Shown here piece after piece: positions 1 to 40,821 of a stretch of DNA of 40,821 nucleotides (position 1 is the first letter of the stretch; each line of letters begins with the position of its first letter). This DNA is from a virus. The stretch spans positions 1-40,821 of IMG/VR virus record IMGVR_UViG_3300045016_000109, one strand, 5' to 3'. The notes beneath the pieces were generated by a model, which was not told the origin of the DNA, made no database searches, and saw nothing but the letters and a program-made list of their open reading frames with translations. The translations under genes and the position numbers were made by a program.

Positions 1-470
1 GGGAAGTGCGGCACCTGGTGATTTTCAAGTTGGACCGGGCCTTCCGGAACGCGCGAGAAGCCCTGGAAGTGGCTGAAATGCTCCAAAAGAAGGGTTTGGG
101 TCTGCACTCCGCAACGGAGCGGATAGACACCACGTCGAGCCACGGCAAGCTGTTTTACACCATGCTCGCTGCTATGGCGGAATGGGAGAGGAACGTCATT
201 TCGGAACGGACCGCCGCGGCTATGCAGTCGATGAAACAAAACAAACAAAAAATTTCGGCTCAGGCACCGTATGGTTTTCGATACGAGGAAGGGATCGCGG
301 TGCCAGACGAGTATGAACAGGATTGCTTGGCGGAGCTCAGGAGCCTCCGAGGGAGAGATCCGAACCGGTCCCTGCATGGTCTGGGGCGGGATCTGGAAGA
401 CCGCGGGTTCGTCAATAGAAATGACGAACGCTTCCATGCGTCGGCTATCAAACGAATGCTCGCAGACTGA
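1..470 (+). CDS. Serine recombinase, 3' part (5' end outside window)
   Basis: The reading frame is open to the left edge, so this is the C-terminal part of a resolvase/invertase-type site-specific recombinase. Visible are the KLDRAFRN segment, which matches the conserved DR..R arginines of the catalytic domain, the long E-helix region (MLAAMAEWERNVISERT) and a C-terminal DNA-binding part that begins at APYGFRYEEG and resembles the helix-turn-helix of small serine recombinases. The N-terminal catalytic serine lies outside the window. The protein ends soon after the HTH, so it is the short form rather than a large serine integrase. It is convergent with the lysis genes and is the only left-side gene on the plus strand. 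It could be a fibre-switching invertase, a resolvase or an unrelated mobile-element gene. The family is secure; the role is not. Confidence 0.85.
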   Translation, partial: EVRHLVIFKLDRAFRNAREALEVAEMLQKKGLGLHSATERIDTTSSHGKLFYTMLAAMAEWERNVISERTAAAMQSMKQNKQKISAQAPYGFRYEEGIAVPDEYEQDCLAELRSLRGRDPNRSLHGLGRDLEDRGFVNRNDERFHASAIKRMLAD

Positions 471-478
471 AAAAGTGC

Positions 479-507
479 TTGACAAAGGGTGAGGCGAGAG
501 ACTATAG
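479..507 (+). promoter_or_regulatory. Sigma70-like promoter match, antisense to the lysis genes
   Basis: A TTGACA hexamer at 479-484 is followed after 17 bases by CTATAG at 502-507. It points rightward into the 3' end of the minus-strand endolysin gene, and no plausible plus-strand gene follows. It may be fortuitous, or may drive antisense RNA. Confidence 0.25.
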
Positions 508-565
508 GCTCAAGCCACATCCATACTACTCCAAACCCTAAGCGTGTCGGGCAGCCCCTGATGCG

Positions 566-1099
566 CTATTTTTTTCTGATGATGATTCTGCGGACTTTGG
601 AGTAATCTTCCCGGAGCCTACCTCGGAATTCGTCACAGACGATCTGTCCTCTCGATGGTGAGGCGTGCGTGACCTTGGGAGTGCCGTGGGTGGGATCGCG
701 AAGAAACGCCCCTACGTGTCCGTGGATGCGTCTCCGTTCGTCCTTGAACGTCCACCATATCATGTCGAGTTCTTCCACCTGGTCGATGTCGATGTCCTCG
801 CCGGTCCATCCCCCCCGCCCCTCGGCCATATCCTGGCTCGTGACGCGCTGCATCATGCCGACGCCCGCCCATTTGTAGACGAGGTACTTGTACCGGGAGC
901 AGTCCACACCTTCACCTACCGGAGCGTCGGGTTTGATGCGCGAGTCGGAACGATAGTGAGGGCTCATAAGGATCATGGACCTGTAGGTCACACGCAGACG
1001 GGCCTTTTCGTGTTCCGTGAGGCTCAGGGCTCGTTCAGGCGTAGCAAACCATGTACCCGACCATAATAATAGTAGTGCAAGCAATGAGCGCACAAGCAA
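566..1099 (-). CDS. Secreted NlpC/P60-type endolysin
   Basis: This 177-aa protein is probably the phage peptidoglycan hydrolase. An N-terminal signal-peptide-like segment (an Arg at residue 4, then a leucine-rich stretch to about residue 25) is followed by an NlpC/P60-like papain fold. Visible catalytic candidates are Cys67 in GEGVDCSRYK, His128 in IHGHVGAFL and a possible third residue, His145, in THASPS. The EELDMIWW stretch corresponds to the pGDlvff segment of the family. The likely start is TTG at 1099, with GAGG nine bases upstream; GTG at 1093 is an alternative. The start overlaps the holin gene by 65 bp, and this is the last gene of the operon. A secretory signal implies Sec export with the holin timing activation, as in SAR or secreted endolysins; that part is inference. 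Confidence 0.75.
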   Translation of the reverse strand: MLVRSLLALLLLWSGTWFATPERALSLTEHEKARLRVTYRSMILMSPHYRSDSRIKPDAPVGEGVDCSRYKYLVYKWAGVGMMQRVTSQDMAEGRGGWTGEDIDIDQVEELDMIWWTFKDERRRIHGHVGAFLRDPTHGTPKVTHASPSRGQIVCDEFRGRLREDYSKVRRIIIRKK

Positions 1100-1346
1100 T
1101 GCTCGATTCCTCGATTTTCTTCAGGTAGTCTCCCCGGGTCATGGCGTTCATGAAGATGAGGCCCCCGGGGAGGACGCAGTTCGCGAAAAGGGCCACGACT
1201 GATCGTTTGATCAGATAGAAGTGGATGGTGGCCATTTCCTCCGGATAGAGATACGATCGCGCGATGGTCAGGAGTATCACAACCAATACACTGGCGAGGG
1301 CGACACCCCCGAAATAGCGCATGAGTTCGTGTTTTGTCTCATTCAT
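1035..1346 (-). CDS. Holin-like three-TM membrane protein
   Basis: This 103-aa, very hydrophobic protein has three probable membrane segments at about residues 10-28, 46-66 and 82-103. This is the layout of class I holins, which permeabilise the inner membrane at lysis. The start is well supported: AGGAGACAAGGAG lies just upstream, and the ATG overlaps the stop of the preceding gene as ATGA. It sits directly before the NlpC/P60 endolysin gene and overlaps it, so position and topology agree. No specific holin family is recognised by sequence. Confidence 0.6.
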   Translation of the reverse strand: MNETKHELMRYFGGVALASVLVVILLTIARSYLYPEEMATIHFYLIKRSVVALFANCVLPGGLIFMNAMTRGDYLKKIEESSIACALIACTTIIMVGYMVCYA

Positions 1347-1531
1347 GGCTCCTTGTCTCCTTCGAATAATGCTCGCTCTTTCACCAACAGGAGGCGTATC
1401 GCTCGCAAAGACGCAATTCGTTGCGGAATTCCTGGGTCGTTATGCCGCAGAGAGCGAGCAAGCGTCTCCTGTTCGGTGACAATTTCCTCGTGGATTACGG
1501 ACAACGGCACTCCCATGGCGTTAGCTCCCAT
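1343..1531 (-). CDS. Small hypothetical protein of the lysis cassette
   Basis: This encodes about 62 residues, mostly helical and charged, with no membrane segment or known motif. The start is set at the ATG at 1531 (MGANAMGVPLSV) because GGGGGAGG lies nine bases upstream; a second in-frame ATG follows at 1516. It overlaps the upstream gene by about 11 bp and the holin gene by 4 bp, so it is translationally coupled to both. Its place between a membrane-anchored coiled coil and the holin suggests a lysis accessory, but no function can be assigned. Confidence 0.55.
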   Translation of the reverse strand: MGANAMGVPLSVIHEEIVTEQETLARSLRHNDPGIPQRIASLRAIRLLLVKERALFEGDKEP

Positions 1532-2108
1532 TTGTGGATTCCTCCCCCTTGCTGTTTCGGATCTTCTGCGCCACACGCAGGGTTGCGATTACCTCTCTGC
1601 CGAGGGAGGAGAGTTCTTTCGCGAGGTTGTCCAGGATCTCGTTGTTGCGGTTCCGCATCTCGGAGCTGTTCACTTCGAACATCTCGAGCCGGGAGGCGAG
1701 GCCCTCGAATTTTCCGACCAACTCTCCGTACTGCCCAAGGAGTCGGGGGAAGTTCGGGCATTTGTCCACAGGGCAATTCTTCCAGTGTTCCTCGTCCGTG
1801 AGTCGTTCAACGTCCTCGTAATGCTTGAAAGCTGCCTGCGTTTGGACCTGAAGCGCGGATCGAACCTCGATAATCGTGTCACGGATCATCTGAAGATGTT
1901 CATGATGGCTGACAGGTGCCCCCTCATTGTCGGTCAACGCCTGAGCAATAAGATCCACTTTCGCGACCGCTTCGGTCATGCGCTTACCGGTTTTCCAGAA
2001 CCAATGAGTAAGAAACACAAGACCGACAGCGCCTGCCATAAGGAGCCCCGCGGCCAGCACGCCGTGAGTCCGCATGAAATGCTCGAAAGCTGTTATTTCG
2101 TGGACCAT
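1521..2108 (-). CDS. Membrane-anchored coiled-coil protein, possible lysis accessory
   Basis: This 195-aa protein has one N-terminal transmembrane segment (about residues 17-36) followed by long helical, coiled-coil-like stretches and a CPVDKC cysteine pair near residue 112. The frame extends upstream, but the ATG at 2108 lies just after the stop of the 1369-aa fibre gene and is the sensible start (MVHEITAFEHFM). One N-terminal anchor plus a long helical domain resembles i-spanin or Rz-like proteins, and its position before the holin and endolysin fits. Spanins are usually periplasmic and smaller, and no o-spanin lipoprotein is seen, so this is only a suggestion. Confidence 0.55.
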   Translation of the reverse strand: MVHEITAFEHFMRTHGVLAAGLLMAGAVGLVFLTHWFWKTGKRMTEAVAKVDLIAQALTDNEGAPVSHHEHLQMIRDTIIEVRSALQVQTQAAFKHYEDVERLTDEEHWKNCPVDKCPNFPRLLGQYGELVGKFEGLASRLEMFEVNSSEMRNRNNEILDNLAKELSSLGREVIATLRVAQKIRNSKGEESTNGS

Positions 2109-2112
2109 TCTA

Positions 2113-5100
2113 TTAATTCCCAGGCCGCGACAACCAAATCTGGCCGGTGATGTTCCACCAATCCAAATGGCCTGCGGCAAAGAATCCCGGATACGGATGC
2201 AGCTGATGGCTGCGGGCGATGGAAATATCCGGGGAATAGATTGTCGGGCCGACTACGGCAGCGATCTGTTCGGGAGTCGTGCTCCAATTGGTATGGAATT
2301 CAGCCCACTGCAGCATGTTCGTCCACGGCGGTAAATACACTGCCGTGTAGCACTGGCATGTCTGCTGACCGCCAGTCCATGGCAACGCATGGCAACCGCA
2401 GTAGTTCACGGGTTGTGGCTCAAATCCTGTATTGATTTGGAATGTTGCCCAGGCTTCATCATATCCGTCGCGCCATGCGGAGAGGTGTACGCCGGGCGGT
2501 AACAGGATACCGTGGACTCTGAAATGATTCCCTGTTTGGGCTGAGCCTCCGATTGTCCACGCCGGTTGATTCCAATACGACCACACCGCCCACTCCCCCG
2601 CGATCCTGTCGTGTTCCTCGAATTTCCAGGCAGCGCCGGAAAACGAGACAGCGCCGAAATAGTCACACGTTACGACGGCAGCCAGGTGAATTTTCGTGGC
2701 TGGGTTGAATGATATATTGCTCAGCGCAGCCAGTTGGGTGCCCGTCATGTGGTTATTCGTGTTTGTGAGCGCCTGGAACAGCGCGGTCTCTCGATCATTC
2801 AGAGCCGCATTCTGCCACTGCGTGCCGTCGTGGTATTTCCACTGGCCTGCATCCAGCTGCACGATGGCTCGCCAGTCGGCCTGTTTGATCCAGAACACGG
2901 TCCCGCCGTTGTTGGAAAACGCATAGTGGATAGTGGAACTCCCGGTTTTTGTTTCGGACGGAACGAGTTGGTTCCAGATGCTCCACCATGTTGGAGCAAC
3001 GGCCTGAGCATCGTTCAGATAGACGAGGGATGGAGTCCACGGCGGTTTTTGTGCGGTCGGAGAGTAGAGGAACAGTTCTGCGATCCGAGACGACCCGGCA
3101 AGCACGGTGAACCGATACCACTTGTAGGCTGTCGAGTTGTACCAGTTCGTATTCGCAGACCCGGACGCCTGAAGCACGGTCCAGGTCTGGCCGTTGTCGT
3201 TCGAGGCTTCGACTTTCAGCGATGTGGGGCCATAATAAACCCAATCCCAGATGTCTACCATTCCCCATTCGACGCATTGCTCGTTCTCCCACCGGATGCA
3301 CTGCTGTTCCTGTCGCACCACTTCCAGGAGCCTCATCCCCTGAGCGTAGCAGCCGTTCAGGATGGTTGCATTCGTGAATTTCGCCGTGATGCTCGCTCCC
3401 GAGCCAGCGCCGGCGTTCCAGCCGTTCCCGTCGGCAGTGGAATTGTCGAACGCCTGGCCTGGGTTCTGCCCTGCGGAACAGTCCCACGCGTTCGCGTAGA
3501 CTCGTGATCCTCGAAGCAGGGTGCCGTCATATTCGATTGCAGTTGTCGGCACTCCCGTTGATTCCAGGCCATAGATGCCGGTCACAGCCGCGGTCACGTG
3601 ATCACTGTCGATCTCCACCGCGTTGTCTGCGGAGCCATTCCCTACTATCCGAAGGATCTTGCGATAGCCGTCTGCAAAACAGACTTTCTGCATCTTGCCC
3701 ACGTATGGGCAGGAGTTCCCAGGCCCGAGCGTGAGTCGGCTACCGACCGAATCCACGAAATGGCCGTACCGGGCCGAATCCCTGACGAATGTAGCAATCT
3801 GCGGTGCCTGTGTTGCTATGGTAAACTGAGACGTGGATCGTTCCTCGGTCAAGTCGAAATCACCGAACGCCACGTACCCGACGAGAATCGTATTCCCGGA
3901 GATCGCCAATTTCTCGTAGGTTGTGGTAGGGCCGGCCCCACTGATCGTCAGGCCGCCAGCCCCCAGGTAGACGTAATAGAACACGGAGTCTACCATGCTT
4001 TGCGCATTGAGAACAATCCCGTCGGAATCAACCTCTATGATGTGCAGGTTCGGCGTGACGATCGTGACGGTGCCGGCTCCGACCGGGACCAGTTTCAGAG
4101 AATGGTGCGAGTTGATCAGCAATCGCAGCGGACAGCCCTGTGTCTTTTGCAGTTCATAGACCTGCGCTGCATCCATCTGGGCCAGCAGCGCATTATACAG
4201 CGATTGGATTTTGAGACCGCTAAACGTGGTGTCGGCGGTCGGGGTGTCGTCATTGATCAGCAGGGGTGTGGGCGCGATAGAGTCTAGGATAAACGTCCCG
4301 ACAAACCGGCCTGTGGTGTGGATCTTGATCGCTGCTACCCAGCGAGCCTGATTACCGGGCCAATTTTTCGACAGATAGCCCTCCGTGGGCGCTGTCGAAC
4401 AGAGGAACGGTTTCCCCGCGAACGGTCCCCACAGACTGCGGGAATTCGCAATATAGCAATGCAGCATCTCTCCAGGATGACTCCAAACCCGTGTTCCGTC
4501 TGTGAGCGGTGCGGATGGATTGGCCTCTGAGTAGGTCTGCACAAAATCTGCGTTTTTCACCGCCAGCGTGTTCGTGTCGTAATCGGTGTAGGTCTGGACG
4601 TATTCGCCTCCGACATGGATGTAGCCGGAGGAGCCGCGCTTTTTTGCAATGACGAATTCCGTCTCGCTCCGGACCACGAAGCGGATCTCCGCGAGCCCGT
4701 CGAATGCAATCGGGTCGAGCTGAGGCGGGGCAACCTCCGAAATGTCTGTCGAGGGTCTGAATTTTCCGTTCCCGTCGGTTTTCACCATACCGATCCATCG
4801 GGCATAGAATCCCGGCCACGTGTCGGTGAGTCGCCTGTGCATGGGGGCTTTCGTTGTCAGAAACGGCTTCAATCGAAGATCGAGGAGGAATTCGTAGTTG
4901 TCGGCCGCACCTTCGTCGTCCTGCCACCACGGCCGGTTGGTGTCGGGATTGATCGAATTGAAATTGAACTGGTCGATTTCCGTGGGGAGATAGATATAGT
5001 AGGTCGTGTTGGAGAGGATATTCGTCGCGCCGAGCGACACGTTTCCGTTCGCATCCACAACGACTTTCGGGTCATCGACCGTGATGCTCTGACCCTCTCC

Positions 5101-6222
5101 CAGACATTGTAGGGAGTCTGGAACGAAGATCTCGCCGTACCGTCCGTCGAGTTTTTGCAGCTCGATGACGTTCTGGTTCACGAACACGACGCGGTAATCG
5201 GAATAGTCCCGGAAGGCTCCCACGATGTTCGGCCTGCGGGAGATCAGCGAAATGTCGATACCGCGGGCGAATCGCGGAAATCTGTTGCTGTCGAGTACGA
5301 CCTCAGTCCGGATGCGGCCCGCGAGTTTCGCGTTCCTTCCTACACCCGATGCGGCCATGTACTGGCCGTCAGGTTCCGTGGTGGAGAGAAAGAGTTTTCC
5401 ACGAAAATCCCACGCAGCCGTGTCTTCATAGACAGGATCACCAGTCAGAGCACCTACTGAGAATTGATCGGAAAGGGTGTTTGCGAGGTATATCCAGTAT
5501 TCGGTGTCAGGGTGCAGATAATCGGCTTCTATTGTGCCGTCGATGGTCAGGCTCAGGACCGGACAGGTATTAAACACGCTGCACGAGGGCAGCGGGACAA
5601 TCCGATCGCCAGCAACACTCTCGTACCCGGTGCCCTCTGCATTCGCCTCGATACCGATTTCGACGGGGGTAATGAAACGCAGTTCACTGTTCGGCGCCAG
5701 GAGGGAGATGAATCCTCTCGGAATATGTCGATTGGGCTCGTCGTCGTCCAAACCGCTGTGTGGCGGACGACGGAATTCATAACCGTTCCATCGAACCTCC
5801 ACGTCAGGTTCGAGTAGTCGGTGCGCTTCTCCCACAAACAGACCGACCGCCGGGATCTCGTTGAGGTTTTTGATGGTCCAGAGGAATTTTATGAGTTTGA
5901 ACGATCGGTCCAGAGAATCCCAATAGTAGCAGCTCCCCCGCCATTTCTCCGTCACCGGATCGTATTCGCCCTTCACCCCCCACACCTCACCGAACGGGCG
6001 CTGCGTTGTCGGGAGGTCCTCAACCCTATCTACCGTCCCGGCTAGTTCCAGGTTCTTCCAGCCGGTCCCGTCGTACCATATCCAGTGTTCAACATCCCGG
6101 ATGAATCTGCGCTGGCCGAGGACGTTGCCCTCGGGTGATACCCGTCCCATCTCGCGGCCGTAGCTTTGGCCATCGCCGAAAAACGGATTGTCAGTGGTGG
6201 GGTATTCAGGCCAGGTTGCCAT
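2113..6222 (-). CDS. Large tail fibre with repeated modules and a discoidin-like domain
   Basis: This 1369-aa virion protein has at least three, perhaps four, diverged copies of one module at about residues 240-325, 405-490, 585-650 and 745-800. Each has a 'Y(I/V)YL' strand, then a 'KPFL.(S/T)T.AP' type stretch and an 'AR..G.....G.F' end (compare RGKLFLSTTEPDG, LKPFLTTKAPMH and GKPFLCSTAPTEG). Residues about 905-1060 look like an F5/8 type C (discoidin) carbohydrate-binding domain (AFDNSTADGNGWNAG ... LKVEASNDNGQTWT ... YKWYRFTV). The C terminus is Trp- and Cys-rich (CGCHALPW, CQC). It is the last fibre gene before lysis, so receptor or surface-glycan binding is likely. No recombinase-flanked inverted repeats or alternative C-terminal cassettes were noticed. 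The fibre role is probable; the domain call comes from pattern only. Confidence 0.7.
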   Translation of the reverse strand: MATWPEYPTTDNPFFGDGQSYGREMGRVSPEGNVLGQRRFIRDVEHWIWYDGTGWKNLELAGTVDRVEDLPTTQRPFGEVWGVKGEYDPVTEKWRGSCYYWDSLDRSFKLIKFLWTIKNLNEIPAVGLFVGEAHRLLEPDVEVRWNGYEFRRPPHSGLDDDEPNRHIPRGFISLLAPNSELRFITPVEIGIEANAEGTGYESVAGDRIVPLPSCSVFNTCPVLSLTIDGTIEADYLHPDTEYWIYLANTLSDQFSVGALTGDPVYEDTAAWDFRGKLFLSTTEPDGQYMAASGVGRNAKLAGRIRTEVVLDSNRFPRFARGIDISLISRRPNIVGAFRDYSDYRVVFVNQNVIELQKLDGRYGEIFVPDSLQCLGEGQSITVDDPKVVVDANGNVSLGATNILSNTTYYIYLPTEIDQFNFNSINPDTNRPWWQDDEGAADNYEFLLDLRLKPFLTTKAPMHRRLTDTWPGFYARWIGMVKTDGNGKFRPSTDISEVAPPQLDPIAFDGLAEIRFVVRSETEFVIAKKRGSSGYIHVGGEYVQTYTDYDTNTLAVKNADFVQTYSEANPSAPLTDGTRVWSHPGEMLHCYIANSRSLWGPFAGKPFLCSTAPTEGYLSKNWPGNQARWVAAIKIHTTGRFVGTFILDSIAPTPLLINDDTPTADTTFSGLKIQSLYNALLAQMDAAQVYELQKTQGCPLRLLINSHHSLKLVPVGAGTVTIVTPNLHIIEVDSDGIVLNAQSMVDSVFYYVYLGAGGLTISGAGPTTTYEKLAISGNTILVGYVAFGDFDLTEERSTSQFTIATQAPQIATFVRDSARYGHFVDSVGSRLTLGPGNSCPYVGKMQKVCFADGYRKILRIVGNGSADNAVEIDSDHVTAAVTGIYGLESTGVPTTAIEYDGTLLRGSRVYANAWDCSAGQNPGQAFDNSTADGNGWNAGAGSGASITAKFTNATILNGCYAQGMRLLEVVRQEQQCIRWENEQCVEWGMVDIWDWVYYGPTSLKVEASNDNGQTWTVLQASGSANTNWYNSTAYKWYRFTVLAGSSRIAELFLYSPTAQKPPWTPSLVYLNDAQAVAPTWWSIWNQLVPSETKTGSSTIHYAFSNNGGTVFWIKQADWRAIVQLDAGQWKYHDGTQWQNAALNDRETALFQALTNTNNHMTGTQLAALSNISFNPATKIHLAAVVTCDYFGAVSFSGAAWKFEEHDRIAGEWAVWSYWNQPAWTIGGSAQTGNHFRVHGILLPPGVHLSAWRDGYDEAWATFQINTGFEPQPVNYCGCHALPWTGGQQTCQCYTAVYLPPWTNMLQWAEFHTNWSTTPEQIAAVVGPTIYSPDISIARSHQLHPYPGFFAAGHLDWWNITGQIWLSRPGN

Positions 6223-6233
6223 TCGGTTATGCT

Positions 6234-6605
6234 CTACGCGTAGGCTTGGCTCTTTTTGCCGGTATCGCTCGGACCAGGCAAGCTGTATTGATCCGGGACT
6301 GCCGGCTGCGTCCCGTTCGTGCGGAAATTGAAATTCACGGTTTCAAAGCCTTCCTGGATGGATTCCTCATCACGAGCAATCTTCACGGCCTTGCCATAGA
6401 TCAGCCAACATGCCTGAGCGTGCTCGTCCCACGCGACACCGCCCTCTTTCTCAGCCTCCTTTTTACAATCCTGTTGGGATTTTCCGAGGGGCTGGCGGCC
6501 GTAACCCTCTTTTGTTCCGGGTTGGGCCTTCGGACGGTCTGACGGAGTTTGGCCTGGGAGTTTTCCAGCCTTTTCCAGTCTGTCGAGATTTGGTGAGTCC
6601 CACAT
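6234..6605 (-). CDS. Hypothetical tail-region protein
   Basis: This 123-aa hydrophilic protein is rich in Lys, Gly, Gln and Pro at its N terminus, with the more ordered segment WLIYGKAVKIARDEESIQEGFETVNFNF in the second half (cited only as a location, about residues 67-95). It has no signal, membrane segment or catalytic motif. It lies between the two giant fibre genes and may be a fibre chaperone or attachment protein by position. The ribosome binding site is weak, so translation probably depends on the preceding gene. Confidence 0.5.
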   Translation of the reverse strand: MWDSPNLDRLEKAGKLPGQTPSDRPKAQPGTKEGYGRQPLGKSQQDCKKEAEKEGGVAWDEHAQACWLIYGKAVKIARDEESIQEGFETVNFNFRTNGTQPAVPDQYSLPGPSDTGKKSQAYA

Positions 6606-6610
6606 AGTCG

Positions 6611-6823
6611 TTACTCTGCCGATTTTTGGCTCCGCTCCGTGATGACCGGAGCCTTTAGTTCGTCCAGACGAGCCTCCATTGCCTCAATTCGCGCCGCCAG
6701 GTCCTGGTTCAATTGGCGCAATTCTTTCACGCGTCTGTCGCCCGCGGTGCTGCGGGGAATCAGAACACCCGGTTTCGGCCCTCTCCGAAAGCCGCTCGGA
6801 GGTTGGTTGAATATGTCGGTCAT
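6611..6823 (-). CDS. Small coiled-coil protein between fibre genes
   Basis: This encodes 70 residues. The N-terminal half is Pro/Gly/Arg-rich (FRRGPKPGVLIPRS), and the second half is a heptad-patterned helix (VKELRQLNQDLAARIEAMEA). A good AGGAGA site lies eight bases before the ATG. Small proteins of this type between fibre genes are often trimerising or assembly factors, which is inference from position and the coiled coil. Confidence 0.55.
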   Translation of the reverse strand: MTDIFNQPPSGFRRGPKPGVLIPRSTAGDRRVKELRQLNQDLAARIEAMEARLDELKAPVITERSQKSAE

Positions 6824-6832
6824 GATGTTCTC

Positions 6833-9800
6833 CTATGCCGCTGCCGCCTCGATGCAGCTCAGTCGCACGTTCTGCACCTTCGGCGTCTGAGCCTGGTTGC
6901 TGGTCGCGAGGTGGATGCGAAGTCTGCACTGGTCGAATTCGGCCAGTTTCATGGTGCCGCCGGAGGTGTAAGCCCCGTTGCCGCTGCTGTTCGCTCCGGT
7001 CGTGGGATTCACCAGCTCCGCAGTTCCGGCCGGCTCGTTGACGTTCTTCAACCTCCACGTTCCATTGGCTGCTGTGTTGCCCTGAACACCGGAAATCGTG
7101 ACGATTGCGTTCTCCTGGAAGCCGTTCGCAGCGGACGTGATTGCAATAGGAGTCGCGTTCGCGGCACCGCTCAAAGATGCCTCATCAGGCGTCTCGAACA
7201 GGTATTCGTCGTATGGCTCCGTTTTGATGATCGGACTGTATTGCGTCGGGACCTTCAGCCGCACCCACGTCTCACCGTCATCTATCGTGTAATACACGGT
7301 GATGTTCCGGGTGCCGGTCCCGTCGAAGCCGTCTGCATCCACATCGAGGTACACCTGGACCTTATCCGGATACTGCAACGGATCATCGAATTGAATCTCA
7401 TTGAATACCGCATCCGCCTCCATGTCGTGCAGCAGGAACAGGATCCCGGTGCCCCATTTGTCAATGATGCGGAAAGTGCCGCCGATGCTCGTCACGTCCA
7501 CGCGAATTTTCACCTGAGTCACCACGCTGGACAGGCTCGTATTCAGCCCCGCCGTGAACGGTATCCAGGACAGGCCGCCGTCAATCGAGTATGACCACGC
7601 GACTGCGGTTCCGGGCGCGAGGAACTGTTCCACGCGGGCCACGAATGCGTTCGCCTCGATCCCCGTGAGGTTGTCGAACACGATCTGACAGGCATTCTCA
7701 AAATTGCTCTTGTAGATCTTGTATTTGAGGTCTGCCCTCGTCATGGCCTCCCAGGTTGAGGCGTTGGGGGAGTGGAACAGCACGCCGCCTGCGGGCTGAG
7801 CCATGACGATCTCGCCGCTCACCACATCCGCTTTGCCGAGTTCAGCCATCCACACCTCGTAGTCGGTGCAGTTGGTTTTCAGCACGATACAGTATTCCTC
7901 GGGCTGATAGGCCAGCACGTCCGCGAATGTGAAGATCGTCTCAGCCGTGCCGTCCTTCGAGACGTTCACCTGCACCGGCCCCAATGTGCAGGAGGCCAGC
8001 ACTTTTCGAGATGGATACCCGTTCAGGCACTCCCGGATCTCGCATGTCACGGGAATGGTCGCGCTCTTCGATGCGAAAAAGATCCCGATCGCGCTGACAT
8101 ACACGTTCGCCTCTTTCACGAGGAACGTCTGAGCGAGCGGGTCAACATATTCGAATAATTGGAGGCTCTCCTGCACCGTCTCGGTGATGATTTTCGCGCT
8201 CGTGAACCCGAGGGTCGTTTTCTGCTTCGTGGTCCGCCATCCACTCGAATAGAATTGATGCAGAGCCGATGAAAGCGTCGGGTTCGTGGTGTAGAGGGTT
8301 TTGATGGTCGCGGTGCCGGTGGGGATTTTCCCAGGCATCACGAATTTGCCGGTGTACGCACCGCTGGCATTGGCCTTTATCGTGGTTTTGCCCTGGTACG
8401 CCGCCCCCTGCTGGCTGCTGCCGGTGGCCACGGCGTTGACCAATTTGCCCGCGATCTCTACCGCATAGTCGCCGTTTGGAATGAGATTCTGCGCTGTCAG
8501 TTCGATCTCGAACGGATCACCGTCATCATCCTTGGTTCGCATGAACGTGGCCATGGTCAAATCGACCACGCGGTCTCCGAGGTCAACAATCTTTTTGTCG
8601 GGCTGAAGTGATTTCTGCGTGCCGGAACGCCAGATGTCGCCCACGTTCCACGAATTTGCCACGAAATGTTGCCCGAGAGCCTCTTCAGTCTGAATCCGGC
8701 CAAACCCGGTCCACAATTTGCTCCATTCCTCGCCGGTCGCGTTCTGGTTCGCGTTGACTGTCTCCGCAACCTGGGGGATGTTCGATTCCCATGAGTTCCA
8801 CGCGACTTTGGAGAAGTCCTCCGGGAGCAGTTGGGAAAGCACTGCGGAGAGATTGTTGTCATAGTCCGCGTTCAGGTCCGGGCGCTGCGTCGAATCCTGG
8901 AACATATCAATCTCGGGAATGATGCTCAATTCACCGCTGGCGAAGGACACTACGTCGTCGGGGTTGATGTTGATCTTGGAGGTCGCCTTGAGTTGCTGGT
9001 CGTACACCTCGGGCTGATAGTCCAGCATGATCGAGTTGCCCACTTTTTTGATCCCGCTCGACTCACTGAGGCTCGCTCCTACCCGCTTCGCTGTCTGAGC
9101 AGCCGGCAGCCGGAGGCACCGTTCCGCCGTGTCCAATGCGGCCGTGAATTTGATCCCGTTTTTGTTGAATGCCACATCAGACCGGCCGAACCCGGCCAGC
9201 GCATCGGTGAATATGCCTCTCGATCCGGTCGCGGCCGGGCCGTATGCAACGCTCTCTTCCAGGCTTTTCTGTTCGTTCCAGTACTCGAGTCTCTCCACTC
9301 GCCGCAGGAGTTCATGGAGCCCCTGCTGAGTGATCCGAATCGGCTCCACAGAGCGGATCGTCACGTCCTGCGGGCCGTAGGTGTATGGAGCAATGGCGAC
9401 CAGCGAGAGAGTGAGATTGCCGGTTTGTTCCGCCGGGATCTCGATCTTCTTCGACGGTGTTCCTGCAATCACGTTGAAATTGCCCTGCGGGTCAATACAG
9501 ATCTTGTCGAACCGGCCCAAATAGAAATCGAAATCGAATGTTGGGCTGTACCCGCTGGTCGGCAGCGTACCGAGCGTTCGCCAGTCAACACAATCCCGGA
9601 GGTCGTATTCCGATGCGATGCCGGGAGCCTGTTCGATGCGGGAGTACATGTCGTAGGATTGTGCAGCCACGAAGTCGCCTTCCGTCGCGTGCATCCAGAA
9701 TTCGAACGTCACGTAGTAGGTTGCAGCCGTGGTCGGCTGCCCCCCTGGAACCACACCCTGTGCTCCGGCCGCGGACCAGTCGATCTGCGAGGTTGCATGT

Positions 9801-11773
9801 CCCATGACAGTCGAGTTCTTCAGGAGTGAATAGCTGTTGTACTGGCTCTGTCCCTGTCCAGCGGAGTTGTTCACCTGGACGATCCGCACTACGTCGGATG
9901 CGCTCCCGGATAGGCCAGTCACTGGCGTGCCGTCAATGACCTTCGCATAGGACCCGCCGGTGAACACGAGGTTGTCCTGTCCATCTTCCGCGCCCTTCAC
10001 GACCCGAGCATCCGTCACGCGGACGAGCACGCGGCTCGCAAGCGTCGCCGTGTAGTTGTACGCGTATTTCACGTAATAGGTGGCGCCGGGATTAGGATCA
10101 TTGCCGCCGAGAGTAGCGAAATTGATGGTGTCGCCGGTCTTCACAAAATCCACACCCAGATGGTAATCGAACTTCCCGTCGTGCGCGTTGGCCTGGCTGT
10201 TGGACGCACCGATGATCGAGGCCACATTCACATTGGCCAGATTGTCGATATGGGTGCTCCCGTTGTGGGTCACAGCCTCGACTATCGTGACCCGATAGAC
10301 CATATCCGAAATGGCCTTGATGAATTTCTCGTTGCACGGATAGATGCGCTGCCCGCCGGGATTCGTGATCCCGACCGTGAGACCCAATTCGGTGTAACCG
10401 TCGCCGCTCACCGCTTCAATCGCCAGTGTCTTCCCCGGTGCGGCCTGAATGGAAATCGCTGCGCCCACTGCAACACAGTTGACGAGATCGCCTCCCTCTG
10501 CGGACGGGTAAGCATTCACCGCTGCCTCGATGTCTGAGCACACGGTCGCCGCGGTTTTGTTGTTCCCGGAAAACGTGACGGTGTGGCTATTTCCCAAGCC
10601 CACTTTGAGTTTCAGTTTCAGCCCGTTAACGTCGAAATCATTGTCGCTCACCGTGCCAAGCACAATCCCGCCAGGAGCGAGGAAATCGCCGGTCGTGGAA
10701 CCGTTCCGGTGATCCGTTCCCAGAGCGCGACTGATGTCCGCATAGCGTCGGTCATACGTTTCGACCGGCCAGCCTTCAACATAGGCCTTGCCAGGCCCGA
10801 TCCAGATACGCTGTTTCGTCGCATCGGTCGGATGATCGTCCGCCTTCATCTGGAACGGTCGCACGCAGAACGAGCCTGCGTGGTCGTGCATTTGTGTGGC
10901 GAGAGTGCGCTGAAGAACCGTTCGTTCCGGATCGAGCGTTTTCGTTTTCGGCACGCCGTCGATAAATTCCTGAATATCGACCTGTGCAGGATCGTTCAGC
11001 GTCCACTCGACCTGAACAATGAGACGATCCATTCCCGGCTGGCAATACTGCCACGCCACATTTTCGTCGGGGTCTCGCAAAACCACGTCACCCAGGTGGG
11101 TTACGACGTCAGGCGTGATTTTCAGGCCGACACGCTCCGTGCCGGTCCCAGTAATCGTGATCGTCCCTGCAGGCACCGGAATGAAAAACCCCTCCAGGGT
11201 GATGCGCCCCTCTGAGAACTGCCACTGATTGCTCCCCAAAGACTTGGGGTTGCACCCCTCAATCACGTCACCGTCTTTGTGGATGGTCCGCGCAAAGTTC
11301 CTGATCGCCTTGAATATGAGTGCCTGTAAATCGGTTATCTCCGAACGCTGCGCGAGTCGCCCGGCATGAGGAGCCAGCATCAGCCATTGCGGGCGGCCGG
11401 ACGTGTTCGTCTCCGGCGGATGCACCGCGGTTGTGGCCGCGCCCGTGTCCCAATGGGCTTCGACAGCGGCCGTTACTTCGGCCAGCAAATTGTAGGTGGT
11501 GCCGTTCCATTTGAAATACCGGATATACTGCGCTCCGGGCGGGACAGCATCCACGTCGAGCCGAATACGGTTCAACCCGCTAAGCGTTGCAGGGCCGTTC
11601 GAGCACACAACAACGGCCGACGCGATGGTCTCACCTACCAAGGTCCTGAACGTCGCGCAGTATCGGTACTCCGTGGTTCCAGGAGTGCCGTCCACGGTCG
11701 GTGCAACCATTACCGGTGCGGCCAGATGGTCGAATGCCCTCAGTTTATAGTCGTGTAGTGCGTCTATCAGCAT
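6833..11773 (-). CDS. Giant DUF4815-type baseplate/tail fibre protein with inserted domains
   Basis: This 1646-aa protein has an N-terminal half that matches the pattern of DUF4815 phage proteins: TDLQALIFKAIRNFARTIHKD near residue 147 (location only), HDHAGSFCVRPFQ near 296 and IWIGPGKAYVEGWPV near 323. Residues about 374-475 form one copy of the flagellin-IN-like domain that also occurs in the sheath and decoration proteins. The middle carries helical and beta-rich sections. The C terminus is a beta-rich domain into which an FCCH-like segment (NGFQENAIVTISGVQGN ... NGTWRLKNV) is inserted near residues 1545-1610. It is coupled to the small gene upstream and lies after the propeller fibre. 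It is probably a structural fibre or baseplate-periphery protein. Confidence 0.75.
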   Translation of the reverse strand: MLIDALHDYKLRAFDHLAAPVMVAPTVDGTPGTTEYRYCATFRTLVGETIASAVVVCSNGPATLSGLNRIRLDVDAVPPGAQYIRYFKWNGTTYNLLAEVTAAVEAHWDTGAATTAVHPPETNTSGRPQWLMLAPHAGRLAQRSEITDLQALIFKAIRNFARTIHKDGDVIEGCNPKSLGSNQWQFSEGRITLEGFFIPVPAGTITITGTGTERVGLKITPDVVTHLGDVVLRDPDENVAWQYCQPGMDRLIVQVEWTLNDPAQVDIQEFIDGVPKTKTLDPERTVLQRTLATQMHDHAGSFCVRPFQMKADDHPTDATKQRIWIGPGKAYVEGWPVETYDRRYADISRALGTDHRNGSTTGDFLAPGGIVLGTVSDNDFDVNGLKLKLKVGLGNSHTVTFSGNNKTAATVCSDIEAAVNAYPSAEGGDLVNCVAVGAAISIQAAPGKTLAIEAVSGDGYTELGLTVGITNPGGQRIYPCNEKFIKAISDMVYRVTIVEAVTHNGSTHIDNLANVNVASIIGASNSQANAHDGKFDYHLGVDFVKTGDTINFATLGGNDPNPGATYYVKYAYNYTATLASRVLVRVTDARVVKGAEDGQDNLVFTGGSYAKVIDGTPVTGLSGSASDVVRIVQVNNSAGQGQSQYNSYSLLKNSTVMGHATSQIDWSAAGAQGVVPGGQPTTAATYYVTFEFWMHATEGDFVAAQSYDMYSRIEQAPGIASEYDLRDCVDWRTLGTLPTSGYSPTFDFDFYLGRFDKICIDPQGNFNVIAGTPSKKIEIPAEQTGNLTLSLVAIAPYTYGPQDVTIRSVEPIRITQQGLHELLRRVERLEYWNEQKSLEESVAYGPAATGSRGIFTDALAGFGRSDVAFNKNGIKFTAALDTAERCLRLPAAQTAKRVGASLSESSGIKKVGNSIMLDYQPEVYDQQLKATSKININPDDVVSFASGELSIIPEIDMFQDSTQRPDLNADYDNNLSAVLSQLLPEDFSKVAWNSWESNIPQVAETVNANQNATGEEWSKLWTGFGRIQTEEALGQHFVANSWNVGDIWRSGTQKSLQPDKKIVDLGDRVVDLTMATFMRTKDDDGDPFEIELTAQNLIPNGDYAVEIAGKLVNAVATGSSQQGAAYQGKTTIKANASGAYTGKFVMPGKIPTGTATIKTLYTTNPTLSSALHQFYSSGWRTTKQKTTLGFTSAKIITETVQESLQLFEYVDPLAQTFLVKEANVYVSAIGIFFASKSATIPVTCEIRECLNGYPSRKVLASCTLGPVQVNVSKDGTAETIFTFADVLAYQPEEYCIVLKTNCTDYEVWMAELGKADVVSGEIVMAQPAGGVLFHSPNASTWEAMTRADLKYKIYKSNFENACQIVFDNLTGIEANAFVARVEQFLAPGTAVAWSYSIDGGLSWIPFTAGLNTSLSSVVTQVKIRVDVTSIGGTFRIIDKWGTGILFLLHDMEADAVFNEIQFDDPLQYPDKVQVYLDVDADGFDGTGTRNITVYYTIDDGETWVRLKVPTQYSPIIKTEPYDEYLFETPDEASLSGAANATPIAITSAANGFQENAIVTISGVQGNTAANGTWRLKNVNEPAGTAELVNPTTGANSSGNGAYTSGGTMKLAEFDQCRLRIHLATSNQAQTPKVQNVRLSCIEAAAA
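10349..10654 (-). other. Flagellin-IN-like cassette domain inside the DUF4815 fibre
   Basis: Residues about 374-475 of the 1646-aa fibre read LKLKLKVGLGNSHTVTFSG ... DGYTELGLTVG. This is the same pattern (LKVGxGxxxTxTL, then a helix, then an NDAYxxLGLxxG ending) as the paired domains in the tail sheath and the decoration protein. Confidence 0.65.
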
Positions 11774-11782
11774 GTCAGGCTC

Positions 11783-12304
11783 CTACATAAATTCGATAAC
11801 GAACGCGACTTCCCGCTCCTGTTCGTCACGCGCGAGTGACCAGGCGAGGTGATTCGCCAAATGAGCGAGAATTCCCGTGCTGGTCACGTCTCCGGGGGCG
11901 ATCCACAGATCGTTTTCGTGACCGCTCGCGGGGACGAGGCCGACGCAAATCCCATGCTGCCGGAATGTATCGACGGGCATGGTCGGATTTGAGGCGGGCT
12001 GAAACAGGCCCCGCACGTAGCAGAATCGTGCAATCTCCGTGTAGGCGTTCTCGTCTGCTACGAGGTCGTATTGCTGGCCGTTTACCGTAATGTCACCGCC
12101 GGATTCGACCGGTTTCACGAGCGAAACGGTGTGAGGCACGGTGTAGACGAATGCTTCCTCGATTGCGGTCTGGAGCGGGTCCTCTGCTGGCGGTGCTTCC
12201 TCGTTCGGCCACACGGTTGTTCGGCCCAGGCCGACCCATAGAGAAGGCTGGTTCTTGAAATCCAGCGCCCGACGAACACAGTCTGCGTATGGTGTTATGC
12301 TCAT
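11783..12304 (-). CDS. Baseplate/tail-associated protein, unassigned
   Basis: This 173-aa protein is mostly beta-rich and acidic and begins MSITPYADCVRRALDFKNQ. A central segment (YDLVADENAYTEIARFCYVR) and a C-terminal part with VGLVPASGHENDLWIAPGDV suggest a compact structural fold. It is placed between the propeller fibre and the DUF4815 protein, 9 bp before the latter. Equivalent small genes beside DUF4815 proteins in large myoviruses are virion or baseplate parts; membership is inferred from context. No enzymatic motif was seen. Confidence 0.5.
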   Translation of the reverse strand: MSITPYADCVRRALDFKNQPSLWVGLGRTTVWPNEEAPPAEDPLQTAIEEAFVYTVPHTVSLVKPVESGGDITVNGQQYDLVADENAYTEIARFCYVRGLFQPASNPTMPVDTFRQHGICVGLVPASGHENDLWIAPGDVTSTGILAHLANHLAWSLARDEQEREVAFVIEFM

Positions 12305-12314
12305 GGCTCGCCTC

Positions 12315-13985
12315 CTATGCCGCTCGTCCCAACTCAGGGGGCCGCAGTTTCACGAGGTTTGCACCGCTGTGTGGAATCAACCAAACGTGCTCGCCGTCGA
12401 AGACCGCACCTTTGAACGGATACGACCCCTGCCCGTGATAGAAGGCCGTCATCGCACCGGTGGCGGGGTTGAGTTTCAGTATTTTCGTAGAGTTGTATGG
12501 CACGAGCCAGATGCTCACCCCATCGAAAACCCCACCAACAAACGCAGATGAACCGCAGCCGTGAGCGTAGGTCGTCATCCCGCCAGTGGCTGGGTTGATT
12601 TTGATTACACTGGCTGACCCGTAGGGAACCATCCAGATGTTCTCGCCGTCGAACACGCCGCCGGTGAATGCGTTCGCACCGGCGCCGTGAGCATAGGTGG
12701 TCATTCCGCCGGTGGCGGGATCTACCCGTACCAAGTTCGATGATCCAAGCGGGATGAGCCAGATATACGCACCGTCAAACACCGCGCCTTTGAACGCGTA
12801 TGTTGCCTGACCGTGAGCGTAGGTCGTGATGGCTCCGGTCGCGGGATTGAATTTCACCACATTCGTAGCCTGGGCCGGCGCCATCCAGATGTTCTCGCCG
12901 TCGAACACGCCACCGACGAACGCCCACGCACCCTGTCCATGAGCATACGGTGTCATTCCGCCGGTGGCGGGATTCACTTTGAGAATGTTTGCACCATTGT
13001 TCGGAATGAGCCAAACGCTCGTTCCGTCGAAAACAGCCCCGCTGAATGCCCAGTTTGCCTGTCCGTGAGCATAGGTGGTCATTCCGCCGGTGGAGATGTT
13101 CACCTTGATGAGATTCGTGGAGGCATAGGGTGCAAGCCAGAGATTCACTCCGTCGAACACGCCGGATTCAAACGCGCTGGCGACCTGCCCATGTGCATAC
13201 GCCCCCGCTATGGGACACCACAAACTCGTGACGACCGCTGTGCCCGTGGCGTGCAGAGTTCCGGATACGGTCACGGTGGTCGCATTGTTGTCGGTGATCG
13301 GGAGCCACACGCCCGTTGCGGGGCTGCCGCTCGCATAGGAGAATACGTATTGACCTATGAGCGCATCCACAACCCACGTGCCGGCCGAACGAGTGAACAC
13401 CGTATCGCTGGTGCGTGTGCCCGTGATTTCAGACGATTGCGCGACCTTGGAGAATGGCGGCCGCCCTTGCCCCAGGCCGGTGTTTCCTGCTGAAATAGCT
13501 CGTTTCCCACCATGAACGACCTGAATCAGAGGTCTGTTCGGCCCCACGACGAGGGACCTACCTCCAAAATCCCCGCTCACGGCCGCACTCGCGCCTGAGA
13601 TCGCGCCTGTCACGATCAGCGGCCCACAGACGTATTTCCCAGCCACTGCCAACCATCGCGTGTTCCCAGCGTCACCCGTGGCGAGCACATCCAAATGGTT
13701 GACCGTGTAACCCGATCCCGTCGCCTCATAGCGGTAGAAAGATTCCGTTTCCACCACGTAGCAGCGGTAATTGTCCACGCCTTTCGCAGCCTCGGCAGCC
13801 GCTACAGTGGCGTAGACCTCCTGGTCGTATGGCAGGGAGTTCCATGCCGTCGCTCCGTCTCCGACCTTGCGTCGCCCGGTGTCGGATTCATAGCCCTCTT
13901 CGCCTGCCCTCAAGATTGTATTGCTTGCAGCCCACGCTGCTGCTGTGCCCCGGCGCAACCGCCATCGTGCTAATTCCTCTGCCAT
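12315..13985 (-). CDS. Tail fibre with Mtd-like N terminus and seven-repeat beta-propeller
   Basis: In this 556-aa protein, residues about 8-53 (RWRLRRGTAAAWAASNTI ... RKVGDGATAWNSLPY) match the N-terminal fibre motif seen in Mtd-type and many other phage fibres. A linker follows, and then residues about 263-556 contain seven tandem 42-residue units of the form YAHGQxxxAFxGGVFDGxxIWLxPxxxxNxxKxNPATGGMTT. Seven units of this length and pattern suggest a seven-bladed beta-propeller, a fold used for glycan or protein binding. The last unit ends at the C terminus. It lies directly after the gpI-type gene, the usual place for receptor-binding fibres. No reverse transcriptase or template repeat for a diversity-generating element was noticed in the window. 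Confidence 0.8.
   Translation of the reverse strand: MAEELARWRLRRGTAAAWAASNTILRAGEEGYESDTGRRKVGDGATAWNSLPYDQEVYATVAAAEAAKGVDNYRCYVVETESFYRYEATGSGYTVNHLDVLATGDAGNTRWLAVAGKYVCGPLIVTGAISGASAAVSGDFGGRSLVVGPNRPLIQVVHGGKRAISAGNTGLGQGRPPFSKVAQSSEITGTRTSDTVFTRSAGTWVVDALIGQYVFSYASGSPATGVWLPITDNNATTVTVSGTLHATGTAVVTSLWCPIAGAYAHGQVASAFESGVFDGVNLWLAPYASTNLIKVNISTGGMTTYAHGQANWAFSGAVFDGTSVWLIPNNGANILKVNPATGGMTPYAHGQGAWAFVGGVFDGENIWMAPAQATNVVKFNPATGAITTYAHGQATYAFKGAVFDGAYIWLIPLGSSNLVRVDPATGGMTTYAHGAGANAFTGGVFDGENIWMVPYGSASVIKINPATGGMTTYAHGCGSSAFVGGVFDGVSIWLVPYNSTKILKLNPATGAMTAFYHGQGSYPFKGAVFDGEHVWLIPHSGANLVKLRPPELGRAA
12318..13199 (-). repeat. Seven tandem 126-bp coding repeats (propeller blades)
   Basis: Seven consecutive 126-bp units within the fibre gene encode 42-residue blades. 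They are similar but not identical in DNA. Recurring tracts include GTGAGCATAGGTGGTCATTC and CCGTCGAACACGCC (plus-strand reading). Such arrays can gain or lose units by recombination, yet the count is exactly seven. Confidence 0.8.
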
Positions 13986-14017
13986 TGCTATATCTCCTCA
14001 GAACGGGGTTGTTTCCG

Positions 14018-16153
14018 TCAAACCATACGCACCCGTCGAATGAACGCATCATGCGCTCGTTGGTCGCCCCCAATAGGATCAAACGCGGTGATCCCCTCGT
14101 TATACAGCCACGCATGTTTGCGGTTGCGAAACGCAGCCAGAGCCACAGGGTGCAGGTCGTCCAGTTTTTGAAATGGATAGCCCGCTCCGTGGCTGTCGAT
14201 GTTCGAGCGCACCCAGCCTGACGTCTCCGTCGCGTCCATCCACAGCGTCATCGGCGCACCGAGCCGCAGTTGCGGGAACGTGCTTTGCATTTGAGCCAGG
14301 CTGTCGTCATGGCTGAACATGCGGTCGATGAAGTCATCGCGGTTGGCGAACACGTATCCGATCGGCATTTCGCCACCATCAATCATGAGTCCGGGTAGAC
14401 TCAGCTCTGCTGCCCGCGTCAAAAGCCCGACATGGAACCAGTAATATGTCCACCACGGATCATATAAGACGGGCATTATCATCCAGATCGTGGCTGCCGG
14501 GAATGTTGCCGCAATCACGTCTGCGATACCGGCCCCTATCCATTGACACTGCTGCTGCACCTGAGCCTGCGTGAGCCCGGTGTCGCGGGCGACCGCATAG
14601 ACAGCGTGGTTGCCGCCGTTACCCAAATACATTTCAGGATCGAATAAAATCCCAGGCCAGCCTTGAACTACGCATAGTTCCAATGCTGTAGTGAGGTCGG
14701 AGTACAATTGTGTGACTTTGCCTGCTGCATCGTACAAATCAATGATGCCGGTTGCTTCATCGACCACCTTGCACAGCCTGAAATAGGGCCAGAGTTGTTT
14801 TTGTGTTGTGAGTTGCGCAGCCCATTCATACCCCACGTTCCATGTGTGCGTTACGCCATCGGATCCCTGGAATGTCATGCCGTCGAATAACGATCTATCA
14901 AGTGCAATGCAGCTCGCCTGGGATTTCGGGAGGTCATAGCCCCGCAGGTCGTTGCGGGCATCAACATACAAATAGTAACCTCTCTGTTCCTGTTCGTTTG
15001 CCTGTTCTCCCGCGCCGCCGTTTAGCTCCGTTTCGTATTCCTGAACAGGCCCTCCACCGTCGTATTCATGCAGCCATGCTGCGGTCCCAGCCGTTCCTCC
15101 GTCGAGGAGCCTCGGGACAAACGACATTGGATCGCCGCCCTGGAATCGCCGGGAGAGAAACTGCGTTGTGGCTTCTCCTCCGTCAAATCTCCGGGCATGA
15201 AACGACGATGGGCCGCCGCCGTCGAATTTGTGATCCCACAGGACCGTATTCGGACCGCCGCCATCGAATATCAGCGGGATGCCGTCTGGAATGTCGGAAC
15301 CACCGCCGTCGAATTCATGATCCCACGCTGCCGTTGCCGCATCCCCGCCGTCGAACAGAAGCGATCCGAGGGTATCGCTGGCCGATTCTCCCTCGCACGC
15401 ATCAACACCAGCGTCTGAGCTGCTAGCTGCAGCCGTCTGTGATCCTCGTTGTCCCGGCCGCGTCCACCACAACGATCCGTTCCATTCACCGCGACCCCAC
15501 CCATACGCGAATGCGTTCGTCCCGGCGCACAGAGTAATGCCAGCGGATTCGCCCGCGACCCTCGATACTCCCGCCTCACCAGACCGGATACGGAAATACC
15601 ACTGCGTGCCCGCCATGACTGTTTCAATAAGGTCCTCTTTCAGAGCGGTCAGGTCGATCCCCTGGTCCACGCACAGGATGAAATCGCCTTCATGGAAGTA
15701 ATCCGCGGACTCGAAATGGCAATCTTCCTGGCTCCAATGCCCCTGTTTGCTCCACACGAGCAGTTTGGACGCCATGTCAATCAGCTCGAAATTACCGTTG
15801 CCGTGTTCAGCGACCAGGTCCGCGATGGATGCGACGGTCCCCTTGTACGACCAGCGACGGATTGCATTTCTGATGCGTCGGTTCCACAGATGCGTCTTGT
15901 CAGTGCGCCATATGTGGCCTACGAGTGGAGCCAAAAGGTGCAGGTACTTGTCAGGAATAAGGTCCACATTGCGTAGGCTGAACAGTTCACCGATCTTGTC
16001 GTGAACGCGGTCGTACTCCCAATCAATCACGCCGAAAAAGCGTTCGAGCATCTTTAGGTCACGATCCAATCGCAACCAGATATCAGGGACTCGGTCTATG
16101 AGGCGTTGTCGCGACAAGTCGGTCCTACGTGCGCCGAGAGCCTCACGGCTCAC
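14018..16153 (-). CDS. gpI-type baseplate protein fused to FDGG repeats and a TIM-barrel-like domain
   Basis: In this 711-aa protein, residues 1 to about 200 look like a P2 gpI-type tail protein, the wedge/fibre connector that follows baseplate J (VPDIWLRLDRDLKMLERFF; RNVDLIPDKYLHLLAPLVGH, location about 62-81). Residues about 266-381 hold nine [FLY][DNQ]GG motifs spaced 13-15 residues apart. Residues about 390-711 look like an alpha/beta barrel with GILFDPEMYLG near 501 and LMIDGGEMPIGY near 589, carrying acidic residues at strand ends as in glycoside hydrolases. The start is GTG at 16153, just after the gpJ stop. Typical gpI proteins are about 180-200 residues, so about 500 residues have been added. 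Catalysis is not proven. Confidence 0.7.
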   Translation of the reverse strand: MSREALGARRTDLSRQRLIDRVPDIWLRLDRDLKMLERFFGVIDWEYDRVHDKIGELFSLRNVDLIPDKYLHLLAPLVGHIWRTDKTHLWNRRIRNAIRRWSYKGTVASIADLVAEHGNGNFELIDMASKLLVWSKQGHWSQEDCHFESADYFHEGDFILCVDQGIDLTALKEDLIETVMAGTQWYFRIRSGEAGVSRVAGESAGITLCAGTNAFAYGWGRGEWNGSLWWTRPGQRGSQTAAASSSDAGVDACEGESASDTLGSLLFDGGDAATAAWDHEFDGGGSDIPDGIPLIFDGGGPNTVLWDHKFDGGGPSSFHARRFDGGEATTQFLSRRFQGGDPMSFVPRLLDGGTAGTAAWLHEYDGGGPVQEYETELNGGAGEQANEQEQRGYYLYVDARNDLRGYDLPKSQASCIALDRSLFDGMTFQGSDGVTHTWNVGYEWAAQLTTQKQLWPYFRLCKVVDEATGIIDLYDAAGKVTQLYSDLTTALELCVVQGWPGILFDPEMYLGNGGNHAVYAVARDTGLTQAQVQQQCQWIGAGIADVIAATFPAATIWMIMPVLYDPWWTYYWFHVGLLTRAAELSLPGLMIDGGEMPIGYVFANRDDFIDRMFSHDDSLAQMQSTFPQLRLGAPMTLWMDATETSGWVRSNIDSHGAGYPFQKLDDLHPVALAAFRNRKHAWLYNEGITAFDPIGGDQRAHDAFIRRVRMV
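15011..15358 (-). repeat. Nine FDGG-type coding repeats
   Basis: Within the gpI fusion, motifs start at about residues 267, 281, 296, 310, 323, 337, 350, 364 and 377. Intervening residues often include W(D/L)HE or RR before the next FDGG. The near-regular 14-residue period suggests a small beta-solenoid or a repetitive linker. Confidence 0.75.
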
Positions 16154-16155
16154 GG

Positions 16156-17586
16156 CTAGACGGGGGTTATCGTAATCGTCCCCGCTGTGAGGATTTCTCC
16201 GATCCCCGCGGAGACACTGTCAATCGGGCTTGAGAACTCCACCCATGACACACCGGTCACAGCCGACACCGTTTGGTGAAGGGTTGTATAACTCAAGGTG
16301 CCCTGGATGTCCATGTGTTCGACTGTGAATAGATTCTCGATTGCTGCTTGAACAGCCGCAGCTACTGTTGATCCTACATTGCCCGGCGTGATGCCAATCC
16401 TGCAAGTCACGGCCACAGAAACCGGCGTCGCATCTGACAGGATATAGCGTTCCCGCCAATTTCCGAAATGCCCCCATGATTCCAACTGTGCGAACACCGT
16501 CTCGCGGAGTTCGTTCGACATGGCGCCTCCACCTTCTGGTACTGCGAAGAGGACCATGTACATGTGCGGCCATTGATCACGCCAATTCCGGTCAACGGCT
16601 TGGCAGTGTTTGATGCCAGCCACGCTTTCTATGAGGGCTTCGTAATCACCGGCAACTACTCCTCTGCGCTGTGTTCGCACCACTCGCGGTATGCGGCGCC
16701 GAAAGTCCTCAATGCCTTCCGCGTAAGCTCCTCCGGTTGCGGAGACCGTGTTCGTGCAACTAAGGATTTCCGTGAAGGCTGGCGGAACCACGGTGATAGT
16801 CCCGCTGCCGCAGTTCCCAATCGGCCCATCTGTACGAATGAATGTCACGGTCATGGTTTCGGGAGGAAGTTGCATCCCCTGCGTACCGTCGCCCAGAACA
16901 AGAAAAACCGTGTCTACTTCGTCGTTGATCGGTTCCGGTTCCGCGAAGAGTTCAAGGATGAAATGCCTATCGGTCAATTTGCTGCGCCAGAATCCATCTG
17001 CTTCGCTCCATCCCATCTCGATGGGCGACCCGTGTTGAACCGTGATGGTCCTTGCAGCCACGTTCACACCCAGGTTGTACATGGCTCGGTTCGTCAGCGT
17101 CGAAATCGTAAAGTCTTCCGGATCCAGGGTGTAAGTGACGAGTTCGCCCTGTGTGGCATTCACATCTATAGAGGCCTGCCCTGCAAGGAGCGTCACGTCA
17201 ACATCGGTGAGGAAGATCACACCATCCGCCCGGGTGAAGCTCGAGTACTTCGGGACGGTGATCGCACCGGTAACGCCTTCGAGTCTCGATATTCTGAGTG
17301 TGGTCCTTGCAGGAGATGCCAGTTTTGGCAGGATGTCAACCGTTTTTGCGATGTCAATGAGTGACTGTTTGAACCGAGCGGTCTCGATAAACCCTTCAGC
17401 GAAGGCCTCGTCAATGTAAAAATTGAGCTTGTCTACGGTATCCGCGACAAGACGAAGGATGGAGATGCCGGCATCGGAATGATTCAGGTCCGTCAGTTCC
17501 GGGACATCCTGCCGCATCCGAGCAATGAGAGCCTCGAACCGTGCAGTGAAATCCCGTCCTGAAAAATTGTATTCGAAATCTGCCAT
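16156..17586 (-). CDS. Baseplate J / gp6-like wedge protein
   Basis: This 476-aa protein is the main baseplate wedge component, equivalent to P2 gpJ and T4 gp6, which forms the ring that changes shape on contraction. Visible hallmarks are the N-terminal TDLNHSDAGISILRLVADT segment (compare the 'D.G..LlelfA...d' of the family), the EAFAEGFIETARFKQSL helix, and the C-terminal YEALIESVAGIKHCQAVDRN and CRIGITPGNVGSTV regions. The start ATG overlaps the gp25 stop as TGATG. The order gp25, gpJ, gpI is the canonical wedge order. Confidence 0.88.
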   Translation of the reverse strand: MADFEYNFSGRDFTARFEALIARMRQDVPELTDLNHSDAGISILRLVADTVDKLNFYIDEAFAEGFIETARFKQSLIDIAKTVDILPKLASPARTTLRISRLEGVTGAITVPKYSSFTRADGVIFLTDVDVTLLAGQASIDVNATQGELVTYTLDPEDFTISTLTNRAMYNLGVNVAARTITVQHGSPIEMGWSEADGFWRSKLTDRHFILELFAEPEPINDEVDTVFLVLGDGTQGMQLPPETMTVTFIRTDGPIGNCGSGTITVVPPAFTEILSCTNTVSATGGAYAEGIEDFRRRIPRVVRTQRRGVVAGDYEALIESVAGIKHCQAVDRNWRDQWPHMYMVLFAVPEGGGAMSNELRETVFAQLESWGHFGNWRERYILSDATPVSVAVTCRIGITPGNVGSTVAAAVQAAIENLFTVEHMDIQGTLSYTTLHQTVSAVTGVSWVEFSSPIDSVSAGIGEILTAGTITITPV

Positions 17587-18470
17587 CAGTTCCTCAGTGT
17601 CGAGATCTCCATAGCCATCCTGGTCTTCGACGGCACTCGGAGGAGCGTACCAGTCTCGGGTATGGAAGATGGATCAATGCTGTGCCGCGTCATACCTGCT
17701 TCGGCCGCGTCGGTGACATACATTCTCGCCAGGTACGACCAGTAACGAATGTCACCGTACAGATTCCAAGAAATGAGGAGCCATGTGTCGGCTGGCTTGA
17801 CGGTGTACCATTGGTCGTCGTCTGCTGGGAGGAGCTTCTGAATACGGGGGAACCGATTGAAAGTGATACCCGCACGTTCGTGTCGTCTCGAACCAAAGTA
17901 TCGGCTTTCGTAGTCGTGCCCACTGCGGTCCAATTCACCGGAACGGTACTCCTGTAGACGCGCTTGCCGGGGGGTGACGAACGGCGCAACCAAGTTCCCT
18001 TGGATCTGTTCAAGGATGAATTCCACTCGAGCCAACATGGGGAGACGGCCCTGGTCCACATGAGGGCCATTGAACTGAAACGCTATCGCATCTTCCTCCG
18101 GAATTCGAGCACGTTTTTCCCACCTGATCGTGGAATTTTTCATCCAATGCGAAACAGCAAGCTGAAACTCAATACTGTTCGGCTCAAAAAGGATATTGTA
18201 GATAAAGCTCCCGAATTCCGGGAGCGTGTCGTGCTCGGTCGGACGAGTCAGGAGAATATGGAATATGGCCTCCGCAATGTGATTGACCTTGGCTCCGGTG
18301 TCCTCCCGGATGCTCCATCGCTCCATGAGGTACTGCAGCACCACGGAAACCGAATCCGAAATCCCGTCCGTGACACGGACCCCCCCCGTGGCTTCGTTTA
18401 GCCGGAACGGGAATCCGGTGCCCCGTCCGTAAAAGGGCGCGGTTCGAGCACGGAGTTTCGGCACTGCCAT
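17586..18470 (-). CDS. gp25-like wedge protein fused to a LysM-like (gp53-type) domain
   Basis: In this 294-aa protein, residues about 12-165 resemble T4 gp25/P2 gpW baseplate wedge proteins, including AEAIFHILLTRPTEHDTLPE and FGSFIYNILFEPN, the conserved R/P-E-FG core. Residues about 222-280 (YTVKPADTWLLISWNLYGD ... IPETGTLLRVPS) have the LysM pattern. In T4, gp25 and the LysM-bearing gp53 are separate neighbouring inner-wedge proteins, so this gene may be a natural fusion of both. Standard gp25 is about 130 residues. It is coupled to the gpJ gene by TGATG. Confidence 0.8.
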   Translation of the reverse strand: MAVPKLRARTAPFYGRGTGFPFRLNEATGGVRVTDGISDSVSVVLQYLMERWSIREDTGAKVNHIAEAIFHILLTRPTEHDTLPEFGSFIYNILFEPNSIEFQLAVSHWMKNSTIRWEKRARIPEEDAIAFQFNGPHVDQGRLPMLARVEFILEQIQGNLVAPFVTPRQARLQEYRSGELDRSGHDYESRYFGSRRHERAGITFNRFPRIQKLLPADDDQWYTVKPADTWLLISWNLYGDIRYWSYLARMYVTDAAEAGMTRHSIDPSSIPETGTLLRVPSKTRMAMEISTLRN

Positions 18471-18471
18471 G

Positions 18472-19416
18472 TTACTCGTCCTCGTCTTTGTACTTCTTGA
18501 AGTACTCGTTTATCTGACTACGGATGCCTTTGATCGGGCCTTCCATCGGCACGAGTTCCTGTTCCTGAATGATCTGTTGAGTGACTTCGATTTGTCCTTT
18601 CTCGCCGTTGACAACAAGCTGCGTCTCGCCAGCTGTGAGGAATATCTTCTTGCTTTTCGAGTCAAGTAGGATTGAAGGACCCACTTCGCCTTTTTCCGGA
18701 GAGGCAAAGATTATCAGGACACCATTCCCATCCTTGGCCAATTGAAGGAGGCCCTGGCCGTTGAGGTCCAGGGTTCCGATGATTGCGAGACCGCCTTCCA
18801 CCAATTTGGAAGGCTTCTTATTGTTGCCGCGGAATGCACTCTTGTCGCCTCGCATTTCTCCCTGTCGCATCCGGCTTGCGGTGCATTCGCCCGAGCTTTT
18901 CGCGTCTTCCTTCTTGCCCGGCGCCATGCTGAAAAAACCGGCCCCCGTCCAATCACAGAGGAAAGTGGCCTCCTGTTTGCCGTTGTCGTCGAACATGAGG
19001 GTCGCGCCGGAAACGCTCTTGAGCACACGCACATTGACTGATTTCTTCTTCTGAGACTTCGCTTCGATCGGAATATAAGGTTTGCCATCGTCTCCCCATG
19101 CGGAGGCCGGGAAACAGTATGGCCGGTCGTAGTTGCCGCCCTCGAACCCGAGCGCCACGAGAAGGCCTGGGACCGGAGGCCACCACATACCGAAATCACC
19201 TTTCTTTTCGCTCGATCCCACAGGATTGCCGAACCATTCCGCCCAGGTCGTCCAGTATTCGGGCTTTTCGTCACCGTAGACTTCGGCGCATTCCACCAGG
19301 ACCCGGCCGCGCATTTCAGGATCATCCACTGATTTGACCACGCCGAAATGAAGTGCGGTGCCCTGCGTGCCTTCAAAAGAGTCATCTGGGAACGGGAGTA
19401 CGCTATTCTCGATCAT
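18472..19416 (-). CDS. Baseplate spike protein (gp5/VgrG-type OB fold)
   Basis: This 314-aa protein has an N-terminal OB fold with VKSVDDPEMRGRVLVECAEV and the later PPVPGLLVALGFEGGNYDRP, the typical 'v....D......GRvkV......W.p..G..v.v.F..G....P' layout of phage spikes. The C-terminal half contains short beta repeats (LAIIGTLDLNGQGLLQLA; ILLDSKSKKIFLTA) that suit a trimeric beta-helix needle, then a lysine-rich tail. No lysozyme domain is present, unlike T4 gp5. Its ATG overlaps the hub stop as ATGA. It pierces the outer membrane or cell envelope, by family knowledge. Confidence 0.82.
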   Translation of the reverse strand: MIENSVLPFPDDSFEGTQGTALHFGVVKSVDDPEMRGRVLVECAEVYGDEKPEYWTTWAEWFGNPVGSSEKKGDFGMWWPPVPGLLVALGFEGGNYDRPYCFPASAWGDDGKPYIPIEAKSQKKKSVNVRVLKSVSGATLMFDDNGKQEATFLCDWTGAGFFSMAPGKKEDAKSSGECTASRMRQGEMRGDKSAFRGNNKKPSKLVEGGLAIIGTLDLNGQGLLQLAKDGNGVLIIFASPEKGEVGPSILLDSKSKKIFLTAGETQLVVNGEKGQIEVTQQIIQEQELVPMEGPIKGIRSQINEYFKKYKDEDE

Positions 19417-20591
19417 TTTTTTGGTCCAAATACTGTTGGAGAACTATCTTTTGGGTCAGTCTTGCCCTTGTTGTCGTCTTGTTTTTGTGACGTTACCTCT
19501 TCAATGGGTTTCTTGACCTTGTTCGGATTCAAAGCCTTGCCCTCGGCCTTCTTTCCTGTATCGCGGCCAGTCTGCCCGTCCACCTGCCAGTTAAAGGTCA
19601 TGGTGTATTCGCCATCCCCGAAGGTCAGAGTTGCTTGACTTTCCGCGTCGGTAGGTCTGGGTCCGGCATAGATGTTGTCTTTTCCTTTGTAGATGTCTCC
19701 GTAATATACCATTGGTTGAGGAGCATTTCCCGCGTCCTTACCGGTCCCTCCTCGGATTACCTGTGCGTCCGTGATGTATCCCGATTTGCTGCCCCAATCA
19801 TGATCTACGCTTTTGACGTACCACTTCCCGGATCCTTGACTGCCTACCCCCTCGATGGTTATGCCTTTTTTGGCTCTGAGGAGGGGGTATCCCACCAAAT
19901 TGAGAGTTCCGGTGTATGCTGAAGACTGAGCCCGCTTGTTTGCGTTGTTCATGCGGCTCTTTTCCCCGGGTGTTTCAGGTTTCAGGCCTGATGTTGCCTG
20001 CCGGTTCCCGGTGAGACCGCTCCCTCCACCGCTATCCTTGCCATAAACCTTTGAAGCATCCCCACCGCTATCCTTCTGAGGTTCCGCACGATTCAATGCC
20101 TCCTGCATTTGCTCGCCACAATGCCTCCCAGCAGGCCACGGACCGCGCTTGCAACCGCCTACGGTCGGTGATGATGTACCGCCCGGATTCTTTACCTTGC
20201 TTTGGTCGATCTGGGTCCCGGTCTCTTGAGCAACCTCTTCGATGATCTTCTTGGGCTTGTCGGTCTTGTGGTGTCCACGACCGGTCTTTTGGGACAGTTT
20301 GTGCGTTGCATCCAAGCCTATGACGGTTATGGTTCGTCCTTGGCCGGAATGCCATTCCTTGTATTTCTTGATCGTCAATTCGACCTTCTGGTTAAGTGTT
20401 CGCCAGTGACCAAAACGAATCGAGACCGTACCGTCAACGCTGAAGGCACCATCGTATTTGAGGTCTTTGTTGTCCACCACCACCATCAAAGAACACATGC
20501 TGTCGTCCGCGTCCTTCAAATGCCATCTCAGGCAGTCCTTGGTTACGTCCTTACCGTCTATGGTGACGATGAAATCAGGATGTTTGTCCAT
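19413..20591 (-). CDS. Baseplate hub protein (gpD/gp27-type)
   Basis: This 392-aa protein, starting MDKHPDFIVTIDGKDVTKDC, resembles late-control gpD/gp27 hub proteins, which form the ring between tail tube and spike. The N-terminal beta domains (FSVDGTVSIRFGHWRTL; GRTITVIGLDATHKLSQKT) fit. A low-complexity Gly/Ser/Lys insert with a CKRGPWPAGRHC cysteine pair occupies about residues 150-235, after which the second hub domain continues (LNLVGYPLLRAKKGITIEGVG, location only) with the KWYVKSVDHDW segment common in gpD. It lies between the adaptor and spike genes, overlapping both. The stop/start overlap upstream is TGATG. Confidence 0.8.
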   Translation of the reverse strand: MDKHPDFIVTIDGKDVTKDCLRWHLKDADDSMCSLMVVVDNKDLKYDGAFSVDGTVSIRFGHWRTLNQKVELTIKKYKEWHSGQGRTITVIGLDATHKLSQKTGRGHHKTDKPKKIIEEVAQETGTQIDQSKVKNPGGTSSPTVGGCKRGPWPAGRHCGEQMQEALNRAEPQKDSGGDASKVYGKDSGGGSGLTGNRQATSGLKPETPGEKSRMNNANKRAQSSAYTGTLNLVGYPLLRAKKGITIEGVGSQGSGKWYVKSVDHDWGSKSGYITDAQVIRGGTGKDAGNAPQPMVYYGDIYKGKDNIYAGPRPTDAESQATLTFGDGEYTMTFNWQVDGQTGRDTGKKAEGKALNPNKVKKPIEEVTSQKQDDNKGKTDPKDSSPTVFGPKK

Positions 20592-21061
20592 CAGCCAAGC
20601 TCATGAGCACGGATAATGACATGCCCTTCTTTTGGAAGGAGCATGTTTGGTTCCGCGAGGTACGTGAAATGGTGCTGCTGGCCACGGTGCGAACCCATGC
20701 GGAAGTGGACCCTCTTGAGTATCGCCTTGGCGTCAAGGGAACCGCCGAGGATGATCTGCACTTCAGGGGGGCGGTTCAGCCCCATACCTCGAACAAGCGG
20801 TTTCGTGAGCTTGTGGAGCTTATCGAACCATCCTTTTACGAAGAAATCGCTGTTGTTGTGCTTTGATACCTCTATCGAGAGGCTGATAATACGAGCCTCC
20901 CCGCATCCGAAATGAAATATAGGTCTCTCCGCGCCTGCCGGATGGAGTTGCGCCCACTTGTTCACCTTGTCATAATGGACCTCGTAGGGATTCCACTGAA
21001 ACACGACCGGCTCTGCGAACGCTTCCAGAGGAATAATCATGCCTTTGGTGAAGTTGGCCAT
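20591..21061 (-). CDS. Tail adaptor / CIS-tube-like LysM-region protein
   Basis: This 156-aa protein resembles the small protein that lies between tape measure and hub in contractile phages and injection systems (contractile-injection-system tube/LysM adaptor type). Visible features are FQWNPYEVHYDK near residue 21, the 'F.FNP..l' motif typical of that group, and RPPEVQIILGGSLDAKAILKR, where family members have a strand pair. It probably connects the last tube ring to the hub. A classical LysM motif is not clear at the C terminus. It begins in a TAATG overlap with the tape-measure gene. Confidence 0.68.
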   Translation of the reverse strand: MANFTKGMIIPLEAFAEPVVFQWNPYEVHYDKVNKWAQLHPAGAERPIFHFGCGEARIISLSIEVSKHNNSDFFVKGWFDKLHKLTKPLVRGMGLNRPPEVQIILGGSLDAKAILKRVHFRMGSHRGQQHHFTYLAEPNMLLPKEGHVIIRAHELG

Positions 21062-23415
21062 TACGAGGTTCTACCCCCGCCGAAACGAGCGCGGTTGTGC
21101 ATGCCTTCGTCTATCAGGACGTTCTGCACAGCGGTCCTCAGTTCATTGCCATCGAGGAAGACGCGGACGTTTATTCCGCCTGCCGCTGCGCCTTCAGTCA
21201 CTTTCAAGGATGCGGGCTTCAGGAGGCTGTGGAGATACTCGGCCTCGCTTGGGAGAGGAGCTTCCTTCTGAGAAGGAGGAACATACTGCTCCGGTTTAGG
21301 GGGGGCGTAATGTTCAGGCTTCCCGCCGAATACAGGTGTTTTCAGCCAGGACGGGATAGCATTAGCAAGGGCATCGCGAAATTGTCCAAGACCGCTGATG
21401 ACCGAATTCATGTTTGACGAGAATTCCTCACGAACACTGTTGGGGAGGATGCTGTTTTCAGTCCTCTTCTCGAAAATGTCGGTTCCCAAATCGCGCCACT
21501 GGTTCCACAGTAAATTTTTCCGACGATCCCACTCCTCTTGTTCAAGCGGATTTTCCTTTCCCGGGCGCGGTCCCAGATTGCGAAGATCTTGTTGATACCC
21601 CTTGTCCATAGCCTCGTTAAGTTCTTTGCGGAGTTTTTCCTTTTGGATGTCCATGGCCGAGGCTTCCAAAGCATCCTCCGGTTTACGGAACGGCCCGTAC
21701 TTCTTCGCAATGCCGGTGAGGATGTCGGCCTGATTCTGCCGGTCGGAACCCTCGCGCGCTTTGTCGAAGATGTCAGCAAGGCCGCCGACTGCCCGACTTA
21801 TCGCCCCCTTAGACTTCTGGATGGACTTCCAGAAGGAAGAAGCGGCATTCTCGAGCTGCTGCCATTGGTAATAGGTATCCGACACCGATTCTGCACTCTG
21901 CGCCGCCAAACCCTGCATGTTCGCGCTAGAAAGAGCCTCCAAGAACTCCTTGAACCGCTCGATGAAGCCGGAAGAGAGGATCGAGGTCAACGCCGGGAGG
22001 AAATCTCTGCTCATGCCAAGATCCTTCACCATGTTCAGACCGAACTGCTCATCCGTCTTGAGACGCTGTGCCAAGTGCATGTTCTTGGACAGGGTATCGG
22101 TAATAAGCGCGGCGAATTTCTGAGGATCCTGCATCGCCTGCGAAACTTGAGCTGTACGCTGCCGCAAGAGCATGGGGTCAACAGGACCTATTTTGCCGGT
22201 CGTGAGATCCTGCGCCATTTCTCTGTTTCCGAGCATCATGAGTCGAGCCAGCGCTTCGGGCCTCGCCATCATGTCTTTGGATGCTCGACCGGCCTTCGCT
22301 CCTTTGTACCCGCTGTCAGCCATCGCGCCAGCCCAAGCCATCTGCGCTGCGGGGTTCCATCCGTGCTGTGCCATCGTCGGTGCGGCATACTGCATGAAAT
22401 CCATGACACCAGTGCCCCAGATGTTGGATTTCTCCACAATCTTGGCCATCCATGCGGCGTTCTGCTGGTACATTTCACCGAGGTTCACATTGCCGAAGCC
22501 TCTCACGTTCGCCCTGCCGCCGCCGGTGAGCGCCTTGTATGTTTCGCCCCCCTGCGCCATGCCGTAGCCGAGGGTGATCTTGCTCAATTGCTCCGCGGCC
22601 TTGCTTGGGTCCATCTGTGCGATCTTGCCGGCCATAATCGCCGCTTCATTCATGGCTTGAAGCTGCCCTAAACCGAGCTTGTTCACATCAAACGCGGAAG
22701 CGGTCTGCGACATGGTCTTAACGTACTGCTCAGGAGCTACGCTCGGAAGTTTTTGCGCGAACCTGTGTCCTGCCGCCTCCGTCAAATCCTTCTCTTGTGC
22801 TCCGAACCCAACAGACGAAAGCAGACCCAAGGCTTCTGCCATTTGCTTCCGGTCGGCCGCAACAGCACCCCGGCCGAGCGCATGGGCACCGTGAAGACCC
22901 GCGGAAAGCAGTTGCCAGCGGAGCCAGAAGCCGGGAATGAGACCCAAGAGGTTGCCGGAAGAGAGAGAGCCACCTTTACTGCCCCCCCCGGTTGCCCCAG
23001 GCATCCCCACGACGGCACCGGGGCCAGCTGTTGCAGCCCCGACCTTCTTGGTTGCTGCGCCCACACTCGTAGCGAGATCGGATACCGCCTTCTTTGCCGT
23101 CTCCGCGCTACGTGCGACCGGATCGAAAATGTTGGGATTCATCCTCGTGCGGTTGATGGAGTCGATATTCGAATGAATGCCTCCGAGCGCGGTAGATGCG
23201 GTACGGACCTGACCGCTCATGGTCCCCAAACCCGCCCCGAAATCACGGAGAAAACCAGCAGCCTGCTGGAACCCTCCCGCGAGGCGGTGCATCTGTTGGG
23301 TCCAGCTTTGGAGCTTCCCACCAAGGCTATCGAATCGCGTCTCGACAGCTTGAACGGCCTGGATGATCTTGTCGTGGCCGGTGACGCTGAAAGCTATGCC
23401 GATTTCCTGATTCAC
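21061..23415 (-). CDS. Tail tape measure protein
   Basis: This 784-aa protein sets tail length and is ejected with the DNA. It starts with GTG at 23415 (MNQEIGIAFSVTGHDKI), after AAGG. The N-terminal 100 residues are a helical coiled coil typical of tape measures, followed by Gly/Ala-rich sections and a hydrophobic patch near residue 155 (GLIPGFWLRWQLLSAGLHG). A long helical central region and a C-terminal beta patch (INVRVFLDGNELRTAV) follow. It lies directly after the frameshifting chaperone pair, the standard tape-measure location. By the usual 1.5 angstrom per residue rule the tail would be roughly 115 nm, which is inference. No lytic transglycosylase domain was seen. Confidence 0.88.
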   Translation of the reverse strand: MNQEIGIAFSVTGHDKIIQAVQAVETRFDSLGGKLQSWTQQMHRLAGGFQQAAGFLRDFGAGLGTMSGQVRTASTALGGIHSNIDSINRTRMNPNIFDPVARSAETAKKAVSDLATSVGAATKKVGAATAGPGAVVGMPGATGGGSKGGSLSSGNLLGLIPGFWLRWQLLSAGLHGAHALGRGAVAADRKQMAEALGLLSSVGFGAQEKDLTEAAGHRFAQKLPSVAPEQYVKTMSQTASAFDVNKLGLGQLQAMNEAAIMAGKIAQMDPSKAAEQLSKITLGYGMAQGGETYKALTGGGRANVRGFGNVNLGEMYQQNAAWMAKIVEKSNIWGTGVMDFMQYAAPTMAQHGWNPAAQMAWAGAMADSGYKGAKAGRASKDMMARPEALARLMMLGNREMAQDLTTGKIGPVDPMLLRQRTAQVSQAMQDPQKFAALITDTLSKNMHLAQRLKTDEQFGLNMVKDLGMSRDFLPALTSILSSGFIERFKEFLEALSSANMQGLAAQSAESVSDTYYQWQQLENAASSFWKSIQKSKGAISRAVGGLADIFDKAREGSDRQNQADILTGIAKKYGPFRKPEDALEASAMDIQKEKLRKELNEAMDKGYQQDLRNLGPRPGKENPLEQEEWDRRKNLLWNQWRDLGTDIFEKRTENSILPNSVREEFSSNMNSVISGLGQFRDALANAIPSWLKTPVFGGKPEHYAPPKPEQYVPPSQKEAPLPSEAEYLHSLLKPASLKVTEGAAAGGINVRVFLDGNELRTAVQNVLIDEGMHNRARFGGGRTS

Positions 23416-23420
23416 TCGCC

Positions 23421-23648
23421 TTACTCCCGCTCAGACTCTTTTCTCTCGAATTCCTTTTGTTCTTTGAATTGCTGCCACATCTTGTGACGCACTGAGGACG
23501 GCCACGACAGGACTTCATTTCTGGATTGATGCAGGTGATAGACGAGGTTGAAAATCTCCTGGTCTATCTGTTCAAGGGATTTGTTTTGGAGGAATAGCCG
23601 GTCAACGTCCTTATAACCCCACTGAGTGAATCCGCCTCCTGCGGCTAT
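23421..23648 (-). CDS. Tail assembly chaperone extension, expressed by -1 frameshift
   Basis: This frame has no convincing start or ribosome binding site of its own. It begins at codon ATA (23648) exactly where a -1 slip on GGGGGGA would enter it. The 75 added residues (IAAGGGFTQWGYKDVDRL ... YHLHQSRNEVLSWPSSVR) resemble the short helical proteins that follow chaperones in myoviruses, with a 'W...R' motif and a charged C terminus. The predicted fusion (24364 to 23421) is about 314 residues. The open frame extends upstream to a GTG at 23708, overlapping the chaperone gene by 64 bp. In lambda and P2 the equivalent extension recruits tail tube protein to the tape measure. Confidence 0.72.
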   Translation of the reverse strand: MAAGGGFTQWGYKDVDRLFLQNKSLEQIDQEIFNLVYHLHQSRNEVLSWPSSVRHKMWQQFKEQKEFERKESERE

Positions 23649-23666
23649 CCCCCCGGATAGAAAAAA
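23594..23666 (-). promoter_or_regulatory. -1 ribosomal frameshift site and possible stimulatory stem
   Basis: Reading the minus strand, T_TTT_TTC lies at 23666-23660 and G_GGG_GGA at 23654-23648, both in the zero frame. The stop TAG (23647-23645) immediately follows the second. Downstream, ATAGCCG (ending at the slip site) can pair with CGGCTAT at 23600-23594, giving a 7-bp stem with a 41-nt loop. A small CCGC/GCGG hairpin lies inside it. Confidence 0.75.
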
Positions 23667-24364
23667 TCCGGATGCGTGAGGATGTTCATCCGCCCTCGAA
23701 CCCCACACTCAGGACACGGCACGATAACAAAAGTGTCGTACCCGCAGACGAGCTGCTTTCTTGCTCTCCTGATCGCTTCATGGTCCTTCTTTTTCAATGC
23801 AACCACGTCCTCGTAGGTGAAGTCCTCGGAGCCATCCAGACGCCGCAGGCAAAGGTAATCGCTCTGATTCACGTCTACGCCTTCCGTCTGCATCTGTCCG
23901 AGGATGATGCTTTCCTTGTGGCCGTTGAGCATCCCGATTTCCGCCTTCATGCCGCTCCTGGGGAGCGTGATGGTGATAACCGGGTCTGGTGCGCCGGAGG
24001 ACTCGGGGGGGATCGGCCGCATAGTCAGCTTGTTCAACGGCGCGGCCTGGTCCGATGTCTTGCCGCAGGCACCACAGAAGTAGGAAAACTCAAAAGTCTC
24101 GGCGTAGTTGACCTTGAAGATCTCGATAGCCAAGAAATCCTGGTCGGGAACGAGTAGATCTTTGATGACCTGCTGATCTACCTTCGTGATGTCCCCGATG
24201 GATTGGGTAAGGGCTGCCAGATACTCGTAAGTAATCTGGTAGCGCGGTTTGTTGCCCTTGAAGAGCCCCCGATCGGACTTGCCGTCACCCTCGATGATGA
24301 CGGCCGGCTGTCCACTTATGGGAAGCACCAATTCTCTGCTTTCAGTTTCGGAATCAGGAAGCAT
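23645..24364 (-). CDS. Tail assembly chaperone (short form), zinc-ribbon-like
   Basis: This 239-aa protein, starting at the ATG at 24364, lies between tail tube and tape measure, the standard position of the tail assembly chaperone (gpG/gpE type; T4 gp26-like baseplate family is an alternative). Two cysteine pairs, CGACG near residue 97 and CPECG near 218, could bind one zinc together. The middle resembles LGQMQTEGVDVNQSDYLCLR chaperone-like helices. It ends NILTHPDFFYPGG followed by TAG, with the frameshift heptamers inside those last codons. Most products would terminate here and a minority would be extended, by analogy with lambda. Confidence 0.75.
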   Translation of the reverse strand: MLPDSETESRELVLPISGQPAVIIEGDGKSDRGLFKGNKPRYQITYEYLAALTQSIGDITKVDQQVIKDLLVPDQDFLAIEIFKVNYAETFEFSYFCGACGKTSDQAAPLNKLTMRPIPPESSGAPDPVITITLPRSGMKAEIGMLNGHKESIILGQMQTEGVDVNQSDYLCLRRLDGSEDFTYEDVVALKKKDHEAIRRARKQLVCGYDTFVIVPCPECGVRGRMNILTHPDFFYPGG

Positions 24365-24371
24365 GAATCAC

Positions 24372-24851
24372 CTATTTGACTTCCAATTCTCGGTATTCGT
24401 ACTTGAGGTGGATTTCCTCGATAACGTCCCGGTTTTCAGTCAGGCTGTGTCTGTTCCCGAGACGGTAGTGGCTGATTTGAGCCCGAATCAGCGTCCATTC
24501 CCTCGACACATTTCCGTCAGGTTTCATTTCGTAGAAACTCACATTCCGCTGATACTGTCGGGGCAATCCGCCGTTGCCGGTTCTCGGATCCTGCGCCTGG
24601 TTTGCCCACACCTCGAAATAATCCCGTCCCACGCCTTCAGCAGGGACCACGAGTTTGAGCACAGCATCGTTAAATTTCACCATCCCGGTTTCGTGCGAAG
24701 GATGGTTCTGCCCTGCGCCAGCGTGCTCAGTGATGGAATGGATGCGGTCGCCGGGATCGAAGTCTTGAACCAGTGCGACCAACAGGCCGTTGATCTCCAC
24801 GCGGAACTTGAATTCTTTCAAGCGGGGGATCGCATAGGTTTCAGTTGCCAT
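24372..24851 (-). CDS. Tail tube protein (T4 gp19-type)
   Basis: This 159-aa protein is the inner tube subunit polymerising under the sheath. It starts MATETYAIPRLKEFKFRVE (the 'Y....F.F.V.I.G' pattern of gp19 tubes) and continues with GMVKFNDAVLKLVVPAEGV, RTGNGGLPRQYQRNVSFYE and an ILxA-like RAQISHYRLGNRHSLTENR region (locations only). Length and order after the sheath gene match tube proteins of contractile phages and injection systems. The start has a clear AAGGAGTAACAC leader. Confidence 0.9.
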   Translation of the reverse strand: MATETYAIPRLKEFKFRVEINGLLVALVQDFDPGDRIHSITEHAGAGQNHPSHETGMVKFNDAVLKLVVPAEGVGRDYFEVWANQAQDPRTGNGGLPRQYQRNVSFYEMKPDGNVSREWTLIRAQISHYRLGNRHSLTENRDVIEEIHLKYEYRELEVK

Positions 24852-24890
24852 GTGTTACTCCTTGAATGAGCCCGAAGGCTATGGGCTCAC

Positions 24891-27155
24891 TTATCGACGC
24901 ACCCATCCGGGCAATTCTTTCATTTCCAGGTAGTTCTCGAACGCGACGCCGGTTCTCATGACTCCAAGCTCGAATTCCAGGTAGTAGATCGTCTTAGTGG
25001 GCTGGATGAGCGCCCGGCAATGGTAGATGCCCCGGTCGATGTCGAGGCCGGTGTTGATGACTGCATTGCGAAGCTCCCCACCGTCAAAAAACGCGTCCTT
25101 GTCGCATTGGAGCGCGTAATCGTAGATACCGTAGCGGTTCTTCCAATCCTCGAACGCCGGTTGCAGCGCACGATGGATTTCCCGCCATGTTACGGGATGG
25201 TTGGGTTGAAAAATGAAGGTCCGGAGAAGCGGCATCAAAACCCTGTACATCATGGTAATGAACCGCATGACGTTCAATTCCCGCAGAGCCGACGCCACAC
25301 GAAGAGTCGTGCGCTGCTCCCAGAACATTGCGCCTTCGATGCCGGGCAAGTGCGAAATCATCAGGTAGTTGATCCCGTACTCAGCGAAGAGGTCCGCATA
25401 CCCACCGCCTCTGAAGCCCTGGATGTTGAAGTCCACACCTTCGCAGAGCGAAACGGTGCCTCGCCGCGGCCCGACCGGAGCATAGAAGTAATCGTACTCG
25501 TTGTCCGTGCGACAGATGCAGGCCGCAAGATGCCCGAGGCAGGACACATACTCGCGCGAGTCAGTCAGATCGTTGTAAACCAAGGGCCTACCGAACCACA
25601 GCGAGAACCTATGACTGTTGAAAGCGGGGTGAGACCAAGGCGCATTGCCCATTCGCCAATCGACGGTTTCCTCCGGAAACATGCCCCACGGGACCTGTCC
25701 ATAGGCGAGGAGGTCGCCTCGGCCTTCGCAGTAGGTGATGAGAGCCTGAAAGACCGTAACCGACGTAGTGCCTGGGATCATGATGTCCATGGCCATGTAC
25801 GGCGCATCGTCGGCCGCGTACATTCCAGTCTGAGATTTCTGATGTCCGATCCAGTCCGCATCGCAGAATCCCGCCAAGCCGTTGTCGCCACCGGCCATGA
25901 GCGTGCCCCACGCATTCACCGCGGGCATATCCGACGGCGCAGCGTTGTTGGATTCAAGATCCTCCACGGTCACGAGTGAAGATCGCTCGTTGATGAACGT
26001 GGGAGCATACCGCTTGCTGGTCGGATCCATGGAGAGGTCGCCGTAGTATTCGGTGAGATCTCCCTGCTCGGAATAGATGATCTTCACGTTGAAGAGGTTG
26101 ACCGGATCCAAAGCCGATTCTGAGATCTGCACAGCAAGGTTGTCACCCCACACCCCCGGGTCTTTGGCCGTGAATTTGAGGGTGTCGGTTGCCTCTCCGT
26201 CCGCGCCGGTATGCACGTCGTTGTCAAGGCCAAGTCTTGCTTCGCATGTCGAACTTGATTTGACCTGGAGGCTTGCCTGCGGCCCGGTCGCAGTGCTCGT
26301 GATTCGGAGCGCGCCGTTGTAGACGGTCACACTCGCGCCAGTCAATGCCGCCAATTGTGTCATGACTTGCGAAGCGGTCAGAGTGAATGGATTGCTGCCG
26401 TCACCTGCGAGCGTGAAAGTTTGGTCCGCGCCGCCGTTGACGGAAATGACCAGCTTGTCGGTGCCGGGGTCAGCAGCATAGGTCGCCTCGTTAAGGCCAA
26501 GCACAGAGTAAGCATCATTGGTGATCAGTTTGATTTGGATGCCATCCGTTACGGTGTTGGCTGCGATCTGCACCCGGTTGTTGTTCGCTGATGCGGTCAG
26601 GCCACTGGTCTGCGCGTTAATCTGGTTGCAGACTTGTGTGACTGTCTGATTGCTACCTACCAGTGTCACTTCCTGGTCTGCACCGCTTCCCACTTTGATG
26701 AGGAGCTTGTCGGAAGCGCCGGTCACAAAGGTGTAAGGTGCGATTTCCGACCCGACAGCCCGGCCGCTCTGTGCAATGGATAGAAGCGCATATGGTCCCG
26801 CAACTGCCTGGATTGCCGCGTGAGTAGCGATGTCGCCCCGGTCTTTCAGGGTGACATGGGAAGAGAGCGCGGTCAGGCTCGTGCGGTCAGTGATGTCCGT
26901 ATAGTGGGCTGTCCTGATGAGAATCAGGCGCGCACCCTGCCTGAGCGCCATTTCACACACAAGCGGATCCTGAGTGTAGTCCACCTTCTTGCCGAAGATC
27001 CTGGTGTACTCTTCCACGGAAGAAATGATCTTCGGCTTTGCCATGGGTCCGCGTTCCGCCTGAATCACCATGATGACGTATCCGCGGACAATCTCGTCCA
27101 CGAACATGGAGAGGTCTTGAATGGTCCAGATAACTCGTGCTGCGCCAAGGGTCAT
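24891..27155 (-). CDS. Tail sheath protein with two inserted IN-like domains
   Basis: This 754-aa protein is the contractile sheath subunit. The start is the ATG at 27155, with GGAGG eight bases before it and directly after the stop of the previous gene. The N-terminal MAKPKIISSVEEYTRIFGK and RLILIRTAHYTD, the KDPGVWGDNLAVQIS segment near residue 330 and the C-terminal domain (INTGLDIDRGIYHCRALIQP; LPGWVRR) are typical of phage sheaths. Residues about 140-225 and 228-320 are two tandem flagellin-IN-like domains placed before the conserved A.dPG.WGN stretch, where sheaths tolerate surface insertions. They would be exposed on the outside of the tail. The conserved N- and C-terminal arms are intact. 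Confidence 0.9.
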   Translation of the reverse strand: MTLGAARVIWTIQDLSMFVDEIVRGYVIMVIQAERGPMAKPKIISSVEEYTRIFGKKVDYTQDPLVCEMALRQGARLILIRTAHYTDITDRTSLTALSSHVTLKDRGDIATHAAIQAVAGPYALLSIAQSGRAVGSEIAPYTFVTGASDKLLIKVGSGADQEVTLVGSNQTVTQVCNQINAQTSGLTASANNNRVQIAANTVTDGIQIKLITNDAYSVLGLNEATYAADPGTDKLVISVNGGADQTFTLAGDGSNPFTLTASQVMTQLAALTGASVTVYNGALRITSTATGPQASLQVKSSSTCEARLGLDNDVHTGADGEATDTLKFTAKDPGVWGDNLAVQISESALDPVNLFNVKIIYSEQGDLTEYYGDLSMDPTSKRYAPTFINERSSLVTVEDLESNNAAPSDMPAVNAWGTLMAGGDNGLAGFCDADWIGHQKSQTGMYAADDAPYMAMDIMIPGTTSVTVFQALITYCEGRGDLLAYGQVPWGMFPEETVDWRMGNAPWSHPAFNSHRFSLWFGRPLVYNDLTDSREYVSCLGHLAACICRTDNEYDYFYAPVGPRRGTVSLCEGVDFNIQGFRGGGYADLFAEYGINYLMISHLPGIEGAMFWEQRTTLRVASALRELNVMRFITMMYRVLMPLLRTFIFQPNHPVTWREIHRALQPAFEDWKNRYGIYDYALQCDKDAFFDGGELRNAVINTGLDIDRGIYHCRALIQPTKTIYYLEFELGVMRTGVAFENYLEMKELPGWVRR
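26196..26738 (-). other. Tandem flagellin-IN-like domains in the tail sheath
   Basis: The first unit (residues about 140-225) contains LLIKVGSGADQEVTLVG and ends ITNDAYSVLGLNEATY. The second (about 228-320) contains LVISVNGGADQTFTLAG and ends in CEARLGLDNDV. Both match the cassette domain of the decoration protein and the DUF4815 fibre. Confidence 0.7.
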
Positions 27156-27156
27156 A

Positions 27157-27489
27157 TTAGTTGCCTCCTTCCGCTGCCGCGTCGATGATGCGGATCGAGC
27201 CCTGAGCCTCAAGGCGCTTCACATAGGGCGGCAAGAGCTTCTTGGGAATGATGTCCGACTTGTTGTGCCCCCCGCCACGCGTGTATGGTCCCACTCGGAG
27301 GTTGCGACCGTCAACGAGCGTGATGTCGAGCGGAGCCGAAGTTTTGTTGAGGACGTACACTTCGCCCGGAACCGGCCCTCGCGGGGGTGCTTCCGCAATC
27401 GGTTCGGGGCTCGGGGTATCCTCGACCGGCTGGGAGGTAGATCCTGCCAAGTCTTCCAAAGTCAGGTCGCCTGTCGTTCTTTTCGCCAT
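27157..27489 (-). CDS. Small head-tail region protein upstream of the sheath
   Basis: This 110-aa protein has a Pro-rich first third (SQPVEDTPSPEPIAEAPPRG, location only) and a compact beta-rich remainder (VYVLNKTSAPLDITLVDGR; LRVGPYTRGGGHNKSDI). Its stop lies two bases before the sheath start. Similar short genes between tail terminator and sheath are found in several large myoviruses, but no family is recognised here. It could be a neck or virion accessory protein. Confidence 0.5.
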   Translation of the reverse strand: MAKRTTGDLTLEDLAGSTSQPVEDTPSPEPIAEAPPRGPVPGEVYVLNKTSAPLDITLVDGRNLRVGPYTRGGGHNKSDIIPKKLLPPYVKRLEAQGSIRIIDAAAEGGN

Positions 27490-27506
27490 TGAAAACCCCC
27501 GTGAGG

Positions 27507-28118
27507 TTATTGAAACACGTCATAGTTCGTGATTTCGGAGTCCAGTTCGGGCGAGGAAATAGAGCTATGCTCCTCCTCTTCGAGTCGGTCTATCCACACA
27601 CCTTCAACCCACAACGGCACAATCTTGTGAAAGAGAGGCTTGTCTGGTTCGTCGTCGTCCTGGGGAGTGCCTTTGGTGAAAAGCGGCCACGATTCCTTGC
27701 CGGGTTCGCCAATTTTGGGCATGTAGCCGATGGGGAACGCCTGAGCGAGCTTCAAGAGCATGGCTTTTGCAACCGCTGGGTCCGTGGCATACACGTGGAG
27801 GTCGTACCCAATGTCATAGGGAGTTGGATACGGCTTCTTGGTAAACTGCATCGGTCCCGTGATGCTTTTTGGGCCGCCCATGTTCCCAGGCGCGGGAAAT
27901 TCCACGGTTTCCTGTTCCTCGCTTGGGACAAAAATTTCGCAATTGGGCTTGGCTCTGCCCTTGTCCTCCCGGTAATAGAGGAACTGAATTGCGTAGAATG
28001 GGTAGTCACTTGCGCCTTTGTCCCGATCCGGTTCGTAGGGCAGAACGCGCATCGGGTTTCCCTCGAAGAGAACCTTGCTCAATCGCGAGTTGATATGTGA
28101 TTCCACAAAAGGGAACAT
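27507..28118 (-). CDS. Tail terminator-like protein
   Basis: This 203-aa protein begins in a TGATG overlap with the preceding neck gene. The N terminus (RVLPYEPDRDKGASDYPFYA) and the strand/helix segment YDIGYDLHVYATDPAVAKAM fit tail terminators (gpU/gp15-like), which cap the tube and bind the head. The position, after the HK97-gp10-like gene and before the sheath, is the terminator position. Assignment is by order and overall pattern rather than a diagnostic motif. Confidence 0.5.
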   Translation of the reverse strand: MFPFVESHINSRLSKVLFEGNPMRVLPYEPDRDKGASDYPFYAIQFLYYREDKGRAKPNCEIFVPSEEQETVEFPAPGNMGGPKSITGPMQFTKKPYPTPYDIGYDLHVYATDPAVAKAMLLKLAQAFPIGYMPKIGEPGKESWPLFTKGTPQDDDEPDKPLFHKIVPLWVEGVWIDRLEEEEHSSISSPELDSEITNYDVFQ

Positions 28119-28768
28119 CAGAATGGTGCCTCTTCGAGACCGCTAATAGGCAGCGCCTTTGCTAGTGCTGCCGAGAAAAAGCTGACAACGGTCGGAGCCA
28201 CGGCTAAATGGGTCGCACGGACAAAAGGCCGGGCAGGACGGAACTCCTTGGAGAACTTCGTCTTCCAAGCCCCCCCCTTGCCTTTTGATCGCTTTGCGCT
28301 CCCGGAACCGTGCTCGAGCCAGTAAGCCACTTGAGCTAGGTATTGCGTGTCGTAGGTCGAGTTCCTCGCACTCGTGGGTGGGCCTTTGTACTTCCGTGCG
28401 TTCTTCGGGACCCTGCTGCGGTAGATCATTTCCCGCAGGCTTCCGAAGTAGCGCATCCCCTCATGCCAGCCGACACTGCATCGAATGAGTTCCGGGCTGA
28501 ATGAGTTCCGCTCATGCGAGATGGAATTCGCGAGCAAATGCGTTCGGAACAGGGGGCGTGTGTCGTAGCCATGCGTGGATTTCCATTGTTGGTAATCAGG
28601 TTCATTGGGCGACCACATCCCCTCGGCCATCATCTTCCGCATGGTCTCGACAATGTGCTTGCGAGCAAGGAGGTCCGCACGGCCAAGTTGGGACATGAGC
28701 TTCTTGGGGAAACCCGCCCAACTCTTTTTGTAGGCCTCAAGACCTCTCATTTCTGGCACGATCATCAT
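28118..28768 (-). CDS. HK97 gp10-like neck / tail completion protein
   Basis: This 216-aa protein starts at the ATG at 28768, which overlaps the upstream stop as TGATG; the frame also allows a GTG at 28780. The N-terminal amphipathic helices (YKKSWAGFPKKLMSQLGRAD; LARKHIVETMRKMM) followed by a strand-rich half with GPPTSARNSTYDTQYLAQVA and RPARPFVRATHL resemble gp10-type neck proteins, which often end in a 'R.R.f..P.' and terminal-helix pattern. It would join the connector to the tail. The family assignment is tentative. Confidence 0.55.
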   Translation of the reverse strand: MMIVPEMRGLEAYKKSWAGFPKKLMSQLGRADLLARKHIVETMRKMMAEGMWSPNEPDYQQWKSTHGYDTRPLFRTHLLANSISHERNSFSPELIRCSVGWHEGMRYFGSLREMIYRSRVPKNARKYKGPPTSARNSTYDTQYLAQVAYWLEHGSGSAKRSKGKGGAWKTKFSKEFRPARPFVRATHLAVAPTVVSFFSAALAKALPISGLEEAPF

Positions 28769-29202
28769 CAGCCTTGACACCCCAGATCGAAATCCACTCT
28801 CGAACCCGGCCGGGTATGTTCCCGTTCCACGGCCTTGCGGAGCACTACCTGAATCACGTTGTCAGTGTCCGCAGAGGATGTGGTCTGCACGGCTATGGGT
28901 TCTCCTGTTCGCAGGTCCCACCGAACACCGTCGATCTTGAAGTACATGGACGACGTGATGCGGGGTATGTCTTGCGCCAGGAGGTAGCTGCGGAGAAAGA
29001 AAATGATCCGCTCCTCCTGGTCCTCAGTCCCGCCGATGAAGACTTCGAGTCCTTCTGCTCGTGCTTCGGTCATGGTCCAGCCGATGGTGAGAAGGTCTTT
29101 TTCGACCCCTTCTTCGGTGACGAGAACCACGAGCTTGCCAGCGAACATATCGAAGTCCTTTTTGATGATCCGGTTGATGCTGTTCTTGAGGTTTGTCCTC
29201 AT
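28768..29202 (-). CDS. Head-tail connector / head-closure-region protein
   Basis: This 144-aa protein (MRTNLKNSINRIIKKDFD) has a central segment with RIIFFLRSYLLAQDIPRITS and ends VDFDLGCQG. Its length, beta content and position (second or third gene after the capsid) agree with head-closure or stopper proteins. No diagnostic motif is seen. Its stop is shared with the next gene's start. Confidence 0.45.
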   Translation of the reverse strand: MRTNLKNSINRIIKKDFDMFAGKLVVLVTEEGVEKDLLTIGWTMTEARAEGLEVFIGGTEDQEERIIFFLRSYLLAQDIPRITSSMYFKIDGVRWDLRTGEPIAVQTTSSADTDNVIQVVLRKAVEREHTRPGSRVDFDLGCQG

Positions 29203-29205
29203 GGA

Positions 29206-29604
29206 TCACCAACTCACCACGCCGACACCCGGCCAGGCCGTTTGCTTCAGTTGCGCTTCCGTGGCAACAGTCCCGAGCCCGCGGCCTGCGGTGGTCTTCA
29301 TGTTGTCGATTGCCTTCTGTAGAGCTTTGAAGAATGTCGCCCGGTCAGGGAGTTCCACTTGCTGCGGCCCGGCCCGGTGCTTTTGCACCTCGTCGGTATA
29401 GATCAGGGCGATACGCGGCAAGAGAGCTTCCAGGGTGATAGCAGCGCAGTACACGGCCTGCTTGTCGGTAAGGTCGGCCTGCACCCATCCCTGTAGAGCA
29501 ATTTGTGAAGCGATCACGGCCGGCAGGTCTCCACGGAGCGTTCCGTCGATTTCCAGGACCGGCTTAATGTGAATCTCCACAAGTTCTTGAACGTCAATCG
29601 CCAT
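29206..29604 (-). CDS. Head-tail connector adaptor candidate
   Basis: This 132-aa, strongly helical protein (LVEIHIKPVLEIDGTLRGDL; KALQKAIDNMKTTAGRGL) fits the size and helical character of the adaptor proteins that dock under the portal (gp6/gp15-like). It starts with ATG at 29604, three bases after the previous stop, and ends four bases before the next gene. Function is inferred from order. Confidence 0.45.
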   Translation of the reverse strand: MAIDVQELVEIHIKPVLEIDGTLRGDLPAVIASQIALQGWVQADLTDKQAVYCAAITLEALLPRIALIYTDEVQKHRAGPQQVELPDRATFFKALQKAIDNMKTTAGRGLGTVATEAQLKQTAWPGVGVVSW

Positions 29605-29607
29605 GGA

Positions 29608-29931
29608 CTATCTCTTTTTGCCCCTCTGCGGCCTCCGGGGAGGAACCGCGGGCTTCTGCACTTCGATTGCTTCTTCCGATAGTGGAGGGGGAGACGAAGG
29701 ATCGAGCTGGGGGGGGGAGACGGACTCATCCCTCGCCACGCCCTCCTGGGGTGAAGCAACGCTGGGTCTTGCAACGTCGTCCTCGATTACGAGACCGCCC
29801 GCGTTGAGCCATTCGCGCGTGAGCTTCCCCACACGGCTACCGAGATTCACGACCGCGGCCTTCACCACTCTGAGACCGGTTTCGGAGTCGTAAAACTGTC
29901 CGGTCGGATCCTTGAGTTTCACTCGTCTCAT
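29608..29931 (-). CDS. Small proline-rich head-region protein
   Basis: This 107-aa protein begins MRRVKLKDPTGQFYDSETGL and becomes Pro/Ser-rich, ending in the basic run PPRRPQRGKKR. The N-terminal half may be a small beta fold with a DPTGQFYDSETG turn; the C-terminal part is probably disordered. It is the first gene after the major capsid protein. It may be a head-decoration or DNA-contacting virion protein. No family is recognised. Confidence 0.45.
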   Translation of the reverse strand: MRRVKLKDPTGQFYDSETGLRVVKAAVVNLGSRVGKLTREWLNAGGLVIEDDVARPSVASPQEGVARDESVSPPQLDPSSPPPLSEEAIEVQKPAVPPRRPQRGKKR

Positions 29932-29990
29932 AGTTGCGCCTCCGTCAGTTGGGGTGAGGCCAGAGCCTCACGGCTCTCGCGTGGACGCGA

Positions 29991-31100
29991 CTATGCAACC
30001 AGCGGGTTCATGTAAGTCGGGAAGCCGTTCTGCGCGAACGCCAGCGACTTGTCGATGATGATCCGGGCCTTCCGGTCGATGGTCAGGAAGCCGTCCATGA
30101 CCGATGCAGCCGTGCCATTGATTTGGCGCATGATGATTCGCTCAGACTCCACTAGAAGACCGCGGAACGTCATGTGGATCATGGCCGCCCGCTTGTCGTA
30201 GAGCATGAGCTGATTGTCGGTCAACTCGGTGCCTCCGATCAGGTGCGGCATGGAAGTCGGGATGATCCGGTTGCGGCTGTCGAGGGTTACGGCTGCTGGG
30301 CCGGTCCCGCCCACGGTCGGCTTGAATTCGGTCAGAGCCAGAACCGTGTTCGCCATATTCTCGCTCGTGGCCATGTTGTTCCAGTTCATGCCGATCCTGC
30401 GGGCACGAACCCACGGCCTGGTGAAGTCCGCAAAGGCCAGTGTCCCAGCAGAGGCTACACCGATGATCGCGGCAGAGTCGGCCCCACCCGCCTGATCGCC
30501 GTTGACCATGGTGGTGAGGGCTTTTTTGAAGACCTTGCCCTGCAATTCCGCACCAACTCTTTGGAGCCAGTACTGAAGGACCGGCAGTGCCACGGACAAG
30601 ACCAATTCGTCGGTGAGCTTAATGGCCACGCCCGATTTGCTCAACCGAACGGTCTTGAAGCCCCATTCGATCGCGCTCTCAGGGATGGTCTCACCCTCTG
30701 CGATGTCCTGCATTTCGGCCTCGTTGTACTGGATCCACGGTGCGGTCACATCGAGGCTGCTCGCGTTTTCGCTCCCCGCCACAAGGTCAAGATACGAAAC
30801 ATCCGCTACCATCCCCATGAGGATGAACTGGCGAATGAGTTCGGGCGCGAGGTACTTGACGTCTCCACTGAGAGATACGAGGTTTCCGATGGTGACGATG
30901 TTGGGATCCATGCCCAAGTCACAGAAGATGTCTTCCATGGTCCAGGGCTTACCCGCAGCATTGGTCAAGCCCAACTGCTCGTTTATGAAAGAAATCAGGT
31001 CGATCTCCCTCCCAGCCGCTCCGTCGTTGCCGAGATATGCCTGGAAGGGCTCATGAATCCTCTCCCGATAGGAGTTGAACAATCCGAGTTCACCGCTCAT
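29991..31100 (-). CDS. Major capsid protein (HK97-fold type)
   Basis: This 369-aa protein is probably the icosahedral shell subunit. Evidence is its position after scaffold/protease and decoration genes, its length, and the fold-like sequence: an acidic/hydrophobic N-terminal arm, a central AEGETIPESAIEWGFKTVRL segment (E-loop and spine region of HK97-like capsids, 'G.e.....') followed by SKSGVAIKLTDELVLSVALP, and a C-terminal half (TRPWVRARRIGMNWNNMATS; MPHLIGGTELTDNQLMLYD) typical of A-domain strands. A Shine-Dalgarno tract (GAGAAGGAGA) precedes the start. N-terminal processing by the upstream protease cannot be read from the sequence. Confidence 0.82.
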   Translation of the reverse strand: MSGELGLFNSYRERIHEPFQAYLGNDGAAGREIDLISFINEQLGLTNAAGKPWTMEDIFCDLGMDPNIVTIGNLVSLSGDVKYLAPELIRQFILMGMVADVSYLDLVAGSENASSLDVTAPWIQYNEAEMQDIAEGETIPESAIEWGFKTVRLSKSGVAIKLTDELVLSVALPVLQYWLQRVGAELQGKVFKKALTTMVNGDQAGGADSAAIIGVASAGTLAFADFTRPWVRARRIGMNWNNMATSENMANTVLALTEFKPTVGGTGPAAVTLDSRNRIIPTSMPHLIGGTELTDNQLMLYDKRAAMIHMTFRGLLVESERIIMRQINGTAASVMDGFLTIDRKARIIIDKSLAFAQNGFPTYMNPLVA

Positions 31101-31124
31101 TTTCGTGTTGTCTCCTTCTCAGAG

Positions 31125-32096
31125 TTATTTTTCGAGCGTTTCGACGGTCATGGGGGCGCTATATACACCCACCACGAGGCCGATGGTGTCGTATGCGTCG
31201 TTGGCAACCGCCTCGACTTCGAGGTCCGTTGCAGGATCATCGAGGGTGAAAACGACGTATCCGTTGACTCCCGACGCCGTGAACCCGGTCGCCGTAAGGT
31301 TGATTTTGTTCGCGATATCATCTGCCGTCTGGTCGTTTCCGGTCGTCAGGTCAAAAGTCTGACTCGCGCCGCTACCGACCTTCAGTTTCAGCGCATCGTT
31401 GGTGTTGTTCGCGATGTCAAAGGGTCCCAGGACGCCCCCTGTCACCACGAGCGGTAGTGTGCCCTTAATGACAAGACCGGCTATCGAGGCGGGATCATGA
31501 GAACTCGCCCCGACGTACGTCCCGACCGTGAAGCCGAGGAGCGTGTACGCGTCATTGGTGACTGTCCCAATGATAATGTTCACGTTGTCCTGAGTGGCTG
31601 TGAGTTTGAGTTTCCCGCTCGATTTGGAAGCGACGAACCCCGTTGCGGCTGCGAAGTCCGCAACGATTTGGTCCATGGTTCTGGCTGCACCGGGCGTGAG
31701 GGTGAATGTTTGGGCTCCACCACTGCCGATAGTGACCTTGAATTTGTCATTCGAGCCTTCAATCACTTCGAACGTGGCGTCGTCTTCAGTGCCGGTGACG
31801 GATGCGATCTGCTGTTTCGTGTAAGGGATAACCTTCATATCGGCATCCCACACGAACGGCCCCACAGCAGTCGCAGCAGCGGCAATGCGGTCGTCCCGCC
31901 GTTCGCGAAAACGGGTTTCAACGGTGCAGGACAGCGCAAGCGCTAGATGTACCGCCACATTGCCGACGATCCCGACTTCACCCGCCGCATCGAGAGCCGC
32001 GACCGTGAGATCGTCGGAAATCTTTACCGGCTGGCCGACAACGACACCCGCGGGGCAGATGAAGCCGACAGCGAGGGTGTTGATCTTCTGCTTCAT
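31125..32096 (-). CDS. Decoration-type protein with two inserted IN-like domains
   Basis: In this 323-aa protein, residues 1 to about 95 are clearly homologous to the neighbouring 124-aa protein (both contain CTVETRFRE.RDDR and AVGPFV). Insertions follow: a first domain at about residues 107-197 (FKVTIGSGGAQTFTLTPGA ... NDAYTLLGFTVGTY) and, after SHDPASIAGLVI shared by both proteins, a second at about 226-318 (LKLKVGSGASQTFDLTTGN ... NDAYDTIGLVVGVY), before the shared ending VETLE. So it is the small protein with the domain inserted twice. A head-decoration role is likely from its place beside the capsid gene; such domains would project outward. Confidence 0.72.
   Translation of the reverse strand: MKQKINTLAVGFICPAGVVVGQPVKISDDLTVAALDAAGEVGIVGNVAVHLALALSCTVETRFRERRDDRIAAAATAVGPFVWDADMKVIPYTKQQIASVTGTEDDATFEVIEGSNDKFKVTIGSGGAQTFTLTPGAARTMDQIVADFAAATGFVASKSSGKLKLTATQDNVNIIIGTVTNDAYTLLGFTVGTYVGASSHDPASIAGLVIKGTLPLVVTGGVLGPFDIANNTNDALKLKVGSGASQTFDLTTGNDQTADDIANKINLTATGFTASGVNGYVVFTLDDPATDLEVEAVANDAYDTIGLVVGVYSAPMTVETLEK
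31143..31778 (-). other. Two flagellin-IN-like domains inserted in the decoration protein
   Basis: The units lie at about 31778-31506 and 31421-31143. Each starts with an LKVGSG.xQTF.L strand pair, continues through a helix (TADDIANKINLTATGF in the second) and ends NDAY..(I/L)G(L/F).VG.Y. The domain-free paralogue at 32106-32480 shows the insertion points directly. Confidence 0.75.
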
Positions 32097-32105
32097 GTTT
32101 GCCCC

Positions 32106-32480
32106 CTAAAATTCCAGGGTCTCGACCACAACATCCGCACCGCCCGCGGTGGTGATGACGAGCCCTGCGATTGAGGCCGGATCGTGAGATGCTGCGCTGT
32201 AGGCAATGACCTTTCCCGCTGCGTCAAAGACGAACGGTCCCACAGCAGAAATGGCCGCACCGGACACCCGGTCGTCACGATGCTCTCGGAAACGAGTCTC
32301 CACGGTGCAGGTAAGGGCATCAGCTCGGTGGACACAAACCGTTCCCACGATTTTGAGCGAACCTGCCGCATTGTTCTTGATGACCGCCTTGGCGCTGTTG
32401 ATGATCACCACGTCGCCTACTTCGACGGTGCTCGGGCAGGCGAAGGAGATGGCCAGCATGTCGTTGCGTTTCTGTTTCAT
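32106..32480 (-). CDS. Small decoration-type head protein
   Basis: This 124-aa protein (MKQKRNDMLAISFACPSTVE) is beta-rich and paralogous to the adjacent 323-aa protein over its whole length. It resembles capsid-decoration/DUF2190-like small proteins encoded between protease-scaffold and major capsid. A GGGGTGACAAGT leader precedes the ATG, which shares bases with the upstream stop. Two decoration genes in tandem probably arose by duplication. Which one is the true decoration protein, or whether both are, is unknown. Confidence 0.65.
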   Translation of the reverse strand: MKQKRNDMLAISFACPSTVEVGDVVIINSAKAVIKNNAAGSLKIVGTVCVHRADALTCTVETRFREHRDDRVSGAAISAVGPFVFDAAGKVIAYSAASHDPASIAGLVITTAGGADVVVETLEF

Positions 32481-33076
32481 TACTTGTCACCCCCTCCGAA
32501 CAGCTTCTTGACACTCTTGGAGATGTCGGCTTGCCTGCCGGTCGGCAGCTTCGGCTTGCCCCCGCCCGCGGTCAGATCTTCGGCCTGACTCGACCGGTTC
32601 AGACCGAAGCCCTTCTCGGCTATGCCCTTGAACAGAGCCAGTTGTTCACCGATGAAGGTTGGATCCGCACTTGCCTCGATCCGAGCCCGCATCTGCTTCT
32701 GAAGGTCGGTCGGCTCTGCGGCGTCCTTGTTCACGTTTGCGGAGTCAAACCACTTGAGGGCTTCAGCTTTCAATGCTGAGACGTAAAGGACCCCGAACTT
32801 GGCTTGCTCAACAACCTCGGGGAGCCTCTGAAGGATCTCCTCGGTGGAGAGACTGTCTTCGCCTTCTTTCATGAGCCCTGGGGCTACAGCCGCAAGAGCG
32901 GACGCGACTTTGGCGTTGTTGGCATGTCCTTTCTGGAAGGCTTTGACTACCTCCCGAAACTTCTCGCAGAATCCCTCGGGAGGGGTTGCCCCGTGGGAGG
33001 CATCGAGGACCACATTGATTTTCAGGAGGTCTTTTCCGACCTCGTTCAACAGGTCCAGCAACCATTGGAAATCCAT
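32480..33076 (-). CDS. Nested scaffold protein, internal start
   Basis: An in-frame ATG at 33076 (MDFQWLLDLLNEVGKDLLK) is preceded by a perfect AGGAGG with a 7-base spacing, giving a separate 198-aa helical product. This is the arrangement of lambda C/Nu3, where scaffold is made from an internal start in the protease gene. Family logic supports it, but expression is not shown by sequence alone. Confidence 0.62.
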   Translation of the reverse strand: MDFQWLLDLLNEVGKDLLKINVVLDASHGATPPEGFCEKFREVVKAFQKGHANNAKVASALAAVAPGLMKEGEDSLSTEEILQRLPEVVEQAKFGVLYVSALKAEALKWFDSANVNKDAAEPTDLQKQMRARIEASADPTFIGEQLALFKGIAEKGFGLNRSSQAEDLTAGGGKPKLPTGRQADISKSVKKLFGGGDK

Positions 33077-33862
33077 GCTTCGACCTCCTGCTGAGTTTGT
33101 TATTTCCGGTGGTTGTGCGGCCACATTCCGCACGCCAGCGTTCGGATCGGCTCCGAGGCCATGCGGAACCATGGCCATGTGTCGGACAGCCGTTATTCTG
33201 TGCGGTATCCAGCGGACGACTTCTCCGTTTACCTTCTTTCCCTGTTGGGTGTAGAAGTCGTAATCGTCCATATCTTCATGCGCTTTGAACCGGGTCATTT
33301 CAGCAACGATGCCGATAGAGCCCGAGCGAATCAGACCTTTCGTGAGACCGAGCGCGGCTCTCGCATCAAACTCAGGATCGACAACTACGTCAGCATTGAC
33401 GCCAGGCTCCATGTCTTTGGAATCTTCCCATTTGGGGTTTTCGACATACCCGGCCACGTCTTTCGCTTCGATCGAATGGTCCCACATGAAATCAGGCCGC
33501 GTCTGGCGAACGAGCTTCGGGATGTCCCGTTTGATGACCTTGCCGCCTTCATGACCGTAATCCAGAAGCTGCGGAAAGAGATACCCGGTTGTCGGCCAAG
33601 CCCGAACAGCGGAGATCAAGCGCCAATTCTGTCGAACCATGCCGTCGTTCGTGTCAGCAGCGGAAGATGAATCCCCATCACCGGCGTTATCCAGGTGATG
33701 TTCCTCGTCCTCCTCGTGGTCAATATCAGCGGGATGCTGCGCCGTGGGGTCAGGTGACGGCGCGGATCTGCGCTGTGCGCTCACGAAGTGTTCCAGGGTG
33801 AAGATCCTCTTGCCGTTCTCCATCCTGTTGGGGATTTCCATCTTTTGCTTCTGGTTCTTCAT
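32480..33862 (-). CDS. Prohead protease fused to scaffold
   Basis: This 460-aa protein is probably a head-maturation protease with an attached scaffold. Residues about 75-240 fit a prohead protease: FMWDHSIEAKDVAGYVENP near 125-143 with candidate His129, the GLIRSGSIGIVAEMTRF stretch near 176-192 with Ser180 or Ser182, and AVRHMAMVPHGLGADPNAG near 225, the 'H.s.V..G..p.A' ending. The C-terminal 198 residues are helical and charged, like a scaffold. An acidic low-complexity stretch (HEEDEEHHLDNAGD) lies near residue 50. The ATG at 33862 has GGAG seven bases upstream and overlaps portal by 113 bp; an upstream ATG at 33877 lacks a ribosome site. The catalytic assignment is inferred from motif layout. 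Confidence 0.72.
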   Translation of the reverse strand: MKNQKQKMEIPNRMENGKRIFTLEHFVSAQRRSAPSPDPTAQHPADIDHEEDEEHHLDNAGDGDSSSAADTNDGMVRQNWRLISAVRAWPTTGYLFPQLLDYGHEGGKVIKRDIPKLVRQTRPDFMWDHSIEAKDVAGYVENPKWEDSKDMEPGVNADVVVDPEFDARAALGLTKGLIRSGSIGIVAEMTRFKAHEDMDDYDFYTQQGKKVNGEVVRWIPHRITAVRHMAMVPHGLGADPNAGVRNVAAQPPEITNSAGGRSMDFQWLLDLLNEVGKDLLKINVVLDASHGATPPEGFCEKFREVVKAFQKGHANNAKVASALAAVAPGLMKEGEDSLSTEEILQRLPEVVEQAKFGVLYVSALKAEALKWFDSANVNKDAAEPTDLQKQMRARIEASADPTFIGEQLALFKGIAEKGFGLNRSSQAEDLTAGGGKPKLPTGRQADISKSVKKLFGGGDK

Positions 33863-35246
33863 GCACTTCTCCGTCATCCGTGTTGTCGTATCCCACGGAC
33901 CAAGACGACCGCTCGAATGCGGCCTTTACGTACCGATTTGTGCCCTTGTTGAACGTCGCCACGTAAGCGCCTGCTTCCACTTTCTTGTCTTCCCATCCGA
34001 GGGCTCGCCGGGCTTCTTCTACAGTGCAGAAGCCGTTTTCCACCTGAATCGCAAGGCTTTGAGCGTCCATTTGAGCGGCCTGAGATTCCTTGAATGGGTC
34101 GATTGCTTGATCTTTCTTGAACCGCATGGACAGGCCGACATCGCCCATACCGTTCAATGCCAGGTTCAGCCTGTGGCCGTGTTCAATGGCTCGCTTGGCT
34201 CCAAGCTGATAGACCTTGAGGCCCTGCTTCATGTCCTCGTACACGATACTAGCCAGCGTTTCAGTGGATCCGAAGTTCCACCCGAACATGATCGGATCGC
34301 GTTGGAGGGCTGCAAACATCGACTGCAACACCAGTTGAAGTAGTTCTCGCGCCCCTTGAGCGCCGGCTTGGGTGCTCTGGAACGTGAACTTTAGATTGTT
34401 GTAAGCAACGCCGAGACCGGCCTTCAGGTTGTTGATGATGCTGTCCGCGATTTTCTGAAGATACGTCCCGGCCTTTGTGTCATAATCGGCCTGCGTCTCG
34501 TTCGCTTCACGCGGTGGCGGTTCCACTTCAGCCAGGAGCACACCGAGACTCGAAACCTTTTCCATCCACACCCGAATCTGTGCCATGATTGCCTTGTGAC
34601 TCGAGACGGCTTCCAACGCGGAAACAATGGGCGGGATGGGGTAGGGGTTCGTGTCCCGGAGGGCAAGGCCATGGTAGGTAGTTTGCAACGGTTGGAGCGG
34701 GACGAGTTTGCCGTCCTGTCTCAGTTGCACCAACTCGATGGTGCCCTGGTCGTCGGCATATCGGAACCGCAGCGTCTTGATGGGCACGAGGAAGCCGCGC
34801 TCGATGCGGTTGAAACTCTTGTCAGGGACCCATTCCACACAGAGGGCTCCGCACCGGGCAAGCTGATTGAAAAGCCCATTTACCACTCCATCCATGCCCC
34901 CGCCGAACGGGAAACAGCGAGCAGCGAAATTGTTTGCGACGGTAATGGCTTCGTCGGCGCGAGACTCCGAAGGGGCTTGGATAAAGAGCTTGTGGCCGGG
35001 ATTGCCCAACGCGACCGTCGTGTAAACAAATTTTGAGATGTAGGGGTCCGTGATCGCGACCGCGTCAATGATATTGAAGTACTCGAACGGAAAGCTGGCT
35101 GGCAACATGGAAAGGGCTCGCAGACCACCAAGAGGCGGTTGGTAGTCCGCATCTTTGGATATGCGAGCCACGACCTGCGGGTATCCCGCTGGGGCTTGTT
35201 TTCGCGGTCTGCCGAGTGCAGATCTTATGCGGTCTGTCACGCTCAT
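33750..35246 (-). CDS. Portal protein
   Basis: This 498-aa protein is the ring at the capsid vertex through which DNA is packaged and ejected. The start is the ATG of an ATGA overlap with the terminase stop (MSVTDRIRSALG). Supporting features are the N-terminal AITDPYISKFVYTTVALGNP and KLFIQAPS segments, a helical stem region with ARELLQLVLQSMFAALQRDP and SMRFKKDQAIDPFKESQAAQ followed by VEEARRALGW, which is the usual portal/DUF1073-like ending. The acidic, Gln-rich C-terminal tail overlaps the protease gene. Position between TerL and protease is standard. Confidence 0.83.
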   Translation of the reverse strand: MSVTDRIRSALGRPRKQAPAGYPQVVARISKDADYQPPLGGLRALSMLPASFPFEYFNIIDAVAITDPYISKFVYTTVALGNPGHKLFIQAPSESRADEAITVANNFAARCFPFGGGMDGVVNGLFNQLARCGALCVEWVPDKSFNRIERGFLVPIKTLRFRYADDQGTIELVQLRQDGKLVPLQPLQTTYHGLALRDTNPYPIPPIVSALEAVSSHKAIMAQIRVWMEKVSSLGVLLAEVEPPPREANETQADYDTKAGTYLQKIADSIINNLKAGLGVAYNNLKFTFQSTQAGAQGARELLQLVLQSMFAALQRDPIMFGWNFGSTETLASIVYEDMKQGLKVYQLGAKRAIEHGHRLNLALNGMGDVGLSMRFKKDQAIDPFKESQAAQMDAQSLAIQVENGFCTVEEARRALGWEDKKVEAGAYVATFNKGTNRYVKAAFERSSWSVGYDNTDDGEVHEEPEAKDGNPQQDGERQEDLHPGTLRERTAQIRAVT

Positions 35247-36901
35247 GCGTTTGCTACCTGCCGGAATACTGGCATACACATGGGACCTGGTTCCCTTCCG
35301 AATTCAAAAGCGGCAATGGACGCGGAGTTACAGGCCATGCCGTAGTGGTTCTCGATGTTGGGGCCACGGATATACGTCCGGACCATGAGGCCGTTCGCTC
35401 GTGGCTCGTATTTGACGATCAGCTTCTTCAGATGCCGCCTCATGTCCTCAAGCCGCGACAGGTGAAGTCCACTGTCTGTTTGAGCCCGAGCGGGGAATTC
35501 AATCAGGCCGATCTCCATCTTGTCGATGAATCCGTCGATGGATTCGGTCCTATCGACGTACACGCTATTGATTTCCCATTTGGACTCATGGAGTTCGACC
35601 GCTTGCCGAAGCTCGGTATTCCCAAAGTACTGAATGGAAACGCGGCGAGGGTGTTTTGCGGCAAACTCCTTCGCATTCCATTTGTTCGGCTGGGCGTCGA
35701 TGATGCAGTACTCAACTCCGAACCGGGTCATGAGTTCATCGAGCCGGTTCCAGGATTCTGTCTCCTCGAAATAGAGGAATTTGAACCGAACGCCGGAGCG
35801 TATCCCGATAGCGATGGTCAGCACGTCGCCCTGGTCAACGCCCATGTACGCACCGGTCCCTGCATGGGTAAATCCGTAGCTTCCTTCGCACGCATTCAAC
35901 AATTCATCGTGGACTCTGGCCGCACCACCGCCGTAAGGGAATCCCAGAATGGAAATCACGAAACGAGCCATCTTCGCCTGCGAACGGCGGGACTCTTCGT
36001 ATTCCGTCATGACCTTCGTGGCGTAGTTTGGGAACCCCGCAGGCCGGATCTGCGTGTAAAGCTGAGACAGATGGTATCCTCTCCGGCGCTTGGTAGGTTG
36101 ATGCGCTATCCACTTTCCAGCCTTCATGTTCAGTTTCGCTTCGCATTTGGAGCATCCCCTGTAGTGGGTTGCCCCTTCGGGGAAGCCCGACGCGAGCTTT
36201 GACGGGATAGGCCGGAAGGTTTCGAGGAATTCGTGTTCCAGGCAGTTATCGTGCCCGCATGAAGGGCACATGATGTGCCAATAGTGCTGATCTGTGGTCG
36301 CAAATTCGGCGTCGATACCGTCACCCGGGAGGTTCGGCTGTGACAAGGCGAACACCCATTGCAGGTTCGAGTGCATCACGCGGTCGAGGGCGAGTGCTCG
36401 GTGCTCCTCCTTCATTTCAGAGACTTCATCAAGCACCACCATGTCGCCGTCAACAGACTTGGCCTTGCCTTTGGTGAAGAGGCCGCGGAAATATAGGCTG
36501 CCGGGACCGATCTTTTTGAGGCCGACGTTGTTGATGTCCCGGACGCGATTCTTGAGATAAGGCGATTCCTGCAACATCGAAAGCGCCCGATCGTTCGAGA
36601 AGTCCGAAACGGCCGCATCATCTTGGAAGAAGTAAATTGCCTTCTTCCCCAGGTGTTCGGCCACATACAGGCTCTTTATGAGAACCACAGTGCTGATACC
36701 GACTTGTGCGGCTTTCTCGAAAACCTGGTCGGGGCTGTGATCATGGATGATGTCGTGAAGATATTCGTGGCCAGCGAGGTTGTAGTGCTTCCCCCGGAGC
36801 ATGATCTGAGCGCGAACAATCCATTCCGGCACAGTCAGACGCCGTGACGTGGGTAAAAACTTCTCCGTGGGGAGTATGCGTGTTAATGATCCGCCTATCA
36901 C
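35243..36901 (-). CDS. Terminase large subunit (GpA-type)
   Basis: This 552-aa packaging motor ATPase and nuclease starts with GTG, sharing GTGA with the previous stop. Residues about 62-71 (KAAQVGIST) form the deviant Walker A of GpA/TerL proteins, and residues about 154-159 (MVVLDE) the Walker B. Zn-like cysteines occur in CPSCGHDNC and CSKCEAK, as in lambda gpA-type terminases. The C-terminal nuclease region contains YCIIDAQPNKWNAKEF with a candidate metal-binding Asp. It packages DNA from a genome of unknown end type. Confidence 0.88.
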   Translation of the reverse strand: MIGGSLTRILPTEKFLPTSRRLTVPEWIVRAQIMLRGKHYNLAGHEYLHDIIHDHSPDQVFEKAAQVGISTVVLIKSLYVAEHLGKKAIYFFQDDAAVSDFSNDRALSMLQESPYLKNRVRDINNVGLKKIGPGSLYFRGLFTKGKAKSVDGDMVVLDEVSEMKEEHRALALDRVMHSNLQWVFALSQPNLPGDGIDAEFATTDQHYWHIMCPSCGHDNCLEHEFLETFRPIPSKLASGFPEGATHYRGCSKCEAKLNMKAGKWIAHQPTKRRRGYHLSQLYTQIRPAGFPNYATKVMTEYEESRRSQAKMARFVISILGFPYGGGAARVHDELLNACEGSYGFTHAGTGAYMGVDQGDVLTIAIGIRSGVRFKFLYFEETESWNRLDELMTRFGVEYCIIDAQPNKWNAKEFAAKHPRRVSIQYFGNTELRQAVELHESKWEINSVYVDRTESIDGFIDKMEIGLIEFPARAQTDSGLHLSRLEDMRRHLKKLIVKYEPRANGLMVRTYIRGPNIENHYGMACNSASIAAFEFGREPGPMCMPVFRQVANA

Positions 36902-37521
36902 TGGATGTTCTCTCCCGCCCCTTCCAGCTCTTTCTCTTCTTCAGAATAGAGAGAATCGAGCCGTTCAACGGCATCGGTGGCTACACCCATCAGTTCTTGC
37001 AAGAGCACGGGATTTTCTCCCAATCGCTGCTTCATCTCATTCTCGAATTGAGCCAAGACCTTTTGGAGGATCTCTCGCTGTCGGCGCTGCAATCGGAGCC
37101 GATCCATTTCGACCCGCTCGCTGGATGCGAGGGCCGTCACGATCCGCGATAGAGACACAGCGCAATCCGTGAGTTTCTTCACACCTGATACTTTGTCGGG
37201 TGCGATGCACTTGACCGCCATCATCAGCTTCTTCAGTAGCTTCTGTGCGACCTGTTGCTCGATGGGCTTGGTGAGAAGTTCGGAAGTCTCCTCCTCGATC
37301 TCATCGAGCTTGAGGATTTCAATGAATTGCTCCTTGCATATTCGGTGAGCCAAGTCGGGATCAATCGTGTATCCGAGATGTTCCAACTGCTGAAGGAGCA
37401 TGAAAAGCGGCTGATCGAAGTGATAAAAATCGTGCAGAGCCCACCGCGCCTCATTCGTCATATCCGACCATGCGGTTATGCGTGTAAGTTTTTGGGGGCC
37501 TTTTGCGGTCGTCCTTTTCAA
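36898..37521 (-). CDS. Probable terminase small subunit
   Basis: This 207-aa, mostly helical protein lies directly before TerL, with a 4-bp overlap. The N terminus (MKRTTAKGPQKLTRITAWSD) could carry a DNA-binding helix-turn-helix (WALHDFYHFDQPLFMLLQQL; IDPDLAHRICKEQFIEILKL), and the C-terminal half is a long coiled coil (LQRRQREILQKVLAQFENEM). The size and order fit a small terminase, which recognises the packaging site. No family-specific motif is visible, so this is inferred from position. Confidence 0.6.
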   Translation of the reverse strand: MKRTTAKGPQKLTRITAWSDMTNEARWALHDFYHFDQPLFMLLQQLEHLGYTIDPDLAHRICKEQFIEILKLDEIEEETSELLTKPIEQQVAQKLLKKLMMAVKCIAPDKVSGVKKLTDCAVSLSRIVTALASSERVEMDRLRLQRRQREILQKVLAQFENEMKQRLGENPVLLQELMGVATDAVERLDSLYSEEEKELEGAGENIQ

Positions 37522-37532
37522 TGGCTCACACT

Positions 37533-37757
37533 CTATGAAGTTTTTGCCACCCGGTTCATGGCAAGGGGCGTCAGGATGGCCGCGAGCGCGGCAATGATCG
37601 GCATTGCGATAGCAGGGAGGTCAGGTGGGACCTCTTTGCCCAAGAAAGACAGGGCGGTCATTCCCACGACAGCAGCCAGCAGGCAGAGCACGAGCCCGCC
37701 TACGACCAAACGGTACGACCAGGTATCTACTGTCGTTGTTGAGGGTGCATCAGACAT
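37533..37757 (-). CDS. Small two-TM membrane protein, first gene of the late operon
   Basis: This 74-aa protein starts with the ATG at 37757, five bases after GGAGG (MSDAPSTTTVDTWSYRL); the frame extends further but without a ribosome site. Two hydrophobic segments (residues about 14-37 and 47-66) around a short loop resemble class II holins. It lies far from the lysis cassette, before the terminase genes, as small holin-like genes sometimes do. It could be a second holin, an antiholin or a superinfection protein. Confidence 0.5.
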   Translation of the reverse strand: MSDAPSTTTVDTWSYRLVVGGLVLCLLAAVVGMTALSFLGKEVPPDLPAIAMPIIAALAAILTPLAMNRVAKTS

Positions 37758-37771
37758 GAGAGCCTCCAAAA

Positions 37772-37806
37772 GAGAAAAACCCCCGCGTGTAACACGCACG
37801 CGGGGG
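37772..37806 (-). terminator. Intrinsic terminator in the late-operon leader
   Basis: CCCCCGCGTG at 37780-37789 pairs with CACGCGGGGG at 37797-37806 around a 7-nt loop. The T-rich tract TTTTTCTCTTTT follows on the minus strand. It stops transcripts that arrive from the right just before the ribosome site of the first late gene, unless an antiterminator acts. There is no T-tract on the plus strand. Confidence 0.8.
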
Positions 37807-38143
37807 CGTTGCCAAGGAAAGGAGGATTAAGAACGGACGGGCTGCGGTCGCCCGGAAGGATCGCGCGGATTTCCCGTGCCTTGGGGGAGGGAGGGTATGA
37901 ATTTGATATGTCAACTGTCAGCCTCGCCACGGTTGAAGTGCGAATTGCCTGATTTTATTGATTATTGCCGAGCAATCGCGTCGAACCGTTCTCGACCTGG
38001 TTGTTAGCGGGGCTCCTTTTCACACTTTCACAAACGCTGTCAAGGGAAAAATTAACCAAAAAAGAAAAGCCACCCGCGAAAGTGGCTTTATTAACCGATT
38101 TGGTGACTATAAGTTTTTGTAATAGTCGAGGCTGTTCACCAAA
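37807..38143. other. Non-coding gap, probable late promoter region
   Basis: About 337 bases with no convincing gene. Apart from the terminator hairpin, the minus strand carries TTGACA hexamers at 38043-38038 and 37914-37909, neither with a good -10 at standard spacing. A short ATTGC/GCAAT hairpin lies near 37963-37976. A phage-encoded activator or unusual sigma factor could read the region, but this is speculative. Confidence 0.4.
38064..38089 (-). terminator. Intrinsic terminator after the 38144-38521 gene
   Basis: AAAGCCAC at 38066-38073 and GTGGCTTT at 38082-38089 form an 8-bp stem with an 8-nt loop. On the minus strand TCTTTTTTGG follows. It lies about 55 bases after the stop of the upstream small gene. 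Confidence 0.75.
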
Positions 38144-38521
38144 TTATTCATCGCTTATTTTTGGAAGAGGTGTAGCATCTATCGGCAGGTCTTTCATGCA
38201 GCGTTTGCACCATTCTTTGAATGAGGGGATTGTTGGGCGAGGCGGGGGGGGGTCGTCGGGCTCCTCCAACACAACTATCTCCCCAGAAACGGGGAGCGTG
38301 ATTTGAGCGAAGTTCTTGGCCTTTTCAACCCACCACCCCGAATTTCTGTCGAAGAAGGTTCCCTGCATCCATGAGGAACCCATTGACAAGAAAAGGATCG
38401 TCACGACCAATCCTGTGAGCCATCCAAAAATGGTTGCCTGCAGCCCGGAAGAAGTCAAAGAATTCGGTAGTGGGTCAGTTTCAATCGCGGGGTTGCTCGA
38501 TTGAAACTGACCCACTACCAA
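38144..38521 (-). CDS. Small membrane protein, unassigned, start uncertain
   Basis: This encodes up to 125 residues; the first codon shown is TTG at 38521, with GGGGAG just upstream, and it lies inside the inverted repeat, so the true start may be elsewhere or the gene may be a fusion. It has one clear membrane helix (ATIFGWLTGLVVTILFLSM), then a loop, a Pro-rich acidic stretch (EEPDDPPPPRPTIP) and CKRCMK. A good terminator follows its stop, which supports a real minus-strand gene. No known family was recognised. It could belong to a phage early/lysogeny region or to the host. Confidence 0.5.
   Translation of the reverse strand: MVVGQFQSSNPAIETDPLPNSLTSSGLQATIFGWLTGLVVTILFLSMGSSWMQGTFFDRNSGWWVEKAKNFAQITLPVSGEIVVLEEPDDPPPPRPTIPSFKEWCKRCMKDLPIDATPLPKISDE
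38465..38518. repeat. Perfect 22-bp inverted repeat, MITE/IS-end-like
   Basis: GGTAGTGGGTCAGTTTCAATCG at 38465-38486 (22 bases; first 10 GGTAGTGGGT) is matched by its exact complement at 38497-38518 around a 10-nt spacer. GTGGGTCAGTTTCAATCG-type ends occur in IS21-like elements as far as memory serves, so this may be a deleted IS with only its ends left. No target-site duplication is evident. There is no T-tract on either strand after the hairpin, so a terminator is unlikely. Confidence 0.75.
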
Positions 38522-38692
38522 AAAACTCCCCCCGGGTGACCGTGGGTGACTTTTGGGGTGACCGGACCAATTTCTTTCGTTTCGTAAATTACGGAAATTA
38601 CGGGGGGGGTGATTTGGGATTGAATTGCCTATAGGAAGGGTCCGTACAAAGCAAAAGGACCCGGAAAGTGTCCGAATCCCTTACGTTTTTCA
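38522..38692. other. Non-coding region left of the att core
   Basis: It contains three GGGTGAC copies, a tandem AAATTACGG repeat (38586-38594 and 38595-38603), a run of eight G and a GGGTCC/GGACCC hairpin (about 38638-38661) that could end tRNA transcription on the minus strand. No gene is seen. Confidence 0.45.
38534..38562. repeat. Three GGGTGAC repeats left of the att core (possible arm sites)
   Basis: GGGTGAC occurs at 38534-38540, 38544-38550 and 38556-38562, all in one orientation. The last two are 12 bases apart, as are the two copies to the right of the core (38800, 38812). Read on the other strand they give AGTCAC-like tracts, which resemble lambda Int arm sites. Confidence 0.5.
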
Positions 38693-38740
38693 TGGTGCCG
38701 AGGGGCGGAATCGAACCACCGACACAAGGATTTTCAGTCT
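38693..38740 (-). other. att core: 3' half of a tRNA-Phe(GAA) gene
   Basis: On the minus strand the sequence runs from the anticodon loop CTGAAAA (anticodon GAA) through the T arm (GGTGG TTCGATT CCGCC) to CCTCGGCACCA. The 5' half of the tRNA is absent: upstream bases (TAAGA) pair poorly with TCCTT. A truncated tRNA 3' half next to an integrase is the signature of a tRNA-targeting attachment site. It is either an attP core or a leftover att junction; it is not a functional tRNA. Confidence 0.85.
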
Positions 38741-38752
38741 TAAATTCCGATC

Positions 38753-39019
38753 TCATTTCCGCCTCAATTTCACTACCTTGGAAGCTCCGGCTTGCGATTG
38801 GGTGACTTTTTGGGTGACTGGCTCGCAGAGCGCATCCACAGCGGCCCGCGCGTCTTCGTCGCTGATATGAGCGTATCTTTGTGTGGTTACAAGCGAACGG
38901 TGCCCAAGAATGCGTCCCACCATCGACAGGTTCCGAGTCTTTTTCAAGAGGCTTGTGGCACAATGATGCCGTAGGTCATGGAAACGGAAGGGGCGGGTGA
39001 TACCGGCCGCAAGTTTCAC
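38753..39019 (-). pseudogene. Truncated tyrosine integrase (C-terminal catalytic part)
   Basis: Only the last 88 residues remain. They contain the catalytic HDLRH (Arg17), LGHRSLVTTQRYAH with His40 and the Tyr49 nucleophile, and the end VTQKVTQSQAG. The first catalytic arginine, the core-binding and the arm-binding domains are missing. An in-frame TAA lies about 30 bases upstream of the first GTG (near 39047). It ends 12 bases before the att core, the usual integrase-att spacing. The upstream side is an AT-rich stretch and then the methyltransferase gene, so the gene was cut by insertion, deletion or rearrangement. It probably once mediated integration into tRNA-Phe; now it should be inactive. 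Confidence 0.85.
38800..38818. repeat. Two GGGTGAC repeats right of the att core
   Basis: Copies at 38800-38806 and 38812-38818 lie within the integrase C-terminal coding region (VTQKVTQ), with TTTTT between them, matching the spacing on the left side. Confidence 0.5.
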
Positions 39020-39100
39020 GGTCTCAAACTGAATATTGTGGCCAAATTAAAATTCAACTTGGGCGCTCCAAAAGGGTTGCGTCCGTGAGGATGATGGGGT

Positions 39101-40267
39101 ATGTCAACGGACGACTGGAAAGTCTTGGTGAAGAGCGAAGGAATCCTGAGAGACATGGCAGGGAAACAGGTTGTACGTCTGATCGACGCGTTCGCAGGTT
39201 GCGGGGGGATGTCCTTAGGCTTCGTCCGTCTTTCAAAAGCGAGATTCGAGCCTGTTTGGGCGAACGACGTGAATGAGTACGCGGCTGAGACTTACAACAC
39301 GAATTTCGGCAATCATTGCACCATCGGGGACATTGTAGATATTCTCGCAGACCCAGAAATGATCATACCCAAAGCTGATGTGGTCATAGGCGGACCACCC
39401 TGCCAAGGGTTCAGCCTTCTCAACAAGGGGCGAGCCGACGATCCTCGTAAGCATCTATGGAAGCCTTTTCTGGAGATCGTGAAGAGATCGAATGCGTCCG
39501 TCTTTGTAATGGAGAATGTTCCTCAGATCCTCGGTTCCCCTGAGTTCAAAGCGATCCTCGAAGAATCTCAAGAGATGGGCTTCAAAGTTGCATCCAGTAA
39601 ACTTTGCGCTGCCGACTATGGGGTCCCTCAAACTCGTTACAGGGCTTTCATTCTTGGTTGCAGGTTTGATGACCCCGAAAAGTACTTCCCGCCCAAGAAG
39701 ACCCACTATGACACGAATAACGGATACTCTCTGGGTCGGAGCAATCCAGGATATATAGATGATCCGCTACCTTGGGCTGACGTGAGAGCCGCCATCGGAG
39801 ATCTCCCCCCGCCTGAAAGCACTGAGATACGCTCCGAGCCTAGTCCTCTCGACCTTCACTTCGGTCGTACTCCGACGCCTGTCAGCCGAGCTAGGTACAG
39901 GGCTATACCAGAAGAAGGAATGAACCGTTTCGACCTTCAGAAGAGGGTTCCCGAACTTACCCCTAAATGCTGGATCAAGAAGGTGAGTGGAGGAACCGAC
40001 CTCTTCGGTCGTTTATGGTGGAATAAACCGGCGTTCACGATTCGAACCGAGTTCTTCAAACCCGAAAAGGGTAGGTACCTTCACCCCGAACAGCACAGAC
40101 CCATTACTCACCGGGAGGCAGCTCGATTTCAATCTTTCCCTGATGATTTTGTTTTCAAGGGAACCAAGATAGAGATCGCTAAGCAGATCGGGAATGCCGT
40201 ACCGCCTCTGTTGGCTGCCAGGATTGCCGATATAGTCTATGAGATGTTCATCCGGCGAGGTTCCTGA
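39101..40267 (+). CDS. DNA (cytosine-5)-methyltransferase
   Basis: This 388-aa protein has the ordered C5-methyltransferase motifs: I DAFAGCGGMSLGF (residues 29-41), IV GGPPCQGFS with catalytic Cys101, VI ENVPQI (138-143), VIII QTRYRAFI (177-184), IX-like REAARFQSFPDDF near 345 and X GNAVPP near 368. The target-recognition region between VIII and IX is about 150 residues, standard for this group. A GAGGATGATGGGG leader precedes the ATG at 39101; MAGKQ at residue 20 is an alternative start. No restriction endonuclease is visible in the window, so it is an orphan here. It may protect DNA from restriction. It appears intact, although it sits between a broken integrase and an IS. Confidence 0.92.
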   Translation: MSTDDWKVLVKSEGILRDMAGKQVVRLIDAFAGCGGMSLGFVRLSKARFEPVWANDVNEYAAETYNTNFGNHCTIGDIVDILADPEMIIPKADVVIGGPPCQGFSLLNKGRADDPRKHLWKPFLEIVKRSNASVFVMENVPQILGSPEFKAILEESQEMGFKVASSKLCAADYGVPQTRYRAFILGCRFDDPEKYFPPKKTHYDTNNGYSLGRSNPGYIDDPLPWADVRAAIGDLPPPESTEIRSEPSPLDLHFGRTPTPVSRARYRAIPEEGMNRFDLQKRVPELTPKCWIKKVSGGTDLFGRLWWNKPAFTIRTEFFKPEKGRYLHPEQHRPITHREAARFQSFPDDFVFKGTKIEIAKQIGNAVPPLLAARIADIVYEMFIRRGS

Positions 40268-40486
40268 TCCGGAATTATGCCGCGGTGTTGCCATTTTGAG
40301 TGTCTTGGGACCCTTGAGGGGCAGGAGGGTCGTCCCACCGACCTCAGAGAGGTCTCGTTGGGGAGTCCCACGCGACCCGAAAGAGGCAAAACCGTCGTCC
40401 TGTTGTCAAGAAAGGCCCTTTTTTCCTGTTTCTGAGCGTACCTCACCCTGTGTCACTCCGTCAACCGTTTTTTCCCAGCGCGGCCG
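40268..40486. other. Intergenic region between methyltransferase and transposase
   Basis: It contains a GACCTC-AGA-GAGGTC palindrome (40340-40354) and a TTTTTT run near 40420. The IS end probably lies here, but terminal repeats could not be placed. No coding region is supported. Confidence 0.4.
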
Positions 40487-40821
40487 TCAGCCGAACACAG
40501 CTCGGTAGTACCGGGCCAAAGGAAACGCCGCCGCCACATGGACATACCACCTCCGACCGTGATACGCGACCTTGGCTCCGACCTTGATCAGACGCTTGAT
40601 CAGCCATTCCATCGACCGTTTGACCTCCTCGCCCATGAGGTAGAATTGCCTGATCATGTGCAGGAGGTTGTACGCCAAGACCCCCATGAGCAAACGGGCT
40701 TGGTTGGCTGCGAATTTATGGCAACTCGTCTTGTCCCAGCGCAGCGTGTTCTTCCCCTCTTTGATCCGATTCTCAACGTCCCCACGTCCATTGTATACCT
40801 TGACCACCTTCCCGCCAGTGA
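40487..40821 (-). mobile_element. IS1380-family transposase, C-terminal part (5' end outside window)
   Basis: The frame is open to the right edge, so only the last ~111 residues are seen. NGRGDVENRIKEGKNTLRWD contains the third acidic residue of the DDE triad with the 'E..I.E.K' signature of IS1380-type transposases. ANQARLLMGVLAYNLLHMIR and RYYRAVFG follow. The stop is at the leftmost bases of the gene. It marks the right end as a mobile-element boundary and may have contributed to the loss of the integrase 5' part. Confidence 0.82.

Follow-up and report, generated by a model that had tools for sequence, protein, structure and literature searches.

A single domain of about 80 residues occurs in five copies, all on the minus strand, in three virion proteins of an uncultured virus of bacteria, and we propose, at a probability of roughly 0.6, that it is an IN-type cassette that inserts into loops, is displayed outward and gives weak multivalent adhesion. 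The DNA is IMG/VR record IMGVR_UViG_3300045016_000109, positions 1 to 40,821, and this whole stretch of 40,821 nucleotides is referred to as the window. That the unit is a FliD/flagellin 'IN'-type domain acting as an insertion cassette in the loops of virion proteins, which is the structural and evolutionary part of the proposal, is put forward with high confidence. Two copies are in the capsid decoration protein, two in the tail sheath protein and one in the DUF4815 fibre. The features are as follows, with the E-values of D1, D2, S1, S2 and F1 being those of leave-one-out HMMs.

6833..11773, minus strand: DUF4815 tail fibre/adsorption protein, 1646 aa (PF16075, E 4e-77)
10364..10672, minus strand: fibre cassette F1, lead GIVLGTVSDNDFDVNG and body (10364-10618; E 2e-7)
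24891..27212 (ORF as listed), minus strand: tail sheath protein with a double cassette (phrog_23 tail sheath, E 9.9e-39)
26187..26816, minus strand: sheath cassette, consisting of lead A1, lead A2, body S1 (26478-26714; E 4e-16) and body S2 (26211-26465; E 4e-6) (HMM, AlphaFold2, Foldseek)
29991-31100: major capsid protein (MCP)
31125..32096, minus strand: capsid decoration (cement-type) protein with cassettes, 323 aa (translation; directly upstream of the MCP gene)
31158..31454, minus strand: cassette D2, lead strand and body (31161-31403; E 1e-17), at the second insertion site in the decoration protein
31506..31808, minus strand: cassette D1, lead strand and body (31515-31754; E 1e-16), in the decoration protein
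32106..32480, minus strand: decoration paralogue without a cassette, 124 aa (BLASTP E 4e-30 to the decoration protein)

A preliminary description of this DNA had reported five copies of the domain in three unrelated virion proteins, and all five are present near where it had placed them. Each copy was recovered when an HMM built from the other four was searched against the 564 ORFs of the window, so the sheath, decoration and fibre copies are similar to one another at E-values of 4e-6 or lower; no sixth copy was found in these searches at a significant E-value. Smith-Waterman comparisons with 1000 shuffles gave z-scores of 8-19 in 8 of the 10 copy pairs, and the weakest pairs were D2/S2 (z 4.3) and S2/F1 (z 3.8). 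The carriers are indeed unrelated proteins, and relatives bring at least two more. The extent of the domain has to be revised, however, because each copy requires an upstream lead strand, TGxxxGPFxIxxG, so that the real unit is longer than was described. Neither Pfam nor PHROGs gave the domain a name when the window proteins were scanned against them. Chance or compositional likeness of Thr/Gly-rich beta segments, instead of homology, could be suspected from their low-complexity flavour (T+S 16-22%) and from the weak pairwise similarity of S2 and F1, but it is ruled out by the leave-one-out E-values. The same motif is also found in dozens of relatives, the fibre copies form one clade and the sheath S2 copies another position-specific clade in a tree of copies, and AlphaFold2 gives a confident fold for the sheath insert; we therefore give chance next to no weight. 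No significant similarity was found at the DNA level among the five window copies. Thus, the duplication is old and recent gene conversion as their origin was rejected.

That the cassette is modular, as the preliminary description had also suggested, is upheld by three natural empty sites, by varying copy number and by nested complete units. In the decoration protein the empty sites are in the same genome. The adjoining short paralogue, which is 58% identical to the decoration protein over aa 1-95, lacks both D1 and D2, giving two empty sites, and this adjacent pair of cassette-bearing and cassette-free decoration genes is conserved in relatives. In relatives L019-L021 the decoration proteins seen are cassette-free only, which shows that the capsid copies are dispensable. 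Comparison of the window paralogue with PF09956 (Phage_cement_2) gave E 0.017 and 15.9 bits against a curated cut-off of 24 bits, and 1 of the 10 members of its family that were scanned passed the cut-off (L009, 25.0 bits, E 2.5e-5), so the core of the decoration protein is, weakly, predicted to be cement-like. A tblastn search of a deposited phage collection with the decoration proteins gave no match. The DUF4815 fibre is homologous to adsorption-associated tail proteins of Herelleviridae, and F1 is missing at the equivalent alignment position in the Herelleviridae phages Troll, EalM132 and EF24C. The true start of the sheath protein is probably the ATG near 27155 (MTLGAARVI), judging from aligned relatives. 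The sheath cassette lies after the DRG strand and ahead of the WGD motif, and it is absent from the sheaths of about 520 aa in relatives L049-L095. Among the matches listed from the deposited phage collection, sheath matches span the sheath core only. A scan of a genome collection with the sheath alignment gave no relative and hence no link to a host or a prophage. Some sheaths of 619-630 aa have a 100-residue insert that looks IN-like by eye (the STADEIVDAVN stretch); hhalign did not place it above shuffled sequences and it was not counted.

Among the relatives, the number of copies ranges from 0 to 6 in the decoration protein and is 0, 2 or 3 in the sheath, and most of the longer related contigs have both sheath and fibre copies. 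Two neck-region proteins are further carriers: a head-tail adaptor, Ad1, and a protein of 300 aa located immediately upstream of the sheath. By counts of leads and bodies, the arrays mostly follow a balanced-bracket pattern in which n lead strands are followed by n bodies. Two sheaths (L027 and L030) and one decoration protein (L046) have complete units, with their own lead, within the body of another unit. On this sequence evidence, copies of the domain are nested within one another, in the manner of D3 within D2 of FliD. A 45-bp tandem repeat in L014 consists of leads only, which means that leads can multiply apart from bodies. These copy numbers and the tandem and nested duplications, together with the dispensability of the domain in relatives and the differing jobs of its carriers, are also what neutral accumulation would give, that is, a domain tolerated in loops and kept because its removal is not selected while its folding must persist. 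On the other hand, the sheath pair is found in all the examined clade members that have any sheath cassette, and this constancy and the single fibre clade suggest selective retention; moreover, about 200 extra residues are costly in a sheath protein made in many copies. We regard neutral accumulation as unlikely.

The preliminary description had likened the domain to the flagellin IN motif, and structure comparison agrees with it. AlphaFold2 with a 21-row alignment modelled the sheath insert with a pLDDT of 96.1 and a pTM of 0.80, and the insert alone was used for comparison since the whole sheath protein was modelled poorly (pLDDT 38). The domain consists of a lead segment followed by beta-beta-alpha-beta-beta-beta and a short helix. 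The helix lies between the first hairpin and the later strands, unlike in an immunoglobulin beta-sandwich, and Foldseek matches to antibody and titin were of low probability. Foldseek placed Helicobacter pylori FliD first (E 1.5e-4, probability 1.00) and the sheath of phage XM1 second (E 4.4e-4), followed by Vibrio cholerae flagellins and FliD D2-D3. The TM-scores to FliD and flagellin are modest when normalized by query length (about 0.3-0.35), as the alignments bring in one or both domains in a differing relative orientation. The Pfam family PF07196 (Flagellin_IN; cut-off 22.7 bits) did not match any window copy above its cut-off and gave nothing at E<=1 when the window proteins were scanned over their full length. 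Among 32 related records, 8 scored above this curated cut-off (best E 2.9e-9; 37 bits in the decoration protein of L007), and none of the 4 records with cassette-free sheaths did. When compared with E. coli FliD by hhalign, the profile (E 0.26) did no better than shuffled controls.

A FliD-like domain in a phage sheath has precedent. The XM1 sheath protein gp6 has a FliD-like insertion domain, InD (PDB 7kh1), located on the sheath, which its authors call unique to XM1 and suggest was acquired from a flagellated host (PMC10457771). Our profile matches 7kh1 by hmmsearch (E 1.9e-4, residues 123-182), and by chain position both domains are inserted near the same point of a contractile sheath. Unlike XM1, where one copy in the sheath only is reported, the window sheath has two leads and two bodies, and the domain is also in the decoration protein and the fibre and, in relatives, in neck-region proteins. 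In FliD, D3 is inserted into a loop of D2, and capping of the filament tolerates the loss or exchange of D2/D3 (PMC8533109). The cassettes share with FliD D2-D3 and the outer domains of flagellin the same fold by Foldseek and the same nesting logic, but they are borne on virions without the helical D0/D1 filament domains. Foldseek also matched, at the level of the chain, the sheath gp31 of Pseudomonas phage E217 (PDB 8fvg, E 5.1e-3). Domain A of gp31 is an extra sheath domain absent from R2 pyocin; the E217 paper likens it to T4 and its text contains no 'flagell-' word (PMC10329688). Phage Ig-like domains are described as promiscuous (Fraser et al. 2006, as cited in PMC9230969; for Hoc, PMC10385173). 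Like the cassettes, they are accessory surface domains of variable copy number in unrelated virion proteins, and weak glycan binding, proposed for them, may by analogy apply here. The cassettes differ in having an IN-type fold and no Ig sandwich, and in being inserted in loops and in themselves, while Ig-like domains are mainly appended or arrayed in line.

We propose that the ends of the cassette lie close together, so that it could enter a loop, including one in another copy, and leave the host fold intact. With closely spaced ends and insertion in loops, each copy would therefore project outward from capsid, sheath or fibre. Many copies of low affinity may then make weak, multivalent and reversible contact with polymers of the cell surface or matrix before the fibre engages, which is the weakest step of the proposal. 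For FliD, adhesive contact of a comparable kind has been reported. A shared adhesive role, suggested by the surface position of the cassettes and by analogy with FliD and Ig-like domains, is put forward tentatively. Extra domains of sheath proteins are positioned away from the tube and have been proposed to cement the tail (PMC9230969), and the cassettes could likewise be structural cement, stabilizing the virion by lateral contacts between adjacent sheath, capsid and neck subunits and binding no ligand. The cement-like decoration protein, the copies in neck-region proteins and strong purifying selection on the cassettes (dN/dS well below 1) agree with this. However, a fixed lattice contact fits poorly with 0-6 copies in the decoration protein and a cassette-free paralogue alongside, the fibre copy needs no lattice contact, and in most close pairs the cassette dN exceeds that of the host-protein core. 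We consider cement somewhat unlikely. Purifying selection sets the cassettes apart from receptor-binding domains on which strong diversifying pressure acts. Combined with a rate of change that is mostly above that of the core, it agrees with an exposed accessory module and does not show binding. It has also to be considered that domain-domain contacts attach the virion to the flagellum of the host or to the flagellar cap, since the nearest solved folds are FliD and the sheathed Vibrio flagellins and since the XM1 insert was suggested by its authors to come from a host with flagella. A similar fold is no evidence for co-binding, and D2/D3 are not needed for capping; this explanation is very unlikely.

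Promiscuous phage surface domains have been regarded mainly as Ig-like folds. Here, within one lineage, a second fold, common to flagellar caps and flagellins, is spread over capsid, neck, sheath and fibre, and the 'unique' insert of XM1 becomes one instance of a broader cassette. The FliD-like insert in the XM1 sheath was already known; the spread over several proteins and the self-nesting are new. At slightly less than even odds, the self-nesting IN domain may be a universal surface cassette of this contractile-tailed lineage, inserted in the loops of proteins of the capsid, neck, sheath and fibre as well as in those of other copies, with one body closing each lead and with movement between genes, and may form an adhesive coat of tunable length over the whole virion. 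Because empty sites occur beside filled ones, one of them within the same genome, the function is directly testable by deletion. From the self-nesting one can read how multidomain surface proteins enlarge when one insertion is placed inside another, a pattern that FliD and flagellin share. Use of such cassettes is a rarely noticed way to coat the virion surface and, by analogy, may serve weak sticking to cells.

The 40.8-kb uncultured virus record is apparently from a contractile-tailed phage, and its minus strand carries genes for terminase, portal, maturation protease, two decoration paralogues, major capsid protein and neck and, for the tail, sheath, tube, tape measure, baseplate wedge and a DUF4815 fibre. 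Three of these virion proteins carry the cassette, a domain with a lead strand and a body: the decoration protein (copies D1 and D2), the sheath (S1 and S2) and the fibre (F1). The listed start of the sheath ORF (24891-27212, minus) is TTG; translation probably begins at the ATG near 27155, since the sheaths of relatives open with MTLGAARV or something close to it. Downstream of the fibre, a 1369-aa protein (2113-6222, minus) has no Pfam or PHROG match and could be a further large tail or receptor protein. A DNA methyltransferase-like gene (39101-40267) is encoded on the plus strand, whereas every structural gene examined is on the minus strand.

The preliminary description claimed that these are five copies of one domain, and the HMM check that it proposed bears this out. 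Profiles built from four copies recovered the fifth in every case among the 564 six-frame ORFs of the window (E = 1e-16 for D1, 1e-17 for D2, 4e-16 for S1, 4e-6 for S2 and 2e-7 for F1), and the same HMMs found no sixth copy at a significant E-value in any of these ORFs. Pairwise scores stood 8-19 z units above shuffles in eight of the ten pairs, D2/S2 and S2/F1 being weak when taken alone. Since no significant DNA similarity was found among the five, they are old duplicates.

It had also been proposed that the cassette resembles the flagellin IN motif, and this holds for the fold. The sheath insert, modeled by AlphaFold2 with 21 aligned rows (pLDDT 96.1, pTM 0.80), matched H. pylori FliD first in a Foldseek search of the PDB (1.5e-4) and the sheath of Vibrio phage XM1 next (4.4e-4), with V. 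cholerae flagellins, several FliD D2-D3 structures and the sheath of Pseudomonas phage E217 thereafter; in a viral library it matched baseplate-J-like and sheath proteins from uncultured phages. The model thus makes a strong case for a FliD-like fold. At the level of sequence, PF07196 (Flagellin_IN) scored above its cut-off in 8 of 32 related records and did not match any of the four whose sheaths lack the cassette, but the window's own copies were under this cut-off and a direct profile comparison with E. coli FliD was negative. Common descent with flagellar proteins therefore rests on the relatives' Pfam matches and on structure. A FliD-like sheath insert is itself already known from XM1, where it was called unique to that phage (PMC10457771); a full-text search of open-access papers found none linking flagellin hook IN to phage.

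That the cassettes are insertions is seen from their empty sites, one of which is in the window:

32106-32480, minus strand, cassette-free decoration paralogue of 124 residues, directly upstream of the decoration gene

The paralogue is 58% identical to the decoration protein across the N-terminal 95 residues, and both have ASHDPASIAGLVI and the VETLE end. Because it keeps the core without either cassette, D1 and D2 are placed by this alignment in two different loops of a single cement-like core. The core family has a weak Phage_cement_2 match, one relative being over the cut-off, and a structural cementing role for the cassettes is a live alternative to adhesion. Neighbouring plain and cassette-bearing decoration genes are kept in many relatives. 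In sheaths of about 520 residues the whole insert is missing between the strand ending in VTLKDRG and the DTLKFTAKDPGVWGD motif, and DUF4815 proteins of the cultured Herelleviridae phages Troll, EalM132 and EF24C have no cassette at the fibre position. Four sheaths of 619-630 aa (L071:9953-11809, L064, L095 and L055) have a different insert of about 100 aa at the cassette site, and profile comparison showed no similarity between this insert and the cassette.

Among 95 related loci from scans of viral contigs, the sheath has no copy (434-630-residue types), two (most) or three (some 856-889-residue types), the fibre has one, and the decoration protein has from 0 to 6, every number being represented, although the contig with three stops within the gene. 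Sheath and fibre copies co-occur in most of the longer contigs. Further carriers are a head-tail adaptor Ad1/DnaT_2 protein in two loci, L037 and L038 (phrog_477, E = 5.8e-14; PF20557, 1.5e-9), and an unnamed 300-residue protein immediately upstream of the sheath in L042 and L046. A 98-kb relative has adjacent DUF4815-type fibre paralogues with one cassette each (L096:3562-8649 and 8894-13000). At L008:14700-16822 two overlapping ORFs, each in its own frame, make up the sheath gene, through either a frameshift or a misassembly.

Every body has a lead, TGxxxGPFxIxxG, before it, and where an array has several copies the leads stand ahead of the bodies: 2+2 in the sheath, 3+3 in L006, L007 and L009, and 5+5 in L014. 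The decoration units of L005, L008 and L013 are divided into two parts, three hairpins and then three C-terminal parts, and we read the order in L022 (lead-lead-body, lead-body, lead-body, body) as a balanced bracket string. Upstream of 70 arrays a lead HMM gave 103 matches, compared with 2.6 in shuffles; leads equalled bodies exactly in 55 of the 70, most mismatches being arrays cut by the grouping rule or GP[FY] leads visible by eye but low-scoring. Complete units with their own lead lie inside another body in the L027 sheath (in S2, between its hairpin and its helix), the L030 sheath (inside S1) and the L046 decoration protein; as sequence, these are direct proof of a copy inserted within a copy. 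The inserted unit of L026-L029 falls with those proteins' own S1 copies in a tree of the copies (100/92), which points to copying within the gene. In the L014 decoration protein a 45-bp tandem repeat (4357-4514, 3.5 copies) encodes leads only, apart from the repeated bodies, so leads and bodies can also multiply separately under a parity constraint. FliD follows the same nesting logic: its D3 is inserted into a loop of D2 (PMC8533109).

The copy tree is built on few columns and its support values are rough. In it the fibre copies make up a single clade (100/95) and so do 24 second-position sheath copies (100/99), while decoration copies are intermixed. The cassettes of sheath and fibre seem to have been acquired long ago and retained; decoration arrays turn over. 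Site-B sheath copies of four phages group with one decoration copy (99/91) and neck-region copies fall near S1, hinting at movement between genes. Comparison of close pairs shows purifying selection on the cassettes, with dN/dS well below 1; among pairs that differ measurably, most have a higher dN in the cassettes than in the sheath core (0.06 against 0.01 for L035/L037 and 0.23 against 0.11 for L027/L029; both 0.04 for L038/L040). The cassettes are also acidic (pI 4.1-4.4). This selection and acidity suit exposed accessory modules, and the selection pattern argues against decay and against a strong receptor arms race; neutral retention, like cementing, is a live alternative to adhesion.

Computation demonstrates that the cassette is homologous among its carriers, inserted, variable in number, nested and FliD-like. 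Because of the XM1 insertion domain, and because additional sheath domains lie away from the tube (PMC9230969), the cassettes would be displayed outward. By analogy with phage Ig-like domains (PMC9230969) and with the mucin adhesion of P. aeruginosa FliD, as cited in PMC8533109, they may, with considerable uncertainty, serve in weak multivalent adhesion.
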